NCBI GenBank assembly: GCA_024226555.1
Contig: JAAELO010000198.1
Location: 62,001 to 126,000, forward strand
Direction of reading: 5' to 3'
Origin: Desulfobacterales bacterium
GTDB taxonomy: Bacteria > Desulfobacterota > Desulfobacteria > Desulfobacterales > JAAELO01
DNA: 64,000 nucleotides
Shown one piece after another: positions 1 to 64,000 of the stretch. Numbering within the stretch: position 1 is the first letter of the stretch; every line of letters starts with the position of its first letter. The notes below the pieces were generated by a model, which ran no database searches, was not told the origin of the DNA, and saw nothing but the letters and a program-made list of their open reading frames with translations. Both the position numbers and the translations under genes were made by a program.

Positions 1-678
1 ACCTGAAATACTGAAAACATCTTCGATTGGCATTAGGAAAGTTTTGTCTGTATCACGAACGGGTTCAGCAATGAAAGAATCACAAGCATCCATCAATTCG
101 AAAATTGGCTTAGCAGCATCACTTCCCGCATCATCAGATTCAAGAGCTTTAAGAGCACTTCCTCTGATAATTGGAGTGTCATCTCCTGGAAACTCATATT
201 TATCAAGTAGTTCCTGAAGTTCCATCTCAACAAGTTCAATTAGTTCTTCATCATCAACCATGTCACACTTGTTTAGAAACACAACGATAGCTGGAACCCC
301 AACCTGACGAGCAAGAAGAATATGTTCTCTTGTCTGAGGCATAGGTCCATCATCAGCACTTACAACAAGAATTGCACCGTCCATCTGAGCTGCACCAGTA
401 ATCATGTTCTTGATATAATCAGCGTGACCAGGGCAATCAACGTGTGCGTAATGTCTGTTGTCAGTTTCGTATTCAACGTGTGCAGTTGCTATTGTAATTC
501 CACGTTCTTTCTCTTCAGGTGCTTTGTCAATCTCATCGAAAGCTATTGCCTGTCCACCGCTCTTCAAGGAAAGCTGTTTTGTGATTGCAGCTGTCAATGT
601 AGTTTTACCATGGTCAATGTGACCAACTGTACCGATGTTGACGTGGGGTTTACTTCTATCAAATTTTTCCTTGGACAT
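1..678 (-). CDS. tuf: Translation elongation factor Tu, N-terminal part (3' end beyond the window edge)
   Basis: Reverse-strand translation [37 protein letters not shown]...[15 protein letters not shown]...[49 protein letters not shown]; classic EF-Tu G motifs. Confidence 0.98.
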
Positions 679-767
679 CTTGCCCTCCCAACTTCAATTT
701 TTTATCTAAATTCTTACTTTAACTCTTACTAATGTTCTCAAGCTCATAAATCTTAATCAAAAACAGA

Positions 768-844
768 TGGAGCCCACGAACGGAATCGAACCGTTGAGCC
801 TCTTCCTTACCAAGGAAGCGCTCTACCAACTGAGCTACGTGGGC
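768..844 (-). tRNA. tRNA-Thr(GGT), CCA encoded
   Basis: Cloverleaf GCCCACGTAGCTCAGTTGGTAGAGCGCTTCCTTGGTAAGGAAG...GGTTCGATTCCGTTCGTGGGCTCCA; anticodon loop TTGGTAA. Confidence 0.97.
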
Positions 845-876
845 ACAATAAAATCAATAATGATTTCATATATAAA

Positions 877-952
<76 letters not shown>

Positions 953-1028
953 ATGCTTACGTAGGCAGTCATGTAGTTAAATCGATCTAATTTCAAATTA
1001 GATCTCCTACATAAGACCTCCATTTTTG

Positions 1029-1113
1029 TGGTGGTGGGGGGAGGATTTGAACCTCCGAAGGCGTTGCCGTCAGATTTACAGTCTGATCCCTTTGACCACT
1101 CGGGAACCCCACC
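1029..1113 (-). tRNA. tRNA-Tyr(GTA), long variable arm, CCA encoded
   Basis: GGTGGGGTTCCCGAGTGGTCAAAGGGATCAGACTGTAAATCTGACGGCAACGCCTTCGGAGGTTCAAATCCTCCCCCCACCACCA. Confidence 0.97.
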
Positions 1114-1121
1114 AATTGTGC

Positions 1122-1197
1122 TGGAGCCGATACCCCGAATCGAACGGAGGACATTCTCATTACAAGTGAGATGCTCTACCAACTGAGCTATATCGGC
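1122..1197 (-). tRNA. tRNA-Thr(TGT), CCA encoded
   Basis: GCCGATATAGCTCAGTTGGTAGAGCATCTCACTTGTAATGAGAATGTCCTCCGTTCGATTCGGGGTATCGGCTCCA; anticodon TGT. Confidence 0.97.
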
Positions 1198-1351
1198 CCT
1201 AAAACCACGTAACAAATATATCTGCTATATGGAAACTCCTTTTTGTATCATCATACTTTCCAATATTCAACTATTTTTTTCAAAAATATTTTTTTATTTA
1301 TTTTTTATGGATTATTAAATTGTTTTATACGCATATAACTGATTATATACA

Positions 1352-2374
1352 ATGAATCACAATAATGACTCCAAAGGCTTTCCAAAAAAAAGAGGAAAAA
1401 TGAACATTGTAAAAAACGGAAAAGTTAATTTCGGTTTATTTGATACCCCTGTTGAGATAAATTTACAAGATTACGATTTAAAGTCTCCTTTTGGAAAAAA
1501 AATAAGGGGTTTTAAAAACAGACTTAATCAATTTCATTTTACAGGAATATCTGGCAAAAGGTTCATGATTGGTATTGCTGTTGTTGACCTTAAATTGATT
1601 TCAAATGGTTTTATCCACATCTATGATAGAAAAAAAAATATATCATACGAAAGTTCAAAGATTTTTTTTCCATCTAAAAAAAGCCGTTTCATAAAAACAG
1701 ATCCGGAAAATACTTTTAGCAAATTTAAGTTTGGAAAACTAAATATAGAAATTGAAGGTAAAAATATTTTAGCTGAAAGCTCCAATATTAAAATTGATCT
1801 AAAATTAGGAGCTTCCCAAAATCCAGTAAGATTGTGTAGTAGAACTGGATATAGTGGCTTGACATATACACAAAAGGAGCTTCCTCTTAAAATTGACAAG
1901 GGTGAATTAATAATAGGATCGGATCAATACAATTTAAGTTCACCTGATCATATGGCAATTTCTGACTGGACCTGTGGATATATGAGACGGAATACATTCT
2001 GGAACTGGGCATGTGCTGTATCGACTCTATCATGTGGAAGAATTTTTGGATTAAACCTATCATGCGGGGTTAATGAAACAGGATATACAGAAAATGCATT
2101 TTGGATCGATAATAAAATGACAAAGATTGATACTGTTGATTTCAGATTTGATGAAATTGACAGTGAATGGCAAATCAAATCTTTTGATGGGAAAGTTAAG
2201 CTTACGTTTATACCTGAACATACAAGAAAACAAAAAACAAAAGCAGTTATTTTCAATTCAGTATTTTCACAACTAAGTGGAATTTTTAAAGGGTTTGTTA
2301 TTGATGATTCTGGTGATAAGGTTCTAATAGACGATTGCCCTGGCTGGACTGAGGATCACTATGCAAAGTGGTAA
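1352..2374 (+). CDS. DUF2804-like family protein
   Basis: 340-aa ORF; overall pattern (FGLFDTPVEINLQDY..., W/C-rich middle, C-terminal GWTEDHYAKW) resembles DUF2804 proteins. Confidence 0.7.
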   Translation: MNHNNDSKGFPKKRGKMNIVKNGKVNFGLFDTPVEINLQDYDLKSPFGKKIRGFKNRLNQFHFTGISGKRFMIGIAVVDLKLISNGFIHIYDRKKNISYESSKIFFPSKKSRFIKTDPENTFSKFKFGKLNIEIEGKNILAESSNIKIDLKLGASQNPVRLCSRTGYSGLTYTQKELPLKIDKGELIIGSDQYNLSSPDHMAISDWTCGYMRRNTFWNWACAVSTLSCGRIFGLNLSCGVNETGYTENAFWIDNKMTKIDTVDFRFDEIDSEWQIKSFDGKVKLTFIPEHTRKQKTKAVIFNSVFSQLSGIFKGFVIDDSGDKVLIDDCPGWTEDHYAKW

Positions 2375-2382
2375 TTCATTAC

Positions 2383-2471
2383 GGGAAATTTCAAATAATT
2401 TTAAATACATAATTACTGTTTTTTTGTTTGAACTTCTTAAGTTGTTCAAAAATAAATTATTAGAGATTCCC
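2383..2471. repeat. MITE-like intergenic element, copy 1
   Basis: GGGAAATTTCAAATAATT ... AATTATTAGAGATTCCC inverted ends between two CDSs. Confidence 0.6.
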
Positions 2472-2498
2472 ATTTAAAATATTATTTTTGGAAAAATT

Positions 2499-4841
2499 AT
2501 GAAAAAGCTCTCAATTATTCTTACCATTCTTCTTTCTGTTTTAGTTTTAACCTTTTTCTTCGTAAGATATCTTAATAACTATAAGACAGATGGTGTACTT
2601 CATCTATCCAAACTGGAAAAAAATGTAAAAATCAAGCGGGATAATCTTGGTGTACCTTATATATATGGCAAAAATTTAAGAGACCTTATAAGAGGGCAGG
2701 GATTTGCTACTGCCCAGGATCGCCTTTTTCAGATGCATTTAGCAAAATTTTTTGCAACAGGCAGAATTTCTGAAATTATTGGTCAAAAAGGTATCAAATC
2801 AGATACAAAAATGAGAACTCTGGGTTTCTTAAGAAATGCAAAAAAACATCTTAAGATACTTGATAAGGAATCCATAGATTACTTAAAAAATTATGCTGAA
2901 GGCGTGAATGCGTATATAAACAGTCGAAAATCAACTCATCATCTGGAATTTAAACTTGCAGGAGTTGAACCTGAAAAGTGGAAGATGGAGGACTCATTAT
3001 CGATTTTATATTATATGGGCTGGGGATCAGCAGCAAACCTCAAAACAGAGATTATATCCACTAAAATTATTGATAAGGTTGGCTTGAGCAGATTTAGAGA
3101 GCTTCTATCATTTTCAAGCAGAAAAGAGGTTCAGTCCTATTCACAAATTGAGAAAATGTTTATTAACAAACTTGATCACTTTATGTATGACAATTTTAGC
3201 TTTGGCAGCAACAGCTGGATTACAGGGTCTAGAAAGTCTTTGAATGGGAAACCTATTTTATCAAATGACCCCCATCTTGATACAAGGATGTTACCTGGTC
3301 CGTGGTACCCATCGGTATTAATATCGGATAAGATTAGGGTAGCTGGGGTAACTTTAGCTGGGGTACCAGGAATATTTGTTGGAAGGAACAAGTGGGTAAC
3401 ATGCGGTATTACAAATTCATATGGAGATGCACAGGATCTGTATATAGAAAGAGTAAATCCCTTAAATAGTTCAGAGTATCTTGAAGGGTCTGTACAATTA
3501 CCTTTTGTAATTATAAATGAAGCCATTAAAATAAAAAATGGGTCCTCATATACAATTAAGAATATTAAAATCAGATTAACGAAGAGAGGTCCTGTTATTT
3601 CTGATGTTCTAAATGGATTTAACAAAAAAATTATAACAGTACGATGGGCTCCCTATGAATCAATGGGCAAAAATCTGGGTCTTGATTACCTTTTAAAAGC
3701 CAAGACTTTTAATGGTGTGAGGAAGATCCTGAAATCAGTTTCAATTATAAATTTAAATTTTTTAATAGCTGACAAAAATGGTAATATTGGGTTTCAAACC
3801 ACTGGCAAAATTCCAATAAGACGTAATAAGGGAGGGAGTCTACCAACAAAGGTTGTAAATAGTATTGATAATTGGAAAAAATGGATTCCGTTTGATGAAA
3901 TGCCACATGAGATAAATAGTAAAAGAGATTGGATTGGCAATGGAAATCATAAAACTGTACCCCCAAATTACCCCTATTACTATTCATCCTATTACTCTCC
4001 GTATTACAGATATCAACGTATTAGTGAGTTACTATCATCTCCTGGTAAAAAATCCAGGGAGGATCATTTTCGATTCCAACATGATACACACAATATAATG
4101 GCTCGAAGACTGGTTCCTGTTTTTACCAGCGCACTCCTGCTTCATCCGGAAACTCAAAAAATTGGAAAAACATTAAATGACTGGGATTTTGAAGACTCTA
4201 AAGACAGTGTTGGAGCTTCAATCTTTCATGAATTGTATAAGAATCTGGCCGTCCATGTTTTCCGGGATGAACTTGGACCAATTAATACAAAAAACATGTT
4301 AAATCTTTGGTATTTTTGGCAGGAAAAATATGAGAATATGCTTTTAAAAGGAAACTCAAAATGGTTTGATAACTCACTAACTTATAAAATTGAAAATCTT
4401 GAAACTTTAATTCAAAGTGCCGGATTAATAACAATAGAAAATCTAACTGAAAAGTTTGGAGAGGATATTGAGGATTGGAGGTGGAGCGAGATGCACACCA
4501 TAACCTTTACAAATCCTTTAATTAGAGATGGTTTCTTTAAAGATTTTTTTGGAACAGGTAAAATTCCATATAGTGGTTCAGTTGAAACGCTACAAAGGGG
4601 GTCCTACTCTTTCAGTAACGATTATGATACAACAATATCGGCATCAATGAGGATGGTTTCTGATTTATCTGATGATGATAAATTGCTTTTAATTATAGCT
4701 GGTGGTGTTAGCGGCAGAACATTCTCGCCACATTTTAAAGATCAGATTAAACCTTTTGTAAACGGTGAGAAAAGCTATATTTATTTCAGTGATCGTCATA
4801 TAGATAAAAATATTAAAAGTGTTCTAACTCTAAAACCATAA
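2499..4841 (+). CDS. Penicillin acylase family (Ntn-hydrolase) protein
   Basis: VKIKRDNLGVPYIYGKNLRDLIRGQGFATAQDRLFQM...; FGSNSWITGSRKSLNGKPILSNDPHL (chain-cleavage Ser motif). Confidence 0.92.
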   Translation: MKKLSIILTILLSVLVLTFFFVRYLNNYKTDGVLHLSKLEKNVKIKRDNLGVPYIYGKNLRDLIRGQGFATAQDRLFQMHLAKFFATGRISEIIGQKGIKSDTKMRTLGFLRNAKKHLKILDKESIDYLKNYAEGVNAYINSRKSTHHLEFKLAGVEPEKWKMEDSLSILYYMGWGSAANLKTEIISTKIIDKVGLSRFRELLSFSSRKEVQSYSQIEKMFINKLDHFMYDNFSFGSNSWITGSRKSLNGKPILSNDPHLDTRMLPGPWYPSVLISDKIRVAGVTLAGVPGIFVGRNKWVTCGITNSYGDAQDLYIERVNPLNSSEYLEGSVQLPFVIINEAIKIKNGSSYTIKNIKIRLTKRGPVISDVLNGFNKKIITVRWAPYESMGKNLGLDYLLKAKTFNGVRKILKSVSIINLNFLIADKNGNIGFQTTGKIPIRRNKGGSLPTKVVNSIDNWKKWIPFDEMPHEINSKRDWIGNGNHKTVPPNYPYYYSSYYSPYYRYQRISELLSSPGKKSREDHFRFQHDTHNIMARRLVPVFTSALLLHPETQKIGKTLNDWDFEDSKDSVGASIFHELYKNLAVHVFRDELGPINTKNMLNLWYFWQEKYENMLLKGNSKWFDNSLTYKIENLETLIQSAGLITIENLTEKFGEDIEDWRWSEMHTITFTNPLIRDGFFKDFFGTGKIPYSGSVETLQRGSYSFSNDYDTTISASMRMVSDLSDDDKLLLIIAGGVSGRTFSPHFKDQIKPFVNGEKSYIYFSDRHIDKNIKSVLTLKP

Positions 4842-4855
4842 AGGAGTAATAAAAA

Positions 4856-5593
4856 TTGAGAGGATATCAATCAGGTTTTGGCAACACTCTTTCTAAATCA
4901 GGAAAAAAATTTCTTATTATTTATGGAATTATATATATTGTACAACTATTATTGGAGCACTGGGTAAATATTCCAGTTACAAATTATCTTGCTTTACATC
5001 CTTTAAATAGTAACGGGTTTAAATTTTATCAATTTGTGACCCATTTCTTTATCCATAATCCTGCTAGCCCGTTTGGTTTTTTGATAAATGCTCTTGTTTT
5101 TTATTTTTTTGCTTCACAGGTTGAATCCAAATATGGGACCAGTAGTTTTTTCTCACTATTTTATATAGCAGCTATTGTTGGTGGTCTTACTGGTTTTGTT
5201 TTTGCGTTGACAGCTCAAGCTCCTTTTACACAGCCATTTTATGGAATGACTCCAAGCCTGCTCGCAATAATAGTTCTTTTTGGTTTTTTAAATCCAAATG
5301 CCACAATCCTCCTGTTTTTTGTGCTTCCGGTAAGAGCTGTTTACCTGAGTTATGGAACTATAATAATAACTGTACTTACTCTACTTGCTAAGGCCAATCC
5401 TGCTGGTGCATATCACTTAGGAGGTATTTTTATCGGATATCTTTTCCTTAAATATCCCCTTGATATATTCAACTATAAAAAACTTCATTTAAGATATCTT
5501 CAATGGCAACATAAAAAAAGAAAAAGTAAGTTTGACGTTATTGATGGAGGGTATAACGATGATGACGATGATAAAGGACCAACAATTCATTAA
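4856..5593 (+). CDS. Rhomboid-like multi-pass membrane protein lacking a canonical GxSG motif
   Basis: TTG start with AAGGAG SD; multiple TM segments; YQFVTHFFIH...GLTGFVF...FYGMTPSLLAI...AYHLGGIFIGYLF layout of rhomboids. Confidence 0.6.
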   Translation: MRGYQSGFGNTLSKSGKKFLIIYGIIYIVQLLLEHWVNIPVTNYLALHPLNSNGFKFYQFVTHFFIHNPASPFGFLINALVFYFFASQVESKYGTSSFFSLFYIAAIVGGLTGFVFALTAQAPFTQPFYGMTPSLLAIIVLFGFLNPNATILLFFVLPVRAVYLSYGTIIITVLTLLAKANPAGAYHLGGIFIGYLFLKYPLDIFNYKKLHLRYLQWQHKKRKSKFDVIDGGYNDDDDDKGPTIH

Positions 5594-5701
5594 ATAATTG
5601 CCATAGTAAACCTATACAATTCATAGTAATGCTATTCATAGATATTATTTTTTAATAACTGAAGAATTTATATGGGAATCCAATCTTTTTTGTTAAATTC
5701 A

Positions 5702-5808
5702 GGAAACCTCAAATAACAGCCTATAAAACAAAAAGCTCTAGTTTTGTTTGCATGTTTTGACCGAACTACTGCGTATTTCAATCAAAATTCTAATTATTAG
5801 AGGTTCCC
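5702..5808 (+). repeat. MITE-like intergenic element, copy 2
   Basis: GGAAACCTCAAATAACAGCCTATAAAAC...TTTTGACCGAACTACT...GTATTTCAATCAAAATTCTAATTATTAGAGGTTCCC. Confidence 0.8.
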
Positions 5809-6079
5809 TCAAGGGAAAAATAAAAACAGAGAGCACAGATCTAATACTTTACTACTTTAATCGACCTTGAAAGTTTTTAAACGATTGAATTAACTATATA
5901 TAATTAAATATGTTTTTTTTGTGAGTATTATCTTGACCTATTGATTTATTCAAGTTATCTTATTGCTTCCACATTGATTTTGTGCAGTAAAATAAATAGG
6001 TTAAATTTTTTTAAATCGTTTTTAAATTAGAGTATTATTATTTAAAAAAATTAATATTAAAATTTATTAGGTGTTAAGC

Positions 6080-6358
6080 ATGAATAAACTTGAATTAATT
6101 TCAGCCCTTCAAAACAATGCAGATATTGGTAAATCAGATTCTGCAAAAATTATTCAGATTTTTTTTGATTCCATGGCAGATGCACTTTCAACAGGTGACC
6201 GTGTTGAAATAAGGGGCCTTTGTAGTTTTCATGTGAAAGAGTATAAGGGCTATATGGGTAGAAATCCAAAAACAGGAGAAAAGGTTTTTATTAAACCCAA
6301 AAAATTACCTTTTTTCAAGTGTGGAAAAGACCTGAGAGATCAATTAAACAATATGTGA
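6080..6358 (+). CDS. HU/IHF family DNA-binding protein
   Basis: MNKLELISALQNN...DSMADALSTGDRVEIRGLCSFHVKEYKGYMGRNPKTGEKVFIKPKKLPFFKCGKDLRDQLN; the ORF track starts 9 nt upstream at a GTG. Confidence 0.95.
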   Translation: MNKLELISALQNNADIGKSDSAKIIQIFFDSMADALSTGDRVEIRGLCSFHVKEYKGYMGRNPKTGEKVFIKPKKLPFFKCGKDLRDQLNNM

Positions 6359-6381
6359 TTGGAAGGTTTTCTGACAATTTA

Positions 6382-6996
6382 ATGAAGTTCTTAAAAACAA
6401 CATTATATCTGTTTATTGTTTTTTTTTGTGGTTATCTCTATGCTGGCCCAAATATTCAAAACTATGAACAGGCCGTTTTGGAGAAGCCGGATAGTTCCAA
6501 TGCTCACCTTGCGCTTGGAAGAGCTTACCAGCATGACAATAAACCATTTAAAGCTATAAAATCATTAAAAAAAGCAATTGACCTTGATTATGGAAATGAA
6601 ACAGCTCATATTTTTTTAGGAGAACTATACTATAATAAAGGTCAGTTTGATTTGGCATCAATGCATTATGAAAAAGCATTAAAGATCAATGGCTGCGCAG
6701 CATATTACAACTATTATGGTAATGCTCTGACAAAAAATGAGAAACTTACTCTTGCTATTAAATCATATAAGAAAGCAATATCACTTGATCCTGATAATCC
6801 TCTTTTTTACTATGGTCTTGGATATGTTTATAGAAAAACAGGTAAATTTAAAGAGTACAAAAAAATATCACTAAAGCTATTAAAACTTGATAAGGATTTT
6901 GGAAACAAACTAAAAAATGATTCTGAACTATTTGCCGGAAAATCAAGTATTAGTATAAAATTTGTTAAAGAGAAACGTACTAACAATAATGATTAA
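6382..6996 (+). CDS. TPR repeat protein with N-terminal signal sequence
   Basis: Start at MKFLKTTLYLFIVFFCGYLYA...; TPR units SNAHLALGRAYQHDNKPFKAIKSLKKAIDLDYGN, AYYNYYGNALTKNEKLTLAIKSYKKAISLDPDN. Confidence 0.85.
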   Translation: MKFLKTTLYLFIVFFCGYLYAGPNIQNYEQAVLEKPDSSNAHLALGRAYQHDNKPFKAIKSLKKAIDLDYGNETAHIFLGELYYNKGQFDLASMHYEKALKINGCAAYYNYYGNALTKNEKLTLAIKSYKKAISLDPDNPLFYYGLGYVYRKTGKFKEYKKISLKLLKLDKDFGNKLKNDSELFAGKSSISIKFVKEKRTNNND

Positions 6997-8145
6997 CGAT
7001 CCCAATAGAAAAGCATATCTTAATTCAAGATAATCCATTGTAATTCCCGCAATTAGCGATCCTGTAAGCATCCCCATACTTTGTCCCAGAGTGAGTATTC
7101 CCATTACAGAACCCATAGCTTTAACTCTGTTTCCAGAACGAACAGCAATTGCCATTAAGGCTGGCATTGAAATACCTCCACCAATTCCAAATACAAATAC
7201 AGCAAAAATAAGGTCATAGAAACTATTCGATATAAAAATGAGAGCCAGTGATATGGCAACAATAAACCCTCCTGCATTAACCATTTTTCTCCTTGAGATT
7301 TTATCCGCCAGGTGCCCAAGAGGTGTGTTTAAAATACCACTAAGAAAAACTCCAGATGTTACGAGAACTCCAATTTTTCCACTTGAAAGATTGAACTCTT
7401 TATCTGCAAAAACAGGAATAAAACACCATATTATAGCAATACATATTGTATAACCCATTCTGAATATAAAAATGCTTAAGATCTCATTATCTTTAAAAAA
7501 CTTACTCCAGGAATCATCCTGATTCTTGCTCTTCTTTTTCTCAAGAGATTTATGAGGGAGAAAAATAATTGATGCCAGAAAAGCTACAGTAGATAGAATT
7601 CCCATACAAAGAAATGTTACAGTCAGACCATCTTTTATTATTTCACCCATAAATAAAATTTGTCTGCCATCAAAAAAATCTGAAATATATCCACCGGCAA
7701 GAGGGCCAATGCTTAAACTTATAAATATGGACATATTGAAAAGCCCCATATAATATCCCTCTTTTCCCTTGGGGGTTATATCACCAACATAAGCCTGGGT
7801 TACTGGCATTATCATAGCTGATGCTATACCCTGCATAAAACGGATTATTATAAGAGAATCCATACTATTAAAGTATATAAAAGCAAGAGATATCAGAGTG
7901 TAGCAAAATAGGCCAATTGCAATGAAGGGTTTTCTCCCGTATTTATCTGAACGTTTACCAAAGTATGGGAGGAAAAAAGTTCTTGAGATTGAAAATGATC
8001 CAAATATCATACTTATGTAAAAACCGCTTGCTCCAAGATCATGAGCATATACAGGAAGGAGGGGAATTACAATTCCAACACCTAAGGTTGCATTGAATAT
8101 TGAGAAAAATAGAACCGCAAATATTTTTTTATTATAAAAAGACAC
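6943..8145 (-). CDS. MFS transporter
   Basis: 12-TM pattern; GKRSDKYGRKPFIAIGLF and GHLADKISRRKMVNAGG MFS loop motifs. Confidence 0.93.
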   Translation of the reverse strand: MSFYNKKIFAVLFFSIFNATLGVGIVIPLLPVYAHDLGASGFYISMIFGSFSISRTFFLPYFGKRSDKYGRKPFIAIGLFCYTLISLAFIYFNSMDSLIIIRFMQGIASAMIMPVTQAYVGDITPKGKEGYYMGLFNMSIFISLSIGPLAGGYISDFFDGRQILFMGEIIKDGLTVTFLCMGILSTVAFLASIIFLPHKSLEKKKSKNQDDSWSKFFKDNEILSIFIFRMGYTICIAIIWCFIPVFADKEFNLSSGKIGVLVTSGVFLSGILNTPLGHLADKISRRKMVNAGGFIVAISLALIFISNSFYDLIFAVFVFGIGGGISMPALMAIAVRSGNRVKAMGSVMGILTLGQSMGMLTGSLIAGITMDYLELRYAFLLGSLIIIVSTFLFNKFYTNT

Positions 8146-8166
8146 TGACGCCTGCTTAAAGATCTT

Positions 8167-9570
8167 TTACAAAATCTCTTCCAGTAAAACCGATGATACA
8201 ATCTTTTCCATTTGTGGCTTCCATATCTCTTTAGAATTTAACTCTTTCCCATTTGCAATTATAGAAACAGGTCTATCCGATGAAACCACAATAACAACAA
8301 TATTTTTTTTTCCATATGTGAATCTCAGAGCAGAGTTATATCTCGCGCCCCTTGCCCTGTTCTCCTCTTTTATAGCTTTACCATCTAAAAGACAAGCAAA
8401 ACCATGTAAAGTAAGATCTTTGCCTATATGTAAAGCTCCATCAATACGTGTTAGAGATTTTGCAAACTGGAGCATATAAGTATCTTTAAGATCTAACGGT
8501 TTTTCAGGTATTTGACCTGATAATTCAATCGGTTCTTTGTTAAGATCAATAACAATACTACATCCATGTCTGTTTCTTTCAGCACTGTGTACCAAAACGG
8601 AGATTCTAGATAAGAATCTTTGAGCATCATCTATATCATCAAAGCGCTCAATTAGTATCTCTTCAACATCAACCAGGTTAGCTTTCCTATTAGAAGAATA
8701 GTAACTTCCATCCGAAAAGCTACATATTTTTCTGTTTCCAATAGATATAAAACCATGATCACCAAAAAATTCAACTTTTATCATATTGGGAAGAGCTTCT
8801 TCATTTGAGATACCATAGATATAGGTTCCATCACATATTAAAGATCTGTCTGATCTTTCAACAGTCTGTAGCATTTTTCTTACATACTTATAATCATGGA
8901 GAAAAGGTTTTTCGTCTTCTGAAAATTTTAAAATATAATCCATTTTAGTAGCAAGGTCAGTAAATACTATATCACCTCTTGCCCAGGCACCCTCTTCAGG
9001 GGTTTTAGATATCTCTAATATGGCTTTTAATATATCAAATATCTTAAGATTAGATTTTTTCAGATCAAGTTCACTATGCAGATAGTCATGGACAGCTAAA
9101 TTTGAAAAATCCTGCCACACATAACCCGATGAACTAACCCCTAATTTTCTGTTTGCGTAATCCAGAGAGAAAAGAAGTGCCGTTTGTTCCAGAAGTTTCA
9201 GAGTTGGACCAATTGAACACATATCGAGATGGTGTTCTGTGAACCACATTTGGTAGAATACTGATTTTGATCTACCACCAAATGAAATTAAACCTGATAG
9301 TTGAAGATTATCTTCAGTATAGAACTCCTCACTCTCTTCAAAAAATTTTTCTGGTATTTTTTTCCAAATCTCTTTTACCAGGTATATGTCTTTGATTATA
9401 AGCTCATGACCCATTAATAAATTCTGAGGGTCACAAACTTTTAATGAACCGTCTTTTTTAATCGCATAAATAAGTGCAACCTTACTTGGTTTTGAAAAGA
9501 CTGATAATCCATTAACAAGCCCTTTCAATGTATTAGCAATACAAATCTTTTCTGATATTTCCTTCTCCAT
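8167..9570 (-). CDS. Protein with C-terminal diadenylate cyclase (DisA_N/DAC)-like domain
   Basis: C-terminal RIDGALHIGKDLTLHGFACLLDGKAIKEENRARGARYNSALRFTYGKKNIVVIVVSSDRPVSIIANGK resembles DAC 'DGA' and 'RHR-like' motifs. Confidence 0.7.
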   Translation of the reverse strand: MEKEISEKICIANTLKGLVNGLSVFSKPSKVALIYAIKKDGSLKVCDPQNLLMGHELIIKDIYLVKEIWKKIPEKFFEESEEFYTEDNLQLSGLISFGGRSKSVFYQMWFTEHHLDMCSIGPTLKLLEQTALLFSLDYANRKLGVSSSGYVWQDFSNLAVHDYLHSELDLKKSNLKIFDILKAILEISKTPEEGAWARGDIVFTDLATKMDYILKFSEDEKPFLHDYKYVRKMLQTVERSDRSLICDGTYIYGISNEEALPNMIKVEFFGDHGFISIGNRKICSFSDGSYYSSNRKANLVDVEEILIERFDDIDDAQRFLSRISVLVHSAERNRHGCSIVIDLNKEPIELSGQIPEKPLDLKDTYMLQFAKSLTRIDGALHIGKDLTLHGFACLLDGKAIKEENRARGARYNSALRFTYGKKNIVVIVVSSDRPVSIIANGKELNSKEIWKPQMEKIVSSVLLEEIL

Positions 9571-9656
9571 ATAGCAAAACCTTAACTTATAAAAACATTT
9601 AGTGAACCTTTAGCGAGTTTGCAATTATTATCGGACGTTAATGGGAAATACTTAGG

Positions 9657-9689
9657 GGGAACTCTAATAACTGCTTATTAGAAGTTCCC
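9657..9689. repeat. Minimal member of the MITE-like family: terminal hairpin only (copy 3)
   Basis: GGGAACTCTAATAA-CTGC-TTATTAGAAGTTCCC. Confidence 0.65.
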
Positions 9690-9704
9690 TTTAGATAAAA
9701 CAAT

Positions 9705-11246
9705 CTAGTAGCGACCAAACTCATCATCATCTAAAGATATAATATCTTCAGGACTTATCTCCTCTGTATATTTTGGTGGATGAATTGTTGATGTTTCTTC
9801 TGCTAATTCATATTCATTCTCATCTTCCTGAACCTCTTCTAAATCGTTAAATCTATCTATCATTGAATTTAAAAGAGACTGAATCCTATTTGAATGCATC
9901 GACAAGTTTTCAGCAGATGATGATACTTCTTCTGCGGTTCCCGCATTATCAACTGTTACTTTTTCAATATCTGACAATCCATTATTTATAAGTTCAATAC
10001 CCTGAACCTGTTTTTTACTTGCTTTGGTAATCTTATCAACAAGAGTTCCCATATCGTTAATTTTCGCATTTATATCATCTAAAACCTTAGATGTTTTCTC
10101 AGCAATTTTATTTCCACTTTCAATTTTTCCTACAGAACTATCTATTAAATCAGAGGTTCTACTTGCTGCTTTTGTACATCTTGACGCTAAGATCCTTACC
10201 TCCTGTGCAACAACAGCAAAACCTTTCCCATGCTTTCCTGCTCTTGCAGCTTCAACAGCTGCATTTAAAGCTAATAGGTTAGTTTGAAAAGCTATATCAT
10301 CAATGGTTTTTATGATCTGTGAAATTTCATTACTTGCATCATTAATTTCAGTAATTGATGCGACCATAGTGTCCATTTGCTGAACTCCATTTTTTGCCGC
10401 TTTTATCACTCTTTCTGAAAGATCGTTTGCATTTATAGAATTTTTTGCATTTGTTTTTGTTAAAACAGAAATTTCAGTTACTGAGCCGGCAATCTCCTCT
10501 AAGGAACTTGCCTGTTTTGATGCCCCAACAGCAAGTTGCTTACTTGCTCCAGCAACCTTTGACGATCCAGCGATCAGGTTATTTGAAATTACCTGTACCT
10601 CCTGGCCTATTGTTTCAGATATCTCGCTTTGCATAATCCGTGAATTTTCAAGCTGAGAATTGAGTTCAGCGAGTTCCTCTTCGGACTCTTTTCTGAATTT
10701 ATTTTCAATACTCAACTTGCTGAAATTCTTCTCCCTTGTGAACTCATTCAATATTGATGCAAAAGCAACAAACATATATACGAGAACAAACCTTAGCTGG
10801 AAATCCCTTACTTCAAATAGACTGCCTTCGTTCAAAAAACCCATGGATATAAAAAAAACTGTTATAAACAAGTAAGCAACGATAAGTACGGTTCCTTTTC
10901 TAAGCCCCGCTAAAAAGACTGTGCAGGGAGGAACTACAAAGCTCCACATTGGCCCGGTATTTGATACACCACCTTTTACAAGCAGGAAAAGAAAATATAT
11001 ATTTGCAGTTATGAGAAGAAATAGTGATGCGACTTGAATGTTCTTTGTAATTTGTAGATATATAAGGTTCGCAACCAGCACTAAACCGTAAAAGGCAATT
11101 ATTTTCCCCACCAATTCTCCCCTGAATATTGAAGGAAGACCGGTTATAAAAGTTATGAAAACTCCTGCTATACAGGCGATGGTAACGAATATCTCACGGG
11201 GATCTTTATATGTATCTTCAGACATTCCAAATCTCCTGAAAATCAA
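9705..11246 (-). CDS. Methyl-accepting chemotaxis protein with N-terminal membrane domain
   Basis: [42 protein letters not shown] signalling hairpin tip; about 6 N-terminal TM segments. Confidence 0.95.
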   Translation of the reverse strand: MIFRRFGMSEDTYKDPREIFVTIACIAGVFITFITGLPSIFRGELVGKIIAFYGLVLVANLIYLQITKNIQVASLFLLITANIYFLFLLVKGGVSNTGPMWSFVVPPCTVFLAGLRKGTVLIVAYLFITVFFISMGFLNEGSLFEVRDFQLRFVLVYMFVAFASILNEFTREKNFSKLSIENKFRKESEEELAELNSQLENSRIMQSEISETIGQEVQVISNNLIAGSSKVAGASKQLAVGASKQASSLEEIAGSVTEISVLTKTNAKNSINANDLSERVIKAAKNGVQQMDTMVASITEINDASNEISQIIKTIDDIAFQTNLLALNAAVEAARAGKHGKGFAVVAQEVRILASRCTKAASRTSDLIDSSVGKIESGNKIAEKTSKVLDDINAKINDMGTLVDKITKASKKQVQGIELINNGLSDIEKVTVDNAGTAEEVSSSAENLSMHSNRIQSLLNSMIDRFNDLEEVQEDENEYELAEETSTIHPPKYTEEISPEDIISLDDDEFGRY

Positions 11247-11411
11247 TAAAATACAAAAAAGCTACATGTTTATTGTTTTTAAGTTTGTTAATTTATGAAA
11301 TAGATTTTGTTGAAGTCAAACCATTGTTTTTTCTAAAGAATCTTATTAAATATACATATATTATGGTATTAAGTCAAATTTGTACCCTGGATATTTATAT
11401 TTAGATTATAA

Positions 11412-11566
11412 GGGGGTATACCTAACCTCCACCTTTTTTCCGAACGAATGCATTAAAAAGAACTGTTATAAAATCAACCTTTTATTTTTTTCTAATGCTA
11501 AGCCTTTATAAAACTTAAAGCTTTTATAATTTGTATTTCAATCAAAATTCTAATTATCAGAGGCCC
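11412..11566 (+). repeat. MITE-like intergenic element, copy 4
   Basis: AAAAAGAACTGTTATAAAATCAACC...AAAGCTTTTATAATTTGTATTTCAATCAAAATTCTAATTATCAGAGGCCC; left boundary approximate. Confidence 0.65.
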
Positions 11567-11652
11567 ATAAATAATTAGAGACTTGCCAAAAAACCTAAAA
11601 TTATTATATATTTAAATTATACTTTGTTTAATTAATATTAGGAGTTAAAACT

Positions 11653-11814
11653 GTGGCTGAAGATGATGACAAAGATGATAAAGAGAAAAAGCCAATAACG
11701 TTTGGTGAAAATCGGGAAAAAATTTGTGAGAGATGTAAAACTATATGGCCAGGTGGATTGTTTTGTAGATTTTGTGGAGGAAGACTTCTTATAGCAGAAT
11801 CAGTTGAAGATTAA
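11653..11814 (+). CDS. 53-aa zinc-ribbon-like small protein (absent from supplied ORF track)
   Basis: GTG start 7 nt after GGAG; MAEDDDKDDKEKKPITFGENREKICERCKTIWPGGLFCRFCGGRLLIAESVED with CxxC...CxxC; followed by hairpin. Confidence 0.7.
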   Translation: MAEDDDKDDKEKKPITFGENREKICERCKTIWPGGLFCRFCGGRLLIAESVED

Positions 11815-11845
11815 TTAAAAAGTATTTATATCATTATTAAAAAAT

Positions 11846-11879
11846 AAAACCCCTTTTTCTTAAATGAATCAGGGGTTTT
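11846..11879. terminator. Terminator-like hairpin between convergent genes
   Basis: AAAACCCC-TTTTTCTTAAATGAATCA-GGGGTTTT. Confidence 0.7.
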
Positions 11880-11934
11880 GTGTCTTATATTTTCAAAAGT
11901 GCAATTTTTAATAATTAAGAATCACAGACTTTTA

Positions 11935-13617
11935 TTAGCGGGTAAGTTCGCGATATTTTATCCTTGTTGGTCTCACAGCATCAGCACCAAGCCTACGCTT
12001 CTTATCAGCTTCATACTCTGTAAAGTTTCCATCGAAAAACTCAACTTTACTATCACCTTCAAAAGCAAGTATATGTGTAACAATACGATCTAAGAACCAT
12101 CTGTCGTGACTGATTATAACAGCACAACCTGCAAAGCTTTCAAGTGCCTCTTCCAAAGCTCTCATCGTATTCACATCAAGATCGTTTGTCGGTTCATCAA
12201 GAAGCAGTACATTACATTCTTCCTTTAGTACTTTTGCAAGGTGCACTCTGTTTCTTCCACCACCAGAAAGAACTTTAATTTTTTTCTGTTGTTCCTGACC
12301 TGAAAAGTTAAATTTTGCGACATAGGCCCTTGAGTTAACCTCTTTACCACCAACAAGCATTGTATCTGTTCCACCTGAAATTGTTTCCCATATTGTCTTT
12401 TCAGAATCCAGATCATCTCTGCTCTGGTCAACATATGCAAGTTTTACAGATTCACCTACTTTTATATCTCCACTATCCGGTTTTTCGCTTCCTGTAATCA
12501 TTTTGAAAAGAGTAGATTTACCGGCTCCATTTGGACCAATAACACCAACAATCCCACCTGGAGGTAGTTTAAAAGACATATCCTCGACCAACAGTTTGTT
12601 TTCGAAGGATTTAGTTATGGAAGATGCTTCAATAACATTATTTCCTAATCTTGGTCCTGGTGGTATGAATATTTCGAGATTACTTTCAACTTTATCAACA
12701 TCATAGCTGAGCATTTTTTCATAGGAGCTTATTCTTGCTTTGGACTTTGCATGCCTTCCTTTTGGTGACATTTTAATCCATTCAAGCTCTCTTTGTAGAG
12801 TTTTCTGTCTTTTGCTCTCAGATTTTTCCTCATTTTGAAGGCGTTTTTGCTTTTGTTCAAGCCATGAAGAGTAATTTCCTTCCCATGGAATTCCCATCCC
12901 TCTGTCAAGTTCAAGAATCCAACCGGCTACATTATCAAGAAAGTATCTATCGTGAGTAACAGCTATAATTGTACCTTCATATTTTTGCAGATGCTGTTCA
13001 AGCCATGCAACAGTTTCTGCATCCAAATGGTTTGTAGGTTCATCTAAAAGGAGGATATCTGGTTTTTGAAGGAGTAATCTACATAAAGCAACACGTCTTT
13101 TCTCACCACCTGAGATTATACCTACTTTGGTTTCGGGAGGTGGACATCTTAGTGCATCCATCGCCATATCAAGTCTTGAATCAAGATCCCATGCATCTAA
13201 ACTATCAAGTTTATCCTGAACTTTTCCCTGTCTCTGGATAAGTTTATCCATCGCATCATCATCCATGGGTTCGGAAAACTTTGCGTTTATTTCATCATAC
13301 TCTTTTAAAAGGTCAACAGTTTCCTGGGCGCCCTCTTCAACAACTTCACGAACAGTTTTATCTGAATCAACAAGGGGCTCCTGTTCCAGATAACCTATTT
13401 TAAATCCATCGGATAGTATTGTCTGACCAGAGAAATCTGTATCAATACCAGCTAAAATACGAAGTAATGAACTTTTACCAGCGCCATTCAAACCAAGAAC
13501 ACCAATTTTTGCACCATAGAAATATGACAGGGATATATCCTTCAGGACAGGCTTCTTATCATAGTGCTTGCTCACACCTATCATTGAATAAATAACTTTT
13601 TTTGTATCGGTACTCAT
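11935..13617 (-). CDS. ettA: Energy-dependent translational throttle protein EttA (ABC-F)
   Basis: Two ABC domains with GLNGAGKSSLLRILAG, GPNGAGKSTLFKMITG, LSGGGRNRVHLAKVLK, LLLDEPTNDLDV; YSMIGVSKHYDKKPVLKDISLSYFYGAKIGVLG. Confidence 0.93.
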   Translation of the reverse strand: MSTDTKKVIYSMIGVSKHYDKKPVLKDISLSYFYGAKIGVLGLNGAGKSSLLRILAGIDTDFSGQTILSDGFKIGYLEQEPLVDSDKTVREVVEEGAQETVDLLKEYDEINAKFSEPMDDDAMDKLIQRQGKVQDKLDSLDAWDLDSRLDMAMDALRCPPPETKVGIISGGEKRRVALCRLLLQKPDILLLDEPTNHLDAETVAWLEQHLQKYEGTIIAVTHDRYFLDNVAGWILELDRGMGIPWEGNYSSWLEQKQKRLQNEEKSESKRQKTLQRELEWIKMSPKGRHAKSKARISSYEKMLSYDVDKVESNLEIFIPPGPRLGNNVIEASSITKSFENKLLVEDMSFKLPPGGIVGVIGPNGAGKSTLFKMITGSEKPDSGDIKVGESVKLAYVDQSRDDLDSEKTIWETISGGTDTMLVGGKEVNSRAYVAKFNFSGQEQQKKIKVLSGGGRNRVHLAKVLKEECNVLLLDEPTNDLDVNTMRALEEALESFAGCAVIISHDRWFLDRIVTHILAFEGDSKVEFFDGNFTEYEADKKRRLGADAVRPTRIKYRELTR

Positions 13618-13710
13618 TTTTTTTATTCTCCCAGGTTCAAAACAAACCTTTATCTAAATATATGAAAAATCAGGTAATAATGTAAATTAGAACAAAAAGC
13701 AATGTGAATG

Positions 13711-14319
13711 TTATAGAATTTTAGCTTTTTTCACTATTATGGAAAAGGCAGGCACATTCCCATGTCTGCCTCTTGGTACAGTTTGCTGTGACTCTATTTT
13801 ATCAACAACCTCCATACCCTTAATAACTTTTCCGAAAACACAATAACCCCAACCCCTTTCTGATTTATCAGTATGGTTAAGAGGATAATTATTTGATGTA
13901 TTAATAAAGAACTGAGAACTGGCTGAATGAGGATCTGTTGTTCTAGCCATTGCAATTGTATATTTATTATTCAGAAGTCCATTATCAGCTTCATTTTTAA
14001 TAGGTGAATCTGTTTTTTTCTGTTTAAGACCAATTTCAAAACCACCACCCTGAATCATAAAACCCTTAATTACTCTGTGGAAAACAGTATTATCATAGAA
14101 TCCATTTTTTACATATTTTATGAAATTGTTTGCTGTTATGGGAGCTTTTTCAACATTTAATTCTATAACGATATTCCCAAAGTTTGTTTCAAGGGTTATT
14201 TTTGGGTTATTTGTATTCGCTGTGGCTTGCTTAAGAGATATTTGACTATCGTTTTTTGTTGCTGCAAGACCGATATATAACACAGATATAAAGATTAGAA
14301 TCAGTAAAGTTTTTTTCAT
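13711..14319 (-). CDS. Cyclophilin-type peptidyl-prolyl cis-trans isomerase, exported
   Basis: Signal-like N-terminus; FGNIVIELNVEKAPITANNFIKYVKNGFYDNTVFHRVIKGFMIQGGGF...SSQFFINT. Confidence 0.95.
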   Translation of the reverse strand: MKKTLLILIFISVLYIGLAATKNDSQISLKQATANTNNPKITLETNFGNIVIELNVEKAPITANNFIKYVKNGFYDNTVFHRVIKGFMIQGGGFEIGLKQKKTDSPIKNEADNGLLNNKYTIAMARTTDPHSASSQFFINTSNNYPLNHTDKSERGWGYCVFGKVIKGMEVVDKIESQQTVPRGRHGNVPAFSIIVKKAKIL

Positions 14320-14332
14320 TTGTAAGGGCTCC

Positions 14333-15064
14333 TTAATTATTTAGGATAACTTTTTTAGAAATCATCTCCCTGCACATAACAGCAAGTTCTTCCGGGCTTA
14401 AGTCTTTAAAAGATTCATAGGGAATCTCATCCAGTACTCTAATATGAATCCTATGGTTACCAGAATAAGCAATACTGTTCTTTGGCATCATATCAATAGT
14501 ACCACTTATTGCTAAAGGTAAAATAGGGATCTGCTTTTTTTGAGCAATTGTAAAAGCACCATGCTTAAAAGGCTTTACAATACCATCATATGACCTTGTT
14601 CCTTCAGGAAACATGAATACAGAGCTTCCCTCATCAATTCTTCTTTCGGAATCAATGAGCATCTGCTTAATACTTTCAGCATCCCCTCTCTTAAGTTTTA
14701 TATATCTGTTTAGCACCATATTCCACCCAATAAGAGGAAGATTAAAAACAGAGGCTTTCGAAACCCACTTAAAATGAAAAAAAACAGCAAAATATGCAAG
14801 AATATCAATCTGAGACTGGTGATTTGATATTACCATATAGGTAGCCTCTTTTCTTATATTTTCACGACCTTCTATCTTGATTTTTAACCCCGGCCAAATC
14901 CATAAATACATTGCTGCCCAAAATGAGGAGTAAAGATGTAGGATTTTAAGCTTTTTATCGAATAAAACAGTTAAAAACCAAATTAAAAGTGCAAAAATAA
15001 ACATGAAAACACTTGTCACAGAAATAAATGCAACCATAAGAGATGTAAAAATAAATGAATTCAT
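14333..15064 (-). CDS. plsC: 1-acyl-sn-glycerol-3-phosphate acyltransferase
   Basis: VISNHQSQIDI (NHx4D-like) and FPEGTRSYDG motifs. Confidence 0.92.
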   Translation of the reverse strand: MNSFIFTSLMVAFISVTSVFMFIFALLIWFLTVLFDKKLKILHLYSSFWAAMYLWIWPGLKIKIEGRENIRKEATYMVISNHQSQIDILAYFAVFFHFKWVSKASVFNLPLIGWNMVLNRYIKLKRGDAESIKQMLIDSERRIDEGSSVFMFPEGTRSYDGIVKPFKHGAFTIAQKKQIPILPLAISGTIDMMPKNSIAYSGNHRIHIRVLDEIPYESFKDLSPEELAVMCREMISKKVILNN

Positions 15065-15171
15065 TATAACTCCAGATAAATTTTATTTAAAATAGTATCT
15101 GTTTTTTTGCAGGATTTTAATAAGTTGTCAAGCATGTAGATTTATAATTAATAGGGTTTTACAAAATTATA

Positions 15172-16092
15172 TTAAAGATTAGTTCCAATAAAACATTTTG
15201 CAAATTGTTTCAGGATCATAGAGTCATATTTTCCTCTATCTGCTTCTTCCATTAAACTTTTGAATGCATTCATAATTGAAAGCCTCTTTTTATAAGGTCT
15301 TTCTGATGTTAGCGCATCAAAAGAATCTATAATAGCAAGAAGTCTTGAGTGCATTCCTAAGCTTTCCGCAAATTTTCCTCTTGGGTATCCGGATCCATCT
15401 AGCCTTTCGTGATGTTCCCAGACAACGTCTATAATCCTTTCATCAATTTTACAATCTTTTAGAATTCTTATACCGAGTCTTGGATGATTTTGTATTGTTG
15501 TTATCTCAGATTTTGTCAGTGTATCTACTTTCATAAGTATCTCCTCATCTATATCTATCTTCCCTATATCATGAAGAAATCCGGTAAGACCTGCTATAAC
15601 AAGCTCATCTTTTGTTCTTTTATTCTTTTTTGCAAAATCTATACAGTAAAGCATAACGTTAATATTGTGATAATGGAGTGAAAAATCCTTTGCTGGAAGA
15701 AATGAAAGTTTTTCCATAGTATCAGGATATTTTTCGAACATTAAAACCATAGTATTAACCAGATACTTCGACTCTTCAATTATCGATTTATCTTTATCCA
15801 TAAAAAAATGTTTAGCTACTTGAAAAAGATACGCTTTTGATTTGTTAGGGTCCTCTTCATACCAGGCCTTAACATTATTAACATCCCTTTTAATCCATTT
15901 TTTTATAAGAGTTAACCTGTCTTCACGATTAACATAAAGTTGCTTATCTGGGTTTATTGATGACAGGTCATTCTCAGAATTTTTAGGAATAAAAAGACCG
16001 AATTTTCCATTTTTACCACAAAAATAGATATCCACTTCAGTATATTCCCCAAGATTGCTATTATCTATTTCAAACATTTTATCAGCTTGCAT
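15172..16092 (-). CDS. HD-GYP domain phosphodiesterase-like protein
   Basis: GFLHDIGKIDI...HPRLGIRIL...VVWEHHERLDGSGYPRGK. Confidence 0.93.
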   Translation of the reverse strand: MQADKMFEIDNSNLGEYTEVDIYFCGKNGKFGLFIPKNSENDLSSINPDKQLYVNREDRLTLIKKWIKRDVNNVKAWYEEDPNKSKAYLFQVAKHFFMDKDKSIIEESKYLVNTMVLMFEKYPDTMEKLSFLPAKDFSLHYHNINVMLYCIDFAKKNKRTKDELVIAGLTGFLHDIGKIDIDEEILMKVDTLTKSEITTIQNHPRLGIRILKDCKIDERIIDVVWEHHERLDGSGYPRGKFAESLGMHSRLLAIIDSFDALTSERPYKKRLSIMNAFKSLMEEADRGKYDSMILKQFAKCFIGTNL

Positions 16093-16105
16093 TTTTTTCC
16101 TTTGT

Positions 16106-16234
16106 GGGAATCTCTAATAACCGTCTTTTAACCAAACTACTGTGCTTTAGGAAAAAAGAACTGTAGTAAAATCAATCCTTTATTTTTTTCTCAGCCTTGT
16201 ATTTCAATCAAAATACTAATTATTAGAAATTCCC
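16106..16234 (+). repeat. MITE-like intergenic element, copy 5
   Basis: GGGAATCTCTAATAACCGTCTTTTAACCAAACTACT...GTATTTCAATCAAAATACTAATTATTAGAAATTCCC. Confidence 0.85.
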
Positions 16235-16474
16235 TTATATATTTCTGATTAATCAGATTAAACAGAAGGCCTTGTTGACAGTATTATTATGAATAATATA
16301 TAATATTATAAATTTTTCAAGTTATAACTTTAATTAAGTGCTATTATGTTTTAGATTGTTTACAAATTTAGTAATTTCAAATGGTTAATCTGTTTTTATT
16401 GTCAAAGCTCATCATTAGACAGACTTCAACAAGTGAATTTTATACAGGGAAAATCTAATAGCAAAGGGGGAAAC

Positions 16475-17398
16475 ATGAGATTATTAACCCGATCAGACTT
16501 CGATGGATTAATATGTGCGGTATTGTTAAGTGAAGTTGGTGTAATCGATAATTATAAGTTTGTACATCCAAAAGATATACAAGATGGAAAGATTGAAATA
16601 ACAAAAGATGATGTTCTTGCGAATATACCTTTTTCTGAAGGATGTGGTTTGTGGTTTGATCATCACTCAAGTGAGATTGAAAGATTGCAGCTTAATGATA
16701 AGTTTAAGTACGAAGGAAAAAGTGAACAAGCTCCGAGTTGCGCAAGGGTTATCTATAATTACTATAATGACGATAAATTAAAAAAATATGAAGTATCAGG
16801 TCTCATGGATGCTGTTGACAAAACTGATAGTGGTAACTTAACTGCAGAAGATATCACAGATCCAAAAGGGTGGATTCTTCTTTCTTATATCATGGATCCA
16901 AGAACCGGGCTTGGTCGATATAAAGACTATCGTATTTCAAACTATGAATTGATGATGGATATGATAGAACATTGTAAAACCAAATCTCCTGAAGAGATTC
17001 TCGAAATTCCGGATGTTGAGGAAAGAGTATCGAGATATATCAATCAGGAGAAAGAGTACGAGGAGATGATAAAAGCCAATAGCACAACAGATGGCAATGT
17101 CTTGATTATTGATCTCCACAATGAAGACATTATAAAATCCGGAAACAGGTTTAAAGAGTATGTACTTTTTCCAGACCAAAATATCTCAATCAGAATTCTT
17201 TGGGGTTTTCAACAACAAAATATGGTCATGACATGTGGTCATAGTATTTTAAACAAAACTTCAAATACTAATGTTGGAAAATTAATGCTTAAATATGGCG
17301 GTGGTGGACACAGAGCTGTTGGAACCTGTCAGGTTGAAGTTGAAAGTTGGGAAAGAATCCGGGATAAAATTGTTAAAAAGATGAAAGAATATGGATAG
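16475..17398 (+). CDS. DHH/DHHA1 family phosphoesterase-like protein
   Basis: TRSDFDGLICAVLL, LWFDHHSSE, KYGGGGHRAVGTCQV; start chosen at MRLLTRSD preceded by GGGGG. Confidence 0.85.
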   Translation: MRLLTRSDFDGLICAVLLSEVGVIDNYKFVHPKDIQDGKIEITKDDVLANIPFSEGCGLWFDHHSSEIERLQLNDKFKYEGKSEQAPSCARVIYNYYNDDKLKKYEVSGLMDAVDKTDSGNLTAEDITDPKGWILLSYIMDPRTGLGRYKDYRISNYELMMDMIEHCKTKSPEEILEIPDVEERVSRYINQEKEYEEMIKANSTTDGNVLIIDLHNEDIIKSGNRFKEYVLFPDQNISIRILWGFQQQNMVMTCGHSILNKTSNTNVGKLMLKYGGGGHRAVGTCQVEVESWERIRDKIVKKMKEYG

Positions 17399-17421
17399 AT
17401 TCCATTGTTTATTATAAAAAA

Positions 17422-17460
17422 AGGCAATTGTAATTTTAAATTACAATTGTCTTTTTTTTT
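17422..17460 (+). terminator. Rho-independent terminator
   Basis: AGGCAATTGTAATTT-T-AAATTACAATTGTCT followed by T tract. Confidence 0.88.
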
Positions 17461-17479
17461 GTGAGACATACCAAATAAG

Positions 17480-17719
17480 CTATCTATTCATACTTTTATT
17501 CATCAGATATTTCTCATTTGGACCGGTCATTTTTTCAACCATATTCTGAATATTTTTTTGCCAGCAAATTCTACAGAGCATAGACTCTTCGGTGTTTCCT
17601 TTAAAGCGGATATAAAATTTACCTGCCTTTTTGTTATTGTATTTTACTTTATCAGTAACTCGAGCATCTTCTCCCTGATCACCGCACATAATACATGGTG
17701 TGTTTTTATTATCTGCCAT
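17480..17719 (-). CDS. 79-aa protein with two Cys pairs (zinc-binding-like)
   Basis: MADNKNTPCIMCGDQGEDARVTDKVKYNNKKAGKFYIRFKGNTEESMLCRICWQKNIQNM; CxxC ... CxxC. Confidence 0.7.
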   Translation of the reverse strand: MADNKNTPCIMCGDQGEDARVTDKVKYNNKKAGKFYIRFKGNTEESMLCRICWQKNIQNMVEKMTGPNEKYLMNKSMNR

Positions 17720-17895
17720 TCTTATGACTCCGACCTTCTGAAGGGTTAATTGGGTTAGTTTTTAAAGTGTTTTATATAATATACACATAACATAATGTTT
17801 ATTTCAAGGAATAAAGCTTTTTCACACAGATGTGATAATTATTAAGACACCTGTAAAGCCTTATACATTAGTCGTTTATAAGGATTGTTGTGGAA

Positions 17896-17958
17896 ATGAA
17901 ATTTCTTCAGTTTTTAGTGTTAGTATTTTTTATAAATATAATATTCATTAGACTATGA
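17896..17958 (+). CDS. Putative 20-aa hydrophobic micro-ORF
   Basis: MKFLQFLVLVFFINIIFIRL; AAGGA upstream; stop overlaps next ORF start (ATGA). Confidence 0.25.
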   Translation: MKFLQFLVLVFFINIIFIRL

Positions 17959-18020
17959 TTTCCACTGCTATATTATTTATATTAGCCATAGGTGTTATTA
18001 TTCAGACTTATATTAATTAA
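17955..18020 (+). CDS. Putative 21-aa single-TM micro-ORF
   Basis: MISTAILFILAIGVIIQTYIN; ATGA overlap with upstream micro-ORF. Confidence 0.25.
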   Translation: MISTAILFILAIGVIIQTYIN

Positions 18021-18074
18021 TATACATTTTTAAAATTTTATTATTATGCTATAGCTGTTTTTTATTTAATTATT

Positions 18075-18725
18075 ATGGATTTTATTATGATTTTGATTAT
18101 CGATTTAGTATGGGCTCTCTTACTTGTTTTAATTACATCAACTATGATTTTCTCAGATCAGTTTGTGTTTTTAACAAGTAATTATCCTGTTTCCATGGGT
18201 TTCATGAAATTTTTCGTACTTGCGACCATGGGAGAACTTCTTGGGCGAAGATTAACAGAGGGCAAATGGCAAATTAAAGGCATTAATCTTCATAAAAGAG
18301 CATTTGTATGGGGTTTATTTGGGATTTTATTCACCTATGTTTTTCCGATATTCAGCTATGGAGTTGATGGGTTGATTAAATCCGAAAGGCTTCCTGTAAT
18401 ATTTGGATTAACTTTATCAAAAGCTTTTTATAAATCTTTCTTTATGAATATTCTGTTTGCCTTTCCAATGATGAGCCTTCATAGATTTACGGACACCCTG
18501 ATCGACCAGAATCGTTTTTTTTCTAAATGGAACATTTATCAAACCATGTGCATGATTGACTGGGAAAATATGCTTAAAAAAGTAGCTCCATCAATTATAT
18601 GGTTCTGGATTCCAGCTCACACAATAACTTTTTGCCTTGCTGAGGAGTATAGAATTCTTGCGGCAGCACTTTTGGGTATAGCTTTGGGTCTTATATTATC
18701 AATAATGAAGAACAAAGAATCCTGA
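18075..18725 (+). CDS. Multi-pass membrane protein of unknown function
   Basis: 216-aa ORF with several TM segments; downstream terminator. Confidence 0.75.
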   Translation: MDFIMILIIDLVWALLLVLITSTMIFSDQFVFLTSNYPVSMGFMKFFVLATMGELLGRRLTEGKWQIKGINLHKRAFVWGLFGILFTYVFPIFSYGVDGLIKSERLPVIFGLTLSKAFYKSFFMNILFAFPMMSLHRFTDTLIDQNRFFSKWNIYQTMCMIDWENMLKKVAPSIIWFWIPAHTITFCLAEEYRILAAALLGIALGLILSIMKNKES

Positions 18726-18772
18726 TAAAAAAAATTTGATTAAAAAAAAACCGACCTGTGATCATAAAAAAC

Positions 18773-18810
18773 AAAAAACCGGATACGATTTTCATCATAT
18801 CCGGTTTTTT
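18773..18810. terminator. Bidirectional terminator between convergent genes
   Basis: AAAAAACCGGATA-N12-TATCCGGTTTTTT. Confidence 0.9.
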
Positions 18811-18837
18811 TATATATCAGGAACTTTAAATTATATA

Positions 18838-19794
18838 TTAAAGTTCTTCAATAGCTTCAGTAAGCTCTGGGATGAAATCCAGTATGTCAGCTTCGATTCC
18901 AACATCAGCAACCTGGAAGATTGGTGCATTTGGATTCTTGTTAACAGCTATAATGAAACCACCTTTAATTCCACCCATGTGCTGGAAAGAACCACTGATT
19001 CCAAGTGCAAGGTAAACTTTTGGTTTTACTGTACAACCAGAAGTTCCAACCTGACGAGCAGGCTCTAACCACTTAGCATCAACGATAGGTCTTGAACATG
19101 AAACAACAGCATTCATCGCTTCAGCAAGCTCTGTTACCATTTCGATGTTTTCTTCATCTTCAATACCACGTCCAACAGAAACAAGAACGTCAGCTTTAGT
19201 TATGTCAACATCACCAGCTTCAGGAACAACTATTTCAACGAATTTACGTCCGCAAGTAAGATCACCAGCATCAGCAGATTTGTCTGTAACATTTCCACTT
19301 GCAGCTTTTGATTCATCCATACCAAAAGAACCAGGACGGATATTGATTACTGCACCAGCGCTCATATCACATGTGGTATGTGTACTAACTTCACCACCAA
19401 ATTCCTGTCTGATTGTTTTAAGAAGATCTCCATCAACTCCATCGATAGCTACGATGTCAGAGATGTAAGAAGAATCCATCTTAATTGAAAGTCCAGGTCC
19501 AAGGTCCATTCCGAATGTGTCGTTTGCAAGAAGAACAATTGAATCAGCTGGTAGAGCGTTTACAAGAGCTTTACGAACAACTTCTGCATTTGGATAAGCA
19601 AGAGCGTCATTATCGATCTTGATAACTTCAGGATAGATCTTTGCAGCTTCAGCAGCAACAGCATCCACACCAGAACCTGTAACAATAGCAGTAACAGGAG
19701 TGTCTGCAATTTTCTTTGCTACTTCAATAAGTTCCATGGCGGAATCATCAAGGACACCATCTTTGTGTACAATATATGCATATATTTGTGTCAT
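18838..19794 (-). CDS. etfA: Electron transfer flavoprotein subunit alpha
   Basis: C-terminal VSVGRGIEDEENIEMVTELAEAMNAVVSCSRPIVDAKWLEPARQVGTSGCTVKPKVYLALGISGSFQHMGGIKGGFIIAVNKNPNAPIFQVADVGIEAD; start chosen at MTQIYAYIVHKDG. Confidence 0.97.
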   Translation of the reverse strand: MTQIYAYIVHKDGVLDDSAMELIEVAKKIADTPVTAIVTGSGVDAVAAEAAKIYPEVIKIDNDALAYPNAEVVRKALVNALPADSIVLLANDTFGMDLGPGLSIKMDSSYISDIVAIDGVDGDLLKTIRQEFGGEVSTHTTCDMSAGAVINIRPGSFGMDESKAASGNVTDKSADAGDLTCGRKFVEIVVPEAGDVDITKADVLVSVGRGIEDEENIEMVTELAEAMNAVVSCSRPIVDAKWLEPARQVGTSGCTVKPKVYLALGISGSFQHMGGIKGGFIIAVNKNPNAPIFQVADVGIEADILDFIPELTEAIEEL

Positions 19795-19795
19795 T

Positions 19796-20572
19796 TTATA
19801 ATCCTCCATTTGCCTTAAGAAGTTCAATCAACTTCTCTATGATTTCTTCAGTACTTCCTGTAAGCATTTCTGCACCGTCTCCGGTTTCAGGAATAAAGTA
19901 ATCAACTTTTTTAACTTTAGCGTTATCAACACCAGCAGCAACTCCAAGAGCATCAGCATCAAACTCTGGAATCTCAACAGAAGCAACTTTTCTGATTCCA
20001 CGAATACCAACATATCTTGGCTCATTGATACCAGTCTGGATTGAAAGAACACAAGGCATGTTGATTTCGTTCATCTCCTGGTTTCCACCTTCGATTTCAC
20101 GACCAATAGTCAGCTTACCATCACCAGTCTCAAGCTTATTAACAAGAGATGCATAAGGCATATCAAGCATAGCAGCAAGCATACCACCAACAGCTCCATA
20201 ACCTTCATCACCCTGAGCACCAGTCATGATTAAGTCGTATGAACCTTTTTCAACAACGCTCTTAAGAATAGAAGCGATACCCTTAGCATCAGATCCTTCA
20301 TAATCTTCGTCGTTAACAAGGATACCTTTTTCAGCACCCATTGCCATTTCACGTCTTAACACTTCATCAGCTTCTTCATCACCAACTGTAACAACAGTAA
20401 CGCTACCGCCAACTTTGTCAACAATTTGAATAGCTTCTTCTACTGCATAGTTGTCCCACTCGTTTACTGAGTATACAAGATCATCACGCTCGATATCGTT
20501 TCCAGCGCTGTTCATTTCAATCTCGTTCTCAGCGGAATCGGGAACTCTTTTAACACAAACCAAGATTTCCAT
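19796..20572 (-). CDS. etfB: Electron transfer flavoprotein subunit beta
   Basis: MEILVCVKRVPDSAENEIEMN...SVNEWDNYAVEEAIQ...MTGAQGDEGYGAVGGMLAAMLDMPYASLV. Confidence 0.97.
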   Translation of the reverse strand: MEILVCVKRVPDSAENEIEMNSAGNDIERDDLVYSVNEWDNYAVEEAIQIVDKVGGSVTVVTVGDEEADEVLRREMAMGAEKGILVNDEDYEGSDAKGIASILKSVVEKGSYDLIMTGAQGDEGYGAVGGMLAAMLDMPYASLVNKLETGDGKLTIGREIEGGNQEMNEINMPCVLSIQTGINEPRYVGIRGIRKVASVEIPEFDADALGVAAGVDNAKVKKVDYFIPETGDGAEMLTGSTEEIIEKLIELLKANGGL

Positions 20573-20662
20573 TATATTCCTCCAAATCTCTATTAGAGTA
20601 AGTTAATATTTATATATTTAAAAAAGTTCTATCAAAACCTTATGATTGCACTTAGATATTTA

Positions 20663-22726
20663 CTACTCCATGTGCTGTTCAACAAGTTCTGCCAGATCAA
20701 TAGCTTCCATAGTATCGTCCATACCTGCAACTTTAATAGCATCTTCCATGTTTACAAGACAGAATGGGCATGCTGTAACAATTACGGTTGCTCCAGCTTC
20801 AGCAGCCATTTTTACTCTTAAAACAGCCATTCTTTCTTCCTCTTCCGGTTCATAGAAAAGCATTAAACCACCACCGCTACAGCAAAGAGACCTGTCACTA
20901 TGTTTTTCCATCTCAACTCTCGTTAATCCAGGAATTGCATCAATAGCAGCTCTTGGCTCAGCATATAGTTCATTGTGGCGTCCAAGATAGCAGGGGTCAT
21001 GATATGTATATACCTTAGAACTGTCAATAACACTCTTCAGTTTTAATGTACCTGCTTTAACTTTATTAACAATTGTCTCTGAAATATGTTCAACAGGAAG
21101 GTCAACCTCAGCATAATCATTTTTAATCGCATTATATGCATGTGGGTCAGCTGTAACAATGCTTTTAACGCCACTTTCTTCAATCGCGTCAACATTTGCA
21201 TCTTTAAGCTGCTGAAAAAGCATCTCTTCACCAAAACGTATAACTTCGTTTCCACTATCCTTCTCAGCTTTACCTAAAATACCGAAATCAACATCTGATT
21301 TATCAAGGATTTTTGCTGTGGATTTTGCAATATCAACCATTCTGTCATCGTATGATGTGATACTGTCAACAAAATAAAGTGATTCTGCTGTGGCACCTTT
21401 TTCAAGAACCTTAACTTCACAAACTTCAGCAAACTCTTTATCTTTTAAAGCCCAATCAGCACGTTTCTTCTCCATTTTACCCCATGGATTTCCACGTTTT
21501 CCAAGTGCTTTAAGTGGCTTTTGAAGTGTTTGAGGAACTTCGCCCTCATCAACCATACCACGTCTTAAATCTACTATTTTATCTATATATTCAATACCAA
21601 TTGGGCATTCCTGCTCGCAAGCACCACATGTTGTACATGACCAGATCTCATCATCTTCATAGATTGAACCAATAAGTGGCTCACTTTCAAGATTCTTTCC
21701 AACTAATGGATAATTCTTGAACATCAGATCACGAGCTTTAATTGTGATAAATCTTGGACTAAGTGGTCTACCAACAAGGTTTGCAGGGCATTGGTCAGAA
21801 CAACGACCGCAATCAGCACATGTATAAAAATCAAGCATATGCTTCCATGTGAAATCTTCAAGCTTTTTAACACCAAATGATTCAAGATCATCAAGGCCTT
21901 CTGCATCCACACCATACTGAACTGGTTTAATGTTACCTCTTTGAACTCTCATAAAAACAACATTGAAAATTGAGGTAATAACATGAAAGTGCTTTCCGAA
22001 AGGTAGGAAGCAAAGGAAAAAGAAAAACAGAAAATCATGTGCAAAGTATGCATAAACATGAATAAACTGTAAAACACCCTGTGACATACCAGCAAGTATT
22101 TTTGAACATAACCATGCCAGTGTTAAAGGTGCTATATGTAGAGCTACCCCGGATGCTGCAAGAGCTGCTTCATACAGACTCTCTGTCAACATAAGACCCA
22201 TAATTACAGCAAGAACAAATACAGCTTCATTAGTGTGATCGTGTCCATATTTTGCAGGAACTGCATATCTTTTTGGTCTTACAATTCCACGCCTTACGGC
22301 AGCAATAGCACAAACTATAAAAACCAGTGTTGCTGCATAGTCCTTCATTACATTGTATATTTTTCCAAGTATATCTTCATGACCAAGGAAAGGAATTGCA
22401 AAATGTTCATTGATTCCTATAAATACAAGTGAAGAAGTTCTCAATGCAAGAGTCAAGAAACCGAAAAAGATAAGGATGTGAAGAACACCACCTACCATAT
22501 ATCTTGGTTGCTTAACCTGAAGAAACCACACTTTTAAAGTCTGGATCAGTCTTTCAGGTATTTGACTTAAACGACTATTATCAGGAGCTGCCTTTAATAA
22601 AGGTAAAACTCTTTTAGTCATTATATATGTAAATAATCCAATCCCCACAATTACAAACAAAACTGCAAGTATCCATCCCGGAATAAATCCAAGCAAATGA
22701 TACTTAGCCGGTGAAATTATGTTCAT
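20663..22726 (-). CDS. Membrane-bound heterodisulfide-reductase-like Fe-S oxidoreductase (probable ETF:quinone oxidoreductase-type partner)
   Basis: N-terminal NarI-like TM region; CADCGRCSDQCP and CTTCGACEQECP 4Fe-4S motifs; CCG domain CCSGGGL; next to etfBA. Confidence 0.9.
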   Translation of the reverse strand: MNIISPAKYHLLGFIPGWILAVLFVIVGIGLFTYIMTKRVLPLLKAAPDNSRLSQIPERLIQTLKVWFLQVKQPRYMVGGVLHILIFFGFLTLALRTSSLVFIGINEHFAIPFLGHEDILGKIYNVMKDYAATLVFIVCAIAAVRRGIVRPKRYAVPAKYGHDHTNEAVFVLAVIMGLMLTESLYEAALAASGVALHIAPLTLAWLCSKILAGMSQGVLQFIHVYAYFAHDFLFFFFLCFLPFGKHFHVITSIFNVVFMRVQRGNIKPVQYGVDAEGLDDLESFGVKKLEDFTWKHMLDFYTCADCGRCSDQCPANLVGRPLSPRFITIKARDLMFKNYPLVGKNLESEPLIGSIYEDDEIWSCTTCGACEQECPIGIEYIDKIVDLRRGMVDEGEVPQTLQKPLKALGKRGNPWGKMEKKRADWALKDKEFAEVCEVKVLEKGATAESLYFVDSITSYDDRMVDIAKSTAKILDKSDVDFGILGKAEKDSGNEVIRFGEEMLFQQLKDANVDAIEESGVKSIVTADPHAYNAIKNDYAEVDLPVEHISETIVNKVKAGTLKLKSVIDSSKVYTYHDPCYLGRHNELYAEPRAAIDAIPGLTRVEMEKHSDRSLCCSGGGLMLFYEPEEEERMAVLRVKMAAEAGATVIVTACPFCLVNMEDAIKVAGMDDTMEAIDLAELVEQHME

Positions 22727-22819
22727 TTTCCGCCCCTCATTAATTATTAAAAACAAAAAAAAATAAGTTTAGTTAACTCGCTTAGTTAACAAAACATTAT
22801 GACTTAAATTGAGTGCGGA

Positions 22820-23413
22820 TCAAACCGCATGTTCGCTTGCTATTCCATTTAGCAGAAGATCAACCATTGGATCAGCCATTGAAACTAAATCATAGTCACT
22901 GCTGGAAAAAATCCATGTGTTGATAACTTCTGCCACAGCGCCTAAAATAAGATGTTTTACCAAGCCAAGGTATAGGTCTTTTCTCATCAAACCTTCCTCC
23001 TGACCTTTCTCAATAATCTCACCTACTATATTTTTATACATCTTTGAGATGTTACTAACACTCTGTTTTAAGGCTTCAATCTTATGTATCTGCTTAATTT
23101 CAGCCTGAAATACAATAGCCATATTTCTATCGTGCTGAAACTCTTTCAGGTGTCTTCTAATTAAGTTTTTCAACTTATCCTTCGGATCTCCAACCTTATC
23201 AACTTCTTCCTGAAATGAAGTGAAAACTTTCTTAGTTTTATAGCTAAAAAACTGCACCAAAATGTCATCTTTATTTTTAAAATAAAGATATATAGTCCCA
23301 TCTGCAACACCGGCCTCTTTTGCAATTTGAGATATGGTCGATTGGAAAAAACCATTTCTTGCAAACACACAAATTGCAGCCTCTAGAATCTGATGATATT
23401 TATCTTTTTTCAT
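22820..23413 (-). CDS. TetR/AcrR family regulator (FadR-like)
   Basis: KYHQILEAAICVFARNGFFQSTISQIAKEAGVADGTIYLYFKNKDDILVQFF; start likely at MKKDKYHQ. Confidence 0.93.
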   Translation of the reverse strand: MKKDKYHQILEAAICVFARNGFFQSTISQIAKEAGVADGTIYLYFKNKDDILVQFFSYKTKKVFTSFQEEVDKVGDPKDKLKNLIRRHLKEFQHDRNMAIVFQAEIKQIHKIEALKQSVSNISKMYKNIVGEIIEKGQEEGLMRKDLYLGLVKHLILGAVAEVINTWIFSSSDYDLVSMADPMVDLLLNGIASEHAV

Positions 23414-23442
23414 TTTATAAATCTTGACCTGTTTCGGATAAA

Positions 23443-23460
23443 TGAATGGATGTTCATTCA
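23443..23460. promoter_or_regulatory. Candidate TetR/FadR-type operator
   Basis: Palindrome TGAATG-GATGTT-CATTCA just upstream of the regulator start. Confidence 0.6.
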
Positions 23461-23651
23461 CCTGTATAAATTAATGCCGATTCTCTAATCTATTATAAAA
23501 TTTTCTATTCAAGTTTTGTTTTTAGAATGCCACAGAAATCTATTATTTTTGCTAAGTATCTTGCAACTTACCTGAAGTTGTAAGGAACTTAAATCAAAAT
23601 GACTAATATTCGTTTCTGTTTCAAAAACTAAAACATTGAAACTATAAAAAT

Positions 23652-23669
23652 TGAATGACTATTCATTTT
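23652..23669. promoter_or_regulatory. Second candidate FadR-type operator
   Basis: TGAATGACTATTCATTTT, near-match to the palindrome TGAATGAmTAnTCATTCA. Confidence 0.45.
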
Positions 23670-24198
23670 TAGCAATTAATTTTTTAATCTGTCAAGAAAA
23701 ATAAAAAATCATACATTCAATTTATTGAACTATCATATTTATAAACATATGTAAATTCAGTGCGTTATGTATTTCTTAATATTATTAATACGTTTTTTTT
23801 ATGATTCAATACATATTATAAATTATGATATAAGCTCTGGTATGAAGTCTGTAATTCATTAACTAATTCATCCCAAAAGACATTAATTAATAGTTAGAAT
23901 CTTCTCTTGTATCCTTTAAAATGGACAATTGTCAAACTTATGAAAAATAAACAGGCTTGATATTCATTGCTAAAATTCGATAAATCTTATTCAAAAATAA
24001 TTTGGTTTGGATATTCATTATTTTTTTATTATTAATGGGAAAATTTTCTATCCTTAAATAAAAGGATTATTTTTTTATAATCTGTTTTGTATTGAATTTA
24101 GGTTTAATCTAATTTATATAATTTAACTGGTTTATTGAAAATAAAGCGTAATAAAAAATGCTTTTAAAAAGTAAATATAATTTATCACAGATGGTTAT

Positions 24199-24355
24199 GG
24201 GCAATTTCTCTTAACAATCTACCTTTGATTGAACCAAAGCGTATGGGAAAAATAACGAACTGATTCGTTTATAATAAAGCTTAATTTTTATAAACATACA
24301 GTTCTTTATTTTAATAACGTAATATTTCAGTCAAAAGACAGTTATTAGAGACGCA
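24199..24355. repeat. MITE-like intergenic element, copy 6 (degenerate ends)
   Basis: AATAACGAACTGATTCGTTTATAATAAAGCTTAATTTTTATAAACATACAGTTCTTT...AATATTTCAGTCAAAAGACAGTTATTAGAGACGC, resembling interiors of copies 10 and 11. Confidence 0.55.
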
Positions 24356-24399
24356 CTCCTTGTGATTCATTTAAATAATTAGCGAAAAAGGAATTTAAG

Positions 24400-25683
24400 A
24401 TGCCTACATATTCAACTGATTTTGAAAAAGCTCTGGAGGTTGGAAGACCACCAAATGTAAAAAAATTATTCCCGAACTCAAAAGCTCTTATCGTTAGTGG
24501 TAAATATATAGATAGAGCAATGAGAGCAAAAGGAAAAGCGATGACTATTGCTGCTAATGGCAGAAGTCAGGTGGTTATAAGAGGTGTTCTTAAGGCAGCA
24601 CAAAAAGCAAATGCCGCTGTAATAATAGAAATTGCAAGAACAGAAGGTGGAATTGACAATTATTGTGGAACCACATTCTGGAATATGGCAAGACAGGTTG
24701 ATGCAGTATGCAATGAAATGGGAATAACAATCCCTGTTGCAATACACGCTGACCATTATGTTTTAAAAGCAGGTGAGGATTTAGACGCTACAAAAATTGA
24801 AATTGATTCAATTTTTGATGCAGGAGTAACCTCAATTGCAATAGATGCTTCCCATCAGCCAGATGATGATAATCTACTTACTAACATTGCCATAAATTCA
24901 GCAATACCCGACTGGGCAGGACTTGAAACAGAAATTGGTGAAATTAAGGGCAATCAGGGACTTTCATCTTCTGAAGAAGCTCTGTTTCTTATTCAGGGTT
25001 TAAATGCACATGGTATTTTTCCTGACTGGATCGCTCTAAACAATGGTTCAACCCATGGCATTGAGGAGGGTGATGAGGGTATTCAGGTTGACCTAACGGC
25101 AGAAATACATAATGCAATATCAAAATATAAGGTTTCTGGCGCTCAGCACGGAACAAGCGGAAATAATTCGGATAGATTGAGAAAAATTGCAGACGACACT
25201 GAAACAACTAAAGCAAACGTAGCAACTGCTCTTCAAATGATTTCCTGGGGAATGAAAGTTAATGAATATGGAAACAGTATATTTGATGAAAAGGGAGACC
25301 TTATTAAGATTGAAGGTGAAGGACTTTCTGAAAAGCTTTGGGCTGAAATGAAAGCTTATGCTGACGAACAAAATATTAAAGGAAGTAATTTTAAAAAGAT
25401 AAACCGTCCATTTGAAAATAGAATTCTTGCCCAAACAAGAGAAGTTAGAGAAAGAATGGTTGATGCAACAGCCGAATTTGCCTATGACCTTCTTGCAAAT
25501 GTTTTTAATGCAGAGGGAACTGGCGATCTTCTTATTCAGGAAATTTTAGAGAAAAACTCATATGACTCTGGTCCACTTGTTGGAATAATTGAATCGAAAG
25601 ATGAATGGACTGAGGAGAAAATCCGTCACAAGGCTTCGCTTATCATCACCGATAAGGGACCTGATGGAGATTTTAGCGAATAA
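24400..25683 (+). CDS. Class II fructose-bisphosphate aldolase family protein
   Basis: IPVAIHADHYVLK...GVTSIAIDASHQPDDDNL...ETEIGEIKGNQG...ALNNGSTHGIEEGDEGIQVDLTAEIHNAI...VSGAQHGTSGNN. Confidence 0.85.
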   Translation: MPTYSTDFEKALEVGRPPNVKKLFPNSKALIVSGKYIDRAMRAKGKAMTIAANGRSQVVIRGVLKAAQKANAAVIIEIARTEGGIDNYCGTTFWNMARQVDAVCNEMGITIPVAIHADHYVLKAGEDLDATKIEIDSIFDAGVTSIAIDASHQPDDDNLLTNIAINSAIPDWAGLETEIGEIKGNQGLSSSEEALFLIQGLNAHGIFPDWIALNNGSTHGIEEGDEGIQVDLTAEIHNAISKYKVSGAQHGTSGNNSDRLRKIADDTETTKANVATALQMISWGMKVNEYGNSIFDEKGDLIKIEGEGLSEKLWAEMKAYADEQNIKGSNFKKINRPFENRILAQTREVRERMVDATAEFAYDLLANVFNAEGTGDLLIQEILEKNSYDSGPLVGIIESKDEWTEEKIRHKASLIITDKGPDGDFSE

Positions 25684-26183
25684 TGCAAAAAAAAATATTT
25701 TGCCATTTTTGTGCGACACCTCTTATAAATAAATATATTGAGGGTCGCACAAGACGTTTCTGCACATCATGCAATTCTCCAATTTACGAAAATCCTATAC
25801 CAGCATCATGCCTTGTGGTTATAAATGAAAAGGATGAAGTTCTCTTAGTAAAAAGAAGTGTAGAACCACAAATAGGCATGTGGTGTTTACCAGGAGGATT
25901 TATTGAGCTTGGTGAAACACCATATGAAGCAGGCTTAAGAGAGCTCAAGGAAGAAACAGGTCTATCAGGTAAAATAGATACGCTATTAGGTGTTTCAACC
26001 CACAGCAATGAACAGTATTATTCGGTTTTAATTACAGGTTTTTTAATAAAACAATTTTCAGGATCTATGAATGCGGGAGATGATGCATCTGATGTTTCTT
26101 TTTTTAGTAAGAATAAAATGCCGAAAATTGCTTTTTCAACACATGAATCTTTCATTAATACTTATTACTCAATTTATGCGTAA
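25683..26183 (+). CDS. NUDIX hydrolase with N-terminal zinc ribbon
   Basis: CHFCATPL...CTSCNSPIYENP; Nudix box GGFIELGETPYEAGLRELKEETGL; TAATG overlap with upstream gene. Confidence 0.95.
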   Translation: MQKKIFCHFCATPLINKYIEGRTRRFCTSCNSPIYENPIPASCLVVINEKDEVLLVKRSVEPQIGMWCLPGGFIELGETPYEAGLRELKEETGLSGKIDTLLGVSTHSNEQYYSVLITGFLIKQFSGSMNAGDDASDVSFFSKNKMPKIAFSTHESFINTYYSIYA

Positions 26184-26387
26184 TTTTTAGAAATCATAAA
26201 ATACTATTTAATTTTTTTCTCCTGCCTCCGATATCTAATTATAAGTTAGAGATTTAAAAAATATTAATTGTTGATGTTTTTTTATTATAAGTGTAAATAC
26301 ATGGCTTTTTTATATTAAAAACATTGACATAGAGACTATTAAAAGAATAGAATTTACTAAGTTTTTCTGTTTTTTGTAAAAAAAGCT

Positions 26388-26414
26388 TAAGTTCTTTCTG
26401 CATAATACCGATAC
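26388..26414 (+). promoter_or_regulatory. Candidate sigma28 (FliA)-type promoter
   Basis: TAAGTTCT-N11-ACCGATAC versus TAAAGTTT-N11-GCCGATAA, 19 nt before the ATG of 26433. Confidence 0.5.
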
Positions 26415-26432
26415 TTTTTTTAGAGGAATTTT

Positions 26433-26741
26433 ATGCATATACCAACATATCAGATTCATAATGTTATAAAGGGTTACATAAGACATTTTTGTAACGGGGA
26501 ATCTGATGAGGAGAAAAGCTTTTTAAGTCACCAGGGTTTCGAAGATAGAAAAGATGCTGTTTTAAAACAAACAGCCCTTGATATTATCGAAAAAATAATG
26601 AAACTTGAAAGCCCTGAAAAGATGACTTCAGAAATAAACCAAAAAAGTGAATTTGTATTTAATACAGTTGATTCAAACAGCAAAAAAATAAAAAATGTTT
26701 TGTTTGTTGAAGATAACAGTTTTAAAGTAAGTCCACTGTAA
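26433..26741 (+). CDS. FlgM-associated small protein (DVU0524-like by context)
   Basis: 102-aa ORF directly upstream of flgM; AGAGGAA SD. Confidence 0.6.
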   Translation: MHIPTYQIHNVIKGYIRHFCNGESDEEKSFLSHQGFEDRKDAVLKQTALDIIEKIMKLESPEKMTSEINQKSEFVFNTVDSNSKKIKNVLFVEDNSFKVSPL

Positions 26742-26775
26742 AATGTCCAGAGTATAGAAAAATATAACTCGGAGG

Positions 26776-27072
26776 ATGCACATGAAAGTTGACGGTACTA
26801 ATCAGTATAAGAAACAAACTTATGTTAAAGAAACTGCCAAAACAGAGAATGACAAAGTTTCTTCAAAGAAAAAAGATGCAGCTAAAGATACCGTTAGCCT
26901 GTCTAACGATCTGAAAGATCTGCAACTTGTTAAAAAAGCAGTTGACAAGTCTCCTTCCATCAGAAAAGAGAAAGTTGATGAGTTAAAAAGCCAGATCAAA
27001 AATGGAACATACAAGATCGATGCTGATAAAATTGCAGGGAAGATGTTAAACTCTGCAGATGAAGCTATATAA
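26776..27072 (+). CDS. flgM: Anti-sigma-28 factor FlgM
   Basis: KDTVSLSNDLKDLQLVKKAVDKSPSIRKEKVDELKSQIKNGTYKIDADKIAGKML. Confidence 0.93.
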   Translation: MHMKVDGTNQYKKQTYVKETAKTENDKVSSKKKDAAKDTVSLSNDLKDLQLVKKAVDKSPSIRKEKVDELKSQIKNGTYKIDADKIAGKMLNSADEAI

Positions 27073-27076
27073 TTAA

Positions 27077-27108
27077 GGTAATTATTTCTTAGAGAGGAAA
27101 TAATTACC
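27077..27108. terminator. Perfect 12-bp stem hairpin after flgM (no T tract)
   Basis: GGTAATTATTTC-TTAGAGAG-GAAATAATTACC. Confidence 0.5.
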
Positions 27109-27234
27109 TCGAAAAATCAAGATTTTATATTTTATATTTTCCCCCAACTACCTGTTTTCACTATCCCCTATACAGTATTGTAAAAATAAATATTTTATGG
27201 CTTGGTTATTGCAAATTATTATCTGCAAATAACT

Positions 27235-27394
27235 GGTAATCTCTTATAAATTGCCTTTTGATCGAACTACTTATGTTGTTCAGAAAATAGAACAACAGGA
27301 TTATTTCAAAAAAAGAACTGTGTTTATAAAAATAAGACCTTTTATAAACATGACCTTTGTATTTCAATCAAAATTCTAACGATTAGAGGTTTCC
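27235..27394 (+). repeat. MITE-like intergenic element, copy 7
   Basis: GGTAATCTCTTATAAATTGCCTTTTGATCGAACTACTTATGTTGTTC...GTATTTCAATCAAAATTCTAACGATTAGAGGTTTCC. Confidence 0.8.
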
Positions 27395-27466
27395 TACAGG
27401 TTATTTAATTAAAGCAATGAATTCTATTGTTTTTTCATTGTTAGCTTTGGATAAGGAGGTGATTTA

Positions 27467-27910
27467 ATGGTTAATATTTCAGGCATATCCGATAAATCCC
27501 AACAAGTTAATCCTGTTAAGAAACAGGAAAAAGCGGACGGGGTTTTTCAAAAAACACTGGATAATGCCATTGCAACAAAGGCTCCACAAATGCAAAAGAC
27601 AAATGCTATGCAACTGGGTGAAATCAGGACGACAAATATAAATCCTGTAAATTTTACATCTCTTGATATAGCAAAAAAATCGGACCAGGTTCTTTCCATG
27701 TTGGAAAATTACTCGAACGATCTTTTAAACCCATCTAAATCCTTAAGGGATCTTGAACCTCAGATCAAACAGCTTAAAAAGGATACTGAGGAATTAATGG
27801 AGGGAATTATATCAAGCGATGAGGATGATAATATCCGTCAGCACGCAGCGCAGTGCGCTATGCTTGGTAGTCTTGAGGTTATGAAGTTTGAACGTGGAGA
27901 TTATGTTTAA
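27467..27910 (+). CDS. Flagellar-cluster-associated hypothetical protein
   Basis: 147-aa ORF with SD TAAGGAGGTGAT; downstream of flgM. Confidence 0.7.
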   Translation: MVNISGISDKSQQVNPVKKQEKADGVFQKTLDNAIATKAPQMQKTNAMQLGEIRTTNINPVNFTSLDIAKKSDQVLSMLENYSNDLLNPSKSLRDLEPQIKQLKKDTEELMEGIISSDEDDNIRQHAAQCAMLGSLEVMKFERGDYV

Positions 27911-27911
27911 A

Positions 27912-27956
27912 ACTAATAAATCATGGCTGGGGTTTCCCAGCCTTAGATTTATTAGT
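27912..27956. terminator. Long bipartite hairpin after ORF 27467..27910
   Basis: ACTAATAAATC-AT-GGCTGGG-GTTT-CCCAGCC-TTA-GATTTATTAGT. Confidence 0.55.
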
Positions 27957-27964
27957 GGAAAATT

Positions 27965-28066
27965 GGCGTTGTAAAATTCCTTCATATACTTCGTTGTAGC
28001 AACCGATCTGACGTATTATTAAGTACGCCTCACGCCTGATCAAACGCTAACGCCTTGTATATGAAG
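27965..28066. repeat. Structured intergenic element with nested inverted repeats
   Basis: GGCGTT/AACGCC and CTTCATATAC/GTATATGAAG pair across about 100 nt. Confidence 0.5.
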
Positions 28067-28182
28067 TTTTTTACTTAGCAAAAAAATCAACTTAAATAGC
28101 TATTATCTAATAGATTCTTTCCTAAACTCAAGTATATTTATTAAATAATAGTTATTGATGGTGTTGATATTTATTAAGATTT

Positions 28183-28986
28183 TTACTTGAATTTATCTTT
28201 GGCAAGATTCCACTCTTTGTCTATTTCTGACCTGGAAATCGTTTCCAGGGTATTTCCATTTTTTTTGACTGATTTTTCCATATATCTGAACCGGTTTTCA
28301 AATTTGTTAATTGAGCTTCGAAGTGCTGTATCCGGATGGATTTTAGCATGTCTTGCAACATTTGTGAGTGTGAATAACAGATCTCCAAACTCCATCTCTA
28401 TTTCAGACTTGTCTTTAATTTTTATAGCTTCTTTAAGTTCATCAAGTTCCTCATCTACTTTTTTAAGAACCCCATCCATATCATCCCAGTCAAAGCCATT
28501 TCTGGCAGTTCTGTCTGAAACTGAGTATGCTTTTTTAAGGGGTGGCATTTTATAAGGAACCGAATCTAAAATTGATTCAACTGAGTTTTCTGCTCTTTCC
28601 TGCCTTTTTATACCCTCCCATTTTTTTAGAACATCACTTTCTGTTTCAGCTACTTCATCTCCAAAAACATGGGGATGTCTTCGTATTAATTTTTCAGCAT
28701 TTTTCTGTATTACATCTTTTATGGAAAACTTTTTGTTCTCTTCAAATATATTAGCAATAAAAACAATGAGAAACATGACGTCACCAAGTTCCTCTGAAAT
28801 ATTTCCAGGATCACCACTTTCCAAAGAGTCAATCAGCTCATAAAGTTCCTCTTCAATACTGACTGAAAGCGTTTTTACAGTTTGCTTTTTATCCCATGGA
28901 CAACCATCTTTACCACGAAGTTGTTTAAGTATTTTTTTAATATCTGAAAATTCGTATAAATCTTTATCTAAATCTATTCTTCCCAA
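28183..28986 (-). CDS. mazG: Nucleoside triphosphate pyrophosphohydrolase MazG
   Basis: LRGKDGCPWDKKQTVKTLSVSIEEELYELIDSLESGDPGNISEELGDVMFLIVF; second domain ELDELKEAIK...EMEFGDLLFTLTNVARH. Confidence 0.96.
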   Translation of the reverse strand: MGRIDLDKDLYEFSDIKKILKQLRGKDGCPWDKKQTVKTLSVSIEEELYELIDSLESGDPGNISEELGDVMFLIVFIANIFEENKKFSIKDVIQKNAEKLIRRHPHVFGDEVAETESDVLKKWEGIKRQERAENSVESILDSVPYKMPPLKKAYSVSDRTARNGFDWDDMDGVLKKVDEELDELKEAIKIKDKSEIEMEFGDLLFTLTNVARHAKIHPDTALRSSINKFENRFRYMEKSVKKNGNTLETISRSEIDKEWNLAKDKFK

Positions 28987-29483
28987 TTCTCTTTAACCCC
29001 GCTTATTTTATCCTTTATAAAATCCTGAGGCACCATCTCTTCAGTAACATCTATTATAATTTGAGAAATTTTGGATTCATTGATCATAGGAATATCAACA
29101 GATAAAAAATTCTGAATACCTATAAAAACAATGGAAACAATTACAACTCCTTTTATCAAACCAAAAACCCCACCAAGCATGCCATCAAAACTCTTTAAAA
29201 ATTCTATTTTTATTGAATCTTTAAGATATTTACCAAAAAAACCTGCGATGAAAAATATTATAAATAGAATTATCAAAAAGCTTGCAAGAGCAAGAATTTT
29301 CTCTGACCACCCCGGAACAATTTCCTGTAAAATAACTGCAAGGTCTTCATAAAACGCAATACCAGCATAAAAACCTATGAAACTTCCGGCTATAATAGCT
29401 ACTTCACGGATCATTCCTTTCTTGAATCCTTGATATAAAAACATGCACAAAAAGCAACCGATCAAAATATCAATAAAATTCAT
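28974..29483 (-). CDS. CvpA family membrane protein
   Basis: MNFIDILIGCFLCMFLYQGFKKGMIREVAIIAGSFIGFYAG...LKSFDGMLGGVFGLIKGVVIV. Confidence 0.85.
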   Translation of the reverse strand: MNFIDILIGCFLCMFLYQGFKKGMIREVAIIAGSFIGFYAGIAFYEDLAVILQEIVPGWSEKILALASFLIILFIIFFIAGFFGKYLKDSIKIEFLKSFDGMLGGVFGLIKGVVIVSIVFIGIQNFLSVDIPMINESKISQIIIDVTEEMVPQDFIKDKISGVKENWEE

Positions 29484-29541
29484 AAACTCTCCTTAAATTA
29501 AGCTTAAGCGGTCTTAAGCTTTAAAAGTAATTGCTTTATTT

Positions 29542-29639
29542 AGGACATCTAAAAACTACTCTTTTGAACAAATACTGCGCAAAACTAAAAGCTTTTACAA
29601 TCTGTATTTGAGTCAAAACTCCAATTATTAGAGGTTTCC
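29542..29639 (+). repeat. MITE-like intergenic element, copy 8
   Basis: GGACATCTAAAAACTACTCTTTTGAACAAATACTGCGC...GTATTTGAGTCAAAACTCCAATTATTAGAGGTTTCC. Confidence 0.75.
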
Positions 29640-29838
29640 TTTATATGGTTTAGCACAATTAAAAATATTGTGCCCTAATAGTTATCTCTGATAACGTAAT
29701 AACTATAAAACACAAAATATCAATCAAAGCAATTGCATCTTACCAAGGCTATTAAAATGCAACGAATTTTTATTGTTTTGTAAAGTGTATATTGTTAGAA
29801 GTGTATTTATTTTTATTATAAGAGGATAAATTTAGTAG

Positions 29839-30810
29839 ATGGTTAAAAAATCTGAATTTAAAGAGGTGGAGATCAAGTTCAACAATAATGATCTGGTTAT
29901 ACAGCTATTTGGTGAGCATAATGGACATCTTAAGAAAATTTCTAAACTTTTAGGTGTTTCAATCAATGCAAGAGGAACAACAGTTAAAATTGAGGGTGAT
30001 GAAGCATCTGTAAAATTATCTGAAAAGGTTTTGAATGAACTATATGGACTTCTAAAGGAAAAATACCCTATTTTCCCCAATGATATAGATTTTGCTGTAA
30101 GAACATTGAGTTCGGATAGTAAAACGAAGCTTAAGGATGTTTTTCTGGATACTGTCTTTGTATCAACAAGAAAAAAAGCAATTGCGCCTAAAAATCCATC
30201 CCAGAAGAAGTATATTGATGCAATCAGAAATCACGATGTGGTTTTTGGTATAGGACCTGCAGGAACAGGGAAAACCTATCTTGCAGTGGCAATGGCTGTA
30301 TCAGCTCTTTCCAAAGGACTTGTGAACAGAATAATTCTAACAAGACCTGCAGTTGAAGCTGGCGAAGCCTTGGGTTTTCTACCTGGTAATCTTTCTGAGA
30401 AGGTAGATCCATACCTTCGCCCTCTTTATGATGCTCTCCACGATATGTTAAGTTATGAAAAATTTGCTGCTCTAATGGAAAAAGGAATAATAGAGGTAGC
30501 TCCCCTTGCTTTTATGAGAGGAAGAACTTTAAATGATGCTTTTATTATTCTGGATGAAGCACAAAATACTACTTCAGAACAGATGAAGATGTTTCTGACC
30601 AGAATAGGGTTTAACTCAAAAGCCGTTATTACAGGTGATATAACCCAGATAGATCTTCCATCTTCAAAAAAATCCGGGCTTATTGAAGCAAAAAAAATTC
30701 TTTCCGATATTAAAGGTTTGAAATTTGTATACTATTCCAAGGAAGATGTTGTAAGGCACAGACTTGTGATGAAAATCATCACAGCATATGAGAAAGAATC
30801 ACAAAGTTAA
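29839..30810 (+). CDS. phoH: PhoH family ATPase
   Basis: [65 protein letters not shown]...[40 protein letters not shown]. Confidence 0.97.
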
Positions 30811-30993
30811 GAAAAAAGTATTATCTTTCATTCTTCAAAGAAAAGGATTATGATAGTTAAATTATTGAAGATGTTATGAGAATTAGTAATTTTTATATCT
30901 AATATTTATAGATGGTTATGGAGGAATGTAGTTATATTTCAGCTTAAAATTAATAGTTTTTAATAAACTTTAATAATTTTAAAATATACTATT

Positions 30994-33375
30994 ATGAATG
31001 ATCTTTTTCGACAAAAAATAAATAATTTACTTGATTCGGGCAGAACCACACTCGTTTCAATTCTACTTGGTGTTACAATCCTGTTCACTTTTTTCTTAAG
31101 TCAGGATTTTGTTATAACAGACAATCCATATCAGGTTGGAGATATTGCCAAAAGAGATATTAAAGCTCCCAAAGATTTCATCATAGAAGATGTGGAAACA
31201 ACTCTTAAGAATCGTAAAGATGCCTTAAAAGCAGTTCCAACAATCTATGATCATGATGCATCTTTGTTACCCAACTTAATAAAAAAGATTACTATAGCTT
31301 TCAAAGACGCAAGTAGTGTTTTTGAAACCCCACTAAAACCTTATCCCCCTGTAAAACCAGTAGATAATAAAACTCCTGCTGAAGCAGCTAAAAACTTAAC
31401 TCCAAAAGCCAGAATCTGGAATATGAAAAAGGATTTTGAGGAAAAAGTTGGGTTTACATTCACCAAAAAAGAATACCAGTCGCTAATTAATGACAAATTT
31501 TCGTCACAAATCTCAACTCTTATTAGTAATATTTTAACAGAGATACTAAGTAACGGTGTCGTTGCTAATAAAGAGTTACTTTTAAAAGAATCTGAAAAGG
31601 GCATAACACTACACATTGTTGGCACAGAAAAAGAGGCTCTGGTCCGTAATTTAAAGGTTTATTATAGCATAAAGCAAGCTGAAAAAATGGTGAAGATTGT
31701 TGCAGAACAAACTTTTAAAGGTAACAATATCAATTATGAAATAAGAGATATTGTTGTAAAAATTGTTCTGAAAAAACTCCATCCAAATATTTCATTAAAC
31801 AGGAATAAGACTGAAGAGAGAAAGAAAAAGGTTGAAGAGTCCATAAAACCAACACTTTATGAAATTAAAGAGGGTGAAAAGCTTATAAGTGAGGGTGAAA
31901 GAGTCACAAAACAGCAACTTAAGAAGTTGATGGATCTTGAGAAAAGATTGAAAAACGAAAATATTTTCACAAGGATCATTGGAACCGCTTTGATCATTGT
32001 TTTTTTTCTTACATCCTCATACTTAATGTTCTTTCAAAATGCTGAACTGTTAAAAATCAATCACAACAAGAACATAATGTTTCTTGCAACCATACTTATC
32101 TCTTTTCTGTTTATAGCTAAAATCTCAGAACCCATAGCTGCCTCAATATCCCAGATAACAACAATTCCATCATCATCAATGATATATGGAATACCTATAA
32201 CAGCGGGCGTTATGACGATTTGCCTTTTCATAGGACTTGATGTTGCAATGCCATTTGCTCTTATTATTTCAATATTTACGGCAATTATATTTGCAAAAAG
32301 ATTTGAGCTGTTTCTCTACTTTCTTTTAAGTGGAATTTTTGCTGCTCACTGGATGCAGGATTGCCGGGAAAGAAAAGTCTTTATAAAAGCCGGGGCAAAA
32401 CTGGGACTCTTTAATGCAGCCCTTGCTATTTCAACAGATATATATATGTCTGATTTCTATGGAATGAAACTACTTTGGGATGCTTTTTTTGGTTTCCTCG
32501 GAGGACTTTCTGCAGGTATTGTAACAGCCGGTATTGCTCCACTTGTTGAGATGCTGTTTGATTACACTACAGATATTAAACTTCTTGAGCTCGCGAATCT
32601 TGACCAACCAATTTTAAGAAGATTAATGATCGAAGCTCCTGGAACATATAATCATAGCGTTATAGTAGGTACAATGGCAGACTCTGTTGCATCGGAAATA
32701 GGTGCCAGTCCACTTTTGGCAAGAGTTTGTGGCTATTATCATGATATTGGTAAACTGAAAAAACCCCAGTATTTTATTGAGAATCAGACAAATGGTGTGA
32801 ATAAACATGATAAACTGGCGCCATCTCTTTCTGCACTTGTAATAATCGCCCATGTTAAAGATGGTGTAGAGATTGCCCAGAAATATAAGCTTGGAAAAGC
32901 TATCGTTGATACAATCAAACAACATCATGGAACAAGTATGCTAACCTTTTTCTATGATAAAGCTAAACAACAAAGTGAAGATAATAACATTAATTCGGAA
33001 GATTTCAGATATCCCGGACCAAAACCCCAGACAAGAGAAGCTGGAATTGTTATGCTTGCTGATGTGGTGGAAGCAGCTTCGAGAACCCTTGATAATCCAA
33101 CACCAGCCAGAATTCAGAAGCTTGTTCAAAACCTGATTAATAAGATTTTTGCTGATGGACAGCTTGATTACTGTGAACTAACTTTGAAAGATCTTCACAG
33201 CATAGCAAAAACATTCCATAAAATACTAAGTGGTATTTATCACCACAGAATAGAGTATCCAGATGCGGAAAAAGAGAAAAATGGAGATACTGGTAAAAAA
33301 CAACACAAAAAAAAGGACCCCAGAGACGATTCAAGCGAAGATTCAAACCATCTTAAACGCCTTGGACTGTCATGA
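30994..33375 (+). CDS. 7TM-HD (YqfF/PgpH-like) phosphohydrolase
   Basis: Extracellular 7TMR-HDED-like region, 7 TMs, then HD: EAPGTYNHSVIVGTMADSVASEIGASPLLARVCGYYHDIGKLKKPQYFIENQ. Confidence 0.95.
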   Translation: MNDLFRQKINNLLDSGRTTLVSILLGVTILFTFFLSQDFVITDNPYQVGDIAKRDIKAPKDFIIEDVETTLKNRKDALKAVPTIYDHDASLLPNLIKKITIAFKDASSVFETPLKPYPPVKPVDNKTPAEAAKNLTPKARIWNMKKDFEEKVGFTFTKKEYQSLINDKFSSQISTLISNILTEILSNGVVANKELLLKESEKGITLHIVGTEKEALVRNLKVYYSIKQAEKMVKIVAEQTFKGNNINYEIRDIVVKIVLKKLHPNISLNRNKTEERKKKVEESIKPTLYEIKEGEKLISEGERVTKQQLKKLMDLEKRLKNENIFTRIIGTALIIVFFLTSSYLMFFQNAELLKINHNKNIMFLATILISFLFIAKISEPIAASISQITTIPSSSMIYGIPITAGVMTICLFIGLDVAMPFALIISIFTAIIFAKRFELFLYFLLSGIFAAHWMQDCRERKVFIKAGAKLGLFNAALAISTDIYMSDFYGMKLLWDAFFGFLGGLSAGIVTAGIAPLVEMLFDYTTDIKLLELANLDQPILRRLMIEAPGTYNHSVIVGTMADSVASEIGASPLLARVCGYYHDIGKLKKPQYFIENQTNGVNKHDKLAPSLSALVIIAHVKDGVEIAQKYKLGKAIVDTIKQHHGTSMLTFFYDKAKQQSEDNNINSEDFRYPGPKPQTREAGIVMLADVVEAASRTLDNPTPARIQKLVQNLINKIFADGQLDYCELTLKDLHSIAKTFHKILSGIYHHRIEYPDAEKEKNGDTGKKQHKKKDPRDDSSEDSNHLKRLGLS

Positions 33376-33733
33376 TTCTGAACTGTCTGTTGTATTTGTA
33401 GATAACGATGAGATCACCGATATTAATTTCTCCTTCAGGGGTAAAAACAAACCCACCAATGTTTTATCATTTCCAATGCATGAGGGAGAATTTGGGGACC
33501 TTAATCCTGAACTATTAGGTGATGTTGTAATATCCCTGGAAACTGCTCAGGATGAGGCAAATAAAGCTCATATTAAATTTGAAGAAAGATTATCCCAACT
33601 CCTAATCCACGGTATACTCCATCTTCTTGGCTATGATCATGAACGATCAGAAGAGGATGCTAATATTATGGAGAAAAAAAGTGTTGAAATACTAAGGTTG
33701 GTTGAGAAAAACATCAATCTTGATTTCTTTTGA
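33281..33733 (+). CDS. ybeY: Endoribonuclease YbeY (rRNA maturation)
   Basis: FRGKNKPTNVLSFPM...LLGDVVISLETA...QLLIHGILHLLGYDHERSEED (HGxLHLxGYDH). Confidence 0.96.
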   Translation: MEILVKNNTKKRTPETIQAKIQTILNALDCHDSELSVVFVDNDEITDINFSFRGKNKPTNVLSFPMHEGEFGDLNPELLGDVVISLETAQDEANKAHIKFEERLSQLLIHGILHLLGYDHERSEEDANIMEKKSVEILRLVEKNINLDFF

Positions 33734-33792
33734 TCTGTCTTTTATTAAATCACTTGTTTTTTACCCATTTTATAGAAAATAGATTAATCTAT

Positions 33793-33899
33793 AGGAGACT
33801 CGTTCCTTGATAGGTTCCAATACCAATAATTCCTACAGTTCTTATGTTTTTGTAATATAGTTTCAGGCCTTTGGTAAAAGGCGGTTATTAGAGATTCCC
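33793..33899. repeat. MITE-like intergenic element, copy 9 (left end degenerate)
   Basis: Right end GGCGGTTATTAGAGATTCCC. Confidence 0.45.
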
Positions 33900-34183
33900 A
33901 ATATCTATTTTAATTCATTTTACAGCGTTTATATTCATTCCAACCTTAACTTAATAAATTAATAGTTGTTTTCATAATTCATATATGAAATAGATATTTG
34001 TATTAGGTTGTATACAATTTAAAATATTCATATTTTTTATAAACTGGCATAGTTTGTTGGGATGTTCCCCCATGGATGAGAATTATTTCCTATAATTTTC
34101 AGTATTTACGTGATAAACATTGTTTTTTTTGGTGAATTTATATAATTTGACTCAAATTAATAACTACATTGAGGTTTTGTATT

Positions 34184-35701
34184 ATGTCTGAAAAGGTTTT
34201 TAGTGAAAAAGATCTTAACACCCTTAAAAATGAAGCTTTTAAGGAACTTTACAACCGTTCAAGATCATCAAGTCTTGCATATTTTCTAATATTTCTTGTT
34301 TTAGCACTTACAACCGGATATGTGCAAAAACATACAAAAGCTGTTATTGTAGTGGGAATAATAATTCTGTTTCTAACTATAGTAAGAATGGCAGCAGCAC
34401 TAACAGCTCCCAATAAATACGATTTAAATCCAACAAGATGGAAATTACAAATTCGAGCATTAACACTAATTTCAGGATTAGGTTGGGGTGGTTTTACTGT
34501 TTTAACGATTCACCTGAATACAATAAGCTCACCAATATCTGTATTTAATTTAATTCTTACATGCGGACTTGTTGCAGGTGGGACAACCTCTTTGGCTCCA
34601 ATAGGATCTTTAATGCGATATTTTATTGTCATAATGATCCTTCCAATTTTAATATATACTGCTATTATTGGAGAGTATAGCTATTCCCTTTTATTTGTAA
34701 TCTACATAATACTAATGAGTGTTATTGGAAAAGCAGCTTTTACATCCTATTGGGAAAACATTAAAAACAACCTGTTAATTAAAAAACAGGAAGATAAAAT
34801 TCTAAAATCAGTTGAAGAAATTACAACAAACTCAGGATATCTTGAGAATTCATCAAAGAGTCTTTCAGATATTTCAGGTGAAATGTACGATATCTCTTCA
34901 AATATGTCTACAAAATCAGATAATGTTGCATCATCTGCTGAGAAAATGAGTATGAATATTAATTCAGTTTCTTCAGCCACAGAACAGACATCATCAAATA
35001 TGGGAATAATAGCATCTGCTGTCGAAGAGATGTCTATATCAATTAAAGAGATTTCTCAAAGAGCAGGGGCTGCCCTGAATGTTTCAGGTGATGGTGTAAA
35101 AAGTGTTCAAAGTGCAAACGAAAAGATGGAACAGTTAACAACAGTCGCAAACGAAATTGGTAATATGACAGGAATTATTTCTGATATTTCTGAACAGACT
35201 AACCTGCTTGCGCTAAATGCGACTATCGAAGCTGCAAGGGCTGGTGAAGCCGGCAAGGGGTTTGCTGTTGTTGCAAATGAAATCAAAGATCTTGCAAATC
35301 AAACTTCAAATGCAACATCCAAGATTAAAGAGCAGGTTACTAACATTCAACAATCCGTATCCGAAAGTATTAATAAAATAGATGAATTTTCCAATATTGT
35401 AGGCAGTATTAATCAAACTATAAGTGAGGTTGCAGCTTCTGTTGAGGAACAATCTGTGACATCCAATGAAATAAGTATTAAAGCTGAAGAGATATCATCT
35501 GCTGTCAATGATATCAGTGCTAATATGTCTGAAAGTGCAGATGTTACGAAAGAAATAGCACAGGATATATCTGGTATTAGTACCCTTGCTGAGGATCTTT
35601 CCGGGAAGAGTGTTTTTATTAAGGATAGTTCCGGTGAAATACTTGGCAATTCAAATAAATTGATTACATTGGCAGAAAAGATGTCAGATAAAAAACAGTA
35701 A
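34184..35701 (+). CDS. Methyl-accepting chemotaxis protein with N-terminal 6TM-type domain
   Basis: [42 protein letters not shown]; start likely [10 protein letters not shown]. Confidence 0.96.
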
Positions 35702-35729
35702 ATTTGATCATATAAGAAAAGGGTCAGGG

Positions 35730-36872
35730 ATGGTTTTTAAAAGGCACAGAATTACCAGACGTGTTATTGAAGACCTTAAAAAAAGGTCCACAATTGGCCT
35801 CTTCTTTTATTTGATACTTGCTTATGTAACAGTTTTCACAAGCACATTCTATTCCAGGCATGAACATTTTGCGATACTGTTCCTGCCTGGTATTACATTT
35901 ATATGTGTTTTCAGATTAGTTCAGGTTGTCGTCTCAAAAAGAAATCCTAAATATATAATGGGCAGATATTACGCTGTTTTCTGGGGAAGTGTTGTTTCAA
36001 CTTCTATTATCTGGGGATCAGCATTTGCTTATATATTGATACTTAAAACTGAGCCCGAGATAAAACTTCTTATGTCAATATGCACAACCGGTCTTTGTGC
36101 TGGCGGCGTTGTAGCATTTATACCAGATATAAGACTTTCAATTGTTTTCAATTTTACTATGTTAATACCCGCCTTAATATTTTCATTAAAAGCTGAAATT
36201 TATGAATTTTCTTTAATGCTTTCACTCTTTGCCGGATACCTTTGTTTAATAGCTTTTCGGGGAAATAGAGAGTATTGGGATGCCTATGAAAATGAATTTT
36301 TGCTAAAAATAAAAACAAAAGAACTTAAAAAAATAAGCAATACAGACGTCCTAACAAATCTATACAACAGAAGGTATTTTGATGAAGTCTTTCAAAGAGA
36401 GTGGAATAGAGGTAGCAGAGAGGACTGCATTCTTACATTAATGATATGTGATCTGGATTATTTTAAGAACATTAATGATACCTATGGCCATTTGGCAGGG
36501 GATGAATACCTTAAAAAAGCAGCTGAGATCATATTAAACACATTTAAAAGAGATGTTGATATTGTTGCACGGTATGGTGGCGAAGAGTTTGTTGTTCTTT
36601 TACCAGGTTGTGATTCAGCTAAAGCTTTGGATTTGGCTGAAGATGTTCGGGAAACTTTTGAGAAAACCTCAGTTTTGTACAATGAAAATGAAATTAAAAC
36701 TACCATAAGTTTTGGTATTGTAAGTAGTTACCCTGCACATAATAAACATAGAAGTTTTATGGTGGCAAAAGCTGACAAAGCCCTTTATGAGGCTAAAAAT
36801 GAGGGACGAAACAGAGTAAAATTAAGTGCTGAAAATAACATCAGCTTTTCACCCAGAAGCTCTTCTAAATAA
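35730..36872 (+). CDS. Diguanylate cyclase (GGDEF) with membrane domain
   Basis: DVLTNLYNRRYFDEVF...ICDLDYFKNINDTYGHLAGDEYLK...VARYGGEEFVVLLPG; intact active site. Confidence 0.96.
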   Translation: MVFKRHRITRRVIEDLKKRSTIGLFFYLILAYVTVFTSTFYSRHEHFAILFLPGITFICVFRLVQVVVSKRNPKYIMGRYYAVFWGSVVSTSIIWGSAFAYILILKTEPEIKLLMSICTTGLCAGGVVAFIPDIRLSIVFNFTMLIPALIFSLKAEIYEFSLMLSLFAGYLCLIAFRGNREYWDAYENEFLLKIKTKELKKISNTDVLTNLYNRRYFDEVFQREWNRGSREDCILTLMICDLDYFKNINDTYGHLAGDEYLKKAAEIILNTFKRDVDIVARYGGEEFVVLLPGCDSAKALDLAEDVRETFEKTSVLYNENEIKTTISFGIVSSYPAHNKHRSFMVAKADKALYEAKNEGRNRVKLSAENNISFSPRSSSK

Positions 36873-36878
36873 CCTCTG

Positions 36879-37670
36879 ATGCTGTACAAAAAACACAAAA
36901 CAGAAGGTATCGAAGTCCTTTCATGTACGAGCAGTTTCAGATTTAAACCCCATATACACGACAGTTTCGTTTTGTGGATAAGTGGTGGATGTTCTGAACA
37001 CTATTTCGTTAATGGAAAATCTGACATATTGAGCAAAGGTCATATTAGTATCTTTAACCCCCATGTTGTCCATGAAAACAGCAGTTGTTCAGAATATGGA
37101 AGGGACCTTAGAAGCTTCTACATAGAAAGATCTTTTCTCGATTCACTAAGTTCCCAGATAACTGATAAAGATAACGTAGGCTTTAGCATTTCACAGTGTA
37201 TTCAAAAAGACAGAGCTCTCTTTAATAATCTATTATTGCTACACGATTTTTTATTACAGAATAACTCAGAAACAGAGTCCGCACTTTATGATATTTTATC
37301 TGAGTTTGTAGTCAGATATGGAGAGAACATCAATGAAAAAATTTTTAAGGGAAATAATGACAAGAGAATTCGTCTTTCAATCGAGTATATGAATGATAAA
37401 TTTGATGAGAAAATATCTGTTCAAGAACTTGCAAAACTCGTAAATTGCAGCACGTTTCATCTTATTAAATATTTTAAAAACAAAAAAGGTTTAACACCAC
37501 ATGCTTATCTGATCCAGATTCGTCTTGAAAAAGCTAAAAATATGATGAATCAAGGAGAAAAACTATCTGATATTGCCTTGAATTGTGGTTTTTCTGATCA
37601 AAGTCACCTTTCAAGAAATTTTAAAGCAAGGTATGGAATCACTCCTAAAAAATATTCAAGACTCTCTTAA
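36879..37670 (+). CDS. AraC family transcriptional regulator
   Basis: Cupin-like N-terminus, HTH: SVQELAKLVNCSTFHLIKYFKNKKGLTPHAYLIQIRLEKAKNMM...LNCGFSDQSHLSRNFKARYGITPKKYSRL. Confidence 0.96.
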   Translation: MLYKKHKTEGIEVLSCTSSFRFKPHIHDSFVLWISGGCSEHYFVNGKSDILSKGHISIFNPHVVHENSSCSEYGRDLRSFYIERSFLDSLSSQITDKDNVGFSISQCIQKDRALFNNLLLLHDFLLQNNSETESALYDILSEFVVRYGENINEKIFKGNNDKRIRLSIEYMNDKFDEKISVQELAKLVNCSTFHLIKYFKNKKGLTPHAYLIQIRLEKAKNMMNQGEKLSDIALNCGFSDQSHLSRNFKARYGITPKKYSRLS

Positions 37671-37829
37671 GGGAATCTCTAATAATTAGAATTTTTGATG
37701 AAAAACAAGGCATAACAAAAAACAACGGGTTTATTCGTTTATAAAAAAGGTTTTATTTTTATAAAGTTTACAGTTTTATTTTTGTTATAACGCTGTGTTT
37801 CGCAAAAAGATCAGTTATTAGAGATTCCC
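37671..37829 (-). repeat. MITE-like intergenic element, copy 10
   Basis: GGGAATCTCTAATAATTAGAATTTTTGATGAAA...AAAAGATCAGTTATTAGAGATTCCC, flanked by TTAA on both sides. Confidence 0.85.
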
Positions 37830-37934
37830 TTAAATAATCTCACAATAATATTTTTTAAATCACAATTTTATTCAAGAAATTGATTTGCCAATAAGATTAG
37901 TTTGTAGACTGACAAAAAACTTATTGGAGAGATC

Positions 37935-38789
37935 ATGAAATATTATTTATACGCAATCGGAGCAATTCTGTGTTGGGCAAGTTTACCAGCAGCCACAGGA
38001 AGCAGCCTGGAATCATTATCAACCTATGAACTTATGTTTTACAGTTTTTTAAGTGCTGCACTTTTTCTGTATGTTCAGAATATTATCATAAAAAAATCCT
38101 TAAAGATTTATGTACCCTCACTCAAAGTTACTATACTTGGTATCTGGGGAATTTTTTCATACCACTTTATCTACTACAAAGCCCTTGATATTGCACCAAT
38201 CGCTGAATGTGCCGTTCTTTCAACAACATGGTCATTTTGGATAGTAGTGTTCTCATCAATGCTTACCTTTCGAAAGCTAAAAATATCGATCCTTATAACT
38301 GCTCTTATTGGCCTTTCGGGAACCATTTTGGTAATCCTTTCAGAAAAAGATTTTACTTTTAATCCAGATTATTTATTTGGATATCTACTTGCATTATTGT
38401 GTGGTCTGATATGGAGTTCTTTTTCTGTTTCATTACCCATCATAAATAAAGAGGGTGAAGATCCAATGATTTTTTTTACCATTATTACCGCTGTAATTTC
38501 TACAATTCTGTTTCTTTTTGAAACGCCCTATAAAGTTCCGGATTCAACAGCAATACTATCTGCGATTTACCTTGGTTTTGTTCCCCTTGGATTTTCATTT
38601 TTCCTATGGAACAGAGCAGTCCCCGGTAACCTTTCAGTTATTGGCTATCTTAGCTATTTTACCCCACCCCTTGCAGTACTTCTTGTATCGGTTATCAATA
38701 AACAGGAGATTGCAAATCAGGTAATTTTTGGTATGGTGATCATTATATTTGCATCTGTAACGGGTAATTATTTTAATAAAAGAACTTAA
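37935..38789 (+). CDS. EamA/DMT superfamily transporter
   Basis: About 10 TM; ATGSSLESLSTYELMFYSFLSAALFL... and C-terminal repeat AVPGNLSVIGYLSYFTPPLAVLLVS. Confidence 0.92.
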   Translation: MKYYLYAIGAILCWASLPAATGSSLESLSTYELMFYSFLSAALFLYVQNIIIKKSLKIYVPSLKVTILGIWGIFSYHFIYYKALDIAPIAECAVLSTTWSFWIVVFSSMLTFRKLKISILITALIGLSGTILVILSEKDFTFNPDYLFGYLLALLCGLIWSSFSVSLPIINKEGEDPMIFFTIITAVISTILFLFETPYKVPDSTAILSAIYLGFVPLGFSFFLWNRAVPGNLSVIGYLSYFTPPLAVLLVSVINKQEIANQVIFGMVIIIFASVTGNYFNKRT

Positions 38790-39376
38790 TGAAGGTTAAT
38801 ATGGATATTAGCGCAGGTAATTATAGCAATGAAGATTTTTCAGGTAAAGAGATCACATCTAAAGAATACATCGGTTGCACATTTATGGATTGTGATTTTA
38901 GCTCTTCCATATTTAATAAATGTAACTTGATAGATTGTAGCTTTTTAAAATGTAACCTAAGTAATCTTAAAGTAAACTACAGCAAATTTTCAGGAATTGT
39001 TTTTGAAGACGGAAAATTGATCGGTATTGACTGGACAAGAGCATTCTGGGGTGATTATCAACTTGATGTTCCGTTAAAATTTTACAGATGTAATGTTAGC
39101 GACTCCTCATTTTTTGGGCTTGATCTTAAAGAAATTGTTATTGAAGATTGTAAGGCTTTTGATGTGGATTTCAGAGATGGAAATTTTAATAAAGGTGAAT
39201 TTACATCTACAGATTTTTCAAATAGTCTTTTTGGTGGTACCGATATCTCAGGAGCAGATTTAACAAGCGCTGTGAACTATAACATCAATATATACAATAA
39301 TAAGCTTAAAGGTGCAAAATTCAGCAAATATGAAGCTGTAAGATTGTTAGATAGTTTAGAGATAGAACTTATATGA
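38789..39376 (+). CDS. Pentapeptide repeat protein, Qnr/MfpA-like
   Basis: FSGKEITSKEYIGCTFMDCDFSSSIFNKCNLIDCSFLKCNLSNL...IDWTRAFW...GADLTSAVNYNINIYNNKLKGAKFSKYEAVRLLDSLEIELI; TAATG overlap with transporter. Confidence 0.85.
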   Translation: MKVNMDISAGNYSNEDFSGKEITSKEYIGCTFMDCDFSSSIFNKCNLIDCSFLKCNLSNLKVNYSKFSGIVFEDGKLIGIDWTRAFWGDYQLDVPLKFYRCNVSDSSFFGLDLKEIVIEDCKAFDVDFRDGNFNKGEFTSTDFSNSLFGGTDISGADLTSAVNYNINIYNNKLKGAKFSKYEAVRLLDSLEIELI

Positions 39377-39448
39377 TTTCCATCTTTATATTCAAATAAG
39401 AAGACAAAATAAATTTATTATTGTACGAAGTTTAATCTTACCATTAGA

Positions 39449-41860
39449 TTATCTCCCAATCGATAATGCTGGGTCAAACTTACCCGATACAATTGGACTT
39501 TGAGCATTTCTTGTTGCTCTTCTGACTTTTTGTGAAATATATGGCATTAATTCACCAAGATTTACATTTTTATCCTTATTATAATCAGCTTTGCCTTTTA
39601 GACCCTGAAGCAGAAAATATGTAAAAACCCCATGCCCTTTACCCCATTTACTACTTTCCTGGGACATCTGTTTATCATCTGATGCACTTATTACACAAAC
39701 CCCATCTCCTATTTCAGATAAGTTCTGGAATCCTGCATTTATTTTATTTATTTTTAATCCCCTGTTACTTCTTCGGGCAATTTCGAATGTTTGCCCAACA
39801 CCTCCTGAATGGCAGGCATCAGCTATAATTACCACTTTTTTAGCTTTAATAAATCTTTTTATCGCTGTCTCGATATCCCACATGGGAAATCCACTCGAAG
39901 CAATATCATCATATTGAGCATCATAGGGGAGTAAAAACAGGTTGTTTGTGGAATCAGGAGAATCTGGTGATCCATGCCCTGCGAAATAGATGGTAACGAT
40001 ATCTTCTTCAAGTGCTCTTTTTAACCATGTGAAAAGAGCATTTCTAATATTTCGACCTGTTGCTTTTTTATCAGTTAATATCAAAACCTGAGAAGGTGGA
40101 TATCTCCCTCCCTTTGAAGATGTAAGCCATGAGTAGAATGCTATTGCATCTTTTTTCGCATACCTTAAAGAAGGGATGTGCGAATCTTCATACTCTGATA
40201 TTCCAATAACAACAGCCCACCTTTTGCTTTGAACATTTACATTTTTAGCTGTTTCTTTCTTATCTGCAGCTATAAAGTTTCCCCCCATTATTGAGGATAA
40301 AGCATATGCTATTTTTGGTGGTTTTTTTGTTACAGTTATCCTGTTTATATCAACCCTCACCTTTGTTTGTAAAACAATTCCAACTTTCTTACCAAACATT
40401 TTCTGATAAGGAATTTCATTTACAATATGCCCGTTTACATAAAACCTGTATTTGTTACCCGATTTTTCAACAGCAAGAGAATTTTTAGCATTCTTCTTTT
40501 TAACATAACCTGAACTGGTCCAATCAAAGATGTCGTGTAGTTTATTATCTATCCATTTTCCAGCTACATACGAACCATTTCCACTTATTCCAAAATAAAA
40601 ACAATTCTTAGTATTTTTTATACCCCAGGCAATACCATACACATTATTGTTTTTTCCACTTACTTTTTCAAGCTCAACCTCAATTTTATAATCACCTGTT
40701 TCATCAAAGTCTGGAATAGTATCAGGCCAGGCGAAAGTGACCCCTTTTTCTGATTTTTTTCTAAAGATGAATTTTCCATTCTGAATTTTTTTAAAATAAT
40801 CTTTGCTATCTTTTTCATCCCACCCATGTCTGTTTGTCTCAAATTTTTCTTCAAATATTTTTACATTTTTCAGGTTATTCAGTGACCATCCGGAACGACT
40901 TAGATTAACAACGGCTTTTTTATATTCTCCCTTTGCAACATTTGCTTCAGCAATTTTAAGATATGTGGATCTTTCACTAAATCCATATTTTGTTGAAAGC
41001 TTCTGGTATGAATAATAGTAACCCTTTTCAAGAACAACAGATAGAATTTCATTTTGTATATCTTTAATATTTGGTAGTTTCTCAATTAATATACTGTCAT
41101 ACTCAACTTCTATTTTACTATTAACATGAAAGGCAATTTTATTACCTGATAAATCACCATATTTGATCTTATTAACAAATCTGTCATTTATAAATAGTTT
41201 ATATAAATTACCATTTTTTTCTATTGTAATCTTATTAGCAGAGTTCAGCTTATTAATATGGGATGACTGGGTCCAACCTATATAGTTCTTAAATTTACCT
41301 TTACGTGATCCCCCAAAATAGTATTGTCCAAAACCATTAATCCCAAATTCACAGTAGTTGCTAACGTCTTTAAGGCCCCATGAAACAGCATATCCGAAAT
41401 TATTAACTCCACTGATTTTCTTCATTTTTACTGTGATACGATAATTAATATCTTTTTCCAATTTAAAGGAAGGCCATGTAAAATAAGAATTTTTACTTTT
41501 GTGATTAAAATAAAATTTACCATTTTTTACACCATAGTCTACATCTGCATCATCTCTTTCAAGCCAGTTATTCCTGTTACTAATGAAATCATCGCTAAAT
41601 AAAATTTTCTGATTCTTTTTGAGATATACTCTTTCAGCTGAATCAAAATCTTTCTTTGATATATAAATATCAAAAAGTTTTTGAAAGTTAGAGGAGCGCT
41701 CTTCTCCTGTAAGATTTTCACAAAAGTTTTCAAGTCCTTTTAAATTATTATTTTTAATCATTTCATCAGCAATAGTGTCAGGAGTTTTTTTTGAACAGGA
41801 GGTTAAAATTATTAAAAAAGAAAATAAAACTAAATAAATCAGATATTTGAATTTCATCAT
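39449..41860 (-). CDS. Caspase-like (peptidase C14-type) lipoprotein with tandem LamG/DUF1080-like domains
   Basis: Lipobox LIILTSCSKK; KRWAVVIGISEYED...IYFAGHGSPDSPD...VVIIADACHSGGVGQ (His/Cys dyad); two homologous FSDDFISNRNNWLERDD / FEEKFETNRHGWDEKDS domains. Confidence 0.88.
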   Translation of the reverse strand: MMKFKYLIYLVLFSFLIILTSCSKKTPDTIADEMIKNNNLKGLENFCENLTGEERSSNFQKLFDIYISKKDFDSAERVYLKKNQKILFSDDFISNRNNWLERDDADVDYGVKNGKFYFNHKSKNSYFTWPSFKLEKDINYRITVKMKKISGVNNFGYAVSWGLKDVSNYCEFGINGFGQYYFGGSRKGKFKNYIGWTQSSHINKLNSANKITIEKNGNLYKLFINDRFVNKIKYGDLSGNKIAFHVNSKIEVEYDSILIEKLPNIKDIQNEILSVVLEKGYYYSYQKLSTKYGFSERSTYLKIAEANVAKGEYKKAVVNLSRSGWSLNNLKNVKIFEEKFETNRHGWDEKDSKDYFKKIQNGKFIFRKKSEKGVTFAWPDTIPDFDETGDYKIEVELEKVSGKNNNVYGIAWGIKNTKNCFYFGISGNGSYVAGKWIDNKLHDIFDWTSSGYVKKKNAKNSLAVEKSGNKYRFYVNGHIVNEIPYQKMFGKKVGIVLQTKVRVDINRITVTKKPPKIAYALSSIMGGNFIAADKKETAKNVNVQSKRWAVVIGISEYEDSHIPSLRYAKKDAIAFYSWLTSSKGGRYPPSQVLILTDKKATGRNIRNALFTWLKRALEEDIVTIYFAGHGSPDSPDSTNNLFLLPYDAQYDDIASSGFPMWDIETAIKRFIKAKKVVIIADACHSGGVGQTFEIARRSNRGLKINKINAGFQNLSEIGDGVCVISASDDKQMSQESSKWGKGHGVFTYFLLQGLKGKADYNKDKNVNLGELMPYISQKVRRATRNAQSPIVSGKFDPALSIGR

Positions 41861-42322
41861 TTTGCCCTCATTTTAAGAAAAGCTTTATATTTGTATGAAA
41901 ATCTTCTTAATTAATTTAATCAAACTTTGATATCTAAAATTTCAAGTATTTGATGCGTTAGCATACATAATAATTTTAGAAAATGAAATATTTCACATAA
42001 TTATAGAATAATATTTTGTGATGTTGAATCAATGCCCTACAGATAGTCTGATTTAGATCTTCAAAATTTTCAAATAAAGCAGCGAATTGTCCACATCCTG
42101 AGTCCTATACCTCTTATCCCGCAAGAAAATTAACTACATTTGGCCTTAGGTTTATCTCCATCTAAAAAAGTCTAAATAAGTTCTTTAGACTTTAATAAAA
42201 TAGCTTTATGCATCTTTGAATATCACTTATAATAACTGTATTTGTTCATATAGATCTATGTATAAAATAATAAGTATTGCTTTTTATAGACACCAAAAAC
42301 CTTAGAAACAGGAATATATGCT

Positions 42323-43162
42323 ATGACTGGGTTTACAACATCATATGGTGTGAAGCTACCATGGATAATATATGGAACCGCATGGAAGAAAGAGCAAACA
42401 AAAGATCTTGTGATTGAAGCTTTAAAAGCCGGTTTCAAAGGCATAGATACAGCATGCCAGCCTAAACATTATAATGAAGGTATGGTTGGAGATGCCATTA
42501 CAAGCTTTAAAGAACATGGTCTTAAAAGAGAAGATATCTACATTCAGACTAAATTCACACCACTTGCCGGACAAGATACAACAAGCATTCCCTATGACAA
42601 GAATGCATTGATTTTTGATCAGGTCCTGCAATCTTTTGAAAAATCCAAAGAAAATCTTAAAACTAATTATACAGATACCCTGATAATGCATTCCCCTGTT
42701 TTTCCCCACTCACTTTTTATGGAGGCATGGAGTGCAATGGAGAAAATATACAGAAGAGGTGGTGCTCGACAGTTGGGTATAAGTAACTGCTATGAGACCA
42801 AGACACTTGAAAGGCTTTATAAAGATGCAACTGTAAAACCAGCTGTTTTACAAAACAGATTTTATCAGGAATCAGGTTATGATGTGGAATTGCGTAACTT
42901 TTGTTCAAAAAGCAAAATTTTATATCAGAGTTTTTGGACCTTAACTGCAAACGGACATATATTAAACAGCTATTTAATAAAAGATATTGCTAAAAAATAT
43001 GACAAAACAAAACCTCAGATATTTTTCAGGTACCTAAACCAGTCAGGAATTTTACCTTTAACAGGGACCTGTTCTGTTCAGCATATGAAGGAAGATCTAC
43101 AGGTTTTAGAGTTCGAACTATCTAAAGAGGAACTAACAGCAATAGACTCAATTCTTTTTTAG
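42323..43162 (+). CDS. Aldo/keto reductase family oxidoreductase
   Basis: IIYGTAWKK...KAGFKGIDTACQPKHYNEGMVGDAI...DTLIMHSPVFP...RQLGISNCYE. Confidence 0.92.
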   Translation: MTGFTTSYGVKLPWIIYGTAWKKEQTKDLVIEALKAGFKGIDTACQPKHYNEGMVGDAITSFKEHGLKREDIYIQTKFTPLAGQDTTSIPYDKNALIFDQVLQSFEKSKENLKTNYTDTLIMHSPVFPHSLFMEAWSAMEKIYRRGGARQLGISNCYETKTLERLYKDATVKPAVLQNRFYQESGYDVELRNFCSKSKILYQSFWTLTANGHILNSYLIKDIAKKYDKTKPQIFFRYLNQSGILPLTGTCSVQHMKEDLQVLEFELSKEELTAIDSILF

Positions 43163-43198
43163 TAGAATTAATTTGGAGATATCACTTTCCGGTTAAAC

Positions 43199-44170
43199 CT
43201 ATCCACCTATTGAGTGCATTTTACTTACTATTTTATCCGGAGAACTATCCAAAAGATGCTTTTTCTGTTTAAAAGATGCAGCTTTCAAAAATACCTTTGT
43301 AAGTTCATCATCACTTAACCCATCTCTTAAAGGTTTTATAATGTTTATTTTGTGATCTGAAAGTAAACATGGTCTTAGCATTCCACTTGCTGTAAGCCTC
43401 AACCTGTTACAATTACTGCAAAAATGTTTACTGATTGGGCTTATAAAACCAATTTCACCCTTAGCACCTTTAAACTTAAATCTCTCAGCAGGCCCATCTC
43501 CAGATCCACTTTCAACCTCATGAAGCTGTCCAACAGATTCTATTCTGGATCTTATCTCAGGTGTCAAAAGATTTCCATTAATATCCTCACCCATTGGCAT
43601 ATACTCAATAAATCTTATATGAAAAGGATATTTAAAAGTAAGCTCCGCAAAACTGGTAAGTTCATCAAAGTTTAGATTTCTTATTGCAACCACATTTATT
43701 TTCAAAGGATTAATACCCTTATCATGGGCAGCCATAATACTATCCCAGACCTTACCAAAAAGATCCTTACCAGTTGTTATTTTATATCTTTCAGGAGTTA
43801 GAGTATCTAAGCTGATATTAAGCCTATTAATACCAGCACCAATAATTTTATCGAGATTCTCTTTTAAATATATTCCATTTGTTGTTAGTGAAAGGTCTTT
43901 GATACCCTCAATTTCAGAAAGTTTATTCAGGAAATCATAAACACCTGCTCTTAAAAGGGGTTCTCCTCCGGTGATTCTGATTTTTGAGACACCTAAACCT
44001 ACTGATAACCGGACCAGCCTTAGTATCTCTTCATATCTTAAAATTTGATTATGGGGGATAAATTTAACCGAATCGTTTACACAATAAAAACACCTTAAAT
44101 TACATCTATCTGTGAGCGATAATCTAAGATAATTTAAAACACGATTGTGACTATCTGTAAGTATTTCCAT
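43199..44170 (-). CDS. moaA: GTP 3',8-cyclase MoaA (radical SAM)
   Basis: YLRLSLTDRCNLRCFYCV...KIRITGGEPLLR...FCSNCNRLRLTASGMLRPCLLSD. Confidence 0.97.
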   Translation of the reverse strand: MEILTDSHNRVLNYLRLSLTDRCNLRCFYCVNDSVKFIPHNQILRYEEILRLVRLSVGLGVSKIRITGGEPLLRAGVYDFLNKLSEIEGIKDLSLTTNGIYLKENLDKIIGAGINRLNISLDTLTPERYKITTGKDLFGKVWDSIMAAHDKGINPLKINVVAIRNLNFDELTSFAELTFKYPFHIRFIEYMPMGEDINGNLLTPEIRSRIESVGQLHEVESGSGDGPAERFKFKGAKGEIGFISPISKHFCSNCNRLRLTASGMLRPCLLSDHKINIIKPLRDGLSDDELTKVFLKAASFKQKKHLLDSSPDKIVSKMHSIGG

Positions 44171-44234
44171 ATTATATAAAGCCCTGCTTTTTCAGCAATC
44201 TAAAAAAAGCAGAGCTTGAAAAAGTTTTTTTATA

Positions 44235-45758
44235 TCAACTGTAGAACTTTAAAATAGCATCTGTCAATCCGGGAATTGTAAAAGCTTCCGCTTCAGTAGC
44301 TATTTCAAAATTAAGATCTCTTGCAGTATCAGATGTAATCGGTCCGATACTTGCGACCTTAAGACCATTTATAAGTTCATCAAAACGTTCTTCTGGTATC
44401 ATTCCCTTAAAGTTCTTAACTGTTGAAGAACTTGTAAATGTAACCATATCGACATTTCCACTTTCAAGTTCTGAAAGAAGCAGGTCTTTGTTTTCATGAA
44501 CTGTTACTGTTTGATAAGAAGCAACATCATCAAGTTCTGCTCCCATTTTTGTCAGCTCTTCAGGAAGAACAGATCTTGCTTCTAATGCTCTTGGAAGAAG
44601 AATCTTTTTACCTTTAACATCAATATTTTCAAATGCCTCAACAACAGCTTCTGCTCTGTATGTTTTTGGGATTACATCACTCTTTATACCATAATCCAAA
44701 AGCTTTTGAGATGTTGCAGGACCAATTGTGGCTGTTTTAAGATTCCCTAAGGCTCTAACATCCAAACCATTTTCAAATAGTCTGTCGAAGAAATATTTAA
44801 CACCATTAACACTTGTGAAAATAAGCCATTCGTACGTTTCAAGATTTGAGATAGCATCATCAAGTGGTTTTTTATCATCCGGATCCACAACTTTAATTGT
44901 TGGGCATTCAATGCACTCTGCGCCTGAATCTGTCAGAAGCTTAACGAGGTCACTCGCTTGCTCTCTTGCCCGTGTAACAATGATCTTCTTTCCGAAAAGA
45001 GGTCTGTCTTCAAACCATTTAAGAGTATCTTTCAGAGTTACAACACCACCAACAATTATTATGGATGGTGATTTAATTTTAGCTTTTTCAACAACATCAA
45101 CTATATTTGAAAGAGTTCCTGTTACAGACCTTTGTTTGGTTGTTGTTCCCCATCTCACAAGAGCTACAGGAGTTTCGGCATCTTTCCCATTTTCAACAAG
45201 CTTTGTTGCGATATTACCAAGGTTTTTAACACCCATAAGAAAAACAAGGGTTCCCTCCATCTGTGCTAAAATTTCCCAATTGAGGTTTGAATCTTTCTTG
45301 GTAGGATCTTCATGTCCTGTTATGATTGAAACTGATGATGTAAATCGTCTGTGAGTAAGTGGAATTCCAGCATAAGCAGGAGCTGCGATTGCAGAAGTTA
45401 CACCAGGAACTATTTCAAAAGAACAACCTGCGTCAAGCAGTTCTTCTGCTTCTTCGCCCCCTCTACCAAAAATAAAGGGATCTCCTCCCTTAAGCCTTGC
45501 TACAGTTAGTCCGTTTTTTGCTTTTTCGACGATCAGATCGTTAATTTTATCCTGTGTAAGAGTGTGATCACCACCCTTTTTACCAACATAGATAATCTGG
45601 GCATCGCTTCTTGCATAATTTAAAAGTGTTTTAGAAGCCAGATAATCATAAACAACCACATCAGCACTTTGTATACACTCTTTTCCCTTAACGGTAATTA
45701 GTCCAGGATCACCAGGACCTGCTCCAATCAAATATACTTTTCCGGTTTTATTCTGCAT
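44235..45758 (-). CDS. cobA-hemD: Fused uroporphyrinogen-III C-methyltransferase / uroporphyrinogen-III synthase
   Basis: VYLIGAGPGDPGLITVKGKECIQSADVVVYDYLAS...RLKGGDPFIFGRGGEEAEEL then HemD KKIIVTRAREQASDLVKLL...LIFTSVNGVKYFF...IGPATSQ. Confidence 0.96.
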   Translation of the reverse strand: MQNKTGKVYLIGAGPGDPGLITVKGKECIQSADVVVYDYLASKTLLNYARSDAQIIYVGKKGGDHTLTQDKINDLIVEKAKNGLTVARLKGGDPFIFGRGGEEAEELLDAGCSFEIVPGVTSAIAAPAYAGIPLTHRRFTSSVSIITGHEDPTKKDSNLNWEILAQMEGTLVFLMGVKNLGNIATKLVENGKDAETPVALVRWGTTTKQRSVTGTLSNIVDVVEKAKIKSPSIIIVGGVVTLKDTLKWFEDRPLFGKKIIVTRAREQASDLVKLLTDSGAECIECPTIKVVDPDDKKPLDDAISNLETYEWLIFTSVNGVKYFFDRLFENGLDVRALGNLKTATIGPATSQKLLDYGIKSDVIPKTYRAEAVVEAFENIDVKGKKILLPRALEARSVLPEELTKMGAELDDVASYQTVTVHENKDLLLSELESGNVDMVTFTSSSTVKNFKGMIPEERFDELINGLKVASIGPITSDTARDLNFEIATEAEAFTIPGLTDAILKFYS

Positions 45759-46680
45759 CTGCTATCACTTTCTTTAAAATTTCATCGGCGCCTTTTTCAA
45801 GTAGCCTGTTCGCAAGTTCAGTTCCTGCACTTTCACAGGCATCCTCCGGTGCTGAAATAAAATCTTCAACTCTTTCCTTACCATCAAGATCGCAAACAAG
45901 CCCTTTTAGGGTAACCTTACCATCTTCAATTGTTGCATGTGCTGCAACAGGAATCTGGCAACTTCCTTCAAGCCTGTTCAAAAATGCACGCTCACAAAGC
46001 ACAGCCACTCGGGTATCATGGTGATTCATCTTATCCAGTATAGGGGCAACTTTGTCATCATTTAATCTTGTTTCAACACATAACGCTCCCTGACCCACTG
46101 CTGGTAACATTGTGTCATGATCAATATATTCAGTTATAACTTCTGAAAAACCAAGGCGATGAACTCCTGCTGCTGCTAAAATAATCGCATCCATCTCTCC
46201 ATTTTTCAGTTTTTTTATACGGGTATCAATATTACCACGCAGAGCCACTATTTTAAAATCCGGTCTTTTTTTATAAAGTTGAGAAGATCTTCTCAAACTG
46301 CTGGTTCCAACTGTGGCTCCTTCAGGAAGCTCGGAAAGTTTTAGACCATCTTTTGAGATAACAACATCGGATGGATTTTCTCTATCAGGAATTGCTCCAA
46401 TAGTAAGGCCTTCCGGGAGTTCTGCAGGCATATCCTTCATGCTGTGGATAGCTATATCTATCCTTCCGCTTAAAAGAGCCTCTTCTATCTCTTTAACAAA
46501 AAGCCCTTTCCCTCCCACCTTTGCAAGTGGAACATCAAGAATTTTATCACCCTTTGTTTTAATAATCTCAAGCTCTACAGTCATCTCCGGGAAATTTTCA
46601 AGAATTGTATCTTTTACCCAGTTTGCCTGCCAAAGAGCTAAACTACTGCCTCTTGTTCCGATTCTAATTGTATTATCCAT
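45748..46680 (-). CDS. hemC: Porphobilinogen deaminase
   Basis: IRIGTRGSSLALWQANWV...VKEIEEALLSGRIDIAIHSMKDMP...VGTSSLRRSSQLYKKRPDFKIVALRGNIDTRIKKL...EGSCQIPVAAHA. Confidence 0.98.
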   Translation of the reverse strand: MDNTIRIGTRGSSLALWQANWVKDTILENFPEMTVELEIIKTKGDKILDVPLAKVGGKGLFVKEIEEALLSGRIDIAIHSMKDMPAELPEGLTIGAIPDRENPSDVVISKDGLKLSELPEGATVGTSSLRRSSQLYKKRPDFKIVALRGNIDTRIKKLKNGEMDAIILAAAGVHRLGFSEVITEYIDHDTMLPAVGQGALCVETRLNDDKVAPILDKMNHHDTRVAVLCERAFLNRLEGSCQIPVAAHATIEDGKVTLKGLVCDLDGKERVEDFISAPEDACESAGTELANRLLEKGADEILKKVIADAE

Positions 46681-46911
46681 TTATCCACATGTGCCACAGC
46701 TACCCGCTGTGCATCCTTGGCAAGATGAAGTTGAAGCCGAAGAGGAAACTGTTTGTCCACCAGCAGATTTGCTAACAAAACCACATGCTGACATTAATTT
46801 TCTCACATTGTCTGTTTTACACTCCGGACATTCCGGTCGATCCCCCGATTTTAGAATAAGGTATTCAAAGTCCTTATCACAACCGTTACACTTAAATTCA
46901 TATATTGGCAT
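46681..46911 (-). CDS. FmdB-type zinc ribbon protein
   Basis: MPIYEFKCNGCDKDFEYLILKSGDRPECPECKTDNVRKLMSACGF. Confidence 0.95.
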   Translation of the reverse strand: MPIYEFKCNGCDKDFEYLILKSGDRPECPECKTDNVRKLMSACGFVSKSAGGQTVSSSASTSSCQGCTAGSCGTCG

Positions 46912-47134
46912 AACAAACCCCATTTTTTTATACTGGTATTTCAAATAGCTCCAAAACCTGAAAAAATACTGATTTTGATCTTTGACAAAATAATCACTAA
47001 TAGGACTAAATCAACCAGTTCTTATACCATATAACAAGATTTTTTAGTAATCTTCATAGATTGAGGAATTACAGGTTATCCGTTAGAATGAAAGGAATTA
47101 ACTATTCTCAATTTAAAACCCTATACAATAAAAT

Positions 47135-47710
47135 TTAAAAAGATTCCGGGAAAAGCTTCCTGTCAACAAGATCACATAAAATATGCATAAGTGTGATATG
47201 GGTTTCCTGAATTCTTGCAGTCACATCAGACTGAACTGAAAATGCTATGTCTGATAGTCCCACTATTTTACCACCACGCCCACCAACTCCGAAGTTTATA
47301 AGTCCCTTCTCTTTTGCTACCTCAAATGCTTTAACCACATTGGGTGAATTTCCGCTGGTACTTATACCAATCGCAATATCATCCTTCTGACCAAGAGCAA
47401 AGATCTGCTTACTGAATATTTCATCAAAATGGTAATCGTTTCCAATACTTGTAATTATCGAAGTATCTGTGGTCAGAGCTATAGATGGGAGAGGATGTCT
47501 TTCAATTCTAAATCTGTTAACAAACTCAGCTGCTATATGCTGGGCATCTGCTGCACTTCCACCATTACCAAATATGAGAATTTTATGACCGGATGCGATA
47601 CATTGAGCCATCATTTCAGCACCCTTAAGAATTAAATCAATATTTTCACTGATATATTTTTCTTTCACTTTAATACTATCTTCTAAAATATCTTTAATTA
47701 TTTTTTCCAT
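47135..47710 (-). CDS. gmhA: D-sedoheptulose-7-phosphate isomerase
   Basis: KILIFGNGGSAADAQHIAAEFVNRF...IALTTDTSIITSIGNDYHFDEIFSKQI...GISTSGNSPNVVKAFEVAKEKG. Confidence 0.95.
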   Translation of the reverse strand: MEKIIKDILEDSIKVKEKYISENIDLILKGAEMMAQCIASGHKILIFGNGGSAADAQHIAAEFVNRFRIERHPLPSIALTTDTSIITSIGNDYHFDEIFSKQIFALGQKDDIAIGISTSGNSPNVVKAFEVAKEKGLINFGVGGRGGKIVGLSDIAFSVQSDVTARIQETHITLMHILCDLVDRKLFPESF

Positions 47711-47725
47711 TATTTATCCCCTATT

Positions 47726-49024
47726 CTATGCTGATTTTAATCTCAACTCATCTATATATTCTGAAACATCTTCTCCAAGAGATGATGCCGTTTCAAACTC
47801 TTCTAAAGCCTCGTCATTATCCTTATTTACATAAAGCAGTTTTCCAAGTCTTTTCCTGAAAAGACCATTATCAGGCTCTATGGCAACACTGTGCCTTGCA
47901 AATGTTATAGTAATATCAATATTTTCTTCAATCTGGAAAAACAGTTCACTCAAGAGAGATAAAGCCTGACCATTATTTGGAGATAGTTTGACAGCCTTCT
48001 TACAGCTTTTAACAGCTTTTTTAAAAGAGCCTTTTGCAAACTGGCATTCCGCAATATAGTAGTATGCTAATGAAGATTCTTTTATCTGTGATGCAGAATT
48101 CAAATAATCAGCTGCTTTATCAATATCATTTTCTTCAAAATAGTGTTTCCCAAGATGGAACTTAACCTCATAAAGATTATGTTCAAAAGAATCTGCTTTT
48201 AAAAAATATGAAAGAGCATTAGAACTATCCCCAACCATTGAACAGATAAGACCTGCATTATGGATTGCCATAACTTCATTTGGATCAAGGTTAATAGCTT
48301 CTTCAAATTCTTCAAGAGCGTCTTCAGCTCTGTTTTGAATTCCATAACAAATGCCTAAACTGTTTCTCACATTTACATTATTTGGGGAAATTTTAATGGC
48401 ATTTTCAAACTCTTTTATCGCAAGATCTATTTTCCCCTCCAGATAGAACTTATCTCCGCTAATGTTTAAGCTTACAGCATCAAACGAAACAATTGAATTT
48501 CCTTCAAAAAAGTAGGAATGTTCAAGTGCTTTGACAGAGTTATTAATGATCACATCCTTTTCAAAAGAGAGTTCTGGATAGTGGGCTATCCCTATGGAAA
48601 CAGTTTCAGGTCTTATCTTTGACAGGTCACCCCTTATCTTTTTAGCTATTTTTATGGCTTTTGCATTGTTTTTATCAGGAATAGTTAATGTAAAAGTATT
48701 TTTCTCTAATAAACCCCAAAAACCACTTCGATCAGCACAAATATCATTAACAATAGTCGCAATATCAGCAAGAACCTGCTGGCAAATCTCAGAATCAGGC
48801 ATTGAATCTGTATGTACAGAAATAACGCTGAATTTTTCTAAACATGATGTAAATTCTGACCATTTTAATAATATGCCATCTCCCGATAAAAGGTCAGGGA
48901 ATTTAACATTTAAAAATGAAGTATCAATGCAATCATCCGGTACTTCAAACACTTTATTTTCAGATTTTGAAACAAGAAACTCTTTAGTTGAGGTTTTCTC
49001 TTTGTATAAAATGCTCTCTTGCAT
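47726..49024 (-). CDS. TPR protein with degenerate GGDEF-like N-terminal domain
   Basis: GFWGLLEKNTFTLTIPD...AIKIAKKIRGDL...VSIGIAHYPELSFEKDVIINNSVKALEHS (GGDEF-fold pattern without GGDEF) followed by multiple TPRs. Confidence 0.65.
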   Translation of the reverse strand: MQESILYKEKTSTKEFLVSKSENKVFEVPDDCIDTSFLNVKFPDLLSGDGILLKWSEFTSCLEKFSVISVHTDSMPDSEICQQVLADIATIVNDICADRSGFWGLLEKNTFTLTIPDKNNAKAIKIAKKIRGDLSKIRPETVSIGIAHYPELSFEKDVIINNSVKALEHSYFFEGNSIVSFDAVSLNISGDKFYLEGKIDLAIKEFENAIKISPNNVNVRNSLGICYGIQNRAEDALEEFEEAINLDPNEVMAIHNAGLICSMVGDSSNALSYFLKADSFEHNLYEVKFHLGKHYFEENDIDKAADYLNSASQIKESSLAYYYIAECQFAKGSFKKAVKSCKKAVKLSPNNGQALSLLSELFFQIEENIDITITFARHSVAIEPDNGLFRKRLGKLLYVNKDNDEALEEFETASSLGEDVSEYIDELRLKSA

Positions 49025-49035
49025 TTAAAATCCTC

Positions 49036-50442
49036 TTAAATTTTTTTTTCTAAAATATTAGCAACTGCATTATTTATTGATTCAACTTCTTTATCACTTA
49101 CAGTTCTTAGATCTAAAAGGAAATTATCATTTTCGATTCTCCCTATTACAGATGGTTTTGAATATCTCATTTTTTTCTCTATGTATGAGGCTGATTTGCC
49201 TGGTACTTTGATAGTAACAGCACTGCTTGGAAGTAGCATTAATGGAAGAGAGCCACCTCCTGCTTTTGACTGGGTATCACAGGTTGACACCTCTATTTTA
49301 TCCCCATATTTTTCAGTAAGTATTATAGAAACTTTAGCAGCCCTGGCTTCTATTTCGGCCTTTTTCATAAAAAGCATTTTAAGTGTTGGTATTTCAGATA
49401 CAGCGGCTCTTTCATCCCGATAAAAACGCATAACTATTTCAAGTGCTGCAAGAGTCAGCTTATCTATCCTGACTGCACGGGTAAAGGGATTTTTTTTTAT
49501 TTCATCAATTATCTCTTTTTTACCAATAATTATGCCGGCCTGTGGACCTCCAAGGAGCTTATCACCACTAAAGGTAATCAGATCAACACCTGCTTTTACA
49601 GATTCCTGTACAGTTGGCTCTTTTTGAAGTCCATATTTTGAAAAATCCACGAAAGTACCGCTTCCCAGGTCCTCCATGACCGTTATCGATCGTTCTTTTC
49701 CAAGGGAGACCATCTCTTCAAGAGACAAACTGGAAGTAAATCCAACAATACTATAATTACTTGTATGAACTTTAAGTAAAAGACCTGTTTCTTCATTTAT
49801 CTCATTTTCATAGTCTTTTCTGTGAGTCCTGTTTGTTGCACCAACCTCTTTTAAAATTCCACCACTTTTAGCCATAATATCAGGAATTCTAAAAGATCCG
49901 CCAATCTCTACCAACTCTCCCCTTGAAACGATAACCTCTTTACCACTTGCTATTGTTTCAAGGGCCAATAGAACCGCACTTGCATTATTATTGACAACCA
50001 TTGCAGCTTCGGCTCCGGAAATTTCGCAGATGATATCCTCAACTATGCTGTATCTTGACCCCCTTTTACCTGATTCTATATCAAATTCAAGGTTCGAATA
50101 ACCTGAAGCTATATCAGACATGTGTTTAAGAGCAGCCTCTGGAAGAAGAGATCTTCCAAGGTTTGTGTGAACAACAACCCCTGTTGCATTTATAAGATTA
50201 ACAAGATTAGGTGTTGTTTTATCCTGAACCAGATCCTGAATTTCACTTTGTAATCCATCTATACTAACATCTTCACCGGCTAAAATAAAAGCTCGTTTTT
50301 TTTCAATAATCTCTCTGATTGATGATGTTAAAACCGATTTTGGTATCTCTTTATAAAAATCCTGCTCCCCAAACTCTTCAAGAAGATTGTCCACTCCGGG
50401 AAGCAATTTAAGCATATTTTTCTGTTCATTATTTAGTTGCAT
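49036..50442 (-). CDS. selA: L-seryl-tRNA(Sec) selenium transferase
   Basis: LINATGVVVHTNLGRSLLPEAAL...GYSNLEFDIESGKRGSR...VNNNASAVLLAL...DLITFSGDKLLGGPQAGIIIGKK. Confidence 0.97.
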   Translation of the reverse strand: MQLNNEQKNMLKLLPGVDNLLEEFGEQDFYKEIPKSVLTSSIREIIEKKRAFILAGEDVSIDGLQSEIQDLVQDKTTPNLVNLINATGVVVHTNLGRSLLPEAALKHMSDIASGYSNLEFDIESGKRGSRYSIVEDIICEISGAEAAMVVNNNASAVLLALETIASGKEVIVSRGELVEIGGSFRIPDIMAKSGGILKEVGATNRTHRKDYENEINEETGLLLKVHTSNYSIVGFTSSLSLEEMVSLGKERSITVMEDLGSGTFVDFSKYGLQKEPTVQESVKAGVDLITFSGDKLLGGPQAGIIIGKKEIIDEIKKNPFTRAVRIDKLTLAALEIVMRFYRDERAAVSEIPTLKMLFMKKAEIEARAAKVSIILTEKYGDKIEVSTCDTQSKAGGGSLPLMLLPSSAVTIKVPGKSASYIEKKMRYSKPSVIGRIENDNFLLDLRTVSDKEVESINNAVANILEKKI

Positions 50443-50454
50443 TGTTTTCCTTAT

Positions 50455-51798
50455 TTACGTGAGCAAATCAACTGTTTTCGATGGAATCATCTCAACAATT
50501 TCAGGTATTGAATCCATTGTTAAGTTTAATGATTTAAGGCAATATTCAAGTGATTTTGGTTTTTGATCTGCAAATACCCCTCTGCTAAATCTCTCCATAA
50601 TAAAATCTGCAATATAGATTATATTTACCAACTCTTTATTTCTCTGTGCTTTCTCAGGATCATGATGATACATTATTACATCGACAAGTGGGGATGGAAA
50701 ATTCCAGCTCTTTGCAATTTTTTTCCCAATTTCCAGGTGGTTAATTCCAAAAACATTATTTTCCACAGAAGCGATAGCTTCACTTTTCTCAAATTCTCTA
50801 TAGAAAAATGGCTTTGACTTGTTAAAGAACTGATCCAGCATAACCCCGCCTAAGTCATGTAAAAGCCCCGCCGTATAGGCTACTCCTGGCGATACTATTT
50901 CTGTTTTTTTTGCAAGACCTTCTGCAATAGCTGAAGTTCCAACGGCATGATGAAATAATCCACCCATACAAAGTGAATATCCGGAACTGGACTGATTATA
51001 AAATTTCTTAACACTATTTGAGATAATAATTTTTATCAGTTTGTCCATACCAATTATTGAGAGAGCATCATCTAAAGAATCGATCTCTCTCTTCATTGCA
51101 AAAAAACTTGAATTGCAAAGCTTAATAATTTTAGCTGTTATTACCTGATCTTTTTTCACCTCTTCTGCAATATTTTCTATACTGTAATATCCATCATTTA
51201 CCATTCTTAATATTTTAAGAGCAACCTGAGGAATTGGCTGTAGTTTTTCAAATGCATAATCAATCTCTTCCTTTGCCGGAATTTTGTGTCCAGCACCTGA
51301 CATGGTATAAATTGTTTTTGGAGTAATACTAAATTCACCGCAACTCATATCCAAAGACAGGTTACATGAAAAAAATCCACCTGTTTCAGATTTAATAACA
51401 GATATATTCTGCTGTGCCAAAATACCTTTAACAATTTCAATTGTTCTGCCGCCAATATCCAGGTTTATATCCTGCATGCTAACAGGACCCACAAGAGCCC
51501 CACCTGCAATAACCACCTCAAGGTTTTCAAAAGCTGAACCTTGTTTTACAAGCTCATTAAGAAATATTGGAAGTGCAGTAGTTGCAAATTTTGCGGGTTC
51601 ATCCACATGGGTGTATGAGATTGGTTCCGGGAGCAATATATGCAAAAGCCCGCCAGATCTGTTTTTTTTATCATATGCTGCAACACCAACACAGGTTCCT
51701 AAAAGAGATTCATAGACTACTGATTTTTCAGTTGAAACGACAAATGACCCTGAAAAAATATGTTCTCTTTTCATTCTTATAGTATTTTTTAATGCCAT
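50455..51798 (-). CDS. CheD-like/HDOD fusion protein
   Basis: N-term LGTCVGVAAYDKKNRSGGLLHILLPEP...VVIAGGALVGPVSMQDINLDIGGRTIEIVKGILAQQNISVIKSETGG (CheD-like); C-term QPIPQVALKILRMVNDGYYSIENIAEEVKKDQVITAKIIKLCNSSFFAMKREIDSLDDALSIIG (HDOD). Confidence 0.88.
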   Translation of the reverse strand: MALKNTIRMKREHIFSGSFVVSTEKSVVYESLLGTCVGVAAYDKKNRSGGLLHILLPEPISYTHVDEPAKFATTALPIFLNELVKQGSAFENLEVVIAGGALVGPVSMQDINLDIGGRTIEIVKGILAQQNISVIKSETGGFFSCNLSLDMSCGEFSITPKTIYTMSGAGHKIPAKEEIDYAFEKLQPIPQVALKILRMVNDGYYSIENIAEEVKKDQVITAKIIKLCNSSFFAMKREIDSLDDALSIIGMDKLIKIIISNSVKKFYNQSSSGYSLCMGGLFHHAVGTSAIAEGLAKKTEIVSPGVAYTAGLLHDLGGVMLDQFFNKSKPFFYREFEKSEAIASVENNVFGINHLEIGKKIAKSWNFPSPLVDVIMYHHDPEKAQRNKELVNIIYIADFIMERFSRGVFADQKPKSLEYCLKSLNLTMDSIPEIVEMIPSKTVDLLT

Positions 51799-51981
51799 TT
51801 ATTCTCTTCCAGTTAGACTTTTAGGATATCAATCTTAAATTATCTCCCATAATCCATATATATTACAATGTTTTTATACAACTATTATTAAAAACATTGG
51901 CTATTGATTGTTTATATATTCTGTTTAATATGCTAAAAAACATGCAAAATCAAAGTTTTAGATTACAAAAAAAGAGGCCAA

Positions 51982-52692
51982 ATGAAAACACCAAAAGATT
52001 ATATAATTTTCCCACTGGATTTTGAAAACATTGATCAGGCAAGATCATATGTAAAATTATTACATGAAAAAGTTGGTATGTTTAAAGTCGGCTTAGAGCT
52101 TTTTATTGCAGAAGGTCCCTCTATAGTCGATATGATTAAAAATGAAAGTGACGTTGATATCTTTCTTGATCTGAAACTCCATGACATACCAGCAACTGTC
52201 GCAAAAGCTGTGAAAAGTGTATCAAATCTTGGAGTAAAGTTTTTAACTGTCCACTGTGGTGAATCGAAAAAGATGCTTAAACAGGCTGTGGAAGCAGCAG
52301 ATAACAAAGTTGAAATTCTTGGAGTTACTGTTCTTACCAGTGTGGCCTCAAATGATATTGAAGAAAGTGGTTTTAAAAAGGAGTATCATTCGGATGTGAA
52401 ACAACTGGTTCTTAAAAGAGCAGGTATGGCAAAAGAGTGTGGATGCCCCGGAATTGTTTGCTCCGGGCAGGAAACGCCTGCTCTAAAAAAAGAGTTTGGC
52501 GATGGTCTGAAACTAATCACACCTGGAATCAGACCTTCATGGAGTTCAAAAGATGACCAGAAAAGAATTGTCACTCCAGCAGAAGCTATAAAAAATGGTT
52601 CCGATTATTTAGTAATTGGAAGACCCATAAGATCGGCAAATGATCCAATTAAAGCTGCTGAGAAAGTTGCTGAAGAGATTGCAGAGATCTAA
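51982..52692 (+). CDS. pyrF: Orotidine-5'-phosphate decarboxylase
   Basis: FPLDFENIDQA...FKVGLELF...DVDIFLDLKLHDIPATVAKAV...LITPGIRP...SDYLVIGRPI. Confidence 0.97.
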   Translation: MKTPKDYIIFPLDFENIDQARSYVKLLHEKVGMFKVGLELFIAEGPSIVDMIKNESDVDIFLDLKLHDIPATVAKAVKSVSNLGVKFLTVHCGESKKMLKQAVEAADNKVEILGVTVLTSVASNDIEESGFKKEYHSDVKQLVLKRAGMAKECGCPGIVCSGQETPALKKEFGDGLKLITPGIRPSWSSKDDQKRIVTPAEAIKNGSDYLVIGRPIRSANDPIKAAEKVAEEIAEI

Positions 52693-52700
52693 AAAAAGAA

Positions 52701-52728
52701 AGCCGGAAAAAGTCCCCTCTTTCCGGCT
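52701..52728 (+). terminator. Terminator-like hairpin after pyrF
   Basis: AGCCGGAAA-N10-TTTCCGGCT. Confidence 0.7.
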
Positions 52729-52884
52729 CAAAACCCTTCTCTCACAAGAAAAGTCAATGTCTGTATTTTTTTTTTACAAAATAAATAAGGTTCCGTCAAT
52801 TTCAAAATAAAAAAAAATAATTTTAGTAGTTACATTTCAGTTTTTTATGTTGTTTTATCAAAAATTTGTTATCTTAATTAAATC

Positions 52885-53262
52885 ATGGAAGAACTTAAAA
52901 GAACCATAATCGCTCTTGCTTCACCTGCCAGGGAGCAAATAAAACTATACCCTGAGTTTGTATGTATTGGAGATGAGCTGGTACTTGATTTTGATGAAGC
53001 TTACAAAGAAATTAAAGAACCTGCATTTAATCCTGAACAGAAAGGTGCTTTAGAAGAGCTTGATCAGTTTTTAGAAAGTCATGCAGGTCCTGAATTTGAA
53101 GAGATGTATTTGGAAAGAGACTCACTTTTTAAGGATATGCGTTGGGTAAAGATTCGTAATTTAGCTCATAGAGTTATTGAAGCCATGGGTTGGAATTATG
53201 AGAATCCAGTAGGACCAGATGCTGTTTATTTGGGAAAAAAGAATAAAAATATTCGGGAATAA
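52885..53262 (+). CDS. Conserved-looking hypothetical protein
   Basis: 125-aa ORF, compositionally normal, isolated between terminator and next operon. Confidence 0.7.
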   Translation: MEELKRTIIALASPAREQIKLYPEFVCIGDELVLDFDEAYKEIKEPAFNPEQKGALEELDQFLESHAGPEFEEMYLERDSLFKDMRWVKIRNLAHRVIEAMGWNYENPVGPDAVYLGKKNKNIRE

Positions 53263-53428
53263 TTTCCAGAGCTTGCCTGTAAAGTTAATTAATTTACCGG
53301 TAAAATCCATATTCAAAGCTTCAAATTATCACTTACCAACCTTATTCATTTTATTTTTTATTTAATCTGTCTGTATTTGCAGGTTATTTGTCATTGTACT
53401 CAAGCCGGTTTTCTGGAATGATCTTTTT

Positions 53429-53483
53429 AAGAGGTTGTGTAAAAAATGCACTTTTGCTCAATTTCTATTTGTGACAACCTCTT
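53429..53483 (+). promoter_or_regulatory. Leader hairpin abutting the Shine-Dalgarno of the GlxA-like gene
   Basis: AAGAGGTTGT (53429-53438) / ACAACCTCTT (53474-53483), immediately before AGGAGA. Confidence 0.45.
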
Positions 53484-53495
53484 TAGGAGACAGTT

Positions 53496-54488
53496 ATGGA
53501 GAATAAAAAAGTTATACAGGTCATTTTCAATGGTTCACAAATCCTCGATATTACAGGCCCCATGGAAGTATTTGCACAGGCCAATGAGATTTTATCAAAA
53601 AATGGAGATTTTTTCTATGACCTCTCACTTATATCCCATAAGAAAGGGCCCGTATCAACGTCATCAGGTTTGAAGCTGTTGGCCGAAAAGGATTTCAAAT
53701 CATTTAACAGTAGCAATTTACTGGATACATTGCTGATTGCAGGTGGAAATGGAGTGTATCAGGCAAGGTTTCAAAAGGATTTGATTGATTTTGTCAGGGA
53801 GCATGGGAAAAATGCCATGCGCATCGCATCCATCTGCTCAGGAACTTTTATTCTTGCCGAGGCTGGTTTGCTGGATGGAAAACAGGCTACCACCCACTGG
53901 TCTGTAACTGAAAAACTGGCTCTGGAATATCCTGAAATTGATGTAAAGCCGGATAATATTTTTATCCGTGATGGTAATATATATTCATCTGCGGGTGTAA
54001 CTGCAGGTATAGACCTGGCCCTTTCTCTGGTTGAAGAGGATCATGGACGCAAAATAGCTCTTGAGATTGCAAAACAGCTTGTTGTGTTTATGAAACGTCA
54101 GGGCGGACAATCCCAGTTCAGTACAACACTGATCGGGCAATATGCTGCCAGAGGAGTTTTAAAGGATATACTCAAATGGATTAAACAGAATCCTAAACAG
54201 GATATGTCCGTTGATGCTCTTGCTTTAAGGTGTGCTATGAGTGAACGGAACTTTGCAAGAGTTTTTAAGCAAGAGGTTGGTATGACACCGGGAAGATATG
54301 TTGAAAAAATGCGTGTGGAATATGCTGCTGAACTGATCGAAAGTAGAGGTGATGATTTTCACAAAATTGCGAGTACAAGCGGATTTAGTAGTGATGAGAT
54401 GATGAGAAGAGCTTTTATGCGCCAGCTCAATGTACTGCCCAATTCATACCGAAAACGATTTGGAATAAAGAGGAGAGAAGAGAAATGA
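53496..54488 (+). CDS. GlxA family transcriptional regulator (DJ-1/PfpI domain + AraC HTH)
   Basis: DJ-1: IASICSGTFILAEAGLLDGKQATTHW; AraC: MSVDALALRCAMSERNFARVFKQEVGMTPGRYVEKMRVEYAAELIES. Confidence 0.95.
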   Translation: MENKKVIQVIFNGSQILDITGPMEVFAQANEILSKNGDFFYDLSLISHKKGPVSTSSGLKLLAEKDFKSFNSSNLLDTLLIAGGNGVYQARFQKDLIDFVREHGKNAMRIASICSGTFILAEAGLLDGKQATTHWSVTEKLALEYPEIDVKPDNIFIRDGNIYSSAGVTAGIDLALSLVEEDHGRKIALEIAKQLVVFMKRQGGQSQFSTTLIGQYAARGVLKDILKWIKQNPKQDMSVDALALRCAMSERNFARVFKQEVGMTPGRYVEKMRVEYAAELIESRGDDFHKIASTSGFSSDEMMRRAFMRQLNVLPNSYRKRFGIKRREEK

Positions 54489-55072
54489 ACAGAAAAAACC
54501 TAGCAATACTGATATTTGATGATGTGGAAGTTATGGATTTTGCAGGACCCTTCGAGGTCTTTTCAGTGACAGATGAACTCAGTAACCATGAACTTTTAAA
54601 TGTGTATACTGTGGGTCAAAAAGCTACTATACGAGCCAAAAACGGGCTTAAGGTTGTACCGGATTACTCTCCCAAGAATTGTCCTGCGCCGGATTATCTT
54701 CTTATTCCAGGTGGATCTGGAACCCGTCCATTACTGAAAGATGAGAAACTCCTGCATTGGATAGTTCAAATTGCAGAAAATTGTGAAAATGTACTATCTG
54801 TTTGCACAGGTTCTCTTGTTCTTGCCAAAGCAGGTCTGCTTAAGGGACTGAAAGCGACCACTCATCACGAGGTAATCGGGGAACTTGAAGAGATGGCTCC
54901 TGAAACGGAAATCGTTAAAGATCAGCGTTTTGTGGATAATGGAAAAATACTCACATCGGCTGGTGTGGCTGCGGGTATCGATATGTCTTTATATATGGTA
55001 AGTCGTCTCTACGGAGAGGAGATGGCTGTAAAAATAGCTAAATACATTGAGTATAGAGTAACTAATAATTAG
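54485..55072 (+). CDS. DJ-1/PfpI family protein (isonitrile hydratase-like)
   Basis: NLAILIFDDVEVMDFAGPFEVFSV...LSVCTGSLVLAKAGLLKGLKATTHHE; ATGA overlap with upstream gene. Confidence 0.92.
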   Translation: MNRKNLAILIFDDVEVMDFAGPFEVFSVTDELSNHELLNVYTVGQKATIRAKNGLKVVPDYSPKNCPAPDYLLIPGGSGTRPLLKDEKLLHWIVQIAENCENVLSVCTGSLVLAKAGLLKGLKATTHHEVIGELEEMAPETEIVKDQRFVDNGKILTSAGVAAGIDMSLYMVSRLYGEEMAVKIAKYIEYRVTNN

Positions 55073-55312
55073 ATTTTGACTGAAATTCAGATTATAAAAA
55101 CTTTTAGTTTTATAAAATCTCTGCATTTGAAAAAATAACGAACCAGCTCGTTTATAAAAAGCTTTAATTTATAAACATTACAACAGTTTTTTTTGTAACA
55201 CTCTGTTGTTTTTGTTTCTTTTTAAAACAATTCAGATGTTTTGTTTTTTAAAACAACGATAAGTAGTTCGGTTAAAACAAAACTAAAGCCTTTTGTTTTA
55301 TAGGCAGTGCCT
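55055..55312 (-). repeat. MITE-like intergenic element, copy 11 (long form, inverted, outer right end truncated)
   Basis: CTAATAATTAGATTTTGACTGAAATTCAGATTATAAAAACTTTTAGTTTTATAAAATCTCTGCATTTGAAAAAATAACGAACC...AACAACGATAAGTAGTTCGGTTAAAAC, near reverse complement of copy 14. Confidence 0.8.
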
Positions 55313-55397
55313 TACAACTATAATTCGAAATTATAAAATATTCATGATTAGATTACTAAGAGGGCCTAAACCCTCTTGTAAAATATATTAGAACTCT

Positions 55398-57395
55398 TTA
55401 ATACTTAAACAATCCAACTATATCATTTAGCTTAATAGCCATATCTTTAAGATCTTCAACACTTGCTGCAACCTGATCACTGTTTTGAGAGATCTCATCT
55501 GCAGCTGTATCCATTGAAGCAAGATCTTTTGTTATTTCGTTTAGAGCTGTTGAGCTTTCAGAAACATTGTTATTTACATCTCCAATTCCACTTGAAACCT
55601 GACTTACATTTTCAGATATTTCAGTTGTGGCAGCTGATTGTTCCTCAATTGCAGTTGCAATAGTAGTAATTATACTGTTTATTTCATCCATTATTCCTGA
55701 GACATTTTGAATCTCAGAAATTGTTTCATGAGTTGTTCCCTGTACGCCTTCAATCTTATTTCTAATTTCACCAGTCGCTGAAGCTGTTTGGGATGCAAGT
55801 TCTTTAATTTCATTTGCCACAACGGCAAAACCCTTTCCTGCTTCACCAGCTCTTGCAGCTTCAATTGTAGCGTTAAGTGCCAGCAGGTTTGTCTGGTCTG
55901 AAATATCTGTGATAGCATCAGTAACTGTTGATATTGCATGAACAGAAGATCCAAGCTCATTCATCATATCGGACGCTCCCTTCATTTGAGTCAGTGCAAC
56001 ATTTGAAACACTTCTTGCTCTTTCTGAATTTTTTGCTATTTCATTTATTGTAACTGTCATCTCTTCTGTGGCTGTTGCAACCACATGCGTATTATGATCT
56101 GTTTGCTCCATAGTTGCTGCCACAGAAACCATATTACTACTCATCTCTTCAGATGCGCTCGCTACAGTATTTGCAAGCAGCGATGAATCTTTTGCACCAG
56201 ATGCCATTTTTTGCGCAATACCTAAAAGTTTTGCTGATGAATCATCCACAACAAAAACATTAGCTGCAAGATCTTTTATTATACCCTGAAGATTGTTGAT
56301 AAACTTGTTAAACCATTTAGCAAGGTCTCCAAGTTCATCATTTGAATCTATTTCAAGTCTTTTGGTAAGATCTCCTTCTCCCTCAGCTATACCTTTAAGC
56401 ATTGCTGTTGCCCGACCAATAGGCTTTGCAAGTGATGATGCTATGAAATATGCAAGTACAGCAAAAGCTCCGGCCAAAATTATACCAATAACCGCCATGA
56501 TTGAAAGCATTGAGTAAACCTGTGAAATTACTTCACTCTTTTTTACAAGCCCTACCAATTTCCAGCCAAGATTAGTTGAAGTTACTTTAGCAACATAACT
56601 AACTCCATCAATTTCGATCTCAATGTCTCCTTCTTTAACTTCAGCGATCTTTGCAAAGGCAGGAATATTTGACTTGCTCAACTTTTTAAAGATAGTTTCT
56701 GGTTTGTCAGGGTTAGCAAGAATAACTCCATCGTCCTGAATTAGCATGACATAACCACTTTTTCCAACTTTAATTGTTTGGATGAAATCAGTCAGCGCAT
56801 TTAATGTAACATCAAATGCAACTACCCCAATTTTATCACCACTTTTACTTACAGATTGTGCCACACTGATAACGGCATCGCCGGTTGTTGATTTATATGC
56901 TCTGGTTACGTGGGGAACTGATTTTGAGACGGCTTGTTTATACCATGGTCTTACTCTTGGATCAAAGCCAGGTGGTAGGGCACTATTGCTGGCCATTGTA
57001 AATCCACCAAACTTTGTACCCATATATACTTCAATATAGTTCTTATGGGTTTGGTTAACATTATTAAAAAAGTCCAGAATTTTCTTCTCTACAGAACCAG
57101 CTTTATCATATGAAACTGATCCTTTCTCTTTTAGGTTTATAAAAGAGTTAATAGATTCATCAGCCTGGGTTACATCTGGATGTTTTGCCATCATATCAGC
57201 ATTCTCTTTGATGTCATCAAAAAATATGGAGATAGCTTTTTCAACATGTGAAAGTTCATTTCCTGTGGATATATAAAATTTATCCAGAGAATCTTTTTGA
57301 ATGTTGTAACCAAGAATAAGACATAGCAGTAGAATTGGAACAATAGCAGAAGCCAGAAAACCAAAAATCAATTTTTTTCGAATAGTCACTCTCAT
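55398..57395 (-). CDS. Methyl-accepting chemotaxis protein (Cache sensor, HAMP, signalling domain)
   Basis: Cache-type [57 protein letters not shown]. Confidence 0.97.
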
Positions 57396-57914
57396 TTTTA
57401 TGATCCTTACAATATTATTTTAAATCAGGAAAATTTATAGATATTAAGTAATTTTCTGTAATTTTCCTGACAAGTTAGCTTGTATAAATAAAAAAGCGAT
57501 GAACCATAAATTAGCAAAGTAAAAAAGTAAAACATTTTTTACGAAAAAGCATTTGCTAAAGCATGAGACATTTTATATCTACTTGATTTATTTAAGGATT
57601 TAACTTTATTAAAAATTAAGGCTTATTGTCTTTTACTTAAATTGTCAGGACTGAAGAAATTTAAGTATGTATTAATTATTTAGTTATCTACAACCCATCT
57701 TTTATCTCAGGTTTTCTATGTAATTTAGTTACATCCAAGAGATATAAGCAATGTAACAATGTTTACTTCTGGGACTAATCCATAATCACAACCGTTACAC
57801 AATAACAGCTTTGAAATTCATACTTTTTGTAGTAAAAGATTTAAAGGGATGACTATAAAGGACTTAATTATGAAGTTTGGAGTTGGGGACGCATAAGGAG
57901 AAAAAAAAATGGTA

Positions 57915-57931
57915 GGGCGAAATAATCGCCC
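57915..57931 (-). terminator. Terminator-like hairpin for the lipoprotein gene
   Basis: GGGCGA-AATAA-TCGCCC; on the minus strand followed by a T-rich stretch. Confidence 0.5.
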
Positions 57932-57944
57932 AAAGTATTAAAAT

Positions 57945-58265
57945 CTAATTTTTCTTCATTTTATTTCTCACTTCTTCAGCCATTGCAAAAATTTCTTTAG
58001 CAGTTTTACCATTAAGCTTAGCGCCAACCTCTTTTTGAATCTGCTCTCCACTCTTTTTTCCCATGTTTGAAATTGCTTCTATCATGTAAAGACCGGTAAC
58101 AGATTCCTGGAGTTTTTTCTGATCCTCAGGAGATAGTTTAACCATCATTTTCTGCATTGATGACGCCATGGTTTCTTTACTGGATGTATCCAATGTGGGA
58201 TCTCCACCACAAGCTACAAGAAGTAATGAAATTGTTATTAATAGTGCTATAGCTGTTTTTTTCAT
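57945..58265 (-). CDS. Small lipoprotein
   Basis: MKKTAIALLITISLLLVACGGDPTLDTSSKETMASSMQKMMVKLSPEDQKKLQESVTGL; lipobox LVAC. Confidence 0.85.
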   Translation of the reverse strand: MKKTAIALLITISLLLVACGGDPTLDTSSKETMASSMQKMMVKLSPEDQKKLQESVTGLYMIEAISNMGKKSGEQIQKEVGAKLNGKTAKEIFAMAEEVRNKMKKN

Positions 58266-58306
58266 ATTTTTTCTCCTGATTTGGTATTGAAAATGTTATT
58301 TTTTAA

Positions 58307-58496
58307 ACCGCCTATCAGTTTTGTTTGTTTTAACCGAACTACTTATCGTTGTTTAAAAAACAAAACAACAGAGTATATTACAAAAAAAAAACTGTTCTAA
58401 AACCGGTTCGTTATTTTTTCTAATGCAGAGATTTTATAAAACTAAAAGCTTTTATAATCTGAATTTCAATCATAATTCAAATTATTAGAGGTTCCC
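58307..58496 (+). repeat. MITE-like intergenic element, copy 14 (long form)
   Basis: AACCGCCTATCAGTTTTG...TTTTAACCGAACTACTTATCGTTGTTTAAAAAACAAAACAAC...GAATTTCAATCATAATTCAAATTATTAGAGGTTCCC; left boundary approximate. Confidence 0.8.
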
Positions 58497-58619
58497 ATAA
58501 ATCTGAATCAACTTAAACATCATTATACACATATTATTGAAAATATATATCTATATTATTTACTTCGGGAACCTTTGAAGGTTCTGCATAAATAAATACT
58601 TTTTTACATTTATACTGGC

Positions 58620-58853
58620 TTATATAGCATTCTCCATTTGACTACTTGTCAGAGTATGACGAATTTCAGTAAAAGTTTTTGTATAAAGATAAACTATCTC
58701 ACCATCTAATTCTCCAAATGAGCGGGATAAGCTAATCACTTTATCCTTATCAATTTTCTGACCATTAAAATATTTTCTTATTTCCCTTACAATGGTGATT
58801 CTTTCGATCGTTCCATCTTTTTTCATTTGTTGTTTATAAACAATCAAAAACAT
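58620..58853 (-). CDS. Small hypothetical protein
   Basis: 77-aa ORF MFLIVYKQQMKKDGTIERITIVREIRKYFNGQKIDKDKVISLSRSFGELDGEIVYLYTKT; plausible coding composition. Confidence 0.45.
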   Translation of the reverse strand: MFLIVYKQQMKKDGTIERITIVREIRKYFNGQKIDKDKVISLSRSFGELDGEIVYLYTKTFTEIRHTLTSSQMENAI

Positions 58854-58922
58854 TTATTCCGGTTAACATGGACATTAAATTACTGATCCCGGTTTTATAT
58901 TCAGTCAAAGGACAATTATAAT

Positions 58923-59265
58923 ATGGATATTAAAAAGCAAATTCCTGTCTTATCAATGAATATTTATAGTGAAGCCCTAAGAGTTAACGCTTTGGATCTA
59001 TACAACTACAGTGTAAAATATCGTTTAAAGAATGGATAGAGGATTTGATAGAAGGTTATAAAGGACTTCATGAATACATCGTTATACATGAACCCGCGGT
59101 AGGAGATGTGACCCTATTTTGGTTTATTACATCAACCTGAGACTTGCTAAAACAGCCGCACTACGTGCCGCGTCTACTCAGGGAGAGAAGGCATATGAGC
59201 ATTTAAAAAAGTCTAAATCCTCAGGTTTTTTAAGTGTTCCAATTGCAATATCGCTCATTCTCTGA
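58923..59265 (+). pseudogene. Possible decayed gene remnant
   Basis: Coding-like stretches in different frames (MDIKKQIPVLSMNIYSEALRVNALDLYNY; ISFKEWIEDLIEGYKGLHEYIVIHEPAVGDVTLFWFITST; INLRLAKTAALRAASTQGEKAYEHLKKSKSSGFLSVP) interrupted by stops. Confidence 0.35.
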
Positions 59266-59515
59266 TTTACCTTTAAAAAAGTATTACTAAATAGTTTTAA
59301 TTAGATCAGGTTTTATGAGCAGGAATATGGTTTTATATTTATAGGCTTAAAACTTGAATTCAAATAAAACTTAAAAAGATTTTATTTGTGGCATAACGCC
59401 GTAATTAACCAAAAGAACAATCATAAAATGCTATTGTTAGTTTATAGGATTTGGTTTATTATGTGGGTTATTTTAATATCGTGTATTTTGTAAAACTTCA
59501 GAGGAGTGACTATAA

Positions 59516-60187
59516 TTGGCTGATCCCAAGAAAACCCTTGTAGATATTGCTTACGAAAAAATATTTCAGGATATAATGACTTTTAAATTTAAACCGGGAA
59601 TGAGGCTTGAAGAGAAAACTCTGATGGATGAGTATGATATTGGAAGAACGCCCATTAGAGAGGGTCTTATGCGTCTTGAAACTGCTATGATAGTTGAATC
59701 TCAATCCGGGAAGGGTTATATGGTCAAGCCAATAACTCTTCAAAGTACAAAATCCATATTCGAAACACTTTTGATCCTGGAGCATGGTGTGGCTGATCTT
59801 GCAATTAAAAGAAACATTGAGCCATATCTGGAGTCAATGGTTAATGCCAACAAGAAAATGGAAGAGGCTGCAAATAATTTTAATCTTTTAACACTGGTTG
59901 AGAAAAATCATCTCTTTCATGAGAAATATACTGAATGCTCTGGTAATGAATACCTGATACATGGACTGATAGCGGTTCGCTGTGAAGCAAGGAGGCTTGC
60001 ATTTCTATCCTATAGTGAAAGAATTGAAGACCAGAAGGCTTTAAGAAAGCATTACAATACAGTTATAAGAGAACATAAAGAGATGGTTATGTATCTTAGT
60101 GTAAAGGATTGCGATGCCCTTAAAAAAGTCATTACAAACCATATCAATGCCTTTAAGGAACGAGTAATAAACTACCTTATGAACTGA
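59516..60187 (+). CDS. GntR family regulator (FCD/FadR type)
   Basis: TTG start, GAGGAG SD; YEKIFQDIMTFKFKPGMRLEEKTLMDEYDIGRTPIREGLMRLETAMIVESQSGKGYMVKPI. Confidence 0.93.
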   Translation: MADPKKTLVDIAYEKIFQDIMTFKFKPGMRLEEKTLMDEYDIGRTPIREGLMRLETAMIVESQSGKGYMVKPITLQSTKSIFETLLILEHGVADLAIKRNIEPYLESMVNANKKMEEAANNFNLLTLVEKNHLFHEKYTECSGNEYLIHGLIAVRCEARRLAFLSYSERIEDQKALRKHYNTVIREHKEMVMYLSVKDCDALKKVITNHINAFKERVINYLMN

Positions 60188-60481
60188 TTCTTAAGTGTTT
60201 TTTGTCTAAATATCCAGCAATGTTATTCTATCTATTCCAAGTTTTGAAAAAAACTGATAAGCCGGCTTTAACATAACCATAAGTTTTTGATTAAACTTTT
60301 TTTAAAAAGTTTACTGCTTATAGAGTAAAAAAAAATTTGTTATTCGTTTCTGAGCTCTTTCCTGTATTACCCCTAATAACACAACTCTAAAAAGAATAAA
60401 TATATTTCTGTATTATTTTAATATGTTATAATTCGAATTAGTGTATTATTGTATAAAACTAGAAAAGAAGGAGTACTTAAA

Positions 60482-60730
60482 ATGGATTCCAAATTATTAT
60501 CGAAAGTTTTAGGTTGGAGTGCCATATTTAATATGGCAATGTTGGTTTTGTGGTCATTAATGTTCTTCTTTGGTCAGGACCTGATTTATTCTATTCACGT
60601 AAAGTGGTTTGAACTTTCAAGGGAATCTTTTAATACAATTCACTACTGTGGCATCATTTTCTATAAATTGATCATTTTTACATTTTTTATATTTCCATAT
60701 CTTGCATTGAGGTTAGTTAATAGATTCTGA
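60482..60730 (+). CDS. Small membrane protein
   Basis: MDSKLLSKVLGWSAIFNMAMLVLWSLMFFFGQDLIYSIHVKWFELSRESFNTIHYCGIIFYKLIIFTFFIFPYLALRLVNRF; TM segments. Confidence 0.75.
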   Translation: MDSKLLSKVLGWSAIFNMAMLVLWSLMFFFGQDLIYSIHVKWFELSRESFNTIHYCGIIFYKLIIFTFFIFPYLALRLVNRF

Positions 60731-61654
60731 AGTTACGGTGAGTATTTTGTCATCATACTCTTTAAAAATATCGATTTGAAAACCACCATTCAAGAAGCTT
60801 ACGCCATCATGGGTTTCGGCCCATATTTTTGCTTTAATTATCCCTTTATCTTCGTCCACTTCGACTATTTCAAGTTCACCATCTTCGAAAATAACATTAT
60901 CTGTTATGTTAAAAAAACATCTGACTACAGTTGCGTTTTCCTTCTCAACATTTACACCAAGCACATTGATATCGTATTTATTTACCAGATTTTTCTTAAT
61001 AGAAAAGGTCACATTGGGATAATTTTCAGAACTGTTACTTAGATCTATAAATGGTTTATATACATTGTATAATAACACCTGCCATTCATCATCCACACTT
61101 AAAGCAAAGCCTGACTTGAAATTAAACTCATTATTATTTACAGATCCTTGTAGAACCTTATTCTCAAACAGATTGGTATTTAAACGATTTGAACTTCCTT
61201 TGATATCGATAATAAACTCTCCATTTATTTCACTTTTTCCATCTTTTGTTTTTGCCCACATTCTTGCTGTGAGCTTTTTCTTTTTTAAATCTGTTCCGAT
61301 AATTTCAAGTTCTCCACTTTCGAAAACAGAGGCGCTGGTTTTGTTTTGCCAACCTGTTGCTATTGTCCCTTTTCTCCCTGGATCATATACACCAATTTTA
61401 TTTATATCATAAAATTTATAGTCTGAATCTTTTTGAACAGAAAATGAGATGTTTGGATAGTTATCATTCTCATCTGATTTGCCGATGTTTATTTTGTCAT
61501 ACTCAACTTCATAACCATAAAGAAGAATTGTCCATTTATTTCTTGGATCAAACAGGTTTTTTAAAGCATATCCTGATTTAAAAACAAACTCTTTTTCTCC
61601 AATATGTCCCTGTAGGACCTGATTTTTATGTTTTTCCATTTTTTTGATATCCAC
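60713..61654 (-). CDS. Hypothetical protein with tandemly duplicated domain
   Basis: KNQVLQGHIGEKEFVFKSGYAL...ENDNYPNISFSVQKD...ESGELEIIGTD / NKVLQGSVNNNEFNFKSGFAL...SSENYPNVTFSIKKN...EDGELEIVEVD. Confidence 0.75.
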   Translation of the reverse strand: MDIKKMEKHKNQVLQGHIGEKEFVFKSGYALKNLFDPRNKWTILLYGYEVEYDKINIGKSDENDNYPNISFSVQKDSDYKFYDINKIGVYDPGRKGTIATGWQNKTSASVFESGELEIIGTDLKKKKLTARMWAKTKDGKSEINGEFIIDIKGSSNRLNTNLFENKVLQGSVNNNEFNFKSGFALSVDDEWQVLLYNVYKPFIDLSNSSENYPNVTFSIKKNLVNKYDINVLGVNVEKENATVVRCFFNITDNVIFEDGELEIVEVDEDKGIIKAKIWAETHDGVSFLNGGFQIDIFKEYDDKILTVTSESIN

Positions 61655-61660
61655 TTTATA

Positions 61661-61715
61661 GGGAATCTCTAATAATTAAATAGCTACAAATATAGAAATA
61701 TGTAATAAATTCCTA
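61661..61715. repeat. MITE-like family, possible short copy 12
   Basis: GGGAATCTCTAATAATT left end exact; weak right end GTAATAAATTCC. Confidence 0.4.
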
Positions 61716-61870
61716 TAAATCAATGAAGTGAATCACATACCCTTAAATGAATTACAACTATCACAAAAAAAACAGCTTTAGTAAAAAAATTACATGTTGT
61801 ATTATTAAAAGATCGAATTGAAGGGCTTGATTATCGATAAAAATCTTATTCTACAAGCGAGCAGGAAACT

Positions 61871-62350
61871 ATGAGAATTACATTTAAAATCATATCTGTT
61901 GTAATTTTATTAAATCTATTCGTTCCTTCGTTATTTGCAAACCAGATTCCTTTAATAAATAAAAGAGTTAAGGAGATAGATCGAAGTATTAAAAAAGGAA
62001 CCTATTCAGTTATTAAAGTAGAGAATATTATAAAAAGTCTTGAAGGAGTTCCACCGACAATCTTTTTTTATTATAAACCTAAAGACGGAAAACTTGTTGC
62101 TGTAAAAATCCATGTGGGACATGAAACATGGAGTAAAACATTCTCATACTATTTCGATAGGAGGGAAAAAATCCTTAAATATCTTGAATCGATTGACAGA
62201 CCTGATAATCCACCAAAAAGGGCTGTGATTTATGATAAAGACAGTAAGGTAATATGGAAAAATATTGATAAACCAAAAATTGGCCCATACAACATTTGGG
62301 GTTTCTTTAAAAAAGCTATGCACCATCAAATTGAATTTTCAAAATACTAA
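61871..62350 (+). CDS. Exported hypothetical protein
   Basis: Signal peptide MRITFKIISVVILLNLFVPSLFA. Confidence 0.75.
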   Translation: MRITFKIISVVILLNLFVPSLFANQIPLINKRVKEIDRSIKKGTYSVIKVENIIKSLEGVPPTIFFYYKPKDGKLVAVKIHVGHETWSKTFSYYFDRREKILKYLESIDRPDNPPKRAVIYDKDSKVIWKNIDKPKIGPYNIWGFFKKAMHHQIEFSKY

Positions 62351-62352
62351 AC

Positions 62353-63102
62353 ATGAAAAGGTCTATAGTTTTAATCATATTAATAATCTTGTTACTCAGT
62401 TCAACTGGTTACAGTTTGGAAGAGGAGTACCATGATCTTGTCATCGACTTTAAAAAATCATTTGAAAGAAGAAGTGAGGTTGTTAAGTACGTTAAGCTTC
62501 CTTTTGTCATGGACTATCCAATTCCCGATATAAAAACTGAAGAGGAACTTTTAATAAGATATAAAGAGGTATTTGACCCTAGAATAACCGGTCTTGTTAT
62601 TCGTTCAAGTTTGAGGAGAGATTGGAAGGCAAAGGGTACTCGTGGAATTACGATGAAAAATGGGATGCTATGGCTTGATTACAACGGCAAAGTTATAAAG
62701 ATTAATCACCAGACCAAACTTGGAAAAAGGAAGAAACAAAAAATTATTCAGCAATCAAAAAGATTGTTACATTCAAGTATCAGGAAATTTGTATCACCAG
62801 TCACAACATGGAAAACCCGAAATTTTAAAATTAGAATAGACAAAATGGGTGGGAATAAGTTCAGATATGTTGCCTGGGCAAACAGCAAAGAGAGAATAGA
62901 CAAACCCACTCTGATTTTGAGAAATGGAAAAGCATCAAAAGGTGGTGCAGGTGTTTTTTACGTGTTTAAAACTGATACATATATTTATAAATGTTTCTTA
63001 AAAGCAATTAAATCAAGCAGAGAAGCTCCTGGAGATCTCAGAGTTTTTAAAAAGAGCAGACTTATACTCCATGAAAAGGCGATAAAAGTTATAAAGCCAT
63101 AA
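62353..63102 (+). CDS. Exported hypothetical protein
   Basis: Signal peptide MKRSIVLIILIILLLSSTGYS; 2 nt after the upstream stop, so likely co-transcribed. Confidence 0.75.
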   Translation: MKRSIVLIILIILLLSSTGYSLEEEYHDLVIDFKKSFERRSEVVKYVKLPFVMDYPIPDIKTEEELLIRYKEVFDPRITGLVIRSSLRRDWKAKGTRGITMKNGMLWLDYNGKVIKINHQTKLGKRKKQKIIQQSKRLLHSSIRKFVSPVTTWKTRNFKIRIDKMGGNKFRYVAWANSKERIDKPTLILRNGKASKGGAGVFYVFKTDTYIYKCFLKAIKSSREAPGDLRVFKKSRLILHEKAIKVIKP

Positions 63103-63119
63103 CTCTTCCTTAACAGTAG

Positions 63120-63154
63120 ATTTTTCAATCATTGAATACTTATTAGAAATTCCC
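63120..63154 (+). repeat. MITE-like family, solo right end (copy 13)
   Basis: ATTTTTCAATCATTGAATACTTATTAGAAATTCCC. Confidence 0.5.
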
Positions 63155-64000
63155 ATCTATAATATTCATAAATTGTGGCCTGATTAAATTAGCAGCATTT
63201 CTGTTAACTGTTCCGGTTACTCTTTTTCGATCCTTTTTATCCAAGTCCTTGAATTCCTCGAAATCTTTTGAGAAATCCTCAAAAATATCCTTACAGAACA
63301 TACCTAAGAGTTTACCAAACTCCTCTTTTTTTACACTACCTGTTTTTGAGAGAACATTTTTTAATCTGTTTTCAGTAATGTAACGGTTAGCTTCCTCAAT
63401 TAATATTTTGATGTTTTCAGGAACTTCAGTAAGAGTTCTGTCAATTGTTCTACGTGGTTTTTTCTCTGAAAATTTCTCATTCTTATTTTTTAGTATAACT
63501 CTGGACCCTGTTCTAAAAAACCTTTGTGACAATGGTTTAATAACAACTCCTTCACAAATATTATCGTCAATCTCAGGGAGGTTGTGTAAACGCCCGGGAA
63601 CTGTTGTTGAAAAGGTATTGTTATATTCAAGGCATTCAAGGAGTGATCCTTTTTTCAGAACCGGTATTAGTGGAAGTTCTGAAAAACTGCATAGTTCAAC
63701 CATCTCATCAAGTGAAACAAAATCATCATTAATTTTTATGTCAAAAACAGCAAATTCCAGATCAGGGGAGTAATAAACACCTTTTTGAACTCTGCTTGCT
63801 TTTGTTTTATCAACATCTTTGTGTGGATAAGTACCGCCGTACAGTTCACCGAAAACAACAATAGAATCGACTTCCATTTTATTTTTTAAATGATTAAAAA
63901 GTTCAATTATATTCTTTTCATATTTTAATTTTATGACTTCAGAACCATAAAAATCTTCATTATCCTCTATGAAGCTGGTTCTTTTTGCACATTTTACTAT
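63143..64000 (-). CDS. Rnl2-type RNA ligase, 5' end beyond the window
   Basis: Open frame continues to 64000: IVKCAKRTSFIEDNEDFYGSEVIKLKYEKN...VVFGELYGGTYPH...QKGVYYSPDLEFAVFDIKI...EGVVIKPLSQRFFRTGSRVILKNKNEKFSEK (KRT, FGE, EGxVIKP, ILKxKN motifs). Confidence 0.85.
   Translation of the reverse strand: MVKCAKRTSFIEDNEDFYGSEVIKLKYEKNIIELFNHLKNKMEVDSIVVFGELYGGTYPHKDVDKTKASRVQKGVYYSPDLEFAVFDIKINDDFVSLDEMVELCSFSELPLIPVLKKGSLLECLEYNNTFSTTVPGRLHNLPEIDDNICEGVVIKPLSQRFFRTGSRVILKNKNEKFSEKKPRRTIDRTLTEVPENIKILIEEANRYITENRLKNVLSKTGSVKKEEFGKLLGMFCKDIFEDFSKDFEEFKDLDKKDRKRVTGTVNRNAANLIRPQFMNIIDGNF

Follow-up and report, generated by a model that had tools for sequence, protein, structure and literature searches.

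The intergenic DNA of the Desulfobacterales genome GCA_024226555.1 (7.69 Mb in 904 contigs) is populated by a repeat family that very probably comprises a recently active, non-coding MITE which inserts in AT-rich intergenic targets with a 4-bp TWWA duplication, folds as a long hairpin, and carries shuffled internal modules. Several features of the MITE class are present: the elements are short and non-coding, possess terminal inverted repeats, are bounded by target duplications of fixed length, and occur as many dispersed copies. The family was recognized in the window, a 64,000-nucleotide stretch spanning positions 62001–126000 of contig JAAELO010000198.1. A previous sequence-only reading of the window proposed a non-autonomous, MITE-type mobile hairpin that had expanded in this genome, and this view is upheld by the terminal repeats, the 4-bp duplications, the identical dispersed copies and the lack of coding capacity described here.

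Within the window, the terminal sequence TTATTAGAGRTTCCC was matched 22 times with three or fewer mismatches compared to 5.6 matches expected, and none of 100 shuffled sequences reached 22. Six copies had been credited with a shared 36-bp right end. Four possess this end either exactly (5773–5808) or with three mismatches (beginning at 16199, 27359, and 58461) where the chance expectation is 0, and the ends at 11533–11566 and 29604–29639 are genuine but more decayed, with more than three differences. Of the sites listed in the sequence-only reading, the ends-only element and the long copy near 55055–55312 are present, and those at 33885–33899, 61661–61675, and 63140–63154 are single or partial ends only. 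The copies and ends in the window are as follows, with the modules (I to IV) described below.

2383–2471, strand unassigned: probable degenerate copy with an exact right end and a weak left end, below the reach of nhmmer at E 1e-3
5702–5808, plus strand: 107-bp copy, both ends and module I retained, middle of the core deleted
9656–9689, plus strand: ends-only hairpin of 34 bp
11423–11566, plus strand: decayed copy with a module-IV-like hairpin
16106–16234, plus strand: complete 129-bp copy with no modules (nhmmer, 95 bits)
24222–24356, minus strand: decayed copy with module III
27235–27394, plus strand: older 160-bp copy, diverged at both ends, with modules II and III
29547–29639, plus strand: decayed copy, right half best preserved
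33831–33899, minus strand: partial copy with one exact end (33885–33899) and ~55 bp
37671–37829, minus strand: complete 159-bp copy of a young subfamily with module III, TTAA on both flanks
55055–55312, minus strand: long copy in a decayed state that retains modules I, II, III, and IV but has eroded terminal repeats
58300–58496, plus strand: older copy with modules II and IV, left end lost, right end exact
61661–61675, strand unassigned: solitary exact terminal repeat, then unrelated DNA
63140–63154, strand unassigned: solitary terminal repeat with one mismatch

The complete copy at 37671–37829 is 97% identical to a module-free copy elsewhere in the genome (L124:11389). The two solitary repeats at 61661 and 63154 were considered as the ends of one long element, but the pair encloses two non-transposase ORFs and lacks a target duplication.

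The search was extended to the whole genome, which the sequence-only reading had named as a check that could refute its claim of a dispersed family. Rather than a few copies, 1,217 exact matches to TTATTAGAGRTTCCC were recovered compared to none for the reversed control pattern, and 252 exact end pairs spanned 117–145 bp. Together with the window shuffles, these counts leave no room for chance similarity of AT-rich intergenic sequence as an explanation. In a 1.41 Mb sample of the genome, 217 end pairs produced a sharp length mode at 128–130 bp, and HMM matches fell at 327 separate loci. Scaling of these loci by the exact-end counts extrapolates to ~1,150 detectable copies genome-wide, or ~1 per 7 kb and roughly 2% of the genome, which exceeds the MITE copy numbers in the available portion of a 2024 review, for example 711 copies of ERIC in Photorhabdus (PMC10969869). 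Certain contigs have edges within copies (L042:4377–4505 and L106:2–130; the starts of C307, C314, and C615; the ends of C11, C39, and C89). Thus, the element is itself a cause of assembly breaks, which helps to explain their frequency, and the copy number is a lower bound. Copies occur in both orientations as previously noted (61 one way and 68 the other), and only 8 of 195 overlap an ORF compared to 78.5% of random positions. The 1.41 Mb sample also contains dozens of solitary terminal repeats, many of which are followed directly by unrelated DNA. These many single, unpaired ends count against the MITE reading, as a simple MITE history does not account for them.

Evidence for mobility was provided by the flanking DNA. 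Exact 4-bp duplications flank 117 of 211 end pairs compared to 13.6 expected with shuffled flanks, with no excess of 3- or 5-bp duplications among the same pairs. The target consensus is TWWA, with Y preferred before and R preferred after it. Five identical copies are located at five sites, four of which have perfect duplications (TTTA, TAAA, ATAT, and TATG). From what is established about DDE-type transposases, the 4-bp duplications and the identical dispersed copies indicate that such an enzyme inserted the elements recently. Acting in trans, the transposase would cut at the element ends, and insertion with a 4-bp stagger would generate the TWWA duplication. No nested insertions with clean host halves were found. 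It is extremely improbable that the family instead is a single-strand HUH mobile hairpin of the IS200/IS605 type as in REPtrons: strong hairpin ends, high copy number and intergenic location fit such an element, but HUH transposition makes no target duplications. Clear 4-bp duplications are evident here, contrary to the expectation for REP/BIME and IS200/IS605 elements of a single-strand hairpin substrate without duplication, and inverted termini are present at both ends.

The core of the mobile element is 129 bp and is bounded by imperfect terminal inverted repeats, GGGAAYCTCTAATAA, of 15 bp with a mismatched extension to ~38 bp. The consensus folds end to end as a long imperfect hairpin. Compared to shuffled sequences, the mean z-score was −5.7 for full-length elements and a moderate −2.0 for the interior. 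By contrast, RNAalifold with the full alignment recovered only the terminal stem, because the subfamilies are out of register, and arm pairing was therefore tested by permutation. Left arms paired with their own right arms at −14.4 kcal/mol compared to −11.8 kcal/mol with permuted arms, although the associated z-score of −8.3 overstates the strength of the effect as related copies are not independent. In subfamilies, a change on one arm is matched on the other, as in ACC/GGT, AACA/TGTT, and TTCC/GGAA (alignment A1). This co-variation can reflect either selection for pairing or conversion between the arms.

The co-evolving arms raise the alternative that selection maintains the family as a structured RNA or a regulatory hairpin similar to REP/BIME or bcr elements, with a transcript that acts as a terminator, mRNA stabilizer or small RNA, and that mobility is only its origin. 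Self-complementary modules in unpaired positions (see below) are in keeping with this proposal, as are the shorter distances of copies from the 3′ ends of genes (median of 78 bp, compared to 134 bp for 5′ ends) and the orientation of 59 of 91 copies in tandem gene pairs against the direction of the genes. Nevertheless, the alternative is considered unlikely: the convergent, divergent, or tandem gene context of copies is close to that of random intergenic DNA; many copies have decayed, and no fixed position is common to them; an Rfam scan of the window yielded only tRNAs above the gathering score and no match to the element; and gene conversion between palindrome arms can also produce arm similarity.

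Optional hairpin modules of 27–37 bp, of which a copy may contain up to four, largely determine the length of the mobile element. The length classes (129, ~157–163, ~190, and ~220 bp) correspond to zero to four modules, alone or in combination, at fixed sites in the core, at positions ~19 (I), ~40 (II), ~62 (III), and ~90 (IV). Each module is a small hairpin; modules I, III, and IV share a GCTTTWAG-like loop and have different self-complementary stems. With site limits set by hand, the module sites were mostly unpaired in the core fold (mean unpaired probability of 0.72), a value matched by ~0.2% of random choices.

Pairs of closely related copies differ by single modules. The copies at L100:7945 and L119:18702 are distinguished by module IV, 35 bp of which replace CT, and those at L047:14036 and L049:3 by module III, 32 bp of which replace GTAA; both pairs are 98–99% identical elsewhere. 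Module presence also barely tracked the core phylogeny. The number of changes on the core tree compared to shuffled states was 32 versus 32.4 for module IV, 18 versus 21.0 for III, 6 versus 7.9 for I, and 13 versus 14.6 for II, with slight clustering of I and III. A control arm motif clustered on the same tree with 6 changes versus 48 shuffled. Thus, modules appear to have been repeatedly gained, lost, or swapped. The most likely route for switching between near-identical copies would be gene conversion or homologous exchange within this large set of elements; alternatively, a side hairpin may be lost during replication. The near-identical copies constitute a natural experiment on shuffling by gene conversion, structure-dependent deletion or transposition, and are suited to testing the effects of hairpins on neighboring transcripts.

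The sequence-only reading had attributed the range of lengths to internal deletion derivatives. This description suits copies shorter than ~125 bp, which look like deletions, but not the main length classes that comprise zero to four discrete modules. A fuller version of the proposal, in which the modules were shed one after another from an ancestor of ~250 bp that had the complete set and the short form subsequently became dominant, merits some credence although it is not favored. Target duplications were retained by ~20% of copies with two or more modules compared to 66–70% of those with one or none, and the former therefore probably are older, as this scheme envisages; furthermore, very short copies such as 9656–9689 plainly are deletions. 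By contrast, the scattered state of the modules on the core tree, as in the values for module IV and the control motif, argues against this scheme, although repeated loss may contribute, and the short forms CT (for IV) and GTAA (for III) recur across several subfamilies and are not simple direct-repeat deletions. Repeated gain, loss, or swapping of modules within a mobile core remains the preferred reading. Mobility of the modules in their own right received no support: each module had six or fewer blastn matches outside elements, and nearly all of those inspected lay in decayed elements. A possibly isolated module-I-like hairpin is located at L047:1367. Separately, in a decayed copy at ~935–1219 on L085, module I is accompanied by an additional hairpin (AATGTTGTGAATGCTCCGCATTACACTGAGT) and half of module IV is repeated in tandem.

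A search of window ORFs revealed no transposase, in agreement with the sequence-only reading. The parent element that it suggested should be sought, a full-length copy with the same termini around a transposase, did not emerge from the genome either: no autonomous partner with these ends, a point against the MITE reading, was detected across six Pfam transposase families (PF01609, PF05598, PF13586, PF13359, PF13701, and PF13546) in an assembly of 904 contigs that often breaks in the repeat. Six DDE_Tnp_1 (PF01609) transposases were present; their contigs lack these ends, and for four of the six the inverted repeats are clear and unrelated to those of the family. DUF772 (PF05598), DDE_Tnp_1_2 (PF13586), and DDE_Tnp_4 (PF13359) produced no matches in the genome. 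DDE_Tnp_1_4 (PF13701) produced two sub-threshold matches to the same proteins, and DDE_5 (PF13546) one match on C13, all without these ends. Long ORF-bearing end pairs were screened in 1.41 Mb by HMM ends and in 0.65 Mb by the terminal pattern with a matching duplication, in which only two pairs stood out. One, L089:14947–18141, is 3.2 kb with two host genes and TCAA on both sides; the second, L031:11685–12247, is 563 bp with an apparent remnant of a GGDEF gene and TATA on both sides. As ~1 chance match is expected, neither was taken as an element, and the latter possibly is a captured gene piece or chance. Other genes in the window include those for a DACND-DACNH-DAC diadenylate-cyclase-like protein with a weak match to an anti-phage model (8167–9570, minus strand) and a caspase-domain protein of 803 aa of the EACC1-associated type that scored below the curated cut-off (39449–41860, minus strand).

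The RUP elements of Streptococcus pneumoniae and Correia elements of Neisseria are intergenic MITEs that form hairpins with terminal inverted repeats and that duplicate a 2-bp TA. The comparison with these elements drawn in the sequence-only reading holds as an analogy of style alone: the window family duplicates 4-bp TWWA sites, is present in far more copies, and had no sequence relative in the plasmid or phage collections or among the other Desulfobacterota sampled, apart from the related Desulfobacterales family described below. RUP ends resemble those of IS630-Spn1 (PMC3049150). The pneumococcal BOX is a closer structural analogy. BOX elements likewise are modular, small, mobile, dispersed, and variable in length, with an optional boxB module that folds largely alone within a larger hairpin (PMC3049150). 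However, BOX has one module type, located between boxA and boxC, whereas the window family has four different modules at fixed sites. The boxA-boxB(n)-boxC arrangement with tandem boxB was not seen as modules normally are single, with the exception of the repeated half-module on L085. There are 125 BOX copies per genome (PMC3049150) versus ~1,150 here, and the likeness is structural. The bcr1–bcr3 repeats of the Bacillus cereus group, a different host, are similar by description only as MITE-like intergenic repeats, and often are transcribed in UTRs (PMC3446304). Thiomargarita nelsonii is also a large environmental bacterium with many hairpin MITEs that have no identified parent (PMC4853749), but the direct repeats of its hupL MITE are 10 bp and the inverted repeats 19 bp, and the type in the dsrA intron ends in TATAG (PMC4853749), which differ from the ends of the window family. 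No earlier description of the family or its modular behavior was found in the open-access literature searched. The MITE kind is already known; the family with its modular hairpin interior is new.

Exact TTATTAGAGRTTCCC ends were absent from 39 genomes of the same order and exact end pairs from 394 genomes of the same phylum. Searches of plasmids and viral contigs yielded no match to the family, and the one phage match was insignificant. With a shorter end pattern, a homologous 141-bp family (D family), for which no published name was found, was detected in 6 genomes among 389 others of the Desulfobacterales, with copies in Desulfospira joergensenii DSM 10085. The D family has the terminal repeat CTCTAATAATTAG, shares 36 of 46 positions at the left end and 32 of 46 at the right end with the window family, and also combines a long hairpin with 4-bp duplications (TAAA, TACA, TTAT, TTAA, and TATA at several copies). 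The alignment score between the families was 122.5 compared to 82.5 ± 7.2 with the interior shuffled. The resemblance therefore extends significantly past the terminal repeats, and the families are homologous. The D family is distinguished by its outer bases (GGGTAYC/GGTGGCC), its center (CCGGAGGAATATATTGAATATTTCGAGG), and its low copy number. A 400-kb sample of one such genome contained only three loci, and the window genome thus represents a large local expansion. The conserved D center, CGGAGGAATAYA...TATTTCGAGG, is not shared by the window family, in which 26 of 52 middle positions agree, and the D center pattern was not matched among the window-genome loci examined. Plasmid CP026659 of Deltaproteobacteria bacterium Smac51 bears elements in which a D-type center is joined to other ends, GTCATTTCATAAATA...TATTTATGAAATGAC, at three places.

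1298–1418: D-type center with different ends
3712–3830: D-type center with different ends
27278–27398: D-type center with different ends

The window family therefore combines D-type ends with a new center and the Smac51 plasmid a D-type center with new ends, which suggests exchange. It is tentatively proposed that the folded MITE may be the unit of selection, with a co-evolving scaffold, docking sites and exchanged modules, and with ends and centers also exchanged across Desulfobacterota.
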